Shown in pieces: positions 1 through 64,000 of a DNA stretch of 64,000 bases. Source of the DNA: Odiellus spinosus. Lineage: Eukaryota > Arthropoda > Arachnida > Opiliones > Phalangiidae. A model generated the notes under the pieces. The model was not told where the DNA came from. It did no database searches and worked only from the letters and a program-made list of their open reading frames with translations. Positions within the stretch are counted from its first letter, which is position 1. The number at the start of each line of letters is the position of its first letter. The stretch is from contig OY987233.1 of NCBI GenBank assembly GCA_963920705.1, positions 12,945,459 to 13,009,458 on the forward strand, given 5' to 3'. The translations under genes were made by a program, and so were the position numbers.

Positions 1-15
1 TATAATTATTCTTAG

Positions 16-530
16 TTTAAAATTGAATTAAGCTTAATTTTAAAATTGGATTAAGCTTAATTTTAAAATTGGATTAAGCTTAATTTTAAAATTGGATTAA
101 GCTTAATTTTAAAATTGGATTAAGCTTAATTTTAAAATTGGATTAAGCTTAATTTTAAAATTGGATTAAGCTTAATTTTAAAATTGGATTAAGCTTAATT
201 TTAAAATTGTATTAAGCTTAATTTTAAAATTGTATTAAGCTTAATTTTAAAATTGTATTAAGCTTAATTTTAAAATTGTATTAAGCTTAATTTTAAAATT
301 GGGTTAAGCTTAATTTTAAAATTGGGTTAAGCTTAATTTTAAAATTGGGTTAAGCTTAATTTTAAAATTGGATTAAGCTTAATTTTAAAATTGGATTAAA
401 CTTAATTTTAAAATTGAATTAAGCTTAATTTTAAAATTGAATTAAGCTTAATTTTAAAATTGAATTAAGCTTAATTTTAAAATTGAATTAAGCTTAATTT
501 TAAAATTGAATTAGGCTTAATTTTAAAATC
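16..530. repeat. 23-bp satellite array of overlapping palindromes
   Basis: About 22 head-to-tail copies of a 23-bp unit. Each unit is the 10-bp palindrome TTAAGCTTAA (a HindIII site) overlapping by AA with the 12-bp palindrome AATTTTAAAATT, followed by a variable GGA, GTA, GGG or GAA spacer. Spacer variants are grouped in runs (GTA around 208-300, GGG around 300-360, GAA around 415-510), the pattern left by local amplification. The array starts at or near the window edge and could extend further left. Confidence 0.95.
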
Positions 531-1195
531 CAATTTTTTTGTTAGGGTAAATCAAAAATTAATTAAGTTAAGAATTGTTGGAAGTTCAATTAAACTTAAA
601 TAATTAAACGGTTGAGTTCATTATGTTTTTGTGCAAATGTTAAAAATAAAATGAACATGAACGCGAATATTTTTAATACAAACAGTTTTTCTCCGTAAAG
701 AAAATTCGTGAATTTTCATTCAAAGTTTTTTCTGGCTAATCGCGCAAAAGTGAAAAAAAGTGCAAGGAGTGAATGTTTAATGTGTAAAAAAATTTAAAAC
801 AAACGTGTAAGTTGTGTAAAATTTAAAACCTAGGAAAAAAATACTTTTTTTTTGGACTTAAATATTTTTAAAATCATTGTACAAAGTTAAAACAAAAGAA
901 AAAGAAACATATAAAAGGTGAAACTTTTTTTTAAAAACAAAACAAAAAACAACCCAGGTTTCAAAAACACAAAATATCTCTAGATGGTAGTAAAACAAAT
1001 TGCCCTCATACCCCTTCCCCCTTTAAAAATAGACAATTTAGCGTAAATATTTAATATTTCTCAAGTGAAAAATTATATAGCTTAAGTTAATTTGTTTAGT
1101 TTGTTATTAATTTTTAAATTCAGTTTGCTAATATTTCAAGCTTGTCAAATATAAAACGAATTCAAATTTTAAAACGTTAGGAAATTCGAATTTAA
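531..1195. other. AT-rich unique DNA, no gene seen
   Basis: Low-complexity A/T-rich sequence with frequent A and T runs. I see no open frame with protein-like composition, no RNA gene and no convincing repeat. Confidence 0.6.
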
Positions 1196-1545
1196 AAACA
1201 TGAAATATTCAATTTGAATATATTGAAAAATTCCAATTAGAAAACGTGAAAAATTTCAATTTGAAAAATATTAAAAAATTTCATTTTGAAAAATATTAAA
1301 ATATTTCAATTTGGAAAATATAAAGAATTCCAAGTTGAAAAATATAAAAAAATTCCAATAAGAATATTATTGAAAAATTCCAATTTGAAAAATATTGAAA
1401 AATTCCAATAAGAGTATTATTGAAAAATTCCAATAAGGGTATTATTGAAAAATTGCCATTTGAAAAATATTGAAAAATTGCCATTTGAAAAATATTGAAA
1501 ACTTGAAATTTGAAAAATATTGGAAATTTGAAAATATTGAAAACT
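1196..1545. repeat. Degenerate ~25-bp minisatellite
   Basis: About 14 imperfect copies of a 25-bp unit, roughly TTGAAAAATATTGAAAAAT followed by TCCAAT. Some copies carry AATAAGGGTATTA in place of the second half. The open frame on the minus strand here only reflects the repeat. Confidence 0.8.
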
Positions 1546-1834
1546 TGAAATTTAAAGTGCTAAAAAAGATAAAATTGAACTTTCACTGTTTCAACAAAAT
1601 TAAATTTGTTTTTGTCCCTTGAGGGTCCCTTAAATTTAAAGTAAACAAAATGAATATAGGAAAGAGAGACCTACAAAAACCAAACCTACGCCTTAAAGAA
1701 AAATTATTGAGAAATGTGGAAATTATTTTGAAAATTTCTCCTCCCATCATTTTTCTATGTTCAATAAAAAAAGTTTATTATAATTTCTATTCCGAAACGG
1801 TAAAAGAAACCCCATTTTTTTTAAAGGTTTAAAT
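1546..1834. other. AT-rich DNA between arrays
   Basis: Unique-looking AT-rich sequence. A 60-codon open frame at 1650-1832 resembles no family I know and has no supporting context. Confidence 0.5.
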
Positions 1835-2505
1835 TTTTCAAGGGGTTCATTTTTTCAAGGGGTTCAAATTTCAATGGGTAAAAATTTTCTAGGAGCTCAT
1901 TTTTTTTGAAGAGGTTAATTTTTTCAAGGGGTAAAATTTTTTCAAGAGATTCATTTTTAAAGAGGTCTATTTTTTCAAAGGGTCTATTTTTTAAATGGGT
2001 CTATTTTTTAAATGGGTCTATTTTTTAAATGGGTCTATTTTTCAAAGCGTCTATTCTTTCAAGATGTGTATTTTTTCAAGGGGTCTAATTTTTAAATGGA
2101 TCTGTTTTTCAAGGGGTCTATTTTTTTCACGGGGTCTATTTTTTTCACGGGGTCTGTTTTTTTTCAAGGGATCTATTTTTTCAAGGGATCTTTTTTCAAG
2201 GGGTCTATTTTTTAGAGGGAGCTATTTTTTAAAGGGTCTTTTTTCGAGGGATCTTTTTTCAAGGGGTCTATTTTTGCGATCGATCTACTTTTCCGATGGA
2301 TCTACTTTTTCCAGGGGTCCATTTTTTCCAGAGGTCTATTTTTTAGGGGAATCCATTTTTTCAGGGGGTATAATTTTCCAAGGGGTCTATTTTTTTCAAG
2401 GGAGCTAATTTTTCAAAGGGTCTTTTTTCAAGGTATCTTTTTTCAGGGGGTCTATTTTTTTTCAAGGGTCTATTTTTTCATGGTTCTATTTGTTCAAGGG
2501 GTCTA
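1835..2505 (+). repeat. 20-22-bp array, left outer layer
   Basis: About 30 degenerate copies of a unit close to CAAGGGGTCTATTTTTT. Variants include GGGATC, GGGAGC, AAATGGGTC and CACGGGGTC. The inverse array lies at 36591-36965. A distinctive variant pair (GGGAGCTAATTTTTC followed by AAAGGGTCTTTTTTC, about 2400-2430) recurs in inverted form at about 36620-36655 with one difference. Confidence 0.9.
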
Positions 2506-2817
2506 TTTTTTCCAAGGGGTACCCCTTGGAAAAAAATCAAAAAAAAAAAGTCGAAATTTTTCCAAGGGGCCCCTAGGCAAAAAATCAAAAAAAAAAAAAA
2601 AAAAGCCGAAATACACTCCCTGTAAAACAAATAATCAAAAATTTAACCAGGGTACCCCTTGTAAAAAAAAATAAATACACCCCCAGTAAAATAAATAATC
2701 AAAAATTTTCCAAGGGGTACCCCTTGTAAAAAAATATATATATACACCCCCTGTAAAATAAATAATCAAAAATTTTACAAGGGGTACCCCTTGTAAAAAA
2801 TAATATGCCACCTGTAA
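2506..2817. repeat. GGTACC-palindrome zone, left end
   Basis: Several ~65-bp units, each with an AAGGGGTACCCCTT core. At 2506-2535 the core extends to a perfect 30-bp palindrome (half: TTTTTTCCAAGGGGT). At 2773-2798 it is a perfect 26-bp palindrome (half: TTTTACAAGGGGT). Degenerate copies sit near 2565, 2650 and 2716. Between cores run TAAATACACCCCCTGTAAAA and TAAATAATCAAAAATTTT. The same module occurs inverted at 36471-36590. Confidence 0.9.
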
Positions 2818-4765
2818 AATAAATCTCAAAAATCTCAATTTTCCAAATCTTAAAAATCTCAATTTTCCAAATCTTAAAAATCTCAATTTTCCAAATCTTA
2901 AAATTCTCAATTTTCCAAATCTTAAAATTCTCAATTTTCCAAATCTTAAAAATCTCAATTTTCCAAATCTTAAAAATCTCAATTTTCCAAATCTTAAAAA
3001 TCTCAATTTTCCAAATCTTAAAAATCTCAATTTTCCAAATCTTAAAAATCTCAATTTTCCTCCAAATCTTAAAAATCTCAATTTTCCTCCAAATCTTAAA
3101 AATCTCAATTTTCCAAATCTTAAAAATCTCAATTTTCCAAATCTTAAAAATCTCAATTTTCCAAATCTTAAAAATCTCAATTTTCCAAATCTTAAAAATC
3201 TCAATTTTCCAAATCTTAAAAATCTCAATTTTCCAAATCTTAAAAATCTCAATTTTCCAAATCTTAAAAATCTCAATTTTCCAAATCTTAAAAATCTCAA
3301 TTTTCCAAATCTTAAAAATCTCAATTTTCCAAATCTTAAAAATCTCAATTTTCCAAATCTTAAAAATCTCAATTTTCCAAATCTTAAAAATCTCAATTTT
3401 CCAAATCTTAAAAATCTCAATTTTCCTCCAAATCTTAAAAATCTCAATTTTCCAAATCTTAAAAATCTCAATTTTCCAAATCTTAAAAATCTCAATTTTC
3501 CAAATCTTAAAAATCTCAATTTTCCAAATCTTAAAAATCTCAATTTTCCAAATCTTAAAAATCTCAATTTTCCAAATCTTAAAAATCTCAATTTTCCAAA
3601 TCTTAAAAATCTCAATTTTCCAAATCTTAAAAATCTCAATTTTCCAAATCTTAAAAATCTCAATTTTCCAAATCTTAAAAATCTCAATTTTCCAAATCTT
3701 AAAAATCTCAATTTTCCAAATCTCAAAAATCTCAATTTTCCAAATCTCAAAAATCTCAATTTTCCAAATCTCAAAAATCTCAATTTTCCAAATCTCAATT
3801 TTCCAAATCTCAATTTTCCAAATCTTAAAAATCTCAATTTTCCAAATCTTAAAAATCTCAATTTTCCAAATCTTAAAAATCTCAATTTTCCAAATTTTAA
3901 AAATCTCAATTTTCCAAATCTCAAAAATCTCAATTTTCCAAATCTCAAAAATCTCAATTTTCCAAATCTCAAAAATCTCAATTTTCCAAATCTCAAAAAT
4001 CTCAATTTTCCAAATCTCAATTTTCCAAATCTCAAAAATCTCAATTTTCCAAATCTCAAAAATCTCAATTTTCCAAATCTCAAAAATCTCAATTTTCCAA
4101 ATCTCAAAAATCTCAATTTTCCAAATCTTAAAAATCTCAATTTTCCAAATCTCAAAAATCTCAATTTTCCAAATCTCAAAAATCTCAATTTTCCAAATCT
4201 CAAAAATCTCAATTTTCCAAATCTCAAAAATCTCAATTTTCCAAATCTCAAAAATCTCAATTTTCCAAATCTCAAAAATCTCAATTTTCCAAATCTCAAA
4301 AATCTCAATTTTCCAAATCTCAAAAATCTCAATTTTCCAAATCTCAAAAATCTCAATTTTCCAAATCTCAAAAATCTTAATTTTCCAAATCTCAAAAATC
4401 TCAATTTTCCAAATCTCAAAAATCTTACTTTTCCAAATCTCAAAAATCTCACTTTTCCAAATCTCAAAAATCTCAATTTTCCAAATCTCAAAAATCTCAA
4501 TTTTCCAAATCTCAAAAATCTCAATTTTCCAAATCTCAAAAATCTCAATTTTCCAAATCTCAAAAATCTCAATTTTCCAAATCTCAAAAATCTCAATTTT
4601 CCAAATCTCAAAAATCTCAATTTTACAAATATCAAAAATCTCAATTTTCCAGATCTCAAAATCTGAATTTCCCAAATCTCAAAAATCTCAATTTTCCAAA
4701 TCTCAAAAATCTCAATTTTCCAAATCTCAATTTTCCAAATCTCAATTTTCCAAATCTCAATTTTC
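2818..4765 (+). repeat. 24-bp satellite array, left arm
   Basis: About 80 copies of a 24-bp unit formed by a 15-bp motif, CAATTTTCCAAATCT, plus a 9-bp extension, CAAAAATCT. Up to about 3720 the extension mostly reads TAAAAATCT; beyond that it mostly reads CAAAAATCT, so the array is layered by variant. A few units have lost the 9-bp part (near 3790 and 4015). Because 15 and 24 are multiples of three, several frames stay open for hundreds of codons. Confidence 0.95.
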
Positions 4766-7700
4766 CAAACCTTTTTTTACAGGGGGTGTATTTATTATTT
4801 TTATTTTTTACAGGGGGTGTATTTATTATTTTTATTTTTTACAGGGGGTGTATTTATTATTTTTAATTTTCACAGGGGGTGTATTTATTATTTTTATTTT
4901 TTACAGGGGGTGTATTTATTATTTTAATTTTTTACAGGGGGTGTATTTATTATTTTTATTTTTTTACAGGGGGTGTATTTATTATTTTTATTTTTTACAA
5001 TCTTAATTTTCCAAATCTCAATTTTCCAAATCTCAATTTTCCAAATCTCAATTTTCCAAATCTCAATTTTCCAAATCTCAATTTTCCAAATCTCAATTTT
5101 CCAAATCTCAATTTTCCAAACCTCAATTTTCCAAACCTCAATTTTCCCAACCTCAATTTTCCAAACCTTTTTTTACAGGGGGTGTATTTATTATTTTCAT
5201 TTTTTACAGCGGGTGTATTTATTATTTTTAATTTTTTACAGGGGGTGTATTTATTATTTTTATTTTTTTACAGGGGGTGTATTTATTATTTTTATTTTTT
5301 ACAGGGGGTGTATTTATTATTTTTATTTTTTTACAGGGGGTGTATTTATTATTTTTATTTTTTTATAGGGGTGTATTTATTATTTTTATTGTTTTACAGG
5401 GGGTGTAGTTATTATTTTTATTTTATTACAGGGGGTGTATTTATTATTTTTATTTTTTACAGGGGGTGTATTTATTATTTTTATTTTTTACAGGGGGTGT
5501 ATTTATTATTTTTATTATTTACAGGGGGTGTATTTATTATTTTTATTTTTTACAATCTTAATTTTCCAATTCTCAATTTTCCAAAACTCAATTTTCCAAA
5601 TCTCAAAAATCTCAATTTTCCAAATCTCAAAAATCTCACTTTTCCAAATCTCAAAAATCTCACTTTTCCAAATCTCAAAAATCTCACTTTTCCAAATCTC
5701 AAAAATCTCAATTTTCCAAATCTCAAAAATCTCAATTTTACAAATCTCAAAAATCTCAATTTTCCAAATCTCAAAAATCTCAATTTTCCAAATCTCAAAA
5801 ATCTCAATTTTCCAAATCTCAAAAATCTCAATTTTCCAAATCTCAAAAATCTCAATTTTCCAAATCTCAAAAATCTCAATTTTCCAAATCTCAAAAATCT
5901 CAATTTTCCAAATCTCAATTTTCCAAATCTCAATTTTCCAACTCTCAATTTTCCAAACCTTTTTTTACAGGGGGTGTATTTTTTATTTTTATTTTTTACA
6001 GGGGGTGTATTTATTATTTTTATTTTTTACAGGGGGTGTATTTATTATTTTTATTTTTTACAGGGGGTGTATTTATTATTTTTATTTTTTACAGGGGGTG
6101 TATTTATTATTTTTAATTTTCACAGGGGGTGTATTTATTATTTTTATTTTTTACAGGGGGTGTATTTATTATTTTCATTTTTTACAGGGGGTGTATTTAT
6201 TATTTTTAATTTTTTACAGGGGGTGTATTTATTATTTATATTTTTTTTACAGGGGGTGTATTTATTATTTTTATTTTTTACAGGGGGTGTATTTATTATT
6301 TTTATTTTTTACAGGGGGTGTATTTATTATTTTTATTTTTTTACAGGGGTGTATTTATTATTTTTATTTTTTTATAGGGGTGTATTTATTATTTTTATTT
6401 TTTTACAGGGGGTGTAGTTATTATTTTCATTTTATTACAGGGGGTGTATTTATCATTTTTATTTTTTACAGGGGGTGTATTTATTATTTTTATTTTTTAC
6501 AATCTTAATTTTCCAATTCTCAATTTTCCAAATCTCAATTTTCCAAATCTCAATTTTCCAAATCTCAAAAATCTCAATTTTCCAAATCTCTAAAATCTCA
6601 CTTTTCCAAATCTCAAAAATCTCACTTTTCCAAATCTCAAAAATCTCAATTTTCCAAATCTCAAAAATCTCAATTTTACAAATCTCAAAAATCTCAATTT
6701 TCCAGATCTCAAAATCTGAATTTCCCAAATCTCAAAAATCTCAATTTTCCAAATCTCAAAAATCTCAATTTTCCAAATCTCAATTTTCCAAATCTCAATT
6801 TTCCAAATCTCAATTTTCCAAATCTCAATTTTCCAAACCTTTTTTTACAGGGGGTGTATTTATTATTTTTATTTTTTACAGGGGGTGTATTTATTATTTT
6901 TATTTTTTACAGGGGGTGTATTTATTATTTTTAATTTTCACAGGGGGTGTATTTATTATTTTTATTTTTTACAGGGGGTGTATTTATTATTTTAATTTTT
7001 TACAGGGGGTGTATTTATTATTTTTATTTTTTTACAGGGGGTGTATTTATTATTTTTATTTTTTACAATCTTAATTTTCCAAATCTCAATTTTCCAAATC
7101 TCAATTTTCCAAATCTCAATTTTCCAAATCTCAATTTTCCAAATCTCAATTTTCCAAATCTCAATTTTCCAAATCTCAATTTTCCAAATCTCAATTTTCC
7201 AAACCTCAATTTTCCAAACCTCAATTTTCCCAACCTCAATTTTCCAAACCTTTTTTTACAGGGGGTGTATTTATTATTTTCATTTTTTACAGCGGGTGTA
7301 TTTATTATTTTTAATTTTTTACAGGGGGTGTATTTATTATTTTTATTTTTTTACAGGGGGTGTATTTATTATTTTTATTTTTTACAGGGGGTGTATTTAT
7401 TATTTTTATTTTTTTACAGGGGGTGTATTTATTATTTTTATTTTTTTATAGGGGTGTATTTATTATTTTTATTGTTTTACAGGGGGTGTAGTTATTATTT
7501 TTATTTTATTACAGGGGGTGTATTTATTATTTTTATTTTTTACAGGGGGTGTATTTATTATTTTTATTTTTTACAGGGGGTGTATTTATTATTTTTATTA
7601 TTTACAGGGGGTGTATTTATTATTTTTATTTTTTACAATCTTAATTTTCCAATTCTCAATTTTCCAAAACTCAATTTTCCAAATCTCAAAAATCTCAATT

Positions 7701-10700
7701 TTCCAAATCTCAAAAATCTCACTTTTCCAAATCTCAAAAATCTCACTTTTCCAAATCTCAAAAATCTCACTTTTCCAAATCTCAAAAATCTCAATTTTCC
7801 AAATCTCAAAAATCTCAATTTTACAAATCTCAAAAATCTCAATTTTCCAAATCTCAAAAATCTCAATTTTCCAAATCTCAAAAATCTCAATTTTCCAAAT
7901 CTCAAAAATCTCAATTTTCCAAATCTCAAAAATCTCAATTTTCCAAATCTCAAAAATCTCAATTTTCCAAATCTCAATTTTCCAAATCTCAATTTTCCAA
8001 CTCTCAATTTTCCAAACCTTTTTTTACAGGGGGTGTATTTTTTATTTTTTACAGGGGGTGTATTTATTATTTTTATTTTTTACAGGGGGTGTATTTATTA
8101 TTTTTATTTTTTACAGGGGGTGTATTTATTATTTTTATTTTTTACAGGGGGTGTATTTATTATTTTTAATTTTCACAGGGGGTGTATTTATTATTTTTAT
8201 TTTTTACAGGGGTGTATTTATTATTTTCATTTTTTACAGGGGGTGTATTTATTATTTTTAATTTTTTACAGGGGGTGTATTTATTATTTTTATTTTTTTT
8301 ACAGGGGGTGTATTTATTATTTTTATTTTTTACAGGGGGTGTATTTATTATTTTTATTTTTTACAGGGGGTGTATTTATTATTTTTATTTTTTTACAGGG
8401 GTGTATTTATTATTTTTATTTTTTTACAGGGGGTGTATTTATCATTTTTATTTTTTACAGGGGGTGTATTTATTATTTTTATTTTTTACAATCTTAATTT
8501 TCCAATTCTCAATTTTCCAAATCTCAATTTTCCAAATCTCAATTTTCCAAATCTCAAAAATCTCAATTTTCCAAATCTCAAAAATCTCACTTTTCCAAAT
8601 CTCAAAAATCTCACTTTTCCAAATCTCAAAAATCTCAATTTTCCAAATCTCAAAAATCTCAATTTTACAAATCTCAAAAATCTCAATTTTCCAGATCTCA
8701 AAATCTGAATTTCCCAAATCTCAAAAATCTCAATTTTCCAAATCTCAATTTTCCAAATCTCAATTTTCCAAATCTCAATTTTCCAAATCTCAATTTTCCA
8801 AACCTTTTTTTACAGGGGGTGTATTTATTATTTTTATTTTTTACAGGGGGTGTATTTATTATTTTTATTTTTTACAGGGGGTGTATTTATTATTTTTAAT
8901 TTTCACAGGGGGTGTATTTATTATTTTTATTTTTTACAGGGGGTGTATTTATTATTTTAATTTTTTACAGGGGGTGTATTTATTATTTTTATTTTTTTAC
9001 AGGGGGTGTATTTATTATTTTTATTTTTTACAATCTTAATTTTCCAAATCTCAATTTTCCAAATCTCAATTTTCCAAATCTCAATTTTCCAAATCTCAAT
9101 TTTCCAAATCTCAATTTTCCAAATCTCAATTTTCCAAACCTCAATTTTCCAAACCTCAATTTTCCCAACCTCAATTTTCCAAACCTTTTTTTACAGGGGG
9201 TGTATTTATTATTTTCATTTTTTACAGCGGGTGTATTTATTATTTTTAATTTTTTACAGGGGGTGTATTTATTATTTTTATTTTTTTACAGGGGGTGTAT
9301 TTATTATTTTTATTTTTTACAGGGGGTGTATTTATTATTTTTATTTTTTTACAGGGGGTGTATTTATTATTTTTATTTTTTTATAGGGGTGTATTTATTA
9401 TTTTTATTGTTTTACAGGGGGTGTAGTTATTATTTTTATTTTATTACAGGGGGTGTATTTATTATTTTTATTTTTTACAGGGGGTGTATTTATTATTTTT
9501 ATTTTTTACAGGGGGTGTATTTATTATTTTTATTATTTACAGGGGGTGTATTTATTATTTTTATTTTTTACAATCTTAATTTTCCAATTCTCAATTTTCC
9601 AAAACTCAATTTTCCAAATCTCAAAAATCTCAATTTTCCAAATCTCAAAAATCTCACTTTTCCAAATCTCAAAAATCTCACTTTTCCAAATCTCAAAAAT
9701 CTCACTTTTCCAAATCTCAAAAATCTCAATTTTCCAAATCTCAAAAATCTCAATTTTACAAATCTCAAAAATCTCAATTTTCCAAATCTCAAAAATCTCA
9801 ATTTTCCAAATCTCAAAAATCTCAATTTTCCAAATCTCAAAAATCTCAATTTTCCAAATCTCAAAAATCTCAATTTTCCAAATCTCAAAAATCTCAATTT
9901 TCCAAATCTCAAAAATCTCAATTTTCCAAATCTCAATTTTCCAAATCTCAATTTTCCAACTCTCAATTTTCCAAACCTTTTTTTACAGGGGGTGTATTTT
10001 TTATTTTTATTTTTTACAGGGGGTGTATTTATTATTTTTATTTTTTACAGGGGGTGTATTTATTATTTTTATTTTTTACAGGGGGTGTATTTATTATTTT
10101 TATTTTTTACAGGGGGTGTATTTATTATTTTTAATTTTCACAGGGGGTGTATTTATTATTTTTATTTTTTACAGGGGGTGTATTTATTATTTTCATTTTT
10201 TACAGGGGGTGTATTTATTATTTTTAATTTTTTACAGGGGGTGTATTTATTATTTTAATTTTTTTTACAGGGGGTGTATTTATTATTTTTATTTTTTACA
10301 GGGGGTGTATTTATTATTTTTATTTTTTACAGGGGGTGTATTTATTATTTTTATTTTTTTACAGGGGTGTATTTATTATTTTTATTTTTTTATAGGGGTG
10401 TATTTATTATTTTTATTTTTTTACAGGGGGTGTAGTTATTATTTTCATTTTATTACAGGGGGTGTATTTATCATTTTTATTTTTTACAGGGGGTGTATTT
10501 ATCATTTTTATTTTTTACAGGGGGTGTATTTATTATTTTTATTTTTTACAATCTTAATTTTCCAATTCTCAATTTTCCAAATCTCAATTTTCCAAATCTC
10601 AATTTTCCAAATCTCAAAAATCTCAATTTTCCAAATCTCAAAAATCTCACTTTTCCAAATCTCAAAAATCTCACTTTTCCAAATCTCAAAAATCTCAATT

Positions 10701-10983
10701 TTCCAAATCTCAAAAATCTCAATTTTCCAAATCTCAAAAATCTCAATTTTCCAAATCTCAAAAATCTCAATTTTCCAAATCTCAAAAATCTCAATTTTCC
10801 AAATCTCAAAAATCTCAATTTTCCAAATCTCAAAAATCTCAATTTTCCAAATCTCAAAAATCTCAATTTTCCAAATCTCAAAAATCTCAATTTTCCAAAT
10901 CTCAAAAATCTCAATTTTCCAGATCTCAAAAATCTCAATTTCCCAAATCTCAAAAATCTCAATTTTCCAAATCTCAATTTTCC
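4766..10983 (+). repeat. Higher-order repeat, ~2.05 kb x3, left arm
   Basis: Three consecutive copies of a composite block: 31-bp units, a pure 15-bp array, more 31/32-bp units, a 24-bp array containing CACTTTTCC variants, more 31/32-bp units, then a short 24/15-bp array. The 31-bp unit is ACAGGGGGTGTATTTATT followed by ATTTTTATTTTTT. A private variant beginning CCAGATCTCAAAATCTG marks the copies at 4649, 6702 and 8691, with a modified version at 10919. Shared substitutions such as TTACAGCGGGTG recur at the same place in each copy. Confidence 0.9.
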
Positions 10984-13435
10984 AAACCTTTTTTTACAGG
11001 GGGTGTATTTATTATTTTTATTTTTTACAGGGGGTGAATTTATTATTTTTATTTTTTACAGGGGGTGTATTTATTATTTTTATTTTTTTACAGGGGGTGT
11101 ATTTATTATTTTTATTTTTTTATAGGGGTGTATTTATTATTTTTATTTTTTTACAGGGGGTGTAGTTATTATTTTTATTTTATTACAGGGGGTGTATTTA
11201 TCATTTTTATTTTTTACAGGGGGTGTATTTATTATTTTTATTTTTTACAATCTTAATTTTCCAATTTTCAATTTTCCAAATCTCAATTTTCTAAATCTCA
11301 ATTTTCCAAATCTCAATTTTCCAAATCTCAATTTTCCAAATCTCAATTTTCCAAACCTCAATTTTCCAAACCTCAATTTTCCAAACCTCAATTTTCCCAA
11401 CCTCAATTTTCCAAAGCTTTTTTTACAGGGGGTGTATTTATTATTTTCATTTTTTACAGCGGGTGTATTTATTATTTTTAATTTTTTACAGGGGGTGTAT
11501 TTATTATTTTTATTTTTTTACAGGGGGTGTATTTATTATTTTTCTTTTTTACAGGGAGTGTATTTATTATTTTTATTTTTTACAGGGGGTGTATTTATTA
11601 TTTTCATTTTTTTTAGGGGGTGTATTTATTATTTTTAATTTTTTACAGGGGGTGTATTTATTATTTTTAATTTTTTACAGGGGGTGTATTTATTATTTTT
11701 ATTTTTTTACAGGGGGTGTATTTATTATTTTTATTTTTACAGGGGGTGTATTTATTATTTTTATTTTTTTACAGGGGGTGTATTTATTATTTTTATTTTT
11801 TTATAGGGGTGTATTTATTATTTTTATTTTTTTACAGGGGGTGTAGTTATTATTTTTATTTTATTACAGGGGGTGTATTTATCATTTTTATTTTTTACAG
11901 GGGGTGTATTTATCATTTTTATTTTTTACAGGGGGTGTATTTATTATTTTTATTTTTTACAGGGGGTGTATTTATTATTTTTATTATTTACAGGGGGTGT
12001 ATTTATTATTTTTATTTTTTACAATCTTAATTTTCCAATTTTCAATTTTCCAAATCTCAATTTTCCAAATCTCAATTTTCCAAATCTCAATTTTCCATAT
12101 CTCAATTTTCCAAACCTCAATTTTCCAAACCTCAATTTTCCCAACCTCAATTTTCCAAACCTTTTTTTACAGGGGGTGTATTTATTATTTTTATTTTTTA
12201 CAGCGGGTGTATTTATTATTTTTAATTTTTTACAGGGGGTGTATTTATTATTTTTATTTTTTTATAGGGGTGTATTTATTATTTTTATTTTTTACAGGGG
12301 GTGTATTTATTATTTTTGTTTTTTTACAGGGGGTGTATTTATTATTTTTATTTTTTTATAGGGTGTATTTATTATTTTTATTTTTTTACAGGGGGTGTAG
12401 TTATTATTTTTATTTTATTACAGGGGGTGTATTTATTATTTTTATTTTTTACAGGGGGTGTATTTATTATTTTTATTTTTTACAGGGGGTGTATTTATTA
12501 TTTTTATTATTTACAGGGGGTGTATTTATTATTTTTATTATTTACAGGGGGTGTATTTATTATTTTTATTTTTTACAATCTTAATTTTACAATTCTCAAT
12601 TTTCCAAATCTCAATTTTCCAAATCTCAAAAATCTCAATTTTCCAAATCTCAAAAATCTCATTTTTCCAAATCTCAAAAATCTCAATTTTCCAAATCTCA
12701 AAAATCTCAATTTTCCAAATCTCAAAAATCTCAATTTTCCAAATCTCAAAAATCTCAATTTTCCAAATCTCAAAAATCTCAATTTCCCAAATCTCAAAAA
12801 TCTCAATTTTCCAAATCTCAATTTTCCAAATCTCAATTTTTTAAACCTTTTTTTTACAGGGGGTGTATTTATTATTTTTATTTTTTACAGGGGGTGTATT
12901 TATTATTTTTATTTTTTACAGGGGGTGTATTTATTATTTTTATTTTTTACAGGGGGTGTATTTATTATTTTTATTTTTTACAGGGGGTGTATTTATTATT
13001 TTTATTTTTTTACAGGGGGTGTATTTATTATTTTTATTTTTTTATAGGGGTGTATTTATTATTTTTATTTTTTTACAGGGGGTGTAGTTATTATTTTTAT
13101 TTTATTACAGGGGGTGTATTTATTATTTTTATTTTTTACAAGGGGTGTATTTATTATTTTTATTTTTTACAGGGGGTGTATTTATTATTTTTATTATTTA
13201 CAGGGGGTGTATTTATTATTTTTATTTTTTACAATCTTAATTTTCCAATTCTCAATTTTCCAAATCTCAATTTTCCAAATCTCAATTTTCCAAATCTCAA
13301 TTATCCAAATCTCAATTATCCAAATCTCAATTTTCCAAATCTCAATTTTCCAAATCTCAATTTTCCCAACCTCAATTTTCCAAACCTCAATTTTCCAAAC
13401 CTCAATTTTCCCAACCTCAATTTTCCAAACCTTTT
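10984..13435 (+). repeat. Alternating 31-bp and 15/24-bp blocks, diverged
   Basis: The same components as the adjacent higher-order repeat, but copies are shortened and rearranged. 31/32-bp blocks alternate with 15-bp arrays (about 11250-11415, 12026-12165, 13233-13430) and 24-bp arrays (about 12588-12845). No gene is present. Confidence 0.85.
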
Positions 13436-16433
13436 TTTACAGGGGGTGTATTTATTATTTTTATTTACAGGGGGTGTATTTATTATTTTTATTTTTTTAC
13501 AGGGGGTGTATTTATTTTTTTTATTTTTTTACAGGGGGTGTATTTATTATTTTTATTTTTTTTACAGGGGGTGTATTTATTATTTTTATTATTTACAAGG
13601 GGTATATTTATTATTTTTATTTTTTACAATCTCAATTTTCCAAATCTCAATTTTCCAAATCTTAATTTTCCAAATTTCAATTTTCCAAATCTCAATTTTC
13701 CAAACCTCAATTTTCCAAACCTCAATTTTCCAAACCTTTTTTTACAGGGGGTGTATTTATTATTTTTATTTTTTTACAGGGGGTGTATTTATTATTTTTA
13801 TTTTTTTACAGGGGGTGTATTTATTATTTTTATTTTTTTACAGGGGGTGTATTTATTATTTTTATTTTTTTACAGGGGGTGTATTTATTATTTTTATTTA
13901 CAGGGGGTGTATTTATTATTTTTATTTACAGGGGGTGTATTTATTATTTTTATTTTTTTACAGGGGGTGTATTTATTATTTTTATTTTTTTACAGGGGGT
14001 GTATTTATTATTTTTATTTTTTTACAGGGGGTGTATTTATTATTTTTATTTACAGGGGGTGTATTTATTATTTTTATTTTTTTACAGGGGGTGTATTTAT
14101 TATTTTTATTTTTTTACAGGGGGTGTATTTATTATTTTTATTTTTTTTACAGGGGGTGTATTTATTATTTTTATTTACAGGGGGTGTATTTATTATTTTT
14201 ATTTTTTTACAGGGGGTGTATTTATTTTTTTTATTTTTTTACAGGGGTGTATTTATTATTTTTATTTTTTTTACAGGGGGTGTATTTATTATTTTTATTT
14301 TTTTACAGGGGGTGGATTTATTATTTTTATTTTTTTACAGGGGGTGGATTTATTATTTTTATTTTTTTACAGGGGGTGAATTTATAATTTTTATTTTTTT
14401 TACAGGGGGTGTATTTATTATTTTTATTATTTACAAGGGGTATTTTTATTATTTTTATTTTTTACAATCTCAATTTTCCAAATCTCAATTTTCCAAATCT
14501 CAATTTTCCAAATCTCAATTTTCCAAATTTCAATTTTCCAAATTTCAATTTTCCAAATTTCAATTTTCCAAATTTCAATTTTCCAAATTTCAATTTTCCA
14601 AATTTCAATTTTCCAAATTTCAATTTTCCAAATTTCAATTTTCCAAATTTCAATTTTCCAAATTTCAATTTTCCAAATTTCAATTTTCCAAATTTCAATT
14701 TTCCAAATTTCAATTTTCCAAATTTCAATTTTCCAAATCTCAATTTTCCAAATCTCAATTTTCCAAATCTCAATTTTCCAAATCTCAATTTTCCAAACCT
14801 CAATTTTCCAAACCTCAATTTTCCAAACCTCAATTTTCCAAACCTTTTTTTACAGGGGGTGTATTTATTATTTTTATTTTTTACAGGTGGTGTATTTATT
14901 ATTTTTATTTTTTTACAGGGGGTGTATTTATTATTTATATTTTTTTACAGGGGGTGTATTTATTATTTTTATTTTTTTACAGGGGGTGTATTTATAATTT
15001 TTATTTTTTACAGGGGGTGTATTTATTATTTTTATTTTTTTACAGGGGGGTGTATTTATTATTTTTATTTTTTTACAGGGGGTGTATTTATTATTTTTAT
15101 TTACAGGGTGTGTATTTATTATTTTTATTTTTTTACAGGGGGTGTATTTATTATTTTTATTTTTTTACAGGGGGTGTATTTATTATTTTTATTTTTTTAC
15201 AGGGGGTGGATTTATTATTTTTATTTTTTTACAGGGGGTGTATTAATTATTTTTATTTTTTTACAGGGGGTGTATTTATTATTTTTATTTTTTTTACAGG
15301 GGGTGTATTTATTATTTTTATTTTTTTACAGGAGGTGTATTTATTATTTTTATTTTTTTACAGGAGGTGTATTTATTATTTTTATTTTTTTACAGGGCGT
15401 GTATTTATTATTTTTATTTTTTTACAGGGGGTGGATTTATTATTTTTATTTTTTTACAGGGGGTGTATTAATTATTTTTATTTTTTTACAGGGGGTGTAT
15501 TTATTATTTTTATTTTTTTTACAGGGGGTGTATTTATTATTTTTATTATTTACAAGGGGTATATTTATTATTTTTATTTTTTACAATCTCAATTTTCCAA
15601 ATCTCAATTTTCCAAATCTCAATTTTCCAAATCTCAATTTTCCAAATCTCAATTTTCCAAATCTCAATTTTCCAAATCTCAATTTTCCAAATCTCAATTT
15701 TCCAAACCTCAATTTTCCAAACCTCAATTTTCCAAACCTCAATTTTCCAAACCTCAATTTTCCAAACCTCAATTTTCGAAACCTCAATTTTCCAAACCTA
15801 TTTTTACAGGGGGTGTATTTATTATTTTTATTTTTTTACAGGGGGTGTATTTATTATTTTTATTTTTTTACAGGGGGTGTATTTATTATTTTTATTTTTT
15901 TACAGGGGGTGTATTTATTATTTTTATTTTTTTACAGGGGGTGTATTTATAATTTTTATTTTTTTACAGGGGGTGTATTTATAATTTTTATTTTTTTACA
16001 GGGGGTGTATTTATTATTTTTATTTTTTTACAGGGGTGTATTTATTATTTTTATTTTTTTACAGGGGGTGTATTTATTATTTTAATTTTTTTACAGGGGG
16101 TGTATTTATTATTTTAATTTTTTTACAGGGGGTGTATTTATTTTTATTTTTTTACAGGGGGTGTATTTATTTTTATTTTTTTACAGGGGGTGTATTTATA
16201 ACAATTTTTTACAGGGGGTGTATTTATAATTTTTATTTTTTTACAGGGGGTGTATTTATAATTTTTATTTTTTTACAGGGGGTGTATTTATTATTTTTAT
16301 TTTTTTACAGGGGGTGTTTTTATTATTTAATTTTAAACAGGGGGTGTATTTATAATTTTTATTTTTTTCAGGGGGTGTATTTATAATCTTTATTTTTTTA
16401 CAGGGGGTGTATTTATTATTTTTATTTTTACAC
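13436..16433 (+). repeat. Inner left arm: 31/32-bp blocks with 15-bp arrays
   Basis: Mostly 32-bp units with seven T in the homopolymer, interrupted by pure 15-bp arrays at about 13629-13735, 14466-14845 and 15590-15808. The 14466 array is dominated by an AAATTTCAATTTTCC variant. Towards the centre the 32-bp units become irregular, with ATTTATAATTTT and shortened ATTTATTTTTA forms. Confidence 0.85.
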
Positions 16434-16465
16434 CCTCTGTAAAAAAAATAAAAATAATAAATACA
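16400..16465. other. Orientation switch of the giant inverted repeat
   Basis: The last plus-oriented unit (ACAGGGGGTGTATTTATT, then T-rich) runs directly into TTTTTACACCCTCTGTAAAA, the first unit in reverse orientation, near 16,430. There is essentially no spacer, so the arms could form a nearly loopless hairpin. To the left the plus strand is T/G-rich; to the right it is A/C-rich. Confidence 0.85.
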
Positions 16466-17766
16466 CCCCCTGTTAAAAATAAAATAATAAATACACCCCC
16501 TGTAAAAAAATAAAAATAATAAATACACCCCCTGTAAAAAAAAATAAAAATTATAAATACACCCCATGTAAAAAAATAAAAATTATAAATACACCCCCTG
16601 TAAAAAATAGTTATAAATACACCCCCTGTAAAAAAATAAAAATAATAAATACACTCCCTGTAAAAAAATAAAAATAATAAATACACCCCTGTAAAAAAAT
16701 TGAAATAATAAATACACCCCCTGTAAATAAATTAAAATAATAAATACTCCGCCTGTAAAAAAAGATTTGGAAAATTGAGATTTGGAAAATAGAGATTTGG
16801 AAAATAGATTTGGAAAATAGATTTGGAAAATTGAGATTTGGAAAATTGAGATTTGGAAAATTGAGATTTGGAAAATTGAGATTTGGAGAATTGAGATTTG
16901 GAGAATTGAGATTTGGCAAATTGTGATTTTTGAGATTTGGAAAATTGAGATTTTTGAGATTTGGAAAATTGAGATTTTTGAGATTTGGAAAATTGAGATT
17001 TTTGAGATTTGGAAAATTGAGATTTTTGAGATTTGGAAAATTGAGATTTTTGAGATTTGGAAAATTGAGATTTTTGAGATTTGGAAAATTGAGATTTTTG
17101 AGATTTGGAAAATTGAGATTTTTGAGATTTGGAAAATTGAGATTTTTGAGATTTGGAAAATTGAGATTTTTGAGATTTGGAAAATTGAGATTTTTGAGAT
17201 TTGGAAAATTGAGATTTTTGAGATTTGGAAAATTGAGATTTTTGAGATTTGGAAAATTGAGATTTTTGAGATTTGGAAAATTGAGATTTTTGAGATTTGG
17301 AAAATTGAGATTTTTGAGATTTGGAAAATTGAGATTTTTGAGATTTGGAAAATTGAGATTTTTGAGATTTGGAAAATTGAGATTTTTGAGATTTGGAAAA
17401 TTGAGATTTTTGAGATTTGGAAAATTGAGATTTTTGAGATTTGGAAAATTGAGATTTTTGAGATTTGGAAAATTGAGATTTTTGAGATTTGGAAAATTGA
17501 GATTTTAAAAAATAAAAATAATAAATACACCCCCTGTAAATAATAAATACACCCCCTGTAAAAAAATTAAAATAATAAATACACCCCCTGTAAAAAAATT
17601 AAAATAATAAATACACCCCATGTAAAAAAATAAAAATAATAAATACACCCCCTGTAAAAAAATAAAAATAATAAATACACCCCCTGTAAAAAAATAAAAA
17701 TAATAAATACACCCCCTGTAAAAAAATAAAAATAATAAATACACCCCCTGTAAAAAAAAAATAAAA
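16434..17766 (-). repeat. Inner right arm: 32-bp, 15-bp and 24-bp blocks
   Basis: Reverse-oriented 32-bp units (16434-16758), a short 14/15-bp array (16760-16922), a homogeneous 24-bp array (16923-17505) and further 32-bp units. The 32/15/24 order and its boundary variants recur about 4.0 kb further on (20680-21780), indicating duplication within the arm. Confidence 0.85.
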
Positions 17767-20558
17767 ATTATAAATACACCCCTCTAAAAAAATAAAAATA
17801 ATAAATACACCCCCTGTAAAAAAATAAAAATAATAAATACACCCCCTGTAAAAAAATAAAAATAATAAATACACCCCCTTTAAAAAAAGGTTTGGAAAAT
17901 AGAGGTTTGGAAAATTGAGGTTTGGAAAATTGAGATTTGGAAAATTGAGGTTTGGAAAATTGAGATTTGGAAAATTGAGATTTGGAAAATTGAGATTTGG
18001 AAAATTGAGATTTGGAAAATTGAGATTTGGAAAATTGAGATTTGGAAAATTGAGATTTGGAAAATTGAGATTGTAAAAAATAAAAATAATAAATACACCC
18101 CTGTAAAAAAAATAAAAATAATAAATACATCCCCTGTAAAAAAAAATAATAAATACACCACTGTAAAAAAATAAAAATAACAAATACACCCCCTGTAAAA
18201 AAATAAAAATAACAAATACACACCCTGTAAAAAAAAATAATAAATACACCCCCTGTAAAAAAATAAAAATAATAAATACACCCCATGTAAAAAAATAAAA
18301 ATAATAAATACACCCCCTGTAAAAAAATAAAAATGATAAATACACCCCCTGTAAAAAAATAAAAATAATAAATACACCCCCTGTAAAAAATAAAAATAAT
18401 AAATACACCCCCTGTAAAAAAATAAAAATAATAAATACAGCCATTGTAAAAAAATAAAAATAATAAATACACCCCCTGTAAAAAAATAAAAATAATAAAT
18501 ACACCCCCTGTAAAAAAAGGTTGGGGAAATTGAGGTTGGGAAAATTGAGGTTGGGAAAATTGAGGTTTGGAAAATTGAGGTTTGGAAAATTGAGGTTTGG
18601 AAAATTGAGGTTTGGAAAATTGAGGTTTGGAAAATTGAGGTTTGGAAAATTGAGGTTTGGAAAATGGAGATTTGGAAAATTGAGATTTGGAAAATTGAGA
18701 TTGTAAAAAATAAATATAATAAATACACCCCCTGTAAAAAAATAAAAAAACAAATACACCCCCTGTAAAAAAATAAAAATAACAAATACACCCCCTGTAA
18801 AAAAATAAAAATAAATACACCCCCTGTAAAAAAATAAAAATAAATACATCCCCTGTAAAAAAATAAAAATAACAAATACACCCCCTGTAAAAAAATAAAA
18901 AAACAAATACACCCCCTGTAAAAAAATAAAAATAACAAATACACCCCCTGTAAAAAAATTGAAATAATAAATACACCCCCTGTAAAAAAAATAAAAATAA
19001 TAAATACACCCCCTGTAAAAAAATAAAAATAATAAATACACCCCCTGTAAAAAAATAAAAATAATAAATACACCCCCTGTAAAAAAATAAAAATAATAAA
19101 TACACCCCCTGTAAAAAAATAAAAATAATAAATACACCCCCTGTAAAAAAAAAATAAAAATTATAAATACACCCCTCTAAAAAAATAAAAATAATAAATA
19201 CACCCCCTGTAAAAAAATAAAAATAATAAATACACCCCCTGTAAAAAAATAAAAATAATAAATACACCCCCTTTAAAAAAAGGTTTGGAAAATAGAGGTT
19301 TGGAAAATTGAGGTTTGGAAAATTGAGGTTTGGAAAATTGAGATTTGGAAAATTGAGATTTGGAAAATTGAGATTTGGAAAATTGAGATTTGGAAAATTG
19401 AGATTTGGAAAATTGAGATTTGGAAAATTGAGATTTGGAAAATTGAGATTTGGAAAATTGAGATTGTAAAAAATAAAAATAATAAATACACCCCTGTAAA
19501 AAAAATAAAAATAATAAATACATCCCCTGTAAAAAAAAAATAATAAATACACCACTGTAAAAAAATAAAAATAACAAATACACCCCCTGTAAAAAAATAA
19601 AAATAACAAATACACACCCTGTAAAAAAAAATAATAAATACACCCCCTGTAAAAAAATAAAAATAATAAATACACCCCATGTAAAAAAATAAAAATAATA
19701 AATACACCCCCTGTAAAAAAATAAAAATGATAAATACACCCCCTGTAAAAAAATAAAAATAATAAATACACCCCCTGTAAAAAATAAAAATAATAAATAC
19801 ACCCCCTGTAAAAAAATAAAAATAATAAATACAGCCATTGTAAAAAAATAAAAATAATAAATACACCCCCTGTAAAAAAATAAAAATAATAAATACACCC
19901 CCTGTAAAAAAAGGTTGGGGAAATTGAGGTTGGGAAAATTGAGGTTGGGAAAATTGAGGTTTGGAAAATTGAGGTTTGGAAAATTGAGGTTTGGAAAATT
20001 GAGGTTTGGAAAATTGAGGTTTGGAAAATTGAGGTTTGGAAAATTGAGGTTTGGAAAATTGAGGTTTGGAAAATGGAGATTTGGAAAATTGAGATTTGGA
20101 AAATTGAGATTGTAAAAAATAAATATAATAAATACACCCCCTGTAAAAAAATAAAAAAACAAATACACCCCCTGTAAAAAAATAAAAATAACAAATACAC
20201 CCCCTGTAAAAAAATAAAAATAAATACACCCCCTGTAAAAAAATAAAAATAAATACATCCCCTGTAAAAAAATAAAAATAACAAATACACCCCCTGTAAA
20301 AAAATAAAAAAACAAATACACCCCCTGTAAAAAAATAAAAATAACAAATACACCCCCTGTAAAAAAATTGAAATAATAAATACACCCCCTGTAAAAAAAA
20401 TAAAAATAATAAATACACCCCCTGTAAAAAAATAAAAATAATAAATACACCCCCTGTAAAAAAATAAAAATAATAAATACACCCCCTGTAAAAAAATAAA
20501 AATAATAAATACACCCCCTGTAAAAAAATAAAAATAATAAATACACCCCCTGTAAAAA
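17767..20558 (-). repeat. Higher-order repeat, 1.396 kb x2, right arm
   Basis: Two nearly identical copies. ACACCCCTCTAAAAAA occurs at about 17777 and 19173, the GGTTGGGGAAATTGAGG array start at 18519 and 19913, and the AAAAATGATAAATAC variant once per copy. Offsets are 1394-1397 bp. Each copy holds two 15-bp arrays separated by 32-bp units, including AACAAATAC variants. Confidence 0.9.
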
Positions 20559-22150
20559 AATAAAAATAATAAATACATCCCCTGTAAAAAAATAAAAATA
20601 ATAAATACATTCCCTGTAAAAAAATAAAAATAATAAATACACCCCCTGTAAAAAAATAAAATAATAAATACACCCAATGTAAAAAAATTAAAATAATAAA
20701 TACACCCCCTGTAAAAAAATTAAAATAATAAATACACCCCCTGTAAATAAATTAAAATAATAAATACTCCCCCTGTAAAAAAAGATTTGGAAAATTGAGA
20801 TTTGGAAAATAGAGATTTGGAAAATAGAGATTTGGAAAATAGAGATTTGGAAAATAGAGATTTGGAAAATAGAGATTTGGAAAATAGAGATTTGGAAAAT
20901 AGAGATTTGGAAAATAGAGATTTGGAAAATAGAGATTTGGAAAATAGAGATTTGGAAAATAGAGATTTGGAAAATAGAGATTTGGAAAATTGAGATTTGG
21001 AAAATTGAGATTTGGAAAATTGAGATTTGGCAAATTGAGATTTTGAGATTTGGCAAATTGAGATTTTTGAGATTTGGAAAATTGAGATTTTTGAGATTTG
21101 GAAAATTGAGATTTTTGAGATTTGGAAAATTGAGATTTTTGAGATTTGGAAAATTGAGATTTTTGAGATTTGGAAAATTGAGATTTTTGAGATTTGGAAA
21201 ATTGAGATTTTTGAGATTTGGAAAATTGAGATTTTTGAGATTTGGAAAATTGAGATTTTTGAGATTTGGAAAATTGAGATTTTTGAGATTTGGAAAATTG
21301 AGATTTTTGAGATTTGGAAAATTGAGATTTTTGAGATTTGGAAAATTGAGATTTTTGAGATTTGGAAAATTGAGATTTTTGAGATTTGGTAAATTGAGAT
21401 TTTTGAGATTTGGAAAATTGAGATTTTTGAGATTTGGAAAATTGAGATTTTTGAGATTTGGAAAATTGAGATTTTTGAGATTTGGAAAATAGAGATTTTT
21501 GAGATTTGGAAAATTGAGATTTTTGAGATTTGGAAAATTGAGATTTTTGAGATTTGGAAAATTGAGATTTTTGAGATTTGGAAAATTGAGATTTTTGAGA
21601 TTTGGAAAATTGAGATTTTTGAGATTTGGAAAATTGAGATTTTTGAGATTTGGAAAATTGAGATTTTTGAGATTTGGAAAATTGAGATTTTTGAGATTTG
21701 GAAAAATTGAGATTTTTGAGATTTGGAAAACTGAGATTGTAAAAAATAAAAATAATAAATACACCCCCTGTAAATAATAAAAATAATAAATACACCCCTG
21801 TTAAAAAATTAAAATAAATACACCCCCTGTAAAAAAATAAAAATAATAAATACACCCCCTGTAAAAAAATAAAAATAATAAATACACCCCCTGTAAAAAA
21901 ATAAAAATAATATATACACCCCCTGTAAAAAAAGGTTTGGAAAATGGAGGTTTGGAAAATGGAGGTTTGGAAAATGGAGGTTTGGAAAATTGAGTTTTGG
22001 AAAATTGAGATTGTAAAAAAATAAAAATAATAAATACACCCACTGTAAAAAAGTAAAAATAATAAATACACCCCCTATAAAAAAATAAAAATAATAAATA
22101 CACCCCATGTAAAAAAATAAAAATAATAAATACACCCCTGTAAAAAAAAA
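20559..22150 (-). repeat. Right arm: 32-bp, 15-bp and 24-bp blocks
   Basis: 32-bp units, a 15-bp array rich in GGAAAATAGAGATTT (20781-21040), a 24-bp array (21041-21740), then 32-bp units and a short GGAAAATGGAGGTTT array (21931-22010). Confidence 0.85.
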
Positions 22151-25100
22151 TAAAAATTATAAATACACCCCTGTAAAAAAATAAAAATAATAAATACACC
22201 CCCTGTAAAAAAATAAAAATAATAAATACACCCCCTTTAAAAAAAGGTTTGGAAAATTGAGGTTTGGAAAATTGAGGTTTGGAAAATTGAGGTTTGGAAA
22301 ATTGAGGTTTGGAAAATTGAGGTTTGGAAAATTGAGGTTTGGAAAATTGAGATTTGGAAAATTGAGATTGTAAAAAATAAAAATAATAAATACACCCCCT
22401 GTAAAAAAATGAAAAAACAAATACACCCCCTGTAAAAAAATAAAAATAACAAATACACCCTATGTAAAAAAATAAAAATAATAAATGCACCCCCTGTAAA
22501 AAAATAAAAATAATAAATACACCCCCTGTAAAAAAATAAAAATAAATACATCCCCTGTAAAAAAATAAAAATAACAAATACACCCCCTGTAAAAAAATAA
22601 AAAACAAATACACCCCCTGTAAAAAAATAAAAATAACAAATACACCCCCTGTAAAAAAATAAAAATTATAAATACACCCCCTGTAAAAAAATAAAAATAA
22701 TAAATACACCCCCTGTAAAAAAATAAAAATAATAAATACACCCCCTGTAAAAAAATAAAAATAATAAATACACCCCCTGTAAAAAAAATAAAAATAATAA
22801 ATACACCCCCTGTAAAAAAATAAAAATAATAAATACACCCCCCTGTAAAAAAATAATAATAAATACACCCCCTGTAAAAAAATAAAAATAATAAATACAC
22901 CCCCTGTAAAAAAATAAAAATAATAAATACACCCCCTGTAAAAAAAGGTTTGGAAAATTGAGGTTTGGAAAATTGAGGTTGGGAAAATTGAGGTTGGGAA
23001 AATTGAGGTTGGGAAAATTGAGGTTGGGAAAATTGAGGTTGGGAAAATTGAGGTTTGGAAAATTGAGATTTGGAAAATTGAGATTTGGAAAATTGAGATT
23101 TGGAAAATTGAGATTGTAAAAAATAAAAATAATAAATACACCCCCTGTAAAAAAATAAAAAAACAAATACACCCCCTGTAAAAAATTAAAAATAACAAAT
23201 ACACCCCCTGTAAAAAAATAAAAATAAATACACCCCCTGTAAAAAAATAAAAATAAATACATCCCCTGTAAAAAATAAAAATAACAAATACACCCCCTGT
23301 AAAAAAATAAAAAAACAAATACACCCCCTGTAAAAAAATAAAAATAATAAATACACCCCCTGTAAAAAAATAAAAATAATAAATACACCCCCTGTAAAAA
23401 AATAAAAATAATAAATACACCCCCTGTAAAAAAATAAACATAATAAATACACCCCCTGTAAAAAAATAAAAATAATAAATACACCCCCTGTAAAAAAATA
23501 AAAATAATAAATACACCCCCTGTAAAAAAATAAAAATAATAAATACACCCCCTGTAAAAAAATAAAAATAATAAATACACCCCCTGTAAAAAAATAAAAA
23601 TAATAAATACACCCCCTGTAAAAAAAGGTTTGGAAAATTGAGGTTTGGAAAATTGAGGTTGGGAAAATTGAGGTTGGGAAAATTGAGGTTGGGAAAATTG
23701 AGGTTGGGAAAATTGAGGTTGGGAAAATTGAGGTTGGGAAAATTGAGGTTGGGAAAATTGAGGTTGGGAAAATTGAGGTTGGGAAAATTGAGGTTGGGAA
23801 AATTGAGGTTGGGAAAATTGAGGTTGGGAAAATTGAGGTTGGGAAAATTGAGGTTGGGAAAATTGAGGTTGGGAAAATTGAGGTTTGGAAAATTGAGGTT
23901 TGGAAAATTGAGGTTTGGAAAATTGAGATTTGGAAAATTGAGATTTGGAAAATTGAGATTTGGAAAATTGAGATTGTAAAAAATAAAAATAATAAATACA
24001 CCCCCTGTAAAAAAATAAAAAACAAATACACCCCCTGTAAAAAAATAAAAATAACAAATACACCCCCTGTAAAAAAATAAAAATAATAAATACACCCCCT
24101 GTAAAAAATAAAAATAAATACATCCCCTGTAAAAAAATAAAAATAACAAATACACCCCCTGTAAAAAAATAAAAAAACAAATACACCCCCTGTAAAAAAA
24201 TAAAAAACAAATACACCCCCTGTAAAAAAATAAAAATAACAAATACACTCCCTGTAAAAAAATAAAAATAATAAATACACCCCCTGTAAAAAAATAAAAA
24301 TAATAAATACACCCCCTGTAAAAAAATAAAAATAATAAATACACCCCCTGTAAAAAAATAAAAATAATAAATACACCCCCTGTAAAAAAATAAAAATAAC
24401 AAATACACCCCCTGTAAAAAAATAAAAACAAATACACCCCCTGTAAAAAAATAAAAAAACAAATACACCCCCTGTAAAAAAATAAAAATAACAAATACAC
24501 CCCCTGTAAAAAAATAAAAATTATAAATACACCCTCTGTAAAAAAAATAAAAATAATAAATACACCCCCTGTAAAAAAATAAAAATAATAAATACACCCC
24601 CTGTAAAAAAATAAAAATAATAAATACACCCCCTGTAAAAAAAATAAAAATAATAAATACACCCCCTGTAAAAAAATAAAAATAATAAATACACCCCCTG
24701 TAAAAAAATAAAAATAATAAATACACCCCCTGTAAAAAAATAAAAATAATAAATACACCCCCTGTAAAAAAATAAAAATAATAAATACACCCCCTGTAAA
24801 AAAATAAAAATAATAAATACACCCCCTGTAAAAAAAGGTTTGGAAAATTGAGATTTGGAAAATTGAGATTTGGAAAATTGAGATTTGGAAAATTGAGATT
24901 TGGAAAATTGAGATTTGGAAAATTGAGATTTGGAAAATTGAGATTTGGAAAATTGAGATTTGGAAAATTGAGATTTGGAAAATTGAGATTTGGAAAATTG
25001 AGATTTGGAAAATTGAGATTTGGAAAATTGAGATTTGGAAAATTGAGATTTGGAAAATTGAGATTGTAAAAAATAAAAATAATAAATACACCCCCTGTAA

Positions 25101-28100
25101 AAATAATAAAAATAATAAATACACCCCCTGTAAAAAAAATAAAAATAATAAATACATCCCCTGTAAAAAAAAAAAATAATAAATACACCCCCTGTAAAAA
25201 AATAAAAATAATAAATACACCCCCTGTAAAAAAATAAAAATAATAAATACACCCCCTGTAAAAAAATAAAAATAATAAATACACCCCCTGTAAAAAATAA
25301 AAATAATAAATACACCCCCTGTAAAAAAATAAAAATAATAAATACACCCCCTGTAAAAAAATAAAAATAATAAATACACCCCCTGTAAAAAAATAAAAAT
25401 AATAAATACACCCCCTGTAAAAAAATAAAAATAATAAATACACCCCCTGTAAAAAAAAGGTTGGGGAAATTGAGGTTGGGAAAATTGAGGTTGGGAAAAT
25501 TGAGGTTGGGAAAATTGAGGTTGGGAAAATTGAGGTTTGGAAAATTGAGGTTTGGAAAATTGAGGTTTGGAAAATTGAGGTTTGGAAAATTGAGGTTTGG
25601 AAAATTGAGGTTTGGAAAATTGAGGTTTGGAAAATTGAGGTTTGGAAAATTGAGGTTTGGAAAATTGAGGTTTGGAAAATTGAGGTTTGGAAAATTGAGG
25701 TTTGGAAAATTGAGGTTTGGAAAATTGAGGTTTGGAAAATTGAGGTTTGGAAAATTGAGGTTTGGAAAATTGAGGTTTGGAAAATTGAGGTTTGGAAAAT
25801 TGAGGTTTGGAAAATTGAGGTTTGGAAAATTGAGGTTTGGAAAATTGAGGTTTGGAAAATTGAGGTTTGGAAAATGGAGATTTGGAAAATTGAGATTTGG
25901 AAAATTGAGATTGTAAAAAATAAAAATAATAAATACACCCCCTGTAAAAAAATTAAAAAACAAATACACCCCCTGTAAAAAAATAAAAATAACAAATACA
26001 CCCCCTGTAAAAAAATAAAAATAAATACACCCCCTGTAAAAAAATAAATACATCCCCTGTAAAAAAAATAAAAATAACAAATACACCCCCTGTAAAAAAA
26101 TAAAAAAACAAATACACCCCCTGTAAAAAAATAAAAATAACAAATACACCCCCTGTAAAAAAATAAAAATTATAAATACACCAACTGTAAAAAAATAAAA
26201 ATAACAAATACACCCCCTGTAAAAAAAAAAAAAATAATAAATACACCCCCTGTAAAAAAATAAAAATAATAAATACACCCCCTGTAAAAAAATAAAAATA
26301 ATAAATACACCCCCTGTAAAAAAATAAAAATAATAAATACACCCCCTGTAAAAAAATAAAAATTATAAATACACCCCCTGTAAAAAAATAAAAATAATAA
26401 ATACACCCCCTGTAAAAAATAAAAATAATAAATACACCCCCTGTAAAAAAATAAAAATTATAAATACACCCCCTGTAAAAAAATAAAAATAATAAATACA
26501 CCCCCTGTAAAAAAATAAAAATAATAAATACACCCCCTGTAAAAAAAGGTTGGGGAAATTGAGGTTGGGAAAATTGAGGTTGGGAAAATTGAGGTTGGGA
26601 AAATTGAGGTTTGGAAAATTGAGGTTTGGAAAATTGAGGTTTGGAAAATTGAGGTTTGGAAAATTGAGGTTTGGAAAATTGAGGTTTGGAAAATTGAGGT
26701 TTGGAAAATTGAGGTTTGGAAAATTGAGGTTTGGAAAATTGAGGTTTGGAAAATTGAGGTTTGGAAAATTGAGGTTTGGAAAATGGAGATTTGGAAAATT
26801 GAGATTTGGAAAATTGAGATTGTAAAAAATAAAAATAATAAATACACCCCCTGTAAAAAAATAAAAATAACAAATACACCCCCTGTAAAAAAATAAAAAT
26901 TATAAATACACCCCCTGTAAAAAAATAAAAATAATAAATACACCCCCTGTAAAAAAATAAAAATAATAAATACACCCCCTGTAAAAAATAAAAATAATAA
27001 ATACACCCCCTGTAAAAAAAGGTTGGGAAAATTGAGGTTGGGAAAATTGAGGTTGGGAAAATTGAGGTTGGGAAAATTGAGGTTTGGAAAATTGAGGTTT
27101 GGAAAATTGAGGTTTGGAAAATTGAGATTTGGAAAATTGAGATTTGGAAAATTGAGATTTGGAAAATTGAGATTTGGAAAATTGAGATTTGGAAAATTGA
27201 GGTTTGGAAAATTGAGATTTGGAAAAATGAGATTTGGAAAATTAAGATTTGGAAAATTGAGATTTGGAAAATTGAGATTGTAAAAAATAAAAATAATAAA
27301 TACACCCCCTGTAAAAAAATAAAAATAACAAATACACCCCCTGTAAAAAAATAAAAATAACAAATACACCCCCTGTAAAAAATAAAAATAACAAATACAC
27401 CCCCTGTAAAAAAATAAAAAAACAAATACACCCCCTGTAAAAAAATAAAAATAACAAATACACCCCCTGTAAAAAAATAAAAATAACAAATACACCCCCT
27501 GTAAAAAAATAAAAATAATAAATACACCCCCTGTAAAAAAATAAAAATAATAAATACACCCCCTGTAAAAAAATAAAAATAATAAATACACCCCCTGTAA
27601 AAAAATAAAAATAATAAATACACCCCCTGTAAAAAATAAAAATAATAAATACACCCCCTGTAAAAAAATAAAAATAAAAAATACACCCCCTGTAAAAAAA
27701 GGTTTGGAAAATTGAGGTTGGGAAAATTGAGGTTGGGAAAATTGAGGTTTGGAAAATTGAGGTTTGGAAAATTGAGGTTTGGAAAATTGAGGTTTGGAAA
27801 ATTGAGGTTTGGAAAATTGAGGTTTGGAAAATTGAGGTTTGGAAAATTGAGGTTTGGAAAATTGAGGTTTGGAAAATTGAGGTTTGGAAAATTGAGGTTT
27901 GGAAAATTGAGGTTTGGAAAATTGAGGTTTGGAAAATTGAGGTTTGGAAAATTGAGGTTTGGAAAATTGAGATTTGGAAAATTGAGATTGTAAAAAATAA
28001 AAATAATAAATACACCCCCTGTAAAAAAAATAAAAATAATAAATACACCCCCTGTAAAAAAATAAAAATAATAAATACACCCCCCTGTAAAAAAATAAAA

Positions 28101-31100
28101 ATAATAAATACACCCCCTGTAAAAAAATAAAAATAATAAATACACCCCCTGTAAAAAAATAAAAATAAAAAATACACCCCCTGTAAAAAAAGGTTTGGAA
28201 AATTGAGGTTGGGAAAATTGAGATTGGGAAAATTGAGGTTGGGAAAATTGAGGTTGGGAAAATTGAGGTTGGGAAAATTGAGGTTTGGAAAATTGAGGTT
28301 TGGAAAATTGAGGTTTGGAAAATTGAGGTTTGGAAAATTGAGGTTTGGAAAATTGAGATTTGGAAAATTGAGGTTTGGAAAATTGAGGTTTGGAAAATTG
28401 AGGTTTGGAAAATTGAGATTTGGAAAATTGAGATTGTAAAAAATAAAAATAATAAATACACCCCCTGTAAAAAAATAAAAAAACAAATACACCCCCTGTA
28501 AAAAAATAAAAATAACAAATACACCCTATGTAAAAAAATAAAAATAATAAATGCACCCCCTGTAAAAAAATAAAAATAATAAATACACCCCCTGTAAAAA
28601 AATAAAAATAAATACATCCCCTGTAAAAAAAGGTTTGGAAAATTGAGGTTGGGAAAATTGAGGTTGGGAAAATTGAGGTTGGGAAAATTGAGGTTGGGAA
28701 AATTGAGGTTGGGAAAATTGAGGTTGGGAAAATTGAGGTTTGGAAAATTGAGGTTTGGAAAATTGAGGTTTGGAAAATTGAGGTTTGGAAAATTGAGGTT
28801 TGGAAAATTGAGGTTTGGAAAATTGAGGTTTGGAAAATTGAGGTTTGGAAAATTGAGGTTTGGAAAATTGAGATTTGGAAAATTGAGATTGTAAAAAATA
28901 AAAATAATAAATACACCCCCTGTAAAAAAAATAAAAATAATAAATACACCCCCTGTAAAAAAATAAAAATAATAAATACACCCCCATGTAAAAAAATAAA
29001 AATAATAAATACACCCCCTGTAAAAAAATAAAAATAATAAATACACCCCCTGTAAAAAAATAAAAATAAAAAATACACCCCCTGTAAAAAAAGGTTTGGA
29101 AAATTGAGGTTGGGAAAATTGAGGTTGGGAAAATTGAGGTTGGGAAAATTGAGGTTGGGAAAATTGAGGTTGGGAAAATTGAGGTTGGGAAAATTGAGGT
29201 TTGGAAAATTGAGGTTTGGAAAATTGAGGTTTGGAAAATTGAGGTTTGGAAAATTGAGGTTTGGAAAATTGAGGTTTGGAAAATTGAGGTTTGGAAAATT
29301 GAGGTTTGGAAAATTGAGGTTTGGAAAATTGAGGTTTGGAAAATTGAGGTTTGGAAAATTGAGGTTTGGAAAATTGAGATTTGGAAAATTGAGATTGTAA
29401 AAAATAAAAATAATAAATACACCCCCTGTAAAAAAATAAAAAAACAAATACACCCCCTGTAAAAAAATAAAAATTATAAATACACCCCCTGTAAAAAAAT
29501 AAAAATAATAAATACACCCCCTGTAAAAAAATAAAAATAATAAATACACCCCCTGTAAAAAAATAAAAATAATAAATACACCCCCTGTAAAAAAAATAAA
29601 AATAATAAATACACCCCCTGTAAAAAAATAAAAATAATAAATACACCCCCCTGTAAAAAAATAATAATAAATACACCCCCTGTAAAAAAATAAAAATAAT
29701 AAATACACCCCCTGTAAAAAAATAAAAATAATAAATACACCCCCTGTAAAAAAAGGTTTGGAAAATTGAGGTTTGGAAAATTGAGGTTGGGAAAATTGAG
29801 GTTGGGAAAATTGAGGTTGGGAAAATTGAGGTTTGGAAAATTGAGATTTGGAAAATTGAGATTTGGAAAATTGAGATTGTAAAAAATAAAAATAATAAAT
29901 ACACCCCCTGTAAAAAAATAAAAAAACAAATACACCCCCTGTAAAAAAATAAAAATAACAAATACACCCCCTGTAAAAAAATAAAAATAAATACACCCCC
30001 TGTAAAAAAATAAAAATAAATACATCCCCTGTAAAAAATAAAAATAACAAATACACCCCCTGTAAAAAAATAAAAAAACAAATACACCCCCTGTAAAAAA
30101 AATAAAAATAATAAATACACCCCCTGTAAAAAAATAAAAATAATAAATACACCCCCTGTAAAAAAATAAACATAATAAATACACCCCCTGTAAAAAAATA
30201 AAAATAATAAATACACCCCCTGTAAAAAAATAAAAATAATAAATACACCCCCTGTAAAAAAATAAAAATAATAAATACACCCCCTGTAAAAAAATAAAAA
30301 TAATAAATACACCCCCTGTAAAAAAATAAAAATAATAAATACACCCCCTGTAAAAAAAGGTTTGGAAAATTGAGGTTTGGAAAATTGAGGTTGGGAAAAT
30401 TGAGGTTGGGAAAATTGAGGTTGGGAAAATTGAGGTTGGGAAAATTGAGGTTGGGAAAATTGAGGTTGGGAAAATTGAGGTTGGGAAAATTGAGGTTGGG
30501 AAAATTGAGGTTGGGAAAATTGAGGTTGGGAAAATTGAGGTTGGGAAAATTGAGGTTGGGAAAATTGAGGTTGGGAAAATTGAGGTTTGGAAAATTGAGG
30601 TTTGGAAAATTGAGGTTTGGAAAATTGAGATTTGGAAAATTGAGATTGTAAAAAATAAAAATAATAAATACACCCCCTGTAAAAAAATAAAAAACAAATA
30701 CACCCCCTGTAAAAAAATAAAAATAACAAATACACCCCCTGTAAAAAAATAAAAATAATAAATACACCCCCTGTAAAAAATAAAAATAAATACATCCCCT
30801 GTAAAAAAATAAAAATAACAAATACACCCCCTGTAAAAAAATAAAAAAACAAATACACCCCCTGTAAAAAAATAAAAAACAAATACACCCCCTGTAAAAA
30901 ATAAAAATAACAAATACACCCCCTGTAAAAAAATAAAAATAATAAATACACCCCCTGTAAAAAAATAAAAATAATAAATACACCCCCTGTAAAAAAATAA
31001 AAATAATAAATACACCCCCTGTAAAAAAATAAAGATAAATACATCCCCTGTAAAAAAATAAAAATAACAAATACACCCCCTGTAAAAAAATAAAAAACAA

Positions 31101-33890
31101 ATACACCCCCTGTAAAAAAATAAAAAAACAAATACACCCCCTGTAAAAAAATAAAAATAACAAATACACCCCCTGTAAAAAAATAAAAATTATAAATACA
31201 CCCTCTGTAAAAAAAATAAAAATAATAAATACACCCCCTGTAAAAAAATAAAAATAATAAATACACCCCCTGTAAAAAAAATAAAAATAATAAATACACC
31301 CCCTGTAAAAAAATAAAAATAATAAATACACCCCCTGTAAAAAAAGGTTTGGAAAATTGAGGTTGGGAAAATTGAGGTTGGGAAAATTGAGGTTGGGAAA
31401 ATTGAGGTTGGGAAAATTGAGGTTGGGAAAATTGAGGTTGGGAAAATTGAGGTTGGGAAAATTGAGGTTGGGAAAATTGAGGTTGGGAAAATTGAGGTTG
31501 GGAAAATTGAGGTTTGGAAAATTGAGGTTTGGAAAATTGAGATTTGGAAAATTGAGATTTGGAAAATTGAGATTTGGAAAATTGAGATTGTAAAAAATAA
31601 AAATAATAAATACACCCCCTGTAAAAAAATAAAAAACAAATACACCCCCTGTAAAAAAATAAAAATAATAAATACACCCCCTGTAAAAAAATAAAAATAA
31701 TAAATACACCCCCTGTAAAAAATAAAAATAATAAATACACCCCCTGTAAAAAAATAAAAATAATAAATACACCCCCTGTAAAAAAATAAAAATAATAAAT
31801 ACACCCCCTGTAAAAAAATAAAAATAATAAATACACCCCCTGTAAAAAAATAAAAATAATAAATACACCCCCTGTAAAAAAATAAAAATAATAAATACAC
31901 CCCCTGTAAAAAAATAAAAATAATAAATACACCCCTTGTAAAAAAATAAAAATAATAAATACACCCCCTGTAAAAAAAGGTTTGGAAAATTGAGGTTGGG
32001 AAAATTGAGGTTGGGAAAATTGAGGTTGGGAAAATTGAGGTTGGGAAAATTGAGGTTGGGAAAATTGAGGTTGGGAAAATTGAGGTTTGGAAAATTGAGG
32101 TTTGGAAAATTGAGATTTGGAAAATTGAGATTTGGAAAATTGAGATTGTAAAAAATAAAAAAAAACAAATACACCCCCTGTAAAAAAATAAAAAAAACAA
32201 ATACACCCCCTGTAAAAAAATAAAAATAACAAATACACCCCCTGTAAAAAAATAAAAATAAATACACCCCCTGTAAAAAATAAAAATAAATACATCCCCT
32301 GTAAAAAAATAAAAATAACAAATACATCCCCTGTAAAAAAATAAAAATAACAAATACACCCCCTGTAAAAAAATAAAAAAACAAATACACCCCCTGTAAA
32401 AAAATAAAAATAATAAATACACCCCCTGTAAAAAAATAAAAATAATAAATACACCCCTTGTAAAAAAATAAAAATAATAAATACACCCCCTGTAAAAAAA
32501 GGTTTGGAAAATTGAGGTTGGGAAAATTGAGGTTGGGAAAATTGAGGTTGGGAAAATTGAGGTTGGGAAAATTGAGGTTGGGAAAATTGAGGTTGGGAAA
32601 ATTGAGGTTGGGAAAATTGAGGTTTGGAAAATTGAGGTTTGGAAAATTGAGATTTGGAAAATTGAGATTGTAAAAAATAAAAAAAACAAATACACCCCCT
32701 GTAAAAAAATAAAAAAAACAAATACACCCCCTGTAAAAAAATAAAAATAACAAATACACCCCCTGTAAAAAAATAAAAATAAATACACCCCCTGTAAAAA
32801 AATAAAAATAAATACATCCCCTGTAAAAAAATAAAAATAACAAATACATCCCCTGTAAAAAAATAAAAATAACAAATACACCCCCTGTAAAAAAATAAAA
32901 ATAATAAATACACCCCCTGTAAAAAAATAAAAATAAATACACCCCCTGTAAAAAAATAAAAATAATAAATACACCCCCTCTAAAAAAATAAAAATAATAA
33001 ATACACCCCCTGTAAAAAAATAAAAATAATAAATACACCCCCTGTAAAAAAATAAAAATAATAAATACACCCCCTGTAAAAAAATAAAAATAATAAATAC
33101 ACCCCCTGTAAAAAAATAAAAATAATAAATACACCCCCTGTAAAAAAATAAAAATAATAAATACACCCCCTGTAAAAAAATAAAAATAATAAATACACCC
33201 CATGTAAAAAAAGGTTGGGAAAATTGAGGTTGGGAAAATTGAGGTTGGGAAAATTGAGGTTGGGAAAATTGAGGTTGGGAAAATTGAGGTTGGGAAAATT
33301 GAGGTTGGGAAAATTGAGGTTGGGAAAATTGAGGTTGGGAAAATTGAGGTTGGGAAAATTGAGGTTGGGAAAATTGAGGTTGGGAAAATTGAGGTTGGGA
33401 AAATTGAGGTTGGGAAAATTGAGGTTGGGAAAATTGAGGTTGGGAAAATTGAGGTTGGGAAAATTGAGGTTTGGAAAATTGAGATTTGGAAAATTGAGAT
33501 TTGGAATATTGAGATTTGGAAAATTGAGATTGTAAAAAATAAAAATAATAAATACACCCCCTGTAAAAAAATAAAAAAACAAATACACCCCCTGTAAAAA
33601 AAATAAAAATAACAAATACACCCCCTGTAAAAAAATAAATATAATAAATACACCCCCTGTAAAAAATAAAAATAAATACATCCCCTGTAAAAAAATAAAA
33701 ATAACAAATACACCCCCTGTAAAAAAATAAAAAACAAATACACCCCCTGTAAAAAAATAAAAATAACAAATACACCCCCTGTAAAAAAAAAAAATAATAA
33801 TAAATACACCCCCTGTAAAAAAATAAAAATAATAAATACACCCCCTGTAAAAAAATAAAAATAATAAATACACCCCCTGTAAAAAAAGGT
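22151..33890 (-). repeat. Right arm: alternating 32-bp and 15-bp blocks with multi-kb duplication
   Basis: Over 11 kb of reverse-oriented 32-bp units alternating with 15-bp arrays. These are graded from GGTTGGGAAAATTGA through GGTTTGGAAAATTGA to GATTTGGAAAATTGA. Rare variants occur as pairs: the TATGTAAAAAAATAA..AATGCACC unit (about 22460 and 28526), the AATAATAATAAATAC unit (about 22850 and 29660), AATAAACATAATAAATAC (about 23437 and 30167) and ACACCCTCTGTAAAAAAAAT (about 24531 and 31200). These pairs mark a duplicated segment, roughly 22.4-25.3 and 28.5-31.3 kb, with later expansions. Confidence 0.85.
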
Positions 33891-34470
33891 TTGGAAAATT
33901 GAGGTTTGGAAAATTTGAGGTTTGGAAAATTTGAGGTTTGGAAAATTTGAGGTTTGGAAAATTTGAGGTTTGGAAAATTTGAGATTTGGAAAATTTGAGA
34001 TTTGGAAAATTTGAGATTTGGAAAATTTGAGATTTGGAAAATTTGAGATTTGGAAAATTTGAGATTTGGAAAATTTGAGATTTGGAAAATTTGAGATTTG
34101 GAAAATTTGAGATTTGGAAAATTTGAGATTTGGAAAATTTGAGATTTGGAAAATTTGAGATTTGGAAAATTTGAGATTTGGAAAATTTGAGATTTGGAAA
34201 ATTGAGATTTGGAAAATTGAGATTTGGAAAATTGAGGTTTGGAAAATTGAGGTTTGGAAAATTGAGGTTTGGAAAATTGAGGTTTGGAAAATTGAGGTTT
34301 GGAAAATTGAGGTTTGGAAAATTTGAGATTTGGAAAATTTGAGATTTGGAAAATTTGAGATTTGGAAAATTTGAGATTTGGAAAATTTGAGATTTGGAAA
34401 ATTGAGATTTGGAAAATTGAGATTTGGAAAATTGAGATTGTAAAATTGAGATTTGGAAAATTGAGATTGT
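33891..34470 (-). repeat. 16-bp variant array, right arm
   Basis: Here the 15-bp unit has gained one T (GGAAAATTTGAGATTT), giving 16-bp units at about 33906-34200 and 34318-34400, with a 15-bp interlude between. Loss of the multiple-of-three period breaks the repeat-derived open frames differently here. Confidence 0.85.
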
Positions 34471-34668
34471 AAAAAAATAAAAATAATAAATACACCCACT
34501 GTAAAAGTAAAAATAAAAAATACACCCCCTGTAAAAAAAAATAAAAATAATAAATACACCCCCTGTAAAAAAATAAAAATAATAAATACACCCCCTGTAA
34601 AAAAAATAAAAATAATAAATACACCCCCTGTAAAAAAATAAAAATAATAAATACACCCCCTGTAAAAA
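34471..34668 (-). repeat. 32-bp block, right arm outer edge
   Basis: About six reverse-oriented 32-bp units, with some irregular copies (CACCCACTGTAAAAGTAAA), between the 16-bp array and the outer 24-bp array. Confidence 0.85.
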
Positions 34669-36470
34669 AAGGTTTGGAAAATTGAGGTTGGGAAAATTGA
34701 GGTTGGGAAAATTGAGATTTGGGAAAATTGAGATTTGGGAAAATTGAGATTTGGGAAAATTGAGATTTGGGAAAATTGAGATTTGGGAAAATTGAGATTT
34801 GGGAAAATTGAGATTTGGGAAAATTGAGATTTGGGAAAATTGAGATTTGGGAAAATTGAGATTTGGGAGATTTGAGATTTGGGAGATTTGGAAAATTGAG
34901 ATTTGGGAGATTTGGAAAATTGAGATTTGGGAGATTTGGAAAATTGAGATTTGGGAGATTTGGAAAATTGAAATTTGGGAGATTCGGAAAATTGAGATTT
35001 GGGAGATTCGGAAAATTGAGATTTGGGAGGTTCGGAAAATTGAGATTTGGGAGATTCGGAAAATTGAGATTTGGGAGATTCGGAAAATTGAGATTTGGGA
35101 GATTCGGAAAATTGAGATTTGGGAGATTCGGAAAATTGAGATTTGGGAGATTCGGAAAATTGAGATTTGGGAGATTCGGAAAATTGAGATTTGGGAGATT
35201 CGGAAAATTGAGATTTGGAAGATTCGGAAAATTGAGATTTGGAAGATTCGGAAAATTGAGATTTGGAAGATTCGGAAAATTGAGATTTGGGAGATTCGGA
35301 AAATTGAGATTTGGGAGATTCGGAAAATTGAGATTTGGGAGATTCGGAAAATTAAGATTTGGGAGATTCGGAAAATTGAGATTTGGGAGATTCGGAAAAT
35401 TGAGATTTGGGAGATTCGGAAAATTGAGATTTGGGAGATTCGGAAAATTGAGATTTGGGAGATTCGGAAAATTGAGATTTGGGAGATTCGGAAAATTGAG
35501 ATTTGGGAGATTCGGAAAATTGAGATTTGGGAGATTCGGAAAATTGAGATTTGGGAGATTCGGAAAATTGAGATTTGGGAGATTCGGAAAATTGAGATTT
35601 GGGAGATTCGGAAAATTGAGATTTGGGAGATTCGGAAAATTGAGATTTGGGAGATTCGGAAAATTGAGATTTGGGAGATTCGGAAAATTGAGATTTGGGA
35701 GATTCGGAAAATTGAGATTTTTGAGATTCGGAAAATTGAGATTTTTGAGATTCGGAAAATTGAGATTTTTGAGATTCGGAAAATTGAGATTTTTGAGATT
35801 CGGAAAATTGAGATTTTTGAGATTCGGAAAATTGAGATTTTTGAGATTCGGAAAATTGAGATTTTTGAGATTCGGAAAATTGAGATTTTTGAGATTCGGA
35901 AAATTGAGATTTTTGAGATTCGGAAAATTGAGATTTTTGAGATTCGGAAAATTGAGATTTTTGAGATTCGGAAAATTGAGATTTTTGAGATTCGGAAAAT
36001 TGAGATTTTTGAGATTCGGAAAATTGAGATTTTTGAGATTCGGAAAATTGAGATTTTTGAGATTCGGAAAATTGAGATTTTTGAGATTCGGAAAATTGAG
36101 ATTTTTGAGATTCGGAAAATTGAGATTTTTTGAGATTTGGAAAATTGAGATTTTTGAGATTTGGAAAATTGAGATTTTTGAGATTTGGAAAATTGAGATT
36201 TTTGAGATTTGGAAAATTGAGATTTTTGAGATTTGGAAAATTGAGATTTTTGAGATTTCCAAATTGAGATTTTTGAGATTTGGAAAATTGAGATTTTTGA
36301 GATTTGGAAAATTGAGATTTTTGAGATTTGGAAAATTGAGATTTTTGAGATTTGGAAAATTGAGATTTTTGAGATTTGGAAAATTGAGATTTTTGAGATT
36401 TGGAAAATTGAGATTTTTGAGATTTGGAAAATTGAGATTTTTGAGATTTGGAAAATTGAGATTTTTGAGA
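34669..36470 (-). repeat. 24-bp satellite array, right arm outer layer
   Basis: Counterpart of the 2818-4765 array, in opposite orientation. It is layered: 16-bp GGGAAAATTGAGATTT units to about 34860, 24-bp units with GGGAGATTCGG to about 35700, TTTTTGAGATTCGG units to about 36130, and TTTTTGAGATTTGG units to the end. The CpG-containing TTCGG variant is absent from the left arm and must have arisen and spread after the arms separated. Confidence 0.95.
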
Positions 36471-36590
36471 TTTATTTTACAGGGGATGTATTATTTTTTT
36501 TACAAGGGGTACCCCTTGTAAAATTTTTGATTGTTTATTTTACAGGGGGTGTATTTATTTTTTTTTTTTTTACAAGGGGTACCCCTTTTC
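36471..36590. repeat. GGTACC-palindrome zone, right end
   Basis: Two cores, one a perfect 26-bp palindrome at 36498-36523 with the same half-site (TTTTACAAGGGGT) as 2773-2798. The sequence between cores, read on the minus strand, matches the left zone including TAAAATAAACAATCAAAAA. Confidence 0.9.
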
Positions 36591-36965
36591 AGGGGGTGTA
36601 TATATAAAAATAGACCCCTTGAAAAAAGACCCTTTGAAAAAATAGCTCCCTTGAAAAACTAGACCCCTTTGAAAAAATAGACCCCTTGAAATAATACACC
36701 CTTGAAAAAAAATTGACCCTTGGAAAAAAATTGACCCTTCGAAAAAAATTGACCCTTGGAAAAAAATTGACCCTTGGAAAAAAATTGACCCTTGGAAAAA
36801 AATAGACCCCTTGAAAAAAATAGACCCCTTGAAAAAAATAGACCCCTTGAAAAAAATAGACCCCTTGAAAAAAATATACCCCCTTAAAAAATACACCCCC
36901 TGAAAAAAAAAATAGACCCCCTGAAAACATACACTCCCTAAAAAATAGACCCCCTGAAAAACACA
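36591..36965 (-). repeat. 20-22-bp array, right outer layer
   Basis: Inverse of the 1835-2505 array: AAAAATAGACCCCTTG units and AAAAATTGACCCTTGG variants. The outermost 90 bp contain intermediate forms reading, on the minus strand, CAGGGGGTCTATT and CAGGGGGTGTATTTTTT. These link the 20-22-bp unit to the 31/32-bp unit. Confidence 0.9.
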
Positions 36966-37107
36966 CCCAATTTAATTTGAATCGAATTTCGATGGTATAA
37001 CTCTTGATCCGTGCATGTTGTCGACAATCAAACTGTTTTAATCCTGGTTCGAACTACGGCGTATTCCGTATTTGTTCAAGTCCATATAATAATATTAATG
37101 AGGCCCA
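36966..37107. other. Right flank of the satellite complex
   Basis: The first unique sequence after the arrays, with no gene. A tRNA B-box-like GTTCGAACC lies on the minus strand at about 37047-37055, but I find no matching A box at the right distance. Confidence 0.5.
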
Positions 37108-37185
37108 ACCGCCCAGGGGTTTGAGTGGTTAAGCCTTGGCGTGCTAGCGCCAAAGGAACGAATATAATTTTTCCAAAAGTATTCG
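37108..37185 (+). repeat. tRNA-Ser-like SINE head, relic
   Basis: The stretch TTTGAGTGGTTAAGCC resembles the D-arm/A box of serine tRNAs. It is followed by TTGGCG..CGCCAA, a possible anticodon stem whose loop contains GCT, the anticodon of a serine tRNA. The loop length is off by one and the expected B box is degraded (GGAACGAATAT), so this is not a working tRNA gene. A tRNA-derived SINE remnant is the best reading. Confidence 0.4.
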
Positions 37186-37574
37186 CCATCGAAAATGGAA
37201 ATGAAATATTCAAATTAATCTTGGCCTACCAAACTCAAACCCGCCAGCTCGTCTCTCCCCCTTCCCCTCCCCCTCCCACTTCTAGCTAGTGTTATCATTC
37301 TCTTTTCTACAAAATAGATGGTGTTATAAAGTAACATATACAATAATGTAGAAACAGATAAAATAGCACCCGTGTATATTGAAAATTTACCTTTTTTTCA
37401 AGGTTGGTTCAAAGTATAGCATTTTCTATACGTTTGCCAATCTTGAAACTAACAAAAATAGCCGTTAAATAAAACCCGTTTCTACGGAAGATGTTAGCAT
37501 TTTTCAAGGTTGGGACATAGTCAGACTTTATGGAATCGTCTATTAACCAGCATCGCTGAGTCTTCTGTATTTTA

Positions 37575-37735
37575 CAGACCAAAATGCACAACTATAGAAC
37601 TAGGACAATTTATTTTCACGCCAAAATGCGTTCGCCATTGCTTCTTCATCAATTTAGTTTACACTATTTTCCCGCCAAAATGTGTACGTTGTTAGTTTAT
37701 CGTGTTATTTTCCCGCCAAAATGCCTACGCTTATA
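37575..37735 (+). repeat. Degenerate ~42-54-bp repeat with E2F-like sites
   Basis: Three to four loosely repeated segments sharing GCCAAAATG. Two contain the exact palindrome-like TTTTCCCGCCAAAA (37667-37680 and 37708-37721), a match to the E2F/DP consensus; a third has TTTTCACGCCAAAA (37613-37626). Whether the sites are used cannot be told from sequence. Confidence 0.5.
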
Positions 37736-37900
37736 GTTTATCCAATTATTGTTCCTCCATGAGGGAAACTAACAAATATTTGTCATAAATCAGATGAGTT
37801 TATTTACGGAAGTACGAGTACTTGTTAAACTCAATGACACAAAGTTGGTACGACAAAATTCGTAAAGATTTTAGGGTGTTTCAAAACATTTGGTGCACCT

Positions 37901-37934
<34 letters not shown>

Positions 37935-40439
37935 CACATTTGAGAACCCTGTTTGTATAGCTTACGTCTTTGATTCTGCTCCTTGACGATATCCAAAAAT
38001 ATAATTTACTGGAATGAATCCGTCTGGCTGCGGTAGAGGTCAAATGATGGGGTCAACCTTAGATTGATAGAGTATTCCAGTCTGTTATTGCTCTTTTCGG
38101 AGTGAGTTTAGTCTACCCAGCGCGCGAGCTGTCATTGGCGCGTTTGCCAACTAATCGAGTAACTCGACACGCGGAAGTTTGAACATTCCATTTCGACATT
38201 TAACCGAGAGACGAAACACTAATAAAGGGATAATGCAGTGACTAATCAACCATTCGATGAGTGGGCGTCATAATCCACTATCCCGTTCCATGAGAGTGAG
38301 GATAGAAGAGAGGAGGCGGGCCACATTTTTCTTAGGCAAAACCGGGGTCATAACCAAAGATCTTACAACGCTACGCTGTAGAGTTATGCCTCTTTGGAGG
38401 AAAGTGACTTCTAGAAACGGGTGGCGCCATCTGTGAGGCACTGGGATAATCAGTGGAAAGATCCAGAATTCAATATCTGGCGCCATCTATACTAAAAAGG
38501 ATAAATGACCACAATAACTTATTTTTGAAGGCTTCAGAGATTTCAAATTCGCGCGTTGTTTATTTAAGAAGATTAGAACAATTTTCTTATTGTAGACGCA
38601 CGCGTCAAACACGTGACTTCCAGTCTCGAGGTCGGGTGGAAAGGGTGTAGATAGGGTCAAAGTCACATATTATCCTCCCCGACTCCGAGATGTCGCCACA
38701 ATCAACCCGTGGTTTGTCGACGACATAGAGGAATAGGAAGAGGTATATCTCTATAGAACAGCGTTGTATGATCTCTGGCCGTAACCAGGGCAACCGAATG
38801 CTTTTGGCCACTTCCGTCAGTAACGTCAATTCAAGAAAGCCAATAAGATATTTATACTGTTTTGATACGCTGCAGCTTTGAGAGGTGGAGCTCTTCCTTG
38901 GTCTACGAGTCGGAATATAGTAAATGCAATATGTCAAATATTCTTTCTGTCGAGTAATTATTTTCCACTAGAAAACCAGAAATGCAAACAAGTATTAAGA
39001 TAGAGTACAATTTTAAAGTCACTCAAAAAGTAGGCTTAGCAGGGATCCGTAGATTCGTTTCGCGTCGTTAACGAGGAAATAATCATACATTTTTATTAAA
39101 TTTTAAAATTTATTTCCCTAATTAGACTCGTAGCATTCTTAGAAGGGGCTAAATACTATATAGAAAAAACGTTTATATTAATATAAATGCTGGTATATTA
39201 AGACTGCCACATTTGTTTTAAAGTTTTACGGGCTATTTAAAATTAAAGCGAATAAAATACAATCTTTGATGAGATTAAAATTGTATTAAAAACCGGGTTT
39301 TGTAAGGTTTTTTTCAGTCCTTTCTACGTTTGTTACAAAGTATAGAAAGAAATTTAACGGTGCATCTTTAAGGGTCATCTGTCAAGCATCAGTTTCAAGA
39401 TTTTATTAATCAATAAATTAAAATATGGTGAAATATTATTTTTGGGTCTTTGAAATTACTCTGGACATCAATTTTAAAATAAGCCATAGCTCGGGGACTC
39501 GCTTTTAGCTTTTTCTAATTAAAAAAGTCTTTTGTAATTTATTATTAGCATAATATTTTTTTTTTTTTGCTTTATTTCCTTAATTAAATTATGAAATTTT
39601 AATTTTGGCAATTTTAGCGTAACGAACCCGGCGTGGTCTGTTCCCGTCTCGTATTTCCCCTTTTAGATTTTATTAACGACCGAGCAATTAATAATAATTA
39701 CATAATTTCGGATGACGGCGTTGTTTAATTAAAAATAAATTCCGTCATTTTTTATTATTATATTTTTTTTTTTTTTTGCACGCTACTTTCTTGGTTTTTA
39801 AAGAGATATTTACACGATTAATTTAATATAATTTAATATTAATTTGAAAGTAGAGATCTTACTAGAAAGAAACTTCAAAAACGACAAAATATAAGGTAAT
39901 TATTTCCGATAAATGTCTATTTACACGGACCTAGCCCCCCTAGAGTGTCGCGAATCAGAATCTCCCGGTACATTTACCTGGACCTTTGCTGATAGTATTT
40001 AGCTACGGGGCGTTGTTTTTGCAGATATTGAATCGGTTTTTAGCGATATTTTCTACTCAATTTCCATTTGGAGCTCAAGAAAAATCCGTGACAGTCTCAC
40101 TTTAATAATTGATATCAGGCATAAATTGGTCAGGGAAACACAGGAAAGAGTCAAGAGTTTTGAGAATGAAAAATCGGATTTAATTTTAAATGGCGCAATC
40201 GTGTCAGTATCCCTTTAAAAAAAAACATCTTAACGAGTTATTAATAGGTCTTAAAAAATTCCACAACGGTACCGGCCGCGTCTCGTGTAATTATACTTCA
40301 TCCCAATACTAGTTTACTATATAATAATAGCCCAAAAAAAAATCAATATACTGCGGTTGGATTAAAACTAAACGCTTATTTCGTCATTATATACAGTATA
40401 TTTTAAGTGAGATGAATGCTGTAAACATAAACCATATGA
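37736..40439. other. Intergenic DNA, no gene recognised
   Basis: Contains a ~31-T run (about 37904-37934) and two copies of TGGCGCCATCT 56 bp apart (38422-38432, 38478-38488). A segment at about 39030-39085 (TAGGCTTAGCAGGGATCC, then CGTCGTTAACGAGG) is related to the MITE unit at 48 kb. Open frames of 65-110 codons near 38.4-38.9 kb show no recognisable domain. Confidence 0.5.
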
Positions 40440-40830
40440 TATTTAAAGGGAAACTTGGAGCTAAAAATGGAACAGCTTTTGAATTTATTTTCGGAATCAC
40501 CGGATGCCAACAAAAAGTATTCGAGAAATTTAAAACCATTTTTAAACCCGTTTTAGGCGTTTAAATTAATTTCTAAAGTGTGGTCAAATTTGAATAAAAG
40601 TAAATATAAAATCGGGCCAATCATATTATTTCAGCCTTCAACAGCGTTTTTAATGTTCTAAAATATAAAGAATATGCCGGCGTTGGACGGCCAAGGCCTT
40701 ATAGGCTACAAACACCGGACTACTCTTTTAATGTTAGCACTGTTGAAGGCTGAAATTCAATTTTTATTAAACTTTAGAAATTAACTTAAACACCAAAAAC
40801 GTGTCTAGCTACAAGTTTCCCTTTAATATT
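40440..40830. mobile_element. Foldback MITE-like element
   Basis: Long imperfect terminal inverted repeats. The left end TATTTAAAGGGAAACTTGG pairs with AAGTTTCCCTTTAATATT at the right. Inside, GTTTAAATTAATTTCTAAAG and TTTCAGCCTTCAACAG also have inverted partners at 40715-40800. The left arm has about 90 bp missing from the right arm. There is no coding capacity, so it is a non-autonomous element. Confidence 0.7.
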
Positions 40831-41630
40831 ATTATTCAAAAATATTGTTTTTTTAATTTTCAACTACGTTTCTTTATTTAGAAACGAATTAATTATTTAT
40901 TTTCGGGCTTAGTTGATACTAGGAGAGAAGTTAGTTACGGCTAAGTATATGACCATTAGGTTTCTAAGTTTAGCTTGGTAATTTCGCGCCCGGGGTAATT
41001 AAACTCGTAATGAATAAACTCCGTTGTTCAATTTCGTTTTACAATCTTTCCCAGTGGTCGTCTTACGTTACAGTCTCGAAATGAACTCCGATTCTCGTTG
41101 AAAAGGCGATTTTCCCGTGGGAAATTAATAATTAAGATTCCTTCTAAGTTTGAATTTCTTTCGTTATTCGTACGTGTGGTATTTAAAAGATGTACATTAA
41201 CCGCGAATGCGAGAGATTAGAGCTTCGACCCCTTTAAAGTTCACGGTCTTTTATATAATATATTATATATATATATATATATAAACTAAATATTTCTTAG
41301 TTTAAACACCAAGAAATAAAGCACTGAAGTTGTGGGGGAAGATGATATAGTGGAGCGCGGCCCGCCTCTACCGACTAAAAATATCAAGGAAGAGTCCAAA
41401 TCACTCGAGCCAGGGGTGATGCCTTTTTTGACTATTTTAAGTGATGGACTATGACCTAAAACTGGGCCTTTGCTGATAGTATTAAGCGTTTGTTTACTTT
41501 TATCGAATAAAATGATAGATTTTTGATTAGATTATTCGATTTTTCCTACTAATAAAACTAACTAGATACAAAAATGATAATATTTTGGGTTGATGCGCGT
41601 ATGCGACGAAACACCAAGATTTAAAATTAA
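40831..41630. other. Intergenic DNA, no gene recognised
   Basis: AT-rich sequence with a TA dinucleotide tract at about 41255-41283. The 16-mer CTTTGCTGATAGTATT at about 41466 also occurs near 39984, a short dispersed repeat. Confidence 0.5.
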
Positions 41631-41760
41631 TTTTCCAGAATGTTCCAAAATTCTCGAAATTTTTCTAGAGTTTTTAGAATTTTTCGTAATTTTCCAGAAC
41701 TTTCCACACCTTTCTAGAACTTTCAAGCCCTTTCAAGATTTTTCTAGACGTTCTAAAACG
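41631..41760. promoter_or_regulatory. Cluster of heat-shock-element-like sites
   Basis: Three exact TTCnnGAAnnTTC triplets at 41633-41645, 41692-41704 and 41712-41724, plus partial ones (TTCTCGAA, TTCTAGA), within about 130 bp. This matches the HSF binding consensus of alternating GAA/TTC pentamers. The tract is also a degenerate low-complexity repeat, so the matches may be by-products. No adjacent gene start is visible. Confidence 0.35.
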
Positions 41761-42377
41761 TTACGGACGTACACACGTACGGACATTGTAAATTAAGTGT
41801 TTGATAAGCCTCATGCGCCTTTTCGTATTTATACAACCGATTTAAAATTAGTTTTAAAGTATTCTTGAAGTAAGGTTACTTACTTTTTTCCCATTCATAA
41901 TTAACTGTTTTGGGGTTTTTGGGCGCGTGCTTCTAAGTCTCCATTTTTGGAAAATTGCGCCCTGGTGTATATTTAAGGTCTGGCGCTCTTCTCCTTACTT
42001 CTGTCTTGGGCCCGGCTGCGGGGGTCAAGGTTCGACCATTTCTTTCGGTATCACGTAGCTCAATTGACGTCATTATTTTCCCCTTACGAAGTTCCCCATC
42101 ACGACTCTCTCAGGCCTTAGGGTCAGGCCCCGACATTACTTCTCTTTCTAAATCTCCGAACAGGTTAAAGAACGCGCTTATATTTGAACTACACTCTCTC
42201 GTTTCGATCCTAAAAGTAAAATGGACCTAAATTGTTTACCAGATTCTTATAAAAAAAACCAAAAAAAAAAAAAAAAAACACTCTTGTCAATCCATTTATT
42301 GAAACCAAAAATTTGATTTTTTTTTTTTTTTTTTTTTTTTCATCGCGAAACTTACTTTATCTGTAGATTTTTTTATC
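41761..42377. other. Intergenic DNA with A and T runs
   Basis: Holds an A-rich run (about 42250-42279) and a 24-T run (about 42317-42340). An open frame at 41955-42230 has no recognisable domain and starts at TTG. Confidence 0.5.
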
Positions 42378-42838
42378 TTTAAAGGGAGAATGAAAACCTA
42401 ATGTAAATTGATTTCTTATCGATAGATTCCTTATGTACTTAAATAGGCTTAGTCCATCAATAAAAAAATTTACAGAAAAATATTAATATAAAAATAAATT
42501 TACCCGGAAAATAGGCTTAGCTGGATTCATAGAAATCCAGAATTTCTTCGCTTCGATGAGTCAGCGACCAATGAGCAAAGGTCCATCGTTAAGGCGAGAT
42601 CTCCACGAGATTTCTAATAACATTTGATTGGTCGCTGACCCATCAATGCGAAGAAATTCATTATCTTCGTGAATTCAGCTAAGCCTAATTCCCGGGTAAG
42701 TTTTAAATTGATTTCAAGTTTAATATTTGTTTGTATTTTATTTTATTTTTTTTTTTTTATTGGTGGATCAATCCTATTTAAATGATAAGGAATCGATAAA
42801 AAAAATCATTTGTTATTAAGTTTTATTCAACCTTAAAG
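42378..42838. mobile_element. Foldback MITE, TTTAAAGGG family
   Basis: Nearly the whole element is inverted repeat. Its ends read TTTAAAGGGAGAATGAAAA and the inverse of a diverged copy. Further in, TTATCGAT..ATTCCTTAT, TTTAAATAGG, ACCCGG..TAGGCTTAGCTG and ATTTCTTCGC..GGTCGCTGA..CCAAT all have inverted partners. The arms are about 200 bp with a short loop near 42600. The family is shared with 48011-48992. Confidence 0.8.
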
Positions 42839-43609
42839 ATATTAACAGGTTTAACCATAAAAATTTTGGAATTTTCAATTTGTAGCCCAGACTGCAAGAC
42901 GTAAATGTTATTGCCTAGCCCAGTCAATTTTATTAAAACATTTAAAATGAAACTACGTTTACTGGAAACTTAAATATTTTATCCACCGATTTCGATTACT
43001 TGGGGATGAAGCTAAATAAATCTTGCATTTTTTTCCTTTTTCATGAAGAGTGTGCGCTAAGGAAAGAATCCTTTGCGGATTGATTCGCGATATTATACCT
43101 CGCAATAAAAAGTAGTTTATAAAGGCATTACTTTAGATTTCGAAGGAAGACGTTATCTCGAGTATCTGGTTTCCAATCTTAGAAAATAGCGTAGTATTCC
43201 CGCTGTTGGATAGGAACCTGCCATATGATTGGTACAAGGTGCTTCAGGGTCCTCGTTTTACCCATTAGTGTCAAGTTACTTTGCCGCGCCGAGTTTCAAC
43301 TCCGTTAGAAACCCAAAATGCCGTGTTATTCTTTAGTCTTCAATTTCATAAAATATTTTCATCAATTTTAAAATTTAATATCAACCTTTTTTTCCTCTTT
43401 TTATTTTTTAAAGTTCTGTCGTTATATATAAGTGACTACCTAGAAACGCCAACGTAAATTTGAAAATTTAAAGGGGTAATGAAGACGAAGACGGATTAAT
43501 AAATAATACTAAAACCCCTTTAAAATCAAGTCTTTACTGTTATTATTGCCAACAAAAATATAATTTCTGAGAGGCTCTCCAAATTCAACAATGTATTGTG
43601 GAAGGTCCC
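42839..43609. other. Intergenic DNA, no gene recognised
   Basis: Mixed AT-rich sequence. I see no convincing exon, RNA gene or repeat beyond short dispersed words. Confidence 0.5.
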
Positions 43610-43980
43610 TAATTGAAGTGGTCAGGGACAATGGTGTTCCTAATGCACTGTGGAAGGGAGGGCGAGGCCTTTGACAGTGCATTAGGAACACTAGTGTCTC
43701 TGGACACGATGTGTTCCCTCCCTTGTCAATGCATTTACGGACACTGTGTGTCCTCTGCCTTTGACAGTGCATTAGGGGCCCCATTGTCCCCTGACAAGTA
43801 CATTTACGGACACTAAATGTCACCTGCCTTTAAAAGTACATTAGTAACACCAGTGTCCCGTGACCAATGCATTTAGGGACACGCGGTCTACTGCCTTTGG
43901 CAGTGCATTTTGGGGACACGGTGCCCCCCTGTCTCCCACTATGCTTTTAGGTGACACTATGTCGCCTGCCTTCCTCAATA
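43610..43980 (+). repeat. Degenerate ~68-bp minisatellite
   Basis: Four to five copies built around TGCCTTTGACAGTGCATTAG, then GTGTCCCCTGAC, then ATGCATTTACGGACAC. Copy starts lie near 43667, 43756, 43825 and 43892, with later spacing 67-69 bp. Short open frames on both strands are by-products. Confidence 0.8.
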
Positions 43981-44596
43981 CATCATTGAATGCTAAGCAT
44001 ACCACTACTAACCAGATATGACCTTACGCCTGTAAGTTGGTCAAACTGCTATTACGTTTGGGATCCCAAAGCTTCTCCTATAATCCGCTTTTGATAATAC
44101 TTATATCTGTTTTGGGAGGATCCTTTTGAAGAAGCTTAATAGAAAAAGTGGGCTTCGATAAGATAAATATAATCTCTCTAGATTCCATCGTTGGTCGGGA
44201 TTGATGACCTTGAATGATCCCTTAGGAAACGACCTTGAACTCACTCGCGAAAGCTTCTCATAAGGATAAGGATAGAATCGCGCCGGAATAAAGGGCGGGA
44301 AATCGTATATTGGTTACCATAGTAACTGGCGACAGAGCGCGCGAGATTTTCCTATTTTCCATCTTCTTTCTCCTTTTCGCGCGCGAATTGACGCGAGCGC
44401 GTGCGCTTTTCTTCGAAATGAAGGTAACTCGACAGCGTTATAGAAGGCTACGATATCTTTGGGCTTCCATTTTTCTAATCTCGTTTAATATTGACAGGAA
44501 TCTCGCGCTACTAGAATTGTCTAATCAGTTTAAGATTAACCTTAAGTTCTCTACGATTTTGTCTCTTCTACAGGATATGTACACGACTTGGAATAC
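43981..44596. other. Intergenic DNA, no gene recognised
   Basis: Contains a CG-rich patch (GCGCGCGAATTGACGCGAGC, about 44378-44400). A 122-codon open frame from 44310 runs into the adjacent minisatellite and has no domain I recognise. Confidence 0.45.
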
Positions 44597-45055
44597 CTGG
44601 AAAAGTCAGGGAATTTGGAAATTCATCCAAAAGGTCAGGGGATTTGGAAATTGCCAAAAGACCAGGGAAAACTTATGAAATATGGAAATTGACCCAAAAA
44701 GTCAGAGAATTTGGAAATTGGCCTAAAAGGTCAAGGAAGAGTCACGGATTTTTAAAATGAGCCCATATCATCAGAGAAATTAAATGTTTTGGTACTTGTC
44801 AAGGAACTGTTTATGATTGGTTGACAAATTAATTGTAACGTAATTATTTTAAACTGAAAGTATTTGGTTTCATACTTTTTTTCCCATATTCTGAGTAAAC
44901 TATCCTGACCCCGATTGATAAAATATGTCAAATAAAAAGTGGTAATTGCCAAGAGCAGAGCTCGTAAGAATATATTCGTGTAAAATATTAAAACTGGTCA
45001 GGGAAATTATTTAGAAATGGTCAGGGAAAACCTGGAAAAGTCAGGGAAAATAACA
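44597..45055 (+). repeat. AAAGGTCAGGGAA minisatellite
   Basis: Irregular ~30-bp copies of AAAGTCAGGGAATTTGGAAA at 44597-44755 and again at 44985-45055, separated by non-repetitive DNA. The same core word builds the 41-bp repeat in a miple intron at 54460-54990. Confidence 0.7.
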
Positions 45056-48010
45056 TCCTAAATTTTATACGAACTCTGGTTAAATCTATATAAATTAGAA
45101 CCTACTATATGTACTTAGTACTAAGGTAAACTGGATTATCTTCAGCATTTTGGCGCTAGCTTCTCCGTATTTCCATCTTCCTTCGTGTTTCTAAACTACT
45201 TTTTGGAACCAATCTTACCGTAGACTATAGAAAGGGAGATAGGAGGGTAATCCCCGCCTTTAATAGAGTAGACGAGTTAGATCGTATTTAAATGAAAGTC
45301 TCGTGATTCTGCGCGAGCCCAAAATAAATAGGAACGGGGGAGTTTGGCTCGCGCTTTCCGCTTGAGTTTTTTAAGTCTGCGATCAACCGGAGTTGTCACT
45401 AGGTAAAGAGCCATAATACCCTATTTTATATATATTTAAAACCCAATGCTATTGACCCTTAGTTCGCTTCGTACGAATCGCGTACTGGATGGCGAAAATT
45501 ATAAAGATGATGTATATAGTGAAGTTGGTTACCATGGGAACCTAAATAGGAGAAAAACGGTGGGGTGGTGTTAGTAGGAAAACCCCCGTAGGTTTTTTTT
45601 AATCTCGATTCTCATCAATAGTAGGGTAGCGTCGCGGGAGTAATCCACCGCGACTTTCCATCCCTAAAAGGGGTTGATTTACTATCGAATTAGTGATATA
45701 TAAGCGTGGAGTTTGGTAGCTTTCTAAGAGTGCCAGATGTCTCGTTTTGGTAATAAGAGAAGCCCCAGAATGCTAAGACGAACGACCAGATGGAAAAGAT
45801 GGTATATTTTGCTCTAAAAGGGAAACTAAAAATCGAAATTTTGGAAAAATAAATTTCTAACGTTCTTTTAATGTCTTTTAATTTTACTGTCACGACTAAA
45901 GGTCAAGGGCCCAACACATCAGGGGGCGATTGAAATAAGTTCACTGTTAAACCGGCAGAAGGAAACAAAAATAAACTATTAAGCAGAATTAAGGTAAAGT
46001 TTGAGTTATTTTTCAAAGAGTTGTTTTAGAAACAAATGCTCTTCCCTTATGCACACAGCCTAGATTTGACTGTACAGTTTGTTATGGTCAACGTCGTCTG
46101 CTAAGCTATAAAATAAGGCGACTTTAAAGGAGATTCTAAAATCGCAGATAGTCCCTTTAAAGCGTTAATCGTGAGTAAAATAGTCTGCTAAAGTCGTTAC
46201 TTAACAGACGACGTTTCGTTCGCGAGTAAGTTTATCTAAGTTGGTCTATTTAGTTATTATCCAAATTAAAATAAATCCTCGCGATATTTAAATGTCAGTT
46301 TATCGTGCCTTTAAAAGTGGGTGGTCAAATTGCGGGCGGCGGAAGGAAAAATGAGGACATATATAGAAGTCCAGCCAGTCAGACCAAGTTTACAAAGGCT
46401 ACAAAGTTTTGTCACTATGAAAACGAATTTTATTGAAACAGTAACGCTTCGTACTTAGCGCAAACTCTCCTTGGTTCAGTGACTGCGGCTTTTGATGGCG
46501 AATGCGCGCGCGCTCTAGTCTTTCATAAATCGGAATCAATCGAAGATTTCAGTGGGTACGGCCCTATTCATCCCATTAAAATATGGTTGAATTTTAACGG
46601 GTTATACCTTTTTAGGCGCTGAAAACTAACACTGTAATCGAAGCTCGGGATGATGGCGCGCGCTTGCGAGCTCGAGACTTTAAACATATAATCGAAATCA
46701 GCTGGAGTTTGCGATGAGTACGAACCTATCCTTATCTTCTATATCATTCTAATCCAAATCATATACGTCGTTGGAATAAAGAGGGAGCGTAGCTTAGTCC
46801 GAACGGTAAATTTAAATCGAATATCGAATATTATTCCATTTAGGATAAGTTAGTATCGTGGTTTATACAAACGCGGAATCATACGTCGTGTTAAAACACG
46901 ATAGGGATGAAAATAGTCCCACCCAGTTTTCTTTGACCATCAGTATAGCTTGATTTAATAACATTCTCATAAAGAGATGATACCGCGCGATGAAACAGAC
47001 GCGAATTGATAAGTAACGTTACGTTTCATCTAAATGAAAGTAGTCGGTCTCGACTCCTCATGAAAAACCGAATAAAATAAATATATCATTTCACGACCTA
47101 ACTTTGATTTGGTTTTAGAAGCGAAAAACCGGTTTTCAAACGTAATACCGGTTGTTTCTAAGATGGTAAAAGAGAGGTTATTGGTTGGTTCTCCGGCAGA
47201 GGGCCGTGGGATCAAAATACGATGGAAATATTCTAGGTTCCCGAATGTCTAGAAGTCTAGGCTCTGACGGTGACTACAGCTTGGAAGGAAAGCGCGCCCG
47301 TGTTTTACTACCAGTATAAGTAGCCATCGTTGAAATTTTTTGAGAGGTCGAGCAATTTGGCCCTCCCCCCATTTTACACAGCCCGTCTCTTTTTCTAGGC
47401 GTGTTTTTCAGCCCCCCAAAATATAAAGAAAGCTCCCTTTGAACAAAATATCTAAAGATTCTAAGCATTAGTGCGCTCTTAACCGGCACCAAAAGTGGAC
47501 CATCAGCTAGAAAAACCCCAAAAAAACATTGGATTTTAACTCATTTTGGGAAAACAATTGATTTAAAAGTGTAGTGTTTGTGCGCGCTGAGAATCCTGAT
47601 CGTTCATTGGTTGCTTAAATACTCTACTATAAATTAAGAGGTAATTTTAAGTTGTTTTTTATATTTATTTTATTATAATTATTATTTTAATTAGTTTATT
47701 TTATTTTATATAAATTTTATTTTATTTTAATTACTATATAATTATTCAGAGGATACTGTCTTGAAAGAGACTGGAATCGTATTAGAAAATAATTAAGGTT
47801 CCATTCAAGATTTCCTCAAAATTATTATTATTTTTATTTAATTACCGGTGAATTAGACGAATTAAATTTTGATTATATATAATATAAAATAAAGTATCTC
47901 GAAATAAATAACCTGTACGTCGAGTTATACACCTTTAACGATGAATTTATAGACCTACACGTCAAACTTAGGCGTATGAAATATTTGTATGAAATATTGC
48001 TTAGCTACCT
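45056..48010. other. Intergenic DNA, no gene recognised
   Basis: About 3 kb of AT-rich sequence with scattered GCGCGC words. Open frames at 45690-45893, 47030-47215 and 47274-47492 (all minus) are short and unrecognised. A distant 5' exon of miple could lie here but cannot be identified. Confidence 0.45.
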
Positions 48011-48992
48011 TTCAAGGGAGAATGAAGAAAGATTTTTTCCGACTTTTACTATCAGATTTAAGTTCGTTTAAATAACATGAATAATCCACTATTAGAAGAT
48101 TACAAACAAACTAAGCTAGTTATCAATTGTTTTAACTTACGAGGAAAATAGGCTTAACTGAGAGTTTGATCCATCTCGTCGTTAACGAGTCTTCAGCCAA
48201 TATCCGGGCTAGCTTTATTCCGACAGTATTATGTACGTCTCAAACTAAGCTTAATGGAGAGTTTGATCCAGATCCTAGTTAAAGAGTCTTCGCCCAATCA
48301 CGAGAGAAACCCGCGCTAGCTTTATTCCGACAGTATCATGTGCGTTTCAAACTAAGCTTAATGGAGAGTTTGATCCATATCCTAGTTAAAGAGTCTTCGG
48401 CCAATCACGAGAGAAACCCGCGCTAGCTTTATTCCGACAGTATATTATGTATGTTTCAAACTAGGCTTAACGAAGAGTTTGATACATCTCCTCGTTAACG
48501 AGTCTTCAGGCCAATCAAGAAAGAAACCAACACTAGCTTTATTCCGACAGTATTATTTACGTTTCAAAGTAGGCTTAACGGAGAATTTGATCCATCTCGT
48601 CGTTAACGAATCTTCAGCCAATCAGGAGCAAAGCACGAGCTTTATTCCGACAGTATTATGTACGTTTCAAACTAGGCTTAACGGAGAGTTGATAAATGTC
48701 GTCGTTAACGGGTCTTCAGGCCAATCAAGAGAGAAACCAACGCTAGCTTTATTCCGACAGTATATTATGTTCGTTTCAAACTAAGCTTAAGATGCGCGCG
48801 ATTTCTTCGTTGGTCAGCGACTGTTTTAACAACAAGATATGAACCGATATCCTCGTTAGGCCTACTTTCCTTGTAAGTTAACTGATTTCTAGCTTAATAT
48901 TTGATCGTAATTTTTTTCTTCTATAGGGTGGATTAAGCCTATTTTCACGATAGGTAATATCTCGTTGACTGAAATAGTTCATTCCACCTTTA
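48011..48992. mobile_element. Foldback MITE with internally amplified core
   Basis: The ends read TTCAAGGGAGAATGAA and the inverse of TTAAAGGTGGAATGAA. Sub-terminal AATCCAC, AAGCTAG and TTAACTTACGAGGAAAATAGGCTTAAC pair with inverted partners at about 48858-48955. Between them lie six tandem copies of a 97-111-bp unit, starting at about 48152, 48249, 48354, 48465, 48572 and 48675. Each carries GAGAGTTTGATCC, GTCGTTAACGAG and AGCTTTATTCCGACAGTA. It belongs to the same family as 42378-42838, which has a single core. No coding capacity is present. Confidence 0.8.
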
Positions 48993-49402
48993 AACTGAAT
49001 TTGGAAACCTCGTTTCGTGATTGAGGAATCATAGTTCTAAGGTTGTTCTTTCAATTAGATCTGGTACGTCTAATATGGATCGATATATTAATTTGCGTCG
49101 GATTTTTATGTCAGTTTGATGTTTGTCGGTTTAAATCCCGTCTGTATGCGTTTATTTGATATATATGGTATCATTCAAAGCTTATCTTAAAGTTGTTTAC
49201 CACAAAGCTTTTAAAATCGATAGCTCCTCCCACCCTTAAACCTTTTAGGCTTAGTGAATATAAGGTTTACTTTTAGAGTTTACTCTAAATCTTGAAAGCT
49301 TCAAGCTAGTGATGATGGATTTTTCCATTAGATTCTACAATCTACACTCAAAAATAAGACGGCAGGGTCACTTAAGAGATCTCTTTTCAAATTGTATAAC
49401 AC
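48993..49402. other. Intergenic DNA, no gene recognised
   Basis: AT-rich sequence with no exon-like or repeat signal that I can support. Confidence 0.45.
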
Positions 49403-49640
49403 ACATGTTTAAAGGGATTATGAAACCAAAAAAGGATGGACTAAAAAATTGATAAAAAATTAAGTTTATATTAATTATTAAAAATTAACTTAATTACGTA
49501 GCACAATCATACATGTAAAATAACTCCTACTTTGTTGGCGAAAAACGTTATTAACTTCAAATCTCTAAATCATAATAATTGAATTAAAAAGCTGTTCCAT
49601 TTTTGACTCCAAGTTTCGCTTTATTATAGGCCTAGTTTTG
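49403..49640. mobile_element. MITE relic related to 40440-40830
   Basis: It begins near TTTAAAGGGATTATGAAACC. On the minus strand it ends with AAACTTGGAGTCAAAAATGG, then AACAGCTTTTTAATT, which closely matches the left arm of the 40440 element. The two ends do not pair well, so it looks degraded or chimeric. Confidence 0.5.
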
Positions 49641-50150
49641 AGTGTGCATATTAGCGTTCAATCAGAGACAGACAGACACGCGTACCTAGCGAATAATTAG
49701 GATTAATTTTCATCAAGCTATTTTCGTTTTCCGTTTTTGATGCTAATTACCGGGTTTCACTGGCCGAATTTAGAGCGCATTTCAACCAATCATAGGCGTT
49801 CTAGATTTGTACCACATGAAAAAAAAAGAATAAAATGGCCTCGTTGTATCGCGTTTTTAATTAAAAATATGACGCACCCAAACGTTCGCAATTTTTTCCC
49901 TGAAAGGTGCAATAGGTTGGGCTTCACCCTAAAAATCGGAGCGCAAAGGTTGGAACACTTTTACAGGCGCCTAGCCAAATTATATTATTGAGGGTATCAT
50001 CAACATATATATCAATATCTCGTGATTTGTCACAGATTTTTGCTAGTAATAAATAAGTTCTATTGAATAGTCAAGAAGACTATTACTTCATGGTTGAGAA
50101 AAACATTTGATTAGATAACTTTTCTGGATTTTTTTTTTTTTTTATTCCAG
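49641..50150 (+). other. Upstream of miple coding start; probable intron end
   Basis: No gene is seen. It ends in a long T run followed by TATTCCAG at 50143-50150, a strong 3' splice site 28 bp before the miple ATG. This suggests the miple 5' UTR is split and the promoter lies further upstream. Confidence 0.5.
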
Positions 50151-50178
50151 ATCGTAAGATTTAATTAAAATTAATTTA

Positions 50179-50338
50179 ATGATGCGTCGCGTCGTGTCAT
50201 TTTGGTTGTCTCTGGCCGTTATTTGTACGTGGACTGTGGTCAGTTTGGCTCGCGAAGACGACTTCCGCTCATCGTACCGCGAATCAGAACACGAGGTCGT
50301 GTACCGCGAGACCAGGGAAGCCAAAGGAAGAAATGGAG
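50179..50338 (+). CDS. miple: miple coding exon 1: signal peptide and linker
   Basis: Encodes residues 1-53 and the first base of codon 54. The exon probably begins at 50151, after TATTCCAG, with 28 bases of 5' UTR. The donor is GAG|GTCAGT at 50339. Intron 1 is only 107 bp. Confidence 0.88.
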
Positions 50339-53300
50339 GTCAGTATACCCTCGTGTCAGGTTAAAATTATTTGACCCCGCGACCCGTTGGTCAGGCACTT
50401 AAATTTGTTTGTTTTATTTTTGTGGGGAATTCTGTTTAATTATAGCTCAGTCTTCGGAGTGTCGTTACAAAAAGGGTCCTTGGGGCGATTGCGACGGGGT
50501 GTCCAACACCCAGAGTCGATCTTTGACCCTGAAGAGGGGTGATGCCGCTTGCGAGAGGACCAAACTTATCACCAAAAAATGCAAGAAGGGTACGTTGTTA
50601 CGAAAACAAATACAATTTCGTCCAATTTCCTCATTAACTACTAAAATGATTCCAATTTTCTCCAATTATCGCATCAATGCATCCTTACCGTTATAATTCA
50701 TCTTATTCTATCATTAATTATATTAAATTATATTTGCTATTTTTCGCCCATTTTCGTTGTTACATTAATTTTCCCTCGATTTTCATTATATTACATTAAT
50801 TTTCCCGTGATTTCCAAATACATTATAATTTTCCTGCCAATGTCCTTATACTATTTTAATTTTCCCGCTATTTTCATTATATTAAATTTCCCGCCATTTT
50901 CATTATATTAAATTTCCCGCCATTTTCATTATATTAAATTTCCCGCCATTTTCATTATATTAAATTTCCCGCCATTTTCATTATATTAAATTTCCCGCCA
51001 TTTTCATTATATTAAATTTCCCGCCATTTTCATTATATTCATTTTCCCGCCATATGAGTTAATTTTTACCAATCTTTAATTTTCTCGCAGGTTTCAAGTT
51101 GTTTTTATTAATCTTCTATTAACTTTCCTCGTAATTTTAATGTTATTAATTAACGAATTACATGAAATGAAGTCTTCTATATTTTTAAAATTAATTTAGT
51201 TTATTTCCCCTCCAATTATATTTAAAATCTCATCTGACGACTTTAGCACTGAGCGTCTTGTAAGATGCTTTGGCACGTGCTTTCCCTCTAGTTGCGTCGT
51301 CTCGTAAATTGACAAATCGGGGCGAGTGCGTCATTATCTTTCAATTAGCGCGCGCTTAGAGGGGGTGTAGAAGAGTAGGAGTGGCACGCTTCCACCTTCC
51401 ATTAATCTCCGTAATTAATTTCGTTACCTCGCGGTTTTGAGCGCAGATTTTAATTCCCCGCCAAATTGACAGCGCACGTGATTATATTGAAATTTCTCGC
51501 GCTCTTCAAACGCACCTATACCATACTTTATTCCACATTGAGTTGGCAGCGCGCGCGAGGCTAAAATATCATCTTTAAATTTAACGTTATCCGTTCGAAT
51601 AAACGCGTAATTTGTTTATTAATCGAGCTTCAAATTTTATCTCCGGATAATTCGTATCATTTGATACGCGTCTGTTTATATAATTTGTGGTTTTATATTA
51701 ACTTGAACAATTTATCCGAAATTAAAATATCCGAAAAAAAGCCTAGTTATCAATGGATATCCGAAGTTATTCATTATCCGATTCAGAGCTTTGTTTTAGA
51801 ATAAGAAAGAAGGCAGTCACTGTGATATTATTGAACCAAAATTCCTTTGAAAGACGTATGTTATATAACTTCATATTTGACACCTATATTTCCCTATAAT
51901 TTCAATAGTATCCAAATTCTCCTATATTTTCCTATAATTTCAATAGTATCCAAATTCTCCTATATTTCCCTATAATTTCAATAGTATCCAAATTCTCCTA
52001 TATTTTCCTATAATTTCAATAGTATCCAAATTCTCCTATATTTCCCTATAATTTCAATAGTATCCAAATTCTCCTATATTTTCCTATAATTTCAATAGTA
52101 TCCAAATTCTCCTATATTTTCCTATAATTTCAATAGTATCCAAATTCTCCTATATTTTCCTATAATTTCAATAGTATCCAAATTCTCCTATATTTTCCTA
52201 TAATTTCAATAGTATCCAAATTCTCCTATATTTTCCTATAATTTCAATAGTATCCAAATTCTATATTTCCCTACACTTTCAAAAGTATCCTAATTCTCTA
52301 TATTTTTCTTTTAATTTCAATTGTATCCTAATTCCCCTATATTTTCCTTTAATTTCAATAGTATCTTAATTCCCTTATTTTCCTTTAATTTCAATCGAAT
52401 ACTAATTCCCCTATAATTTCAATAGTATCATAATTCCCCTATAATTTCAATAGTATCATAATTCCCCTATAATTTCAATAGTATCATAATTCCCCTATAA
52501 TTTCAATAGTATCATAATTCCCCTATAATTTCAATAGTATCATAATTCCCCTATAATTTCAATAGTATCATAATTCCCCTATAATTTCAATAGTATCATA
52601 ATTCCCCTATAATTTCAATAGTAGCATAATTCCCCTATAATTTCAATAGTATCATAATTCCCCTATAATTTCAATAGTATCATAATTCCCCTATAATTTC
52701 AATAGTATCATAATTCCCCTATAATTTCAATAGTATCATAATTCCCCTATAATTTCAATAGTATCATAATTCCCCTATAATTTCAATAGTATCATAATTC
52801 CACTATAATTTCAATAGTATCATAATTCCCCTATAATTTCAATAGTATCATAATTCCCCTATAATTTCAATAGTATCATAATTCCCCTATAATTTCAATA
52901 GTATCATAATTCCCCTATAATTTCAATAGTATCATAATTCCCCTATAATTTCAATAGTATCATAATTCCCCTATAATTTCAATAGTATCATAATTCCCCT
53001 ATAATTTCAATAGTATCATAATTCCCCTATAATTTCAATAGTATCATAATTCCCCTATTTCAATAGTATCCTAATTCCCTTATAATTTCAATAGTATCCT
53101 TATGCTCCTATATTTTCCTATAATTTCAATAGCATCCTAATTCCCCTATATATTCCAATAATTTCAATAGTATCCTAAATCTCCTATATTTCTAACAAAA
53201 CATTCATATAATTTTTCTATTTTTAATTTCTTTTTGGGGGCTTAGCTTGTCGTTACGAAAAAGGAGAATGGAGCGACTGTTCCGGAGGATCTCGAACTCG

Positions 53301-56300
53301 AGTGGATAAATTAAAATCCAAGAGTGATTCGGCTTGCGAAGCGACCAAAACCATCAATAAGCAGTGCAAAAGCCAAAACGGTAAATACACCACAGAATAT
53401 TAATAGAAATTGAATTTTCTAACATTAAACGGGTGAAGTTCAGCTTAATCGGGAGTTTGCCCAGTTTGCCATTATTATTGGGCAATTTAAGAAATAATTT
53501 CGTTCAACGCTTTTAGAGAAAATGTAAAAATTGGATTTACCTCTTAGTGGGCAGAATTTTCCTAGAACACCGATGCTCGTAGGTTTGAACACTTCTATAG
53601 CTGGGCAAAAAGCGGCAAAGTCCAAATTCTCGCTCAAATAAAAATGGAATTTCAATATCATCCATAGCAATATCTGCAAAAAAACGAAGAAACATACGCT
53701 ATAAAAATATACCGTAATAAAATTTATAATTAATAACAATTAAAATAAAGGTTGGCCTAGCGTTAATAGGTTTATTTGTATGCCGTACCCCTTTGGTACA
53801 CCCTTTTGAATCAAACTATCTGGGTTCTCCGCCATTCGTTTTTTCAGTAGGTCATGTGGTCAGACTAATTAAAATACGATCCCTGTACCTTTAGCTTGAT
53901 AAAAATCCCCGAAATTTGCCAATTGCGCAATTTTCCATCTGCGCAGATTGCCATTAATTTGTTATTTGTAGGCACTAACCTAATAACCCGCGCAAATGGC
54001 CAACTGCGCAAAGCGGAACTGCTAATTGGAACATTACGGTTTTTTCGACCTAATTACCATATATCATGTTGAATTATTAATGTTTTGATGAAAAGTTTTT
54101 TCCTTTTTTTTATATCGTTCGCGAATGGTTTTAGCGAGTGGCGGTAATTGTAGATACGACCGTGGTGTTTCGTGGAGCGATTGCGATCCAGGTACGGGCA
54201 AGAAGTCAAAGGTCATGGGCTTAATGGAGGGATCATCCCAGGATTGCCCACCCTCAAAAACGCTCGAGAAGAATTGTAGAAAAGGAAAATCAAAGGGTAA
54301 AAATGGTATGGCCATATTCTTTCTCTATTTCTCGCCTTAAGTCCATTGCATCGCGGTTTTGAGAGCGTTTTTGCAAAATTTTGCCATTATTTCGCGAATT
54401 TCCCAATTATTTCGTTAAATTATTGCATATGTTTCAGCATGTCATGCCGTGGTCTAAACGTAGTTGAGGGAATGTTGAAATGTACTCAAAAGGTCTTGGT
54501 GACGTCAAGGAATGTTAAATTTTACCCAAAAGATCAGGGACAAGATAGGGAATGTTAAAATTTACCACAAAAGTCAGGGAAACACTGAATAACATTTAAA
54601 TTAACGGTAAAGAAAACTTTAAAATTATCTCAAAAGGTCAGGAAAAAGCCAGAGAACATTAAAATTACGAAAAATCTCAGGCAAACGTCATAAAATGTTT
54701 GAAACTATACCAAAAGGTCAGGGAAACGCCATAAAATGTTTAAAATTATAACTAAAGGTCAGGGAAACGCCATAAAATGTTTGAAATTATAACTAAAGGT
54801 CAGGGAAACGCCATAAAATGATTGAAATTATATTAAAAGGTCGGTGAAACGCCATAAAATGTTTGAAATTATAACTAAAGGTCAGGGAAACTCCATAAAA
54901 TATTTGAAATTATACCAAAAGGTCAGGGAAACGCCAGAGAACGTTAAAATTAACCCAAAAAGGCCAAGGGAAGGTCAAATTTATCCAATAAGTCGTGTAT
55001 TATTAGAAATGTTTCGGTTATTTTACCGAATTTTAAATATACCATTTTCAATCAAATTTTTTCAATCTTTCACTTTTCCAAGATAAGCTTTTATCAAATC
55101 AAAACCAATGTGAATTTACCTTAGATTTGAGGCAAAGCCGGATTATTGGCGAAAAGAATCTTGATTTAAGCTTCACCTTAGTTTTGACGCAAATGCTCGA
55201 TTCTTGGCCAAAAAATCTTGATTGAAAACTGGCGCATTTTATCCAAAAAAAAAAAAAAAAAAAATCGAGTCAAGGGAATTTTCTATTAAGGCTTTTTTTT
55301 TTGGAAGAAACTATGTAGTGGTAGAGAGGTACCTTTACCTATAATTTCAAGTATAAAAGTGAAGTAGATTTTGCAAGTATCAGTTTTATAATGTGTAGGA
55401 CCCACCGATTCAGTCACAGTATGGATGAGTGAATTTTCGATCTGCAGTGAGTGCTTGCCGAGTGGCGCGTGGGGGATAGAGTTCACTACTTTATAAGATC
55501 GCCTAGCGGAGAAATCAAAGAAAACTACTTTTTATCCCTATTGGATTCAACATAAAGTATCAATACGCAGTATTATACAATCTCATCTTAGCATTTTAGT
55601 GTGTTGGTTTTTTCCATTAGCAAAATCTTTCTCTCCCAGTCGCTTAAATTGCAATAAAAAAAACACATTTTCCTATAAGAATTTAGCCCTCTTCCAAGTT
55701 TGAAACTAAGGTATATTTATTTTTATCGCTTTCCTAGAATCGTAGGCTTAAAAGAGTCTTGTAGATTGAATCCTAGTTCGCGGTTTCGTTTTTGGTTCCT
55801 TTAGTTTTCAACTCGCAGACTTTTTTTAAATCCTCGAGGGTCAAATTTATTTTATCGAATTTCCACTCCACGTTTCTTTTAAAATACACGCTCCATGGTC
55901 CGTCCACCCTGGAGAATGTATTGTACAGAATATTAAAACAATAGCTTTTTAATCTAGCCGTTTCTTTCTCCTTCCTATTTCATTATTTTATTCATGGCGC
56001 GCACCTGCTTTTTTATAAATTTTTAACGAAGCACGAGCTTGGGAATAAAAATCTATTCCGCCTCGAATTGGCAGCGCGCGCGAACCTAAGTTACACTTTA
56101 TCACCATATAATTTGTTTATATAGAGATAAAAGGAGCCTAAGTTTGGGCGTACTGCCAACTAGAGGTAAAATGAACTATATATTCTCATTTTTAAGCCGT
56201 TTTAACAGCGCACGCGACGCTCTAAGATAATAAGATACCACTTATCTTTATTACTTTTTTAAAGGGATACGAAGGGTAGTTTAGCTTCCCGTAATGCTGT

Positions 56301-56542
56301 AAAATCAAAGTAAAAATGAACCTTTCTTTCGTTCAAAATCAAATCACGTGAAAATTTCGCGCACAAATTGATTGGTTTTCGATATAAAAAACTCTTAACG
56401 TGATTGGCTTGTTTCCAATGTAAGGAATCGAAGCCTGATTGGATGGTTTACGATATAAGAATTCGAAGCTTGATTGGATGTTTCCAATATAAAAATGATT
56501 GGTTGTAATTTCTTTCCTTAATTTTCAGATGATGATGACTAA
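50179..56542 (+). CDS. miple: Miple: secreted midkine/pleiotrophin-family protein, five coding exons
   Basis: Secreted heparin-binding growth-factor-like protein of the midkine/pleiotrophin family. Exons: 50179-50338, 50446-50589, 53246-53380, 54135-54296 and 56529-56542. All joins are GT..AG and in frame, giving 204 residues. Residues 1-24 form a signal peptide (MMRRVV, then a hydrophobic core ending VVSLA). A charged linker of about 30 residues follows. Three repeated modules each match the pleiotrophin C-terminal domain pattern of four cysteines, C-x9-C-x~20-C-x9-C: cysteines 59/69/89/99, 103/113/132/142 and 152/163/184/194. Each module has CRY after the first cysteine and a tryptophan just before the second. 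The tail is basic (RKGKSK) and then four aspartates. Start: adjacent ATGs at 50179 and 50182, the first used here. Vertebrate family members and, as I recall, fly miple proteins carry two modules; three is notable. Confidence 0.92.
50446..50589 (+). CDS. miple: miple coding exon 2: midkine module 1
   Basis: 144 bases, phase 1 at both ends. The acceptor is TTAATTATAG and the donor AAGG|GTACGT. It encodes ECRYKKGPWGDC through KKCKK with four cysteines. Intron 2 (50590-53245) is 2.66 kb and packed with minisatellites. Confidence 0.92.
50705..51052 (+). repeat. 26-bp intronic minisatellite with TTTCCCGCC
   Basis: From about 50861, seven to eight near-perfect 26-bp copies of AAATTTCCCGCCATTTTC followed by ATTATATT, preceded by diverged copies back to about 50705. 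Every good copy contains TTTCCCGCC, an E2F-like word. Confidence 0.9.
51053..51584. other. miple intron 2, CG-word-rich stretch
   Basis: No exon is seen. The words TTGACAGCGCACG and TTGGCAGCGCGCGCGA (about 51468 and 51543) recur in intron 4 near 56070 and 56208, so this is a diverged dispersed repeat. Confidence 0.5.
51585..51795 (-). mobile_element. Truncated copy of the 57517-58054 TIR element
   Basis: Inverted relative to the full copy. Shared stretches include ACGCGTAATTTGTTTATTAA, ATTTTATCTCCGGATAAT, TTTATATAATTTGTGG and the end ATTATCCGATTCAGAGCTTT, which corresponds to the TIR. The other end is missing. Confidence 0.7.
51883..52330 (+). repeat. 38-bp intronic minisatellite
   Basis: About ten copies of a 38-bp unit: CTCCTATATTTTCCTATAA, then TTTCAATAGTATCCAAATT. 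They are nearly identical except for a T/C change in TTTTCC/TTTCCC. Copies decay beyond 52262. Confidence 0.92.
52331..53190 (+). repeat. 28-bp intronic minisatellite, ~23 homogeneous copies
   Basis: From about 52408 to 53058, about 23 nearly perfect copies of a 28-bp unit: CCCCTATAATTTC, then AATAGTATCATAATT. It equals the neighbouring 38-bp unit with ten bases removed. Diverged 38-bp-like copies flank it on both sides. Confidence 0.92.
53246..53380 (+). CDS. miple: miple coding exon 3: midkine module 2
   Basis: 135 bases, phase 1 at both ends. The acceptor is GGGGGCTTAG and the donor AACG|GTAAAT. It encodes ACRYEKGEWSDC through KQCKSQN with four cysteines. The donor fits better than the acceptor, whose G-rich run interrupts the pyrimidine tract. 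Confidence 0.92.
53381..54134. other. miple intron 3
   Basis: 754 bp. It contains repeated words of the type CAACTGCGCAAA and ATTTGCCAATTGCGCAA (about 53915-54010) related to those at 59270-59720. A 99-codon open frame on the minus strand (53440-53739) shows no domain. Confidence 0.5.
54135..54296 (+). CDS. miple: miple coding exon 4: midkine module 3 and basic tail
   Basis: 162 bases, phase 1 at both ends. The acceptor is ATGGTTTTAG and the donor AAGG|GTAAAA. It encodes NCRYDRGVSWSDC through EKNCRKGKSK with four cysteines. An in-frame read-through from the exon would run only about 14 more codons to a stop. Confidence 0.92.
54460..54990 (+). repeat. 41-42-bp intronic minisatellite
   Basis: In miple intron 4: about seven good copies from 54688 of ATAAAATGTTTGAAATTATA, then ACTAAAGGTCAGGGAAACGCC, preceded by degenerate copies. 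Shares AAAGGTCAGGGAA with 44597-45055. Confidence 0.85.
54991..56339. other. miple intron 4, no exon recognised
   Basis: AT-rich, with an A run near 55243-55263. CG-rich dispersed words occur at about 56065 (TTGGCAGCGCGCGCGAA) and 56208 (ACAGCGCACGCGAC). The short open frame at 55286-55486 (minus) has no recognisable domain. Confidence 0.5.
56340..56520 (+). repeat. Degenerate ~35-bp repeat with ATTGG words
   Basis: Four loose copies of TTGATTGGATGTTTCCAATA, then TAAGAATTCGAAGC, so both ATTGG and its complement CCAAT recur. It lies just before the last miple exon. Confidence 0.6.
56529..56542 (+). CDS. miple: miple last coding exon: acidic tail and stop
   Basis: The acceptor is CTTAATTTTCAG. 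The first two bases complete codon 201, so the exon adds four aspartates and TAA. Only 14 coding bases; the rest is 3' UTR. Confidence 0.75.
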
Positions 56543-56675
56543 GATGTTTACATAAATCAACAAACAAACAAACGTACGAAACAAACTCGAAACCTACAAG
56601 TGATAAACTTTAACCTATAACAATTGGTTGTTTTTTTAATTTCATTTCAAAAACACATCGCGGAAAACCAAGATG

Positions 56676-56681
56676 AATAAA
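56676..56681 (+). terminator. Poly(A) signal of miple
   Basis: First AATAAA after the miple stop, 134 bp downstream. Confidence 0.6.
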
Positions 56682-56921
56682 TAATTTCCCTCAAGACTAG
56701 GAAGTTTTAATTATATGTTTAATTATTTAAATTGAATTTCAATTAATAGGTAATATTGATAAGCACGTTTAGTCCATACGTAATATGTTTAGAATGACCA
56801 AAAATTCATAATCTTTCTAAATAATGAGTAAATTGTTAAATTAAAATCCGAATTTGAATTCAAAACCATGGCGTCGATATTTCAACGTATCGAATACGCA
56901 AACGCGGTCCAATTTAAATAG

Positions 56922-57253
56922 TGACGTCACGTATTCGGAGGTTCTCATTACTAGTTTACGTATGTCAGCAATTAATAGGGATTATTCCAAGTATTTAGTT
57001 TGGTATAGTTGTTAAATTTGATTATTTCTGTAATTTATGACGTCACTATGTATAAAATTCTGATTGGATTATTATATCTACATACCCAACTGCCACGTCA
57101 TTGGTAGTCCCCCTCTTTTTGGCGAATTATAGTGACGTCATGACGGTATTACCCCCGAGGTGAATTTTTTAATTGAATCTAAATAACTCTTTCGCCGCGT
57201 AATGTCATAGGTATATTGAGTTTTTCAGTGTTTTTAATAGTATCGTGACGTCA
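56922..57253. promoter_or_regulatory. Four perfect TGACGTCA (CRE) palindromes
   Basis: Exact 8-bp CRE/ATF palindromes at 56922-56929, 57038-57045, 57133-57140 and 57246-57253, spaced 95-116 bp. A TATAAA lies at about 57051 and a fifth related word, CCACGTCATTGG, at about 57096. This is CREB/ATF family binding sequence. No gene start is visible beside it; the spacing may also mean a decayed tandem repeat. Confidence 0.5.
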
Positions 57254-57516
57254 TCGATTGAAAAGTACGAACCTTCTACTAAATATTAAACATCTACCAT
57301 TGAGTGTTTTAATTAATTTGAATTTTTTTCGATTACAACTATAAGAATTTAAAAAGTGCCAAGTTTTATTAATTTTTACGGCCAATATGGAATTTGTGTC
57401 AGAAAATAAAACTTTTTTCCCTTTTTTAATAAAAAATTTCACTTTGTTTTCACTCTTTTAAAGGTAATTGAACCTCCGTTGACTTTCAGAGTGGAAAATT
57501 AAAAACTTCAAGCTTA
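57254..57516. other. Intergenic DNA between CRE cluster and TIR element
   Basis: AT-rich; a 63-codon minus-strand frame here is Lys/Phe/Ile-rich and unrecognised. Confidence 0.45.
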
Positions 57517-58054
57517 GAGCTCGGAATCAGATAATAAGTAACTTAGGATATCAATTGATATAACTACACTTTTTTTGGATATTTTAAACTCGAAATTGGT
57601 TGTTAATATAAAACCACAAATTATATAAACAAACGGGTATTAAAAGGATAATAATTATCCGGAGATAAAATTTGAAGCTAGATTAATAAACAAATTACGC
57701 ATTTATTCAAACGGATAATGCTAAAATAAAAATACGACGTTTCTCGAAATCCGTGTAGAATGAAATATAATAATTATATTTTAATCTAAATTGAAAGGAA
57801 CCGACTTAATTACTACATTCTGGCTTCAAGATCTAAATTCAGGTTAAAAATCAACGAAGAAACTTGAGTTAAAATTTTCTTATCATATAACGTTTTAATT
57901 TCCTATAACAATTGAGCACGAATAAAAAGTTTGGCTTACTTTCAGATACGTTAACTCGGATAAGAAATGGATATTTTTTGGCCAACGGATAATATCAGTT
58001 TGACATTCACGATGGTATTATTCAATTAACAAAAGTTATCTGAATTCCGAGCTC
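57517..58054. mobile_element. 538-bp non-autonomous DNA transposon with TA flanks
   Basis: Terminal inverted repeats GAGCTCGGAATCAGATAA and its inverse with one extra T (TTATCTGAATTCCGAGCTC). The element is flanked on both sides by TA, as expected for Tc1/mariner-type target duplication. There is no coding capacity. The words GGATAA/TTATCC and GATATC recur inside. A truncated inverted copy lies at 51585-51795. Confidence 0.75.
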
Positions 58055-59028
58055 TACTCGTTTTATCGATCTATTTTAAAGAGAGATTGCAGTAACTGAC
58101 AACTAGTAATTTTCTATCAATGATTCCTTATTGTATAAATAGGGAAGTAGCAGCTCTGATAGAGAAGCGTCATTGTTAAGTAAGAAATAAAATATTTAAC
58201 TTAGGAGGATTCATGGGGAGTTTGATATCTAAGGCTCGACAAATGTTTTTGGTATAAGAGGATTGTCCCATGCTGCTTATTACTAAAATAAAGCCTTAGG
58301 CATGTACAAGACAATATTTATTTGACTCGAGCCTGAGTGAAAAAATTGTTTGCAAACAACGTACAAAGGTCACTTATAAAATTGATCAAAGGCCTAAAAA
58401 TTTAACTGAACACTGCAAAAACCTGACACTATAGTGGCTTATCTATCTCTGACCTTTTTTGGTGAAAGGTCAACTTATGAATATGGAAAATAATTACTTC
58501 ATTTTTTGTCAATTAGTGCTGGGCGGATGCAATAACTGGGAAAAGTTTCATTACCATTACAATTACTGGGTATAGCAATCGATTACTAAAGAAGGAAAAA
58601 GTAGAGGTTATAAAGTAACACGCCAAATGGCGCGAGGAATTGTCAGTGGATTTTAAATCAGACTTTTCCTGGTTATCGTTGTTAGTGTACTGATTACTAG
58701 ATCTTGGCGATTAAAAGTAATCAATTACTCGTAAGCATTATTAGCGATGCATGTTTTGTGAATCAAAACTTTCAAAGTAAATCCCTGACTTTATGAAATT
58801 TATAAATTACTGACTTATCCCAATACTGTTTGAGCAGTGCCAAGAGCGGAGGCAAATGCCCAGGATTTTTTTTTTTTTTTTCAAAATTATATTTGAACAT
58901 GAAGACGAGGCCTACGTCATTTCCCAAGTCTTAAGTTTAATTGGATTAATTGAGGATTCAAATTTCCAGCCTCTAAAACGTTACTTATACCTTAATTTAT
59001 AATTAAGTTACGTAATTTAATTCGTTAA
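58055..59028. other. Intergenic DNA, no gene recognised
   Basis: Contains a short T run near 58867-58882. I see no convincing exon; if the candidate exon at 59029-59199 is real, this could be its downstream intron. Confidence 0.45.
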
Positions 59029-59199
59029 CTTACGATTTTTTGGTTGAAACTTTAGGTTTGATTCTTCTTTCGTCTCGACAAGCGACCGTTGTTTACCTTT
59101 CTTGACAAGTGAGGCTGAAATGATACTTTCAGAACTTTCTGAAGTTTCTATTTCTCCAATATATGATATGACTCTCCATTCAATACACGCGGCCATCGT
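59029..59199 (-). CDS. Candidate exon, unknown protein, divergent from WASHC3
   Basis: On the minus strand an ATG in good context (AACGATGG, about 59199) opens a hydrophilic, Ser/Glu/Lys-rich frame (MAACIEWRVISYIGEIE..LKFQPKN). It runs for 57 codons to a near-perfect splice donor, AAATC|GTAAGT. A second strong minus-strand donor (GCGG|GTAAGTATC) lies near 59672 and could end an upstream non-coding exon. I do not recognise the family and found no continuation exon, so this may be chance. Confidence 0.25.
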
Positions 59200-59269
59200 T
59201 AGGCTTAGATGATTAAGCAGACATTGTTTATACCTTAAAAACATCGCTATTGGCTAGAAAAGATCATGG

Positions 59270-59720
59270 GGCCAACTTTTCATAACACCAACTATCCATA
59301 ACACCAGCGTTGGAGGAATCCTTTGCGCAGTTGGCGTTTTGAGTAAAGTATGTTTATGTACAGTTGGGGCTATGAGTAGACCATTACGCGAGGAGGGCAT
59401 ACGCAACTGCTCATTACCCCAGCAAAAATTCTTACTACTGTAGAAGAAAGTGGGATTTAAGTGCAGTTGAGGTTATAGGTAAATCAATACGCCAACTTCA
59501 CTGGAAGCTCCAAATTTTAGAGAACCAAACACTATTTTACCCGTAACACCTGCTGCCCAAAATGCCAACTGTTCATTACTCCATTGTATAAGTAACAGCT
59601 GGCGTTTCGGGCAGCCGAAGTTGTGGGAAATTTTGTTTGGGGTTATGGTTCGTTGGCGTTATGATACTTACCCGCCCGCTTATGTCACGGGAGCAATGTC
59701 ACCCCTCGTAATCGGTAGGG
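59270..59720. repeat. Degenerate repeat with imperfect hairpin
   Basis: Recurring words such as GCGCAGTTGGCGTT, GTAACACC and TCATTACTCC. At about 59549-59616, CTGCCCAAAATGCCAACTG pairs imperfectly with CAGCTGGCGTTTCGGGCAG. Related words occur in miple intron 3. This is probably a decayed mobile element. Confidence 0.4.
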
Positions 59721-60057
59721 AAAAATGGATGCCGATGGATTACCTCTCGTTGGACCAGGAGTTGATTATAATAAGGTTTGCTATTGAATTTAATCTTAAT
59801 TACAATAAATTGAATAGATATGTAGAGGGATAGTTTATGCAAAAAATACGGTCGTCTTTAAATTACAACGTTAATAGATTTAAATCGACGTTTACACTAA
59901 GCCTCGGTTAGATTTTCATTTTAAGATTTCCAAAGGGGGTGGAAATATATAAAATTATTTAAATACAAGTTAAATTGAAATTAACATGGAATTTAATGTA
60001 ACATCTTATTTGGCGTTAAGTTTAACCCTTTTAATTTGTTTAATTAAATTTGGGGCA

Positions 60058-60114
60058 ATGGAAAACGAGGTATCTTGTTGCGTGGAAGAATTAAATAATT
60101 ACGATTTAACTAGT
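60058..60114 (+). CDS. WASHC3: WASHC3 exon 1 (coding part)
   Basis: 19 codons, from MENEVS to YDLTS. The donor is TAGT|GTAAGT at 60115, phase 0. If translation began at 59986 the coding part would be 43 codons. A TATATAAAA word at about 59946 lies 40 bp before that upstream ATG. Confidence 0.82.
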
Positions 60115-60866
60115 GTAAGTCCTCCTTACCTTAGAAATAACCTACAATTAATTCTTCTAGTCCCTTCTAAGATTTCTCCCTCCTTGTAAATAAAAATTTT
60201 TTTGTTTCGTTTTTGAAAAAAGGTTGGGCCAATTCATCAAAAACGTACTTTAGCTTTCCTCAATCATTTCCTGATCGAAACTACCTCGTTTCTAAATAAC
60301 TTTGCTACAGTTTGCGATGGCAAATTGGAAGATATGTTGCAAAGGATACAACGTCTCGAGGCTTCGATATGTATACTAGAAAATAAACTAGCTTCGATAC
60401 CCGGGCTGGAAAATATTTATCAAGATTCTGAAACCCAAGATACTACAAGTAGCGCGTCCGAAACTACAACGAAGATTAGTACGAATAGCGAATCTCCTAA
60501 AATTAATGAAGGGGTACCAACTACGGTAGCTCAAGTTGTTCCTGTTGAAGCTACAATTACAAAGGAGCCAGTTAAAGAAGAAACAACTCCGAAAGGGGTG
60601 CCATACTCTAAAGATGCGCGTTACGCCAAATATTTTAAAATGGTTAGCATGGGAGTTCCAGCGGGAGCTGTTAAACTTAAAATGACGTCCGAAGGAGTTG
60701 ATGCTAATATTCTAGAGTAAGTTTAATTCATTTATTTATTGACCTTTATATTAATTGGTTATTATTATGTAGTAAACCTGATGAAATCGCGCCAGATTCA
60801 CCCCCAATTACGGAAGAAACTCAAAGCGACGATAATTCGGACGAATCAAGCGAATTTAGCGATTAA
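60058..60866 (+). CDS. WASHC3: WASH complex subunit 3 (CCDC53), three exons
   Basis: Subunit of the WASH complex, which activates Arp2/3 on endosomes for actin-driven cargo sorting. Exons: 60058-60114, 60223-60716 and 60773-60866; 214 residues with consistent phases (0, then 2). The CCDC53 landmarks are all present. DLTS-VGPIHQKRTLAFLNHF (residues 16-35) matches the conserved DLTK..QQKRT.AFLN segment. A heptad-like helix leads to LASIPGLEN (about 75-83). A Ser/Thr/Glu-rich linker follows, then DARYAKYFKMVSMGVPAGAV (150-169) and KMTSEGVDANIL. The acidic tail ends SSEFSD, like the family's ESSFSD. Human WASHC3 has 194 residues as I recall, so this one is full length. Start: ATG 60058 aligns with the family N-terminus. 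The in-frame upstream ATG at 59986 would add 24 mostly hydrophobic residues, unlikely for a cytosolic protein. Confidence 0.94.
60223..60716 (+). CDS. WASHC3: WASHC3 exon 2
   Basis: 494 bases. The acceptor is GAAAAAAG|GTT, with its pyrimidine tract slightly upstream. The donor is CTAGA|GTAAGT. The open frame runs from the acceptor through all conserved blocks, so no exon is missing between it and exon 1. Confidence 0.92.
60773..60866 (+). CDS. WASHC3: WASHC3 exon 3: acidic C-terminal tail
   Basis: The acceptor is ATTATTATGTAG. The exon encodes KPDEIAPDSP, then an acidic serine-rich stretch ending SSEFSD and TAA. Intron 2 is only 56 bp. Confidence 0.9.
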
Positions 60867-60900
60867 CTTTAATTATTGCCAATATAAGTTGAAAATGTCA

Positions 60901-60906
60901 AATAAA
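60901..60906 (+). terminator. Poly(A) signal of WASHC3
   Basis: AATAAA 35 bp after the stop codon, the first in the 3' region. Confidence 0.7.
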
Positions 60907-61312
60907 ATTCCTACAAAATTTTGACAATCAATTTTTTTCCAATTTTTCATTTCCTTAACATAATTTATTTTTCTTATTTAAAAAATATCTATTATTTTTG
61001 AACTAATTGTAATGTTAATTAAACTATTTTCACCATTTTGTTTACTAATTGTAATTTCAACGGGAATTAAAAAAAATACAAGCAAGAAATGTATTTTTCA
61101 AAATAGGTTTAAAAAATTGCTCCTTAAAAAAAGTTCAAAAGTTCAATAAAAAGGTTTTGCTAAAATTAAATTTTATGCGATTTTAAAATTCTAGTCTATT
61201 AAAACTGTACTAATGGATTTACTGGTGAATTGTTGAAATAAATATTACTTTGTAGTGTTACGTTATTTAAAATGTTCATATATTTTTATTAGTTAATTAC
61301 GCATATACTTAA
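60907..61312. other. AT-rich intergenic DNA
   Basis: No gene or clear repeat is seen. Confidence 0.5.
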
Positions 61313-61880
61313 TTATTATTAAGCCTATTTCAATTTTAGATGTAATATCAAAAAGCTGAGATAACCAATAATTAGACAAACCAACTTATTGAAAATAAAA
61401 AGGGAACATTCGTAAAAAAATTACCAAATGGGGATCATGCATACATATTAATAAGCAAAACTTACCAATATTTAAAAAGCTTATTATTAAGCCTATTTCA
61501 ATTTTAGATGTAATATCAAAAAGCTGAGAAAACCAATAATTAGACAAACCAACTTATTGAAAATGAAAAGGGAACATTCGTAAAAAAATTACCAAATGGG
61601 GATCATCCATGCATATTAATAAGCAAAAATTACCAATATTTAAAAAGCTTATCGAAACCATTACATTAGACACACATCTTAAAGGGATCATTCGTAAAAT
61701 AAAACTTACCCTAAGGGGATCATCCAAAAATATAGATATGCAACAATCTATAAGTATTTAAAAGTAGAATGAAACCATTATTAGACACCCCAACTTGTTG
61801 AAAATTGCGGGGGTCATTCGTAAAAGAAAACAACCCAAAAGCTTATCGTCCACAAATATTGATAAGCAATTTTTATAGGC
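61313..61880 (+). repeat. 168-bp tandem duplication and decayed copies
   Basis: Two nearly identical 168-bp units start at 61313 and 61481 (TTATTATTAAGCCTATTTC, then GGGGATCATCCA further in). Shorter diverged copies follow, recognisable by GGGATCATTCGTAAAA, ATTAGACACCCCAACTT and AATATTGATAAGCAA. Confidence 0.85.
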
Positions 61881-62384
61881 CTATGTATTAAAAGGGAAAA
61901 TCAATAAATTCTCCCTTACAAAATTTTGGGGGTCATCCACAAGTAACAATAACGAGTATTAAAACAAATTTAATGCGATAATGGATGATAATGTTTTTAC
62001 ATTAATGAATGATTATGGTACGATATAAAATTATTTACAATCCTGAAAAACGCGCAAATTAGCATGAAATAAAACCAGTTATTATCAAGTATTTTACACC
62101 TTTTTCAGACTGCAAACAAATATATCAATTAATATAAAAACTTGGTGAAATTGAGTATAAAAATTAAACATAATTTGTTACAAATAGTTCTTAAAATGTA
62201 TTTACGCGCGAATAAGGCTTGGCTTACTGGAATATCCTCCAATCGCGTGCCGAATGTCAGTTGTGGAAATTAGGTTTTTACTGGCTGAAATTCCCCCCAG
62301 GCGACACCTATCAGTCGTATACGCGATAAACACGCCCAAGGTTTGATTTGATTTGAATTAAAAACAATTTGGTCTAAATTGGTC
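61881..62384. other. Intergenic DNA between convergent WASHC3 and GMC genes
   Basis: AT-rich. It probably contains the 3' UTR of the minus-strand GMC gene, but I cannot point to a clear poly(A) signal for it. Confidence 0.5.
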
Positions 62385-62520
62385 CTAAACTATTTGAATT
62401 CCCCGTATTATGTCCGCAGCCTTCTCGGCGATCATAATGACAGGGGCATTCGTGTTGCCTGATACGATGGTTGGCATGATTGAGGCATCCACCACTCTGA
62501 TTCGATCAAGACCCTTGATC
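62385..62520 (-). CDS. GMC oxidoreductase last exon
   Basis: The acceptor is GTTTTATAG. Encodes [36 protein letters not shown] and IIRGIQIV, then the stop. Confidence 0.94.
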
Positions 62521-64000
62521 CTATAAAACGTTAACGCAAATATCCACGCTTTATACAAATCACAATTCGATAGCGGCTTTTTTTAATAATTAGTTCGCAC
62601 CACGCGCCCAAAAACAACTAATACGTCACACGATTGACGAAGTAATGTAAAGATTAAACGCAAAGCCACTAGCGCGTTTTCATCATAAAAGCCAGCAGAC
62701 CATACACCGCGTACCAAAACCTACAAAAGCTAGGTTTTAAAAGGTCCTATTTTCTCCTGTAAAATGCTCAAGACCTTCCTTGCATCTGCCTCTCTAAGCC
62801 AACTCAAGTTACTTCAATGGAACGCGGGATCAAACTTACGAATAAGGCATTTTGATTATACACCCAAGCGTAAACCAGGAAATGAAAGTAAATAAATGGA
62901 TGTACTGACCTTAGTTCCGGATCAACTACCGTGGTTGGATCTCTGACGTCACCCATCTTGCACGTACCCGAAGGATGATAAGTCGTGGCCGTGATGCTCA
63001 TGGCAACGCAGGCCAAGTACTCGTCGCCCCATTTGGGTCGGTATCCCTCGCAACCGGGCATCATCGGGTCAAACAGTCGAACCCCCCATTTTTGAAACGG
63101 CGCCGCCAAACCAACTTCTATGGCTATTTTCATACCTGTAACGACGGAAAACGTATAAAAAACATTTTATATTAGACAACGTTATTCGATGGAGTTGTAT
63201 GAAAATTTTTAATACTAGATATTGAGATATTTGTTATGATAAAGTAACCATTAAAATATTAAAAGTTTTAAAATAATAGAGTTTGGAAAAATGAACTCAA
63301 CTTCCTTATTCTTTGAAATAATTCTATCAAATTTTTATTAGTGATTCATTAGAATATGGGGCGCACATTCTATATTTTGAATTCAGTGGAAATACAACAT
63401 ATATGCCTTAAAAATGGACTTATTTTGATTGTTAGACAATTCATGGATGAAGAAACTTTAGTGTAACTCCCTTATACCCTTTTCAGACGAGGCGTAATTA
63501 GCCGGTTTAATCAGATTTAACTGATTTAAGTTTACTTAGCCTTCTCAGTTAAATCTGATTAAACCGGGCTAAATACGCCTCGTCTGAAGAGGGTATAACT
63601 GTGTGATAGAATTCTATCAATTTTCTACGCGGTATTCATTATAGCATCGTACCCTAACCGCGCGATAAGTTTATGGTTTACAAAATTTCATAAAATTCCC
63701 AAACTATTAGATAGAATTCTACAAAATTTCTACGAGACATCCCTTATAATATAGAGTACATAACTCTTGCAACTCGAGTAATTAATTTTCAAAATAAATT
63801 GGAAAGTTAAACTTACCTTCAACAACTGTTAGTAAATCCCTCTTATCGGAGAAGTACTTAGGATCGATGATGGGCTTATCGTAGGGATTTGAAGTCTTCA
63901 ACTTGACGTATCCTCTACTCTCTGGTCTCAAAAGGACAGGGTAGAAGGAAAATGTGTCTTGCAAGCGATAAGGTTCGTACAGTTCGTTAAAAACCTCGTC
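62385..64000 (-). CDS. GMC oxidoreductase (glucose dehydrogenase-like), C-terminal part, truncated by window edge
   Basis: FAD-dependent glucose-methanol-choline oxidoreductase, typically oxidising alcohols or sugars; insect members are often secreted. Three exons on the minus strand: 64000-63817 (continues past the edge), 63135-62910 and 62520-62385. Joins are in frame (phases 1 and 2), giving 181 C-terminal residues. The sequence shows the GMC C-terminal domain: [27 protein letters not shown] and [12 protein letters not shown]. It then has [10 protein letters not shown] with the catalytic histidine, [20 protein letters not shown], and [19 protein letters not shown], which carries the second active-site position (Asn) and FAD contacts. 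The stop is TAG at 62385-62387. The N-terminal FAD-binding half lies outside the window. Insects carry many paralogues, so the substrate is not assignable. Confidence 0.95.
62521..62909. other. GMC intron
   Basis: 389-bp intron with GT..AG ends on the minus strand. Nothing else is seen in it. Confidence 0.8.
62910..63135 (-). CDS. GMC oxidoreductase exon, penultimate
   Basis: The acceptor is CGTTACAG and the donor CTAAG|GTCAGT. Contains [10 protein letters not shown], the [16 protein letters not shown] segment and the catalytic HPSGTCKMG. Confidence 0.94.
63136..63816. other. GMC intron with MITE and degenerate repeat
   Basis: 681-bp intron. Loosely repeated segments with GATAGAATTCTA and CATTATAATAT/CATTATAGCAT words flank a hairpin element at 63472-63598. 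Confidence 0.75.
63472..63598. mobile_element. 127-bp hairpin MITE in GMC intron
   Basis: About 52-bp terminal inverted repeats with only a few differences. TTATACCCTTTTCAGACGAG is followed by GCGTAATTAGCCGGTTTAATC and AGATTTAACTG; the inverse follows after a loop of about 22 bases. Nothing is encoded. A small palindromic MITE. Confidence 0.85.
63817..64000 (-). CDS. GMC oxidoreductase exon, antepenultimate, partial
   Basis: Frame is open from the window edge ([17 protein letters not shown]) to the donor GAAG|GTAAGT, phase 1. Contains the PESRGYVKL and IIDPKYFSD blocks. Confidence 0.93.

Follow-up and report, generated by a model that had tools for sequence, protein, structure and literature searches.

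A composite satellite block with two mirror-image arms in the genome of Odiellus spinosus

The 64,000-nucleotide stretch of Odiellus spinosus DNA analysed here (the window) contains a 35-kb block made of two mirror-image arms of short tandem repeats, ~14.6 kb on the left and ~20.5 kb on the right. The question that it raises is whether the two arms are halves of one giant inverted repeat, as an earlier note on this DNA proposed, and by what route such a mirror could have come about. The window has no undetermined bases. The same order of layers from outside to inside that the note described is indeed found in both arms: a degenerate 17/18-bp array (C) is followed by a palindrome zone (P), an array of the A repeat (15/24 bp) and an alternation of B blocks (31/32-bp repeat) and A blocks that continues to the axis (Table 1). 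The outermost A array is 1.95 kb long on the left and 1.8 kb on the right, and including it brings the A blocks to 17 on the left and 26 on the right, the same numbers as those of the B blocks. Homogeneity rises inward on both sides, with the outer layers being the most degenerate. Forms with GGGAGATT are restricted to the right outermost A array and occur in no other A block.

Table 1. Positions in the window of the layers of the repeat block and of the Pfam-matched frames on its right flank.
Feature	Position	Strand	Description
Left outer array C	1835..2520	+	Degenerate 17-bp unit TTTTTCAAGGGGTCTAT; holds GGGAGCTA variants at 2217 and 2400
Left palindrome zone P	2515..2820	.	GGGGTACCCC palindromes alternating with B-like units in - orientation
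Left outermost A array	2821..4773	+	24-bp unit AAATCTTAAAAATCTCAATTTTCC and relatives
Left inner arm	4773..16429	+	Alternating B (31/32-bp) and A (15/24-bp) blocks, 17 B and 16 A
Left higher-order repeat	5000-10988		2.0-2.1 kb, inside left inner arm
Symmetry axis	16400..16490	.	Head-to-head B units around ACACCCTCTGT; strong predicted hairpin
Right inner arm	16430..34670	-	Alternating B and A blocks, 26 B and 25 A
Right higher-order repeat	17890-20677		1,394 bp, inside right inner arm
Right outermost A array	34670..36475	-	24-bp units in 34872-36472
Right palindrome zone P'	36476..36600	.	Inverted counterpart of left P; B-like units in + orientation
Right outer array C'	36606..36965	-	
PTN/MK C-terminal domain frame	50,403-50,693		Pfam match
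CCDC53 of WASH complex frame	60,217-60,717		Pfam match
GMC oxidoreductase C-terminal domain frame	62,807-63,166		Pfam match

Common descent of all the unit types from a single motif is not claimed, as the likeness of A15 to B is at chance (50/60 shuffles). The corresponding figures were 0/60 for B against P and 2/60 for B against C17, and a control 25-bp unit from outside the block also gave 0/60 against A15 and against the right-arm C unit.

The strand of the A repeat divides the block cleanly in two. Its core, CAATTTTCC, occurs 269 times on the plus strand of the window, with 268 of these copies within 2,836-15,785, and 465 times on the minus strand, with 464 copies within 16,769-36,450. The remaining two copies lie outside the block, at 53,928 (+) and 41,949 (-), and within it there is not a single exception to the plus orientation of the left arm and the minus orientation of the right one. 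Exact copies of the B core, CAGGGGGTGTA, behave likewise in the inner arms, where they are on the plus strand in 4,780-16,401 (191 copies) and on the minus strand in 16,462-34,652 (272 copies). In the palindrome zones, the B core is on the minus strand at 2,743 on the left and on the plus strand at 36,543 and 36,590 on the right, and a single extra minus copy is found at 36,892, within the right outer array. Runs of B orientation were also mapped with up to two mismatches. As the B cores of each palindrome zone run against the inner B units of the same arm, B flips three times, and does so mirror-symmetrically. The claim that all repeat units flip once near 16,430 is therefore correct for the A core (268 copies left, 464 right), but not for the B core. 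The A units and the inner B units show the change of strand within an array, between long inverted subarrays, that characterizes arrays termed macro-dyads.

A comparison of the outer ends in both orientations shows that the mirror extends to them. At the junction of the palindrome zone with the 24-bp array, for which an inverted match almost base for base had been claimed, 114 of 122 ungapped positions are identical in the inverted orientation (93.4%, 5 gap columns), whereas the direct orientation gives 73% identity and 21 gap columns. The inverted score of 98.5 far exceeds the highest of 200 dinucleotide shuffles (37), and this P/A junction includes exact inverted stretches of 40 bp and 37 bp. 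The outer 17/18-bp arrays score 177 when inverted and 8 when direct, with a maximum of 57.5 in 200 shuffles. The rare variant GGGAGCTA, which had been reported as a pair shared by the outer arrays at about 2400 and 36640, is present at 2,217 and 2,400 (+) and at 36,643 (-) and nowhere else within 1-40,000. Since both the C arrays and the P/A transition align far better inverted than directly, the ends of the block are homologous and inverted.

This close mirror likeness is confined to the outer ends and, less strongly, the axis. The outermost 110-140 bp still match when inverted (score 27, which none of 200 shuffles reached), but the likeness is that of diverged array units, and it does not continue into the 134 bp beyond the ends (score 9, reached by 182 of 200 shuffles). 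The flanks are not mirrored: the best dust-filtered match is 22 bp (E 0.012), the best unfiltered one is 30 bp (E 2.8e-4) in low-complexity sequence, and a separate comparison of the flanks with each other is at chance. No conserved complex terminal sequence, which is expected of a foldback element, was found at both ends. Such an element would also be expected to have target-site duplications of 7-10 bp. There is no exact direct repeat of at least 8 bp between 1741-1880 and 36931-37060, and 130 of 300 random flank pairs have one. Direct pairs of 9 bp with one mismatch are found at 1809/36965 and 1782/36985, with about 3 expected by chance and with ends that are not sharply defined. No B, C or P copies within 3 mismatches are present in 1-1800 or beyond 36990 of the window.

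The flanks have repeats and genes of their own. Three frames on the right flank match Pfam models (Table 1) and, of the 10 frames scanned among the 14 listed with at least 90 codons, 7 had no match; the matches mark the window as animal DNA. Two tandem arrays, at 50761-51053 and 37665-37755, have units that carry TTTCCCGCC or TTTTCCCGCC, a motif that resembles the E2F site. Ten copies of TTCCCGCC are found on both strands of 36991-64000 (mean 0.41 and maximum 4 in 100 shuffles), nine of them within these two arrays. There are 8 copies of GGTCAGGGAAA in 36991-64000, five in a 41-bp array at 54618-54972 and the others at sites that include 44982-45030 and 40128; this sequence may mark a dispersed repeat family. 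In 51883-53192 a 28-bp array is enclosed by two 38-bp arrays to which it is related, all in the same orientation, which is a symmetric layering without inversion. A 107-bp tandem array at 48208-48790 has one frame that is open for 132 codons and has no Pfam match, and a 168-bp tandem duplication with 97% matches lies at 61313-61652 between the CCDC53 and GMC frames. On the left flank, a 23-bp array with AAGCTT in nearly every unit and 98% matches occupies 16-529, starting near the window edge.

At the axis, the two adjoining B blocks match each other better than any of the 42 other B blocks compared if rare variants are weighted (score 14.2; next best 6.9 and 11.65), and GTTATAAATACA, which is exclusive to these two blocks, occurs once per arm, at 16,202 and 16,610. 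The axis alignment has 335 columns, 11 of them with gaps, and 312 of its 324 ungapped positions are identical (96.3%), so that 12 differ (3.7%). An unweighted alignment fails to single out the axis pair, which scores 273 versus 277 for another block, and 16 of 500 unit shuffles reach the unweighted score. The order of units is not significant either, as 105 of 1000 order shuffles reach the weighted score. The symmetry of the axis thus appears to be supported by the content of its blocks and is not proven by their order. The axis strand is predicted to fold as a long hairpin of -51 kcal/mol (z -13.2), which beats all 200 shuffles, as does the predicted folding of each of three palindrome-zone stretches (z -7.6, -5.1 and -5.3).

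The transitions between A and B blocks tie the two arms together further. All 43 A-to-B junctions (17 left, 26 right) are within 3 edits of one 34-mer, 27 of them exactly, and all 41 B-to-A junctions (16 left, 25 right) are within 3 edits of one 39-mer. Both arms thus share conserved transitions from one intermingled satellite to the other, which is a further property of macro-dyads. By contrast, of 480 unit-phase joins of a 15-bp A to a 32-bp B unit, only 35 come within 3 edits of the A-to-B sequence, 2 of these within 1 edit. All A-B cassettes therefore appear to descend from one junction that either predates the separation of the arms or was exchanged between them. The polarity inside the A blocks is mirrored between the arms, like the strand. 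GAGG is nearer the centre than GAGA in 31 of the 31 A blocks that hold both (9/9 left, 22/22 right); the other 12 of the 43 A blocks (17 left and 26 right in total) are without one of the two motifs and were left out. The B-to-A junctions differ in form between the arms: on the left TTTTTTACAATCTTA is found in 13 of 16 and TTTTTTACAATCTCA in the three nearest the axis, while on the right TTTTTTACAATCTCA is found in 24 of 25 and TTTTTTACAATCTTA never.

Between the ends and the axis, the arms have diverged. They differ in length (~14.6 vs ~20.5 kb) and in higher-order period (2.0-2.1 kb vs 1,394 bp), as the earlier note had stated, and its conclusion that each arm evolved separately is supported by these arm-specific higher-order repeats. 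The left repeats are 2,068, 1,965 and 1,956 bp long, and the identity between neighbours is 99.9% with 133 gap columns in one pair and 99.1% with 421 in the other; the copies of the 1,394-bp right repeat are 99.6% identical (34 gap columns). All these identities are from pairwise alignments with gap columns excluded. In 83% of 199 cases, a rare B unit has its nearest relative within its own arm, with ~52% expected from the arm sizes. In the left B blocks from 13.3 kb (counted from the window start) outward, most B units are 31 bp long (71 vs 39 of 32 bp), whereas the 32-bp form prevails in the four left B blocks nearest the axis (45 vs 7 of 31 bp) and in the right arm (203 vs 43 of 31 bp). Given the arm-specific higher-order repeats, junction forms and B-unit lengths and the same-arm nearest relatives, the outer part of the left inner arm is best read as a recent amplification in that arm only. 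Mirror collinearity through the whole arms was rejected on a permutation test of the B-block order, which is not mirrored beyond chance: 858 of 2000 permutations were as good with the centre included and 1809 of 2000 without it. BLAST also gives inverted matches in the middle of the arms (2,480 bp at 86.7%, among the matches listed), which may represent generic cassette similarity or could be remnants of a longer original inverted repeat.

The most probable explanation, to which we give a probability of roughly 0.6, is that the block is a composite satellite with dyad symmetry, in which a small inverted seed was duplicated once and each arm then grew separately. The inverted origin common to both arms, which had been claimed previously, gains support from the outer transition and the cassette junctions that they share and from the mirrored polarity of the A blocks. 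The description of the block as one giant inverted repeat holds as far as the inverted repeat is concerned, but a giant founding event is less well supported. A small seed fits better than one 15-20 kb duplication because there is no collinearity between the ends and the axis, although age and turnover could erase the collinearity of a larger duplication too. We infer that the seed would have comprised the outer C array, the palindrome zone, the A array, at least one A-B cassette and central B units. Its single inverted duplication would most simply have come about when a broken or stalled end folded back and primed synthesis at a short inverted repeat like those that abound in the palindrome zone; fold-back pairing at short inverted sequences is described as a proposed route to large inverted duplications (PMC3907307). 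Unequal exchange, or a comparable copying process, would then have multiplied whole A-B cassettes as well as the units inside them in each arm on its own, bringing the arms to ~14.6 and ~20.5 kb and leaving the old ends and the axis in place. As a plain fold-back should copy unique flanking sequence, none of which is mirrored, either a second template switch or the arrival of a pre-mirrored unit would be needed. The block itself is most likely non-coding. Its effect is likely to be structural, in the form of predicted hairpin or cruciform potential, local instability and perhaps double-stranded RNA if it is transcribed, and not a selected function.

With no mirrored flank, the block could also descend from an element that was already mirrored on arrival, i.e. 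a foldback transposon. Such a non-autonomous, Mutator- or P-related DNA transposon, the tandem repeats of whose terminal inverted repeats (TIRs) ran away into a satellite, is a possible if doubtful source of the block. The block does have long inverted terminal repeats with internal tandem repeats, and its inverted arms of nested tandem repeats are degenerate outside, homogeneous inside and unequal in length. Furthermore, the mirror match stops where the arrays stop, and the flanks are unrelated. Published elements are described as having composite TIRs with tandem motifs and variable TIR length (PMC4022104, PMC3573991, PMC3169594), and one published Tm1 copy is likewise reported without target-site duplications. 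Against this, though as weak evidence, the ends of the block have no exact direct repeat of at least 8 bp, the 9-bp pairs with one mismatch are at about the chance level, a shared complex terminus is absent, and no transposase was found among the 12 frames scanned of 140 distinct frames with at least 90 codons.

A more elaborate scenario, which we consider rather unlikely, is that an old foldback-like palindrome inverted one A-B cassette, and that all later cassettes in both arms descend from it with junction and polarity kept. The mirrored frame of ends, junctions and axis would then be retained as hairpin formation drives copying. If this were true, short fold-back seeds and not megabase rearrangements would be the source of mirrored satellites, and the birth of a macro-dyad satellite would be recorded in one locus.

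It is improbable that the symmetry was created in the assembly, be it by a wrong join of two separate arrays or by a foldback read. Long tandem arrays are known misjoin sites, and the sequence at 16,430 is of that repeat type. However, the arms differ in length, B-unit length, higher-order repeats and B-A junction variant (TTTTTTACAATCTTA 13 times left, 0 right), and the mirrored outer transition at two unique flanks is independent of the join at 16,430. A simple foldback read, which the earlier note had already disfavoured, is unlikely because the axis should then be the most similar part of the block, yet 12 of its 324 ungapped positions differ (3.7%) and 11 columns have gaps.

We consider it very improbable that the block is a selected structure or product, such as a source of hairpin RNA, a cruciform or chromatin boundary element or a repetitive protein. 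The axis (z -13.2) and the three palindrome-zone stretches fold better than all 200 shuffles, and the conserved cassettes and inversion points of Tribolium madens are discussed as functional (PMC13081366). Against a selected structure stand the free turnover of the arms and the lack of an RNA family match, since a scan of the whole window with Rfam at the gathering threshold gave none; a tRNA scan of the whole window with the bacterial code also found none. A protein product could be suggested by the scarcity of stops. The strand that reads CAATTTTCC has 76 stop trinucleotides in the left and 36 in the right inner arm (4773-16429 on + and 16430-36490 on -) versus 1260 and 1716 on the opposite strand and ~506 and ~667 in dinucleotide shuffles, open frames of up to 3,132 codons span the repeats, and two long repeat frames match pentapeptide-repeat models above the curated cut-off. 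However, the unit sequences themselves lack stops whichever frame is read, so that this lack counts as one or two events, and pentapeptide-repeat models reward a 5-residue period, which a 15-bp unit produces in every frame. Stop-making substitutions are not depleted among the B-unit variants (9 of 38 distinct ones, 9.5 expected). Because all unit frames are open, the 15-bp unit imposes the 5-residue period and stop-making substitutions are as frequent as expected, the open frames are probably a by-product of the unit sequences, and it is unlikely that the block is coding. Exact B patterns of 30 and 28 bases had 0 hits in viral and prokaryote contigs, which has no bearing on other animals.

Layered expansion without inversion, in which amplification of the core pushes old repeats symmetrically to both edges, as described for human centromeres, is scarcely conceivable here: it would explain why the outer layers are the most degenerate and the inner ones more homogeneous on both sides, but it mirrors the order of layers and not the strand, whereas in this block strand, junctions and polarity are mirrored too, and the strand change of the A core (268 + left, 464 - right) rules it out.

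Among known systems, foldback elements share part of this architecture. In Tetris of Drosophila virilis, tandem repeats of the TIRs have grown into the TIR-220 satellite, and their number varies between copies (PMC4079207). Tetris thus resembles the block in having inverted arms with tandem repeats that expanded into satellite arrays, but its TIRs are described as reaching 1.7 kb and it has a terminal flanking domain and 8-10 bp target-site duplications, the latter two of which were not found here. Internal tandem motifs, in numbers that vary, are likewise part of the composite inverted repeats of the foldback-type elements FB4, Galileo and Tm1 (PMC4022104, PMC3573991, PMC3169594). However, the FB4 sample spans 0.6-2.3 kb and Galileo TIRs measure up to ~1.3 kb, compared with ~35 kb here, FB4 has conserved termini, none of which were found here, and copies of all three are dispersed.

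The closest published case that we found is that of the macro-dyad satellites of Tribolium madens, in which the macro-dyad symmetries of TmSat1 and TmSat2 were confirmed on HiFi reads (PMC13081366). In the literature searched, the term macro-dyad occurred only in this paper and in the reference list of one other, and a topic search at the level of titles gave no title naming such a block. Like the T. madens arrays as described there, the present block combines two intermingled satellites in two opposed subarrays, reaches a size of tens of kb, has conserved transition zones and hairpin potential, and is built of cassettes whose repeat number varies. In T. madens, however, inversion sites are conserved across arrays, the arrays number in the thousands in multi-megabase putative (peri)centromeric regions, the units are 225 and 704 bp long and the symmetry was checked on HiFi reads, whereas the block described here has a single axis at one locus and units of 15-32 bp, lies ~13 kb from the nearest Pfam-matched frame, has old degenerate outer layers and is known from assembled sequence alone.

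In summary, mirrored satellites are already known, and this block joins them as a clean example, set apart by short units, a single location near genes and old ends that have been preserved. New here are the A-to-B junction shared by 43 of 43 sites, the GAGG polarity in 31 of 31 A blocks and the reciprocal B blocks at the axis. A recent proposal gives mirrored satellites a role in shaping pericentromeric chromatin. The old mirrored ends of this single block, its recognisable axis and the recent growth of each arm on its own allow the order of events to be read in part, and strand-mirrored arrays need not be assembly errors.
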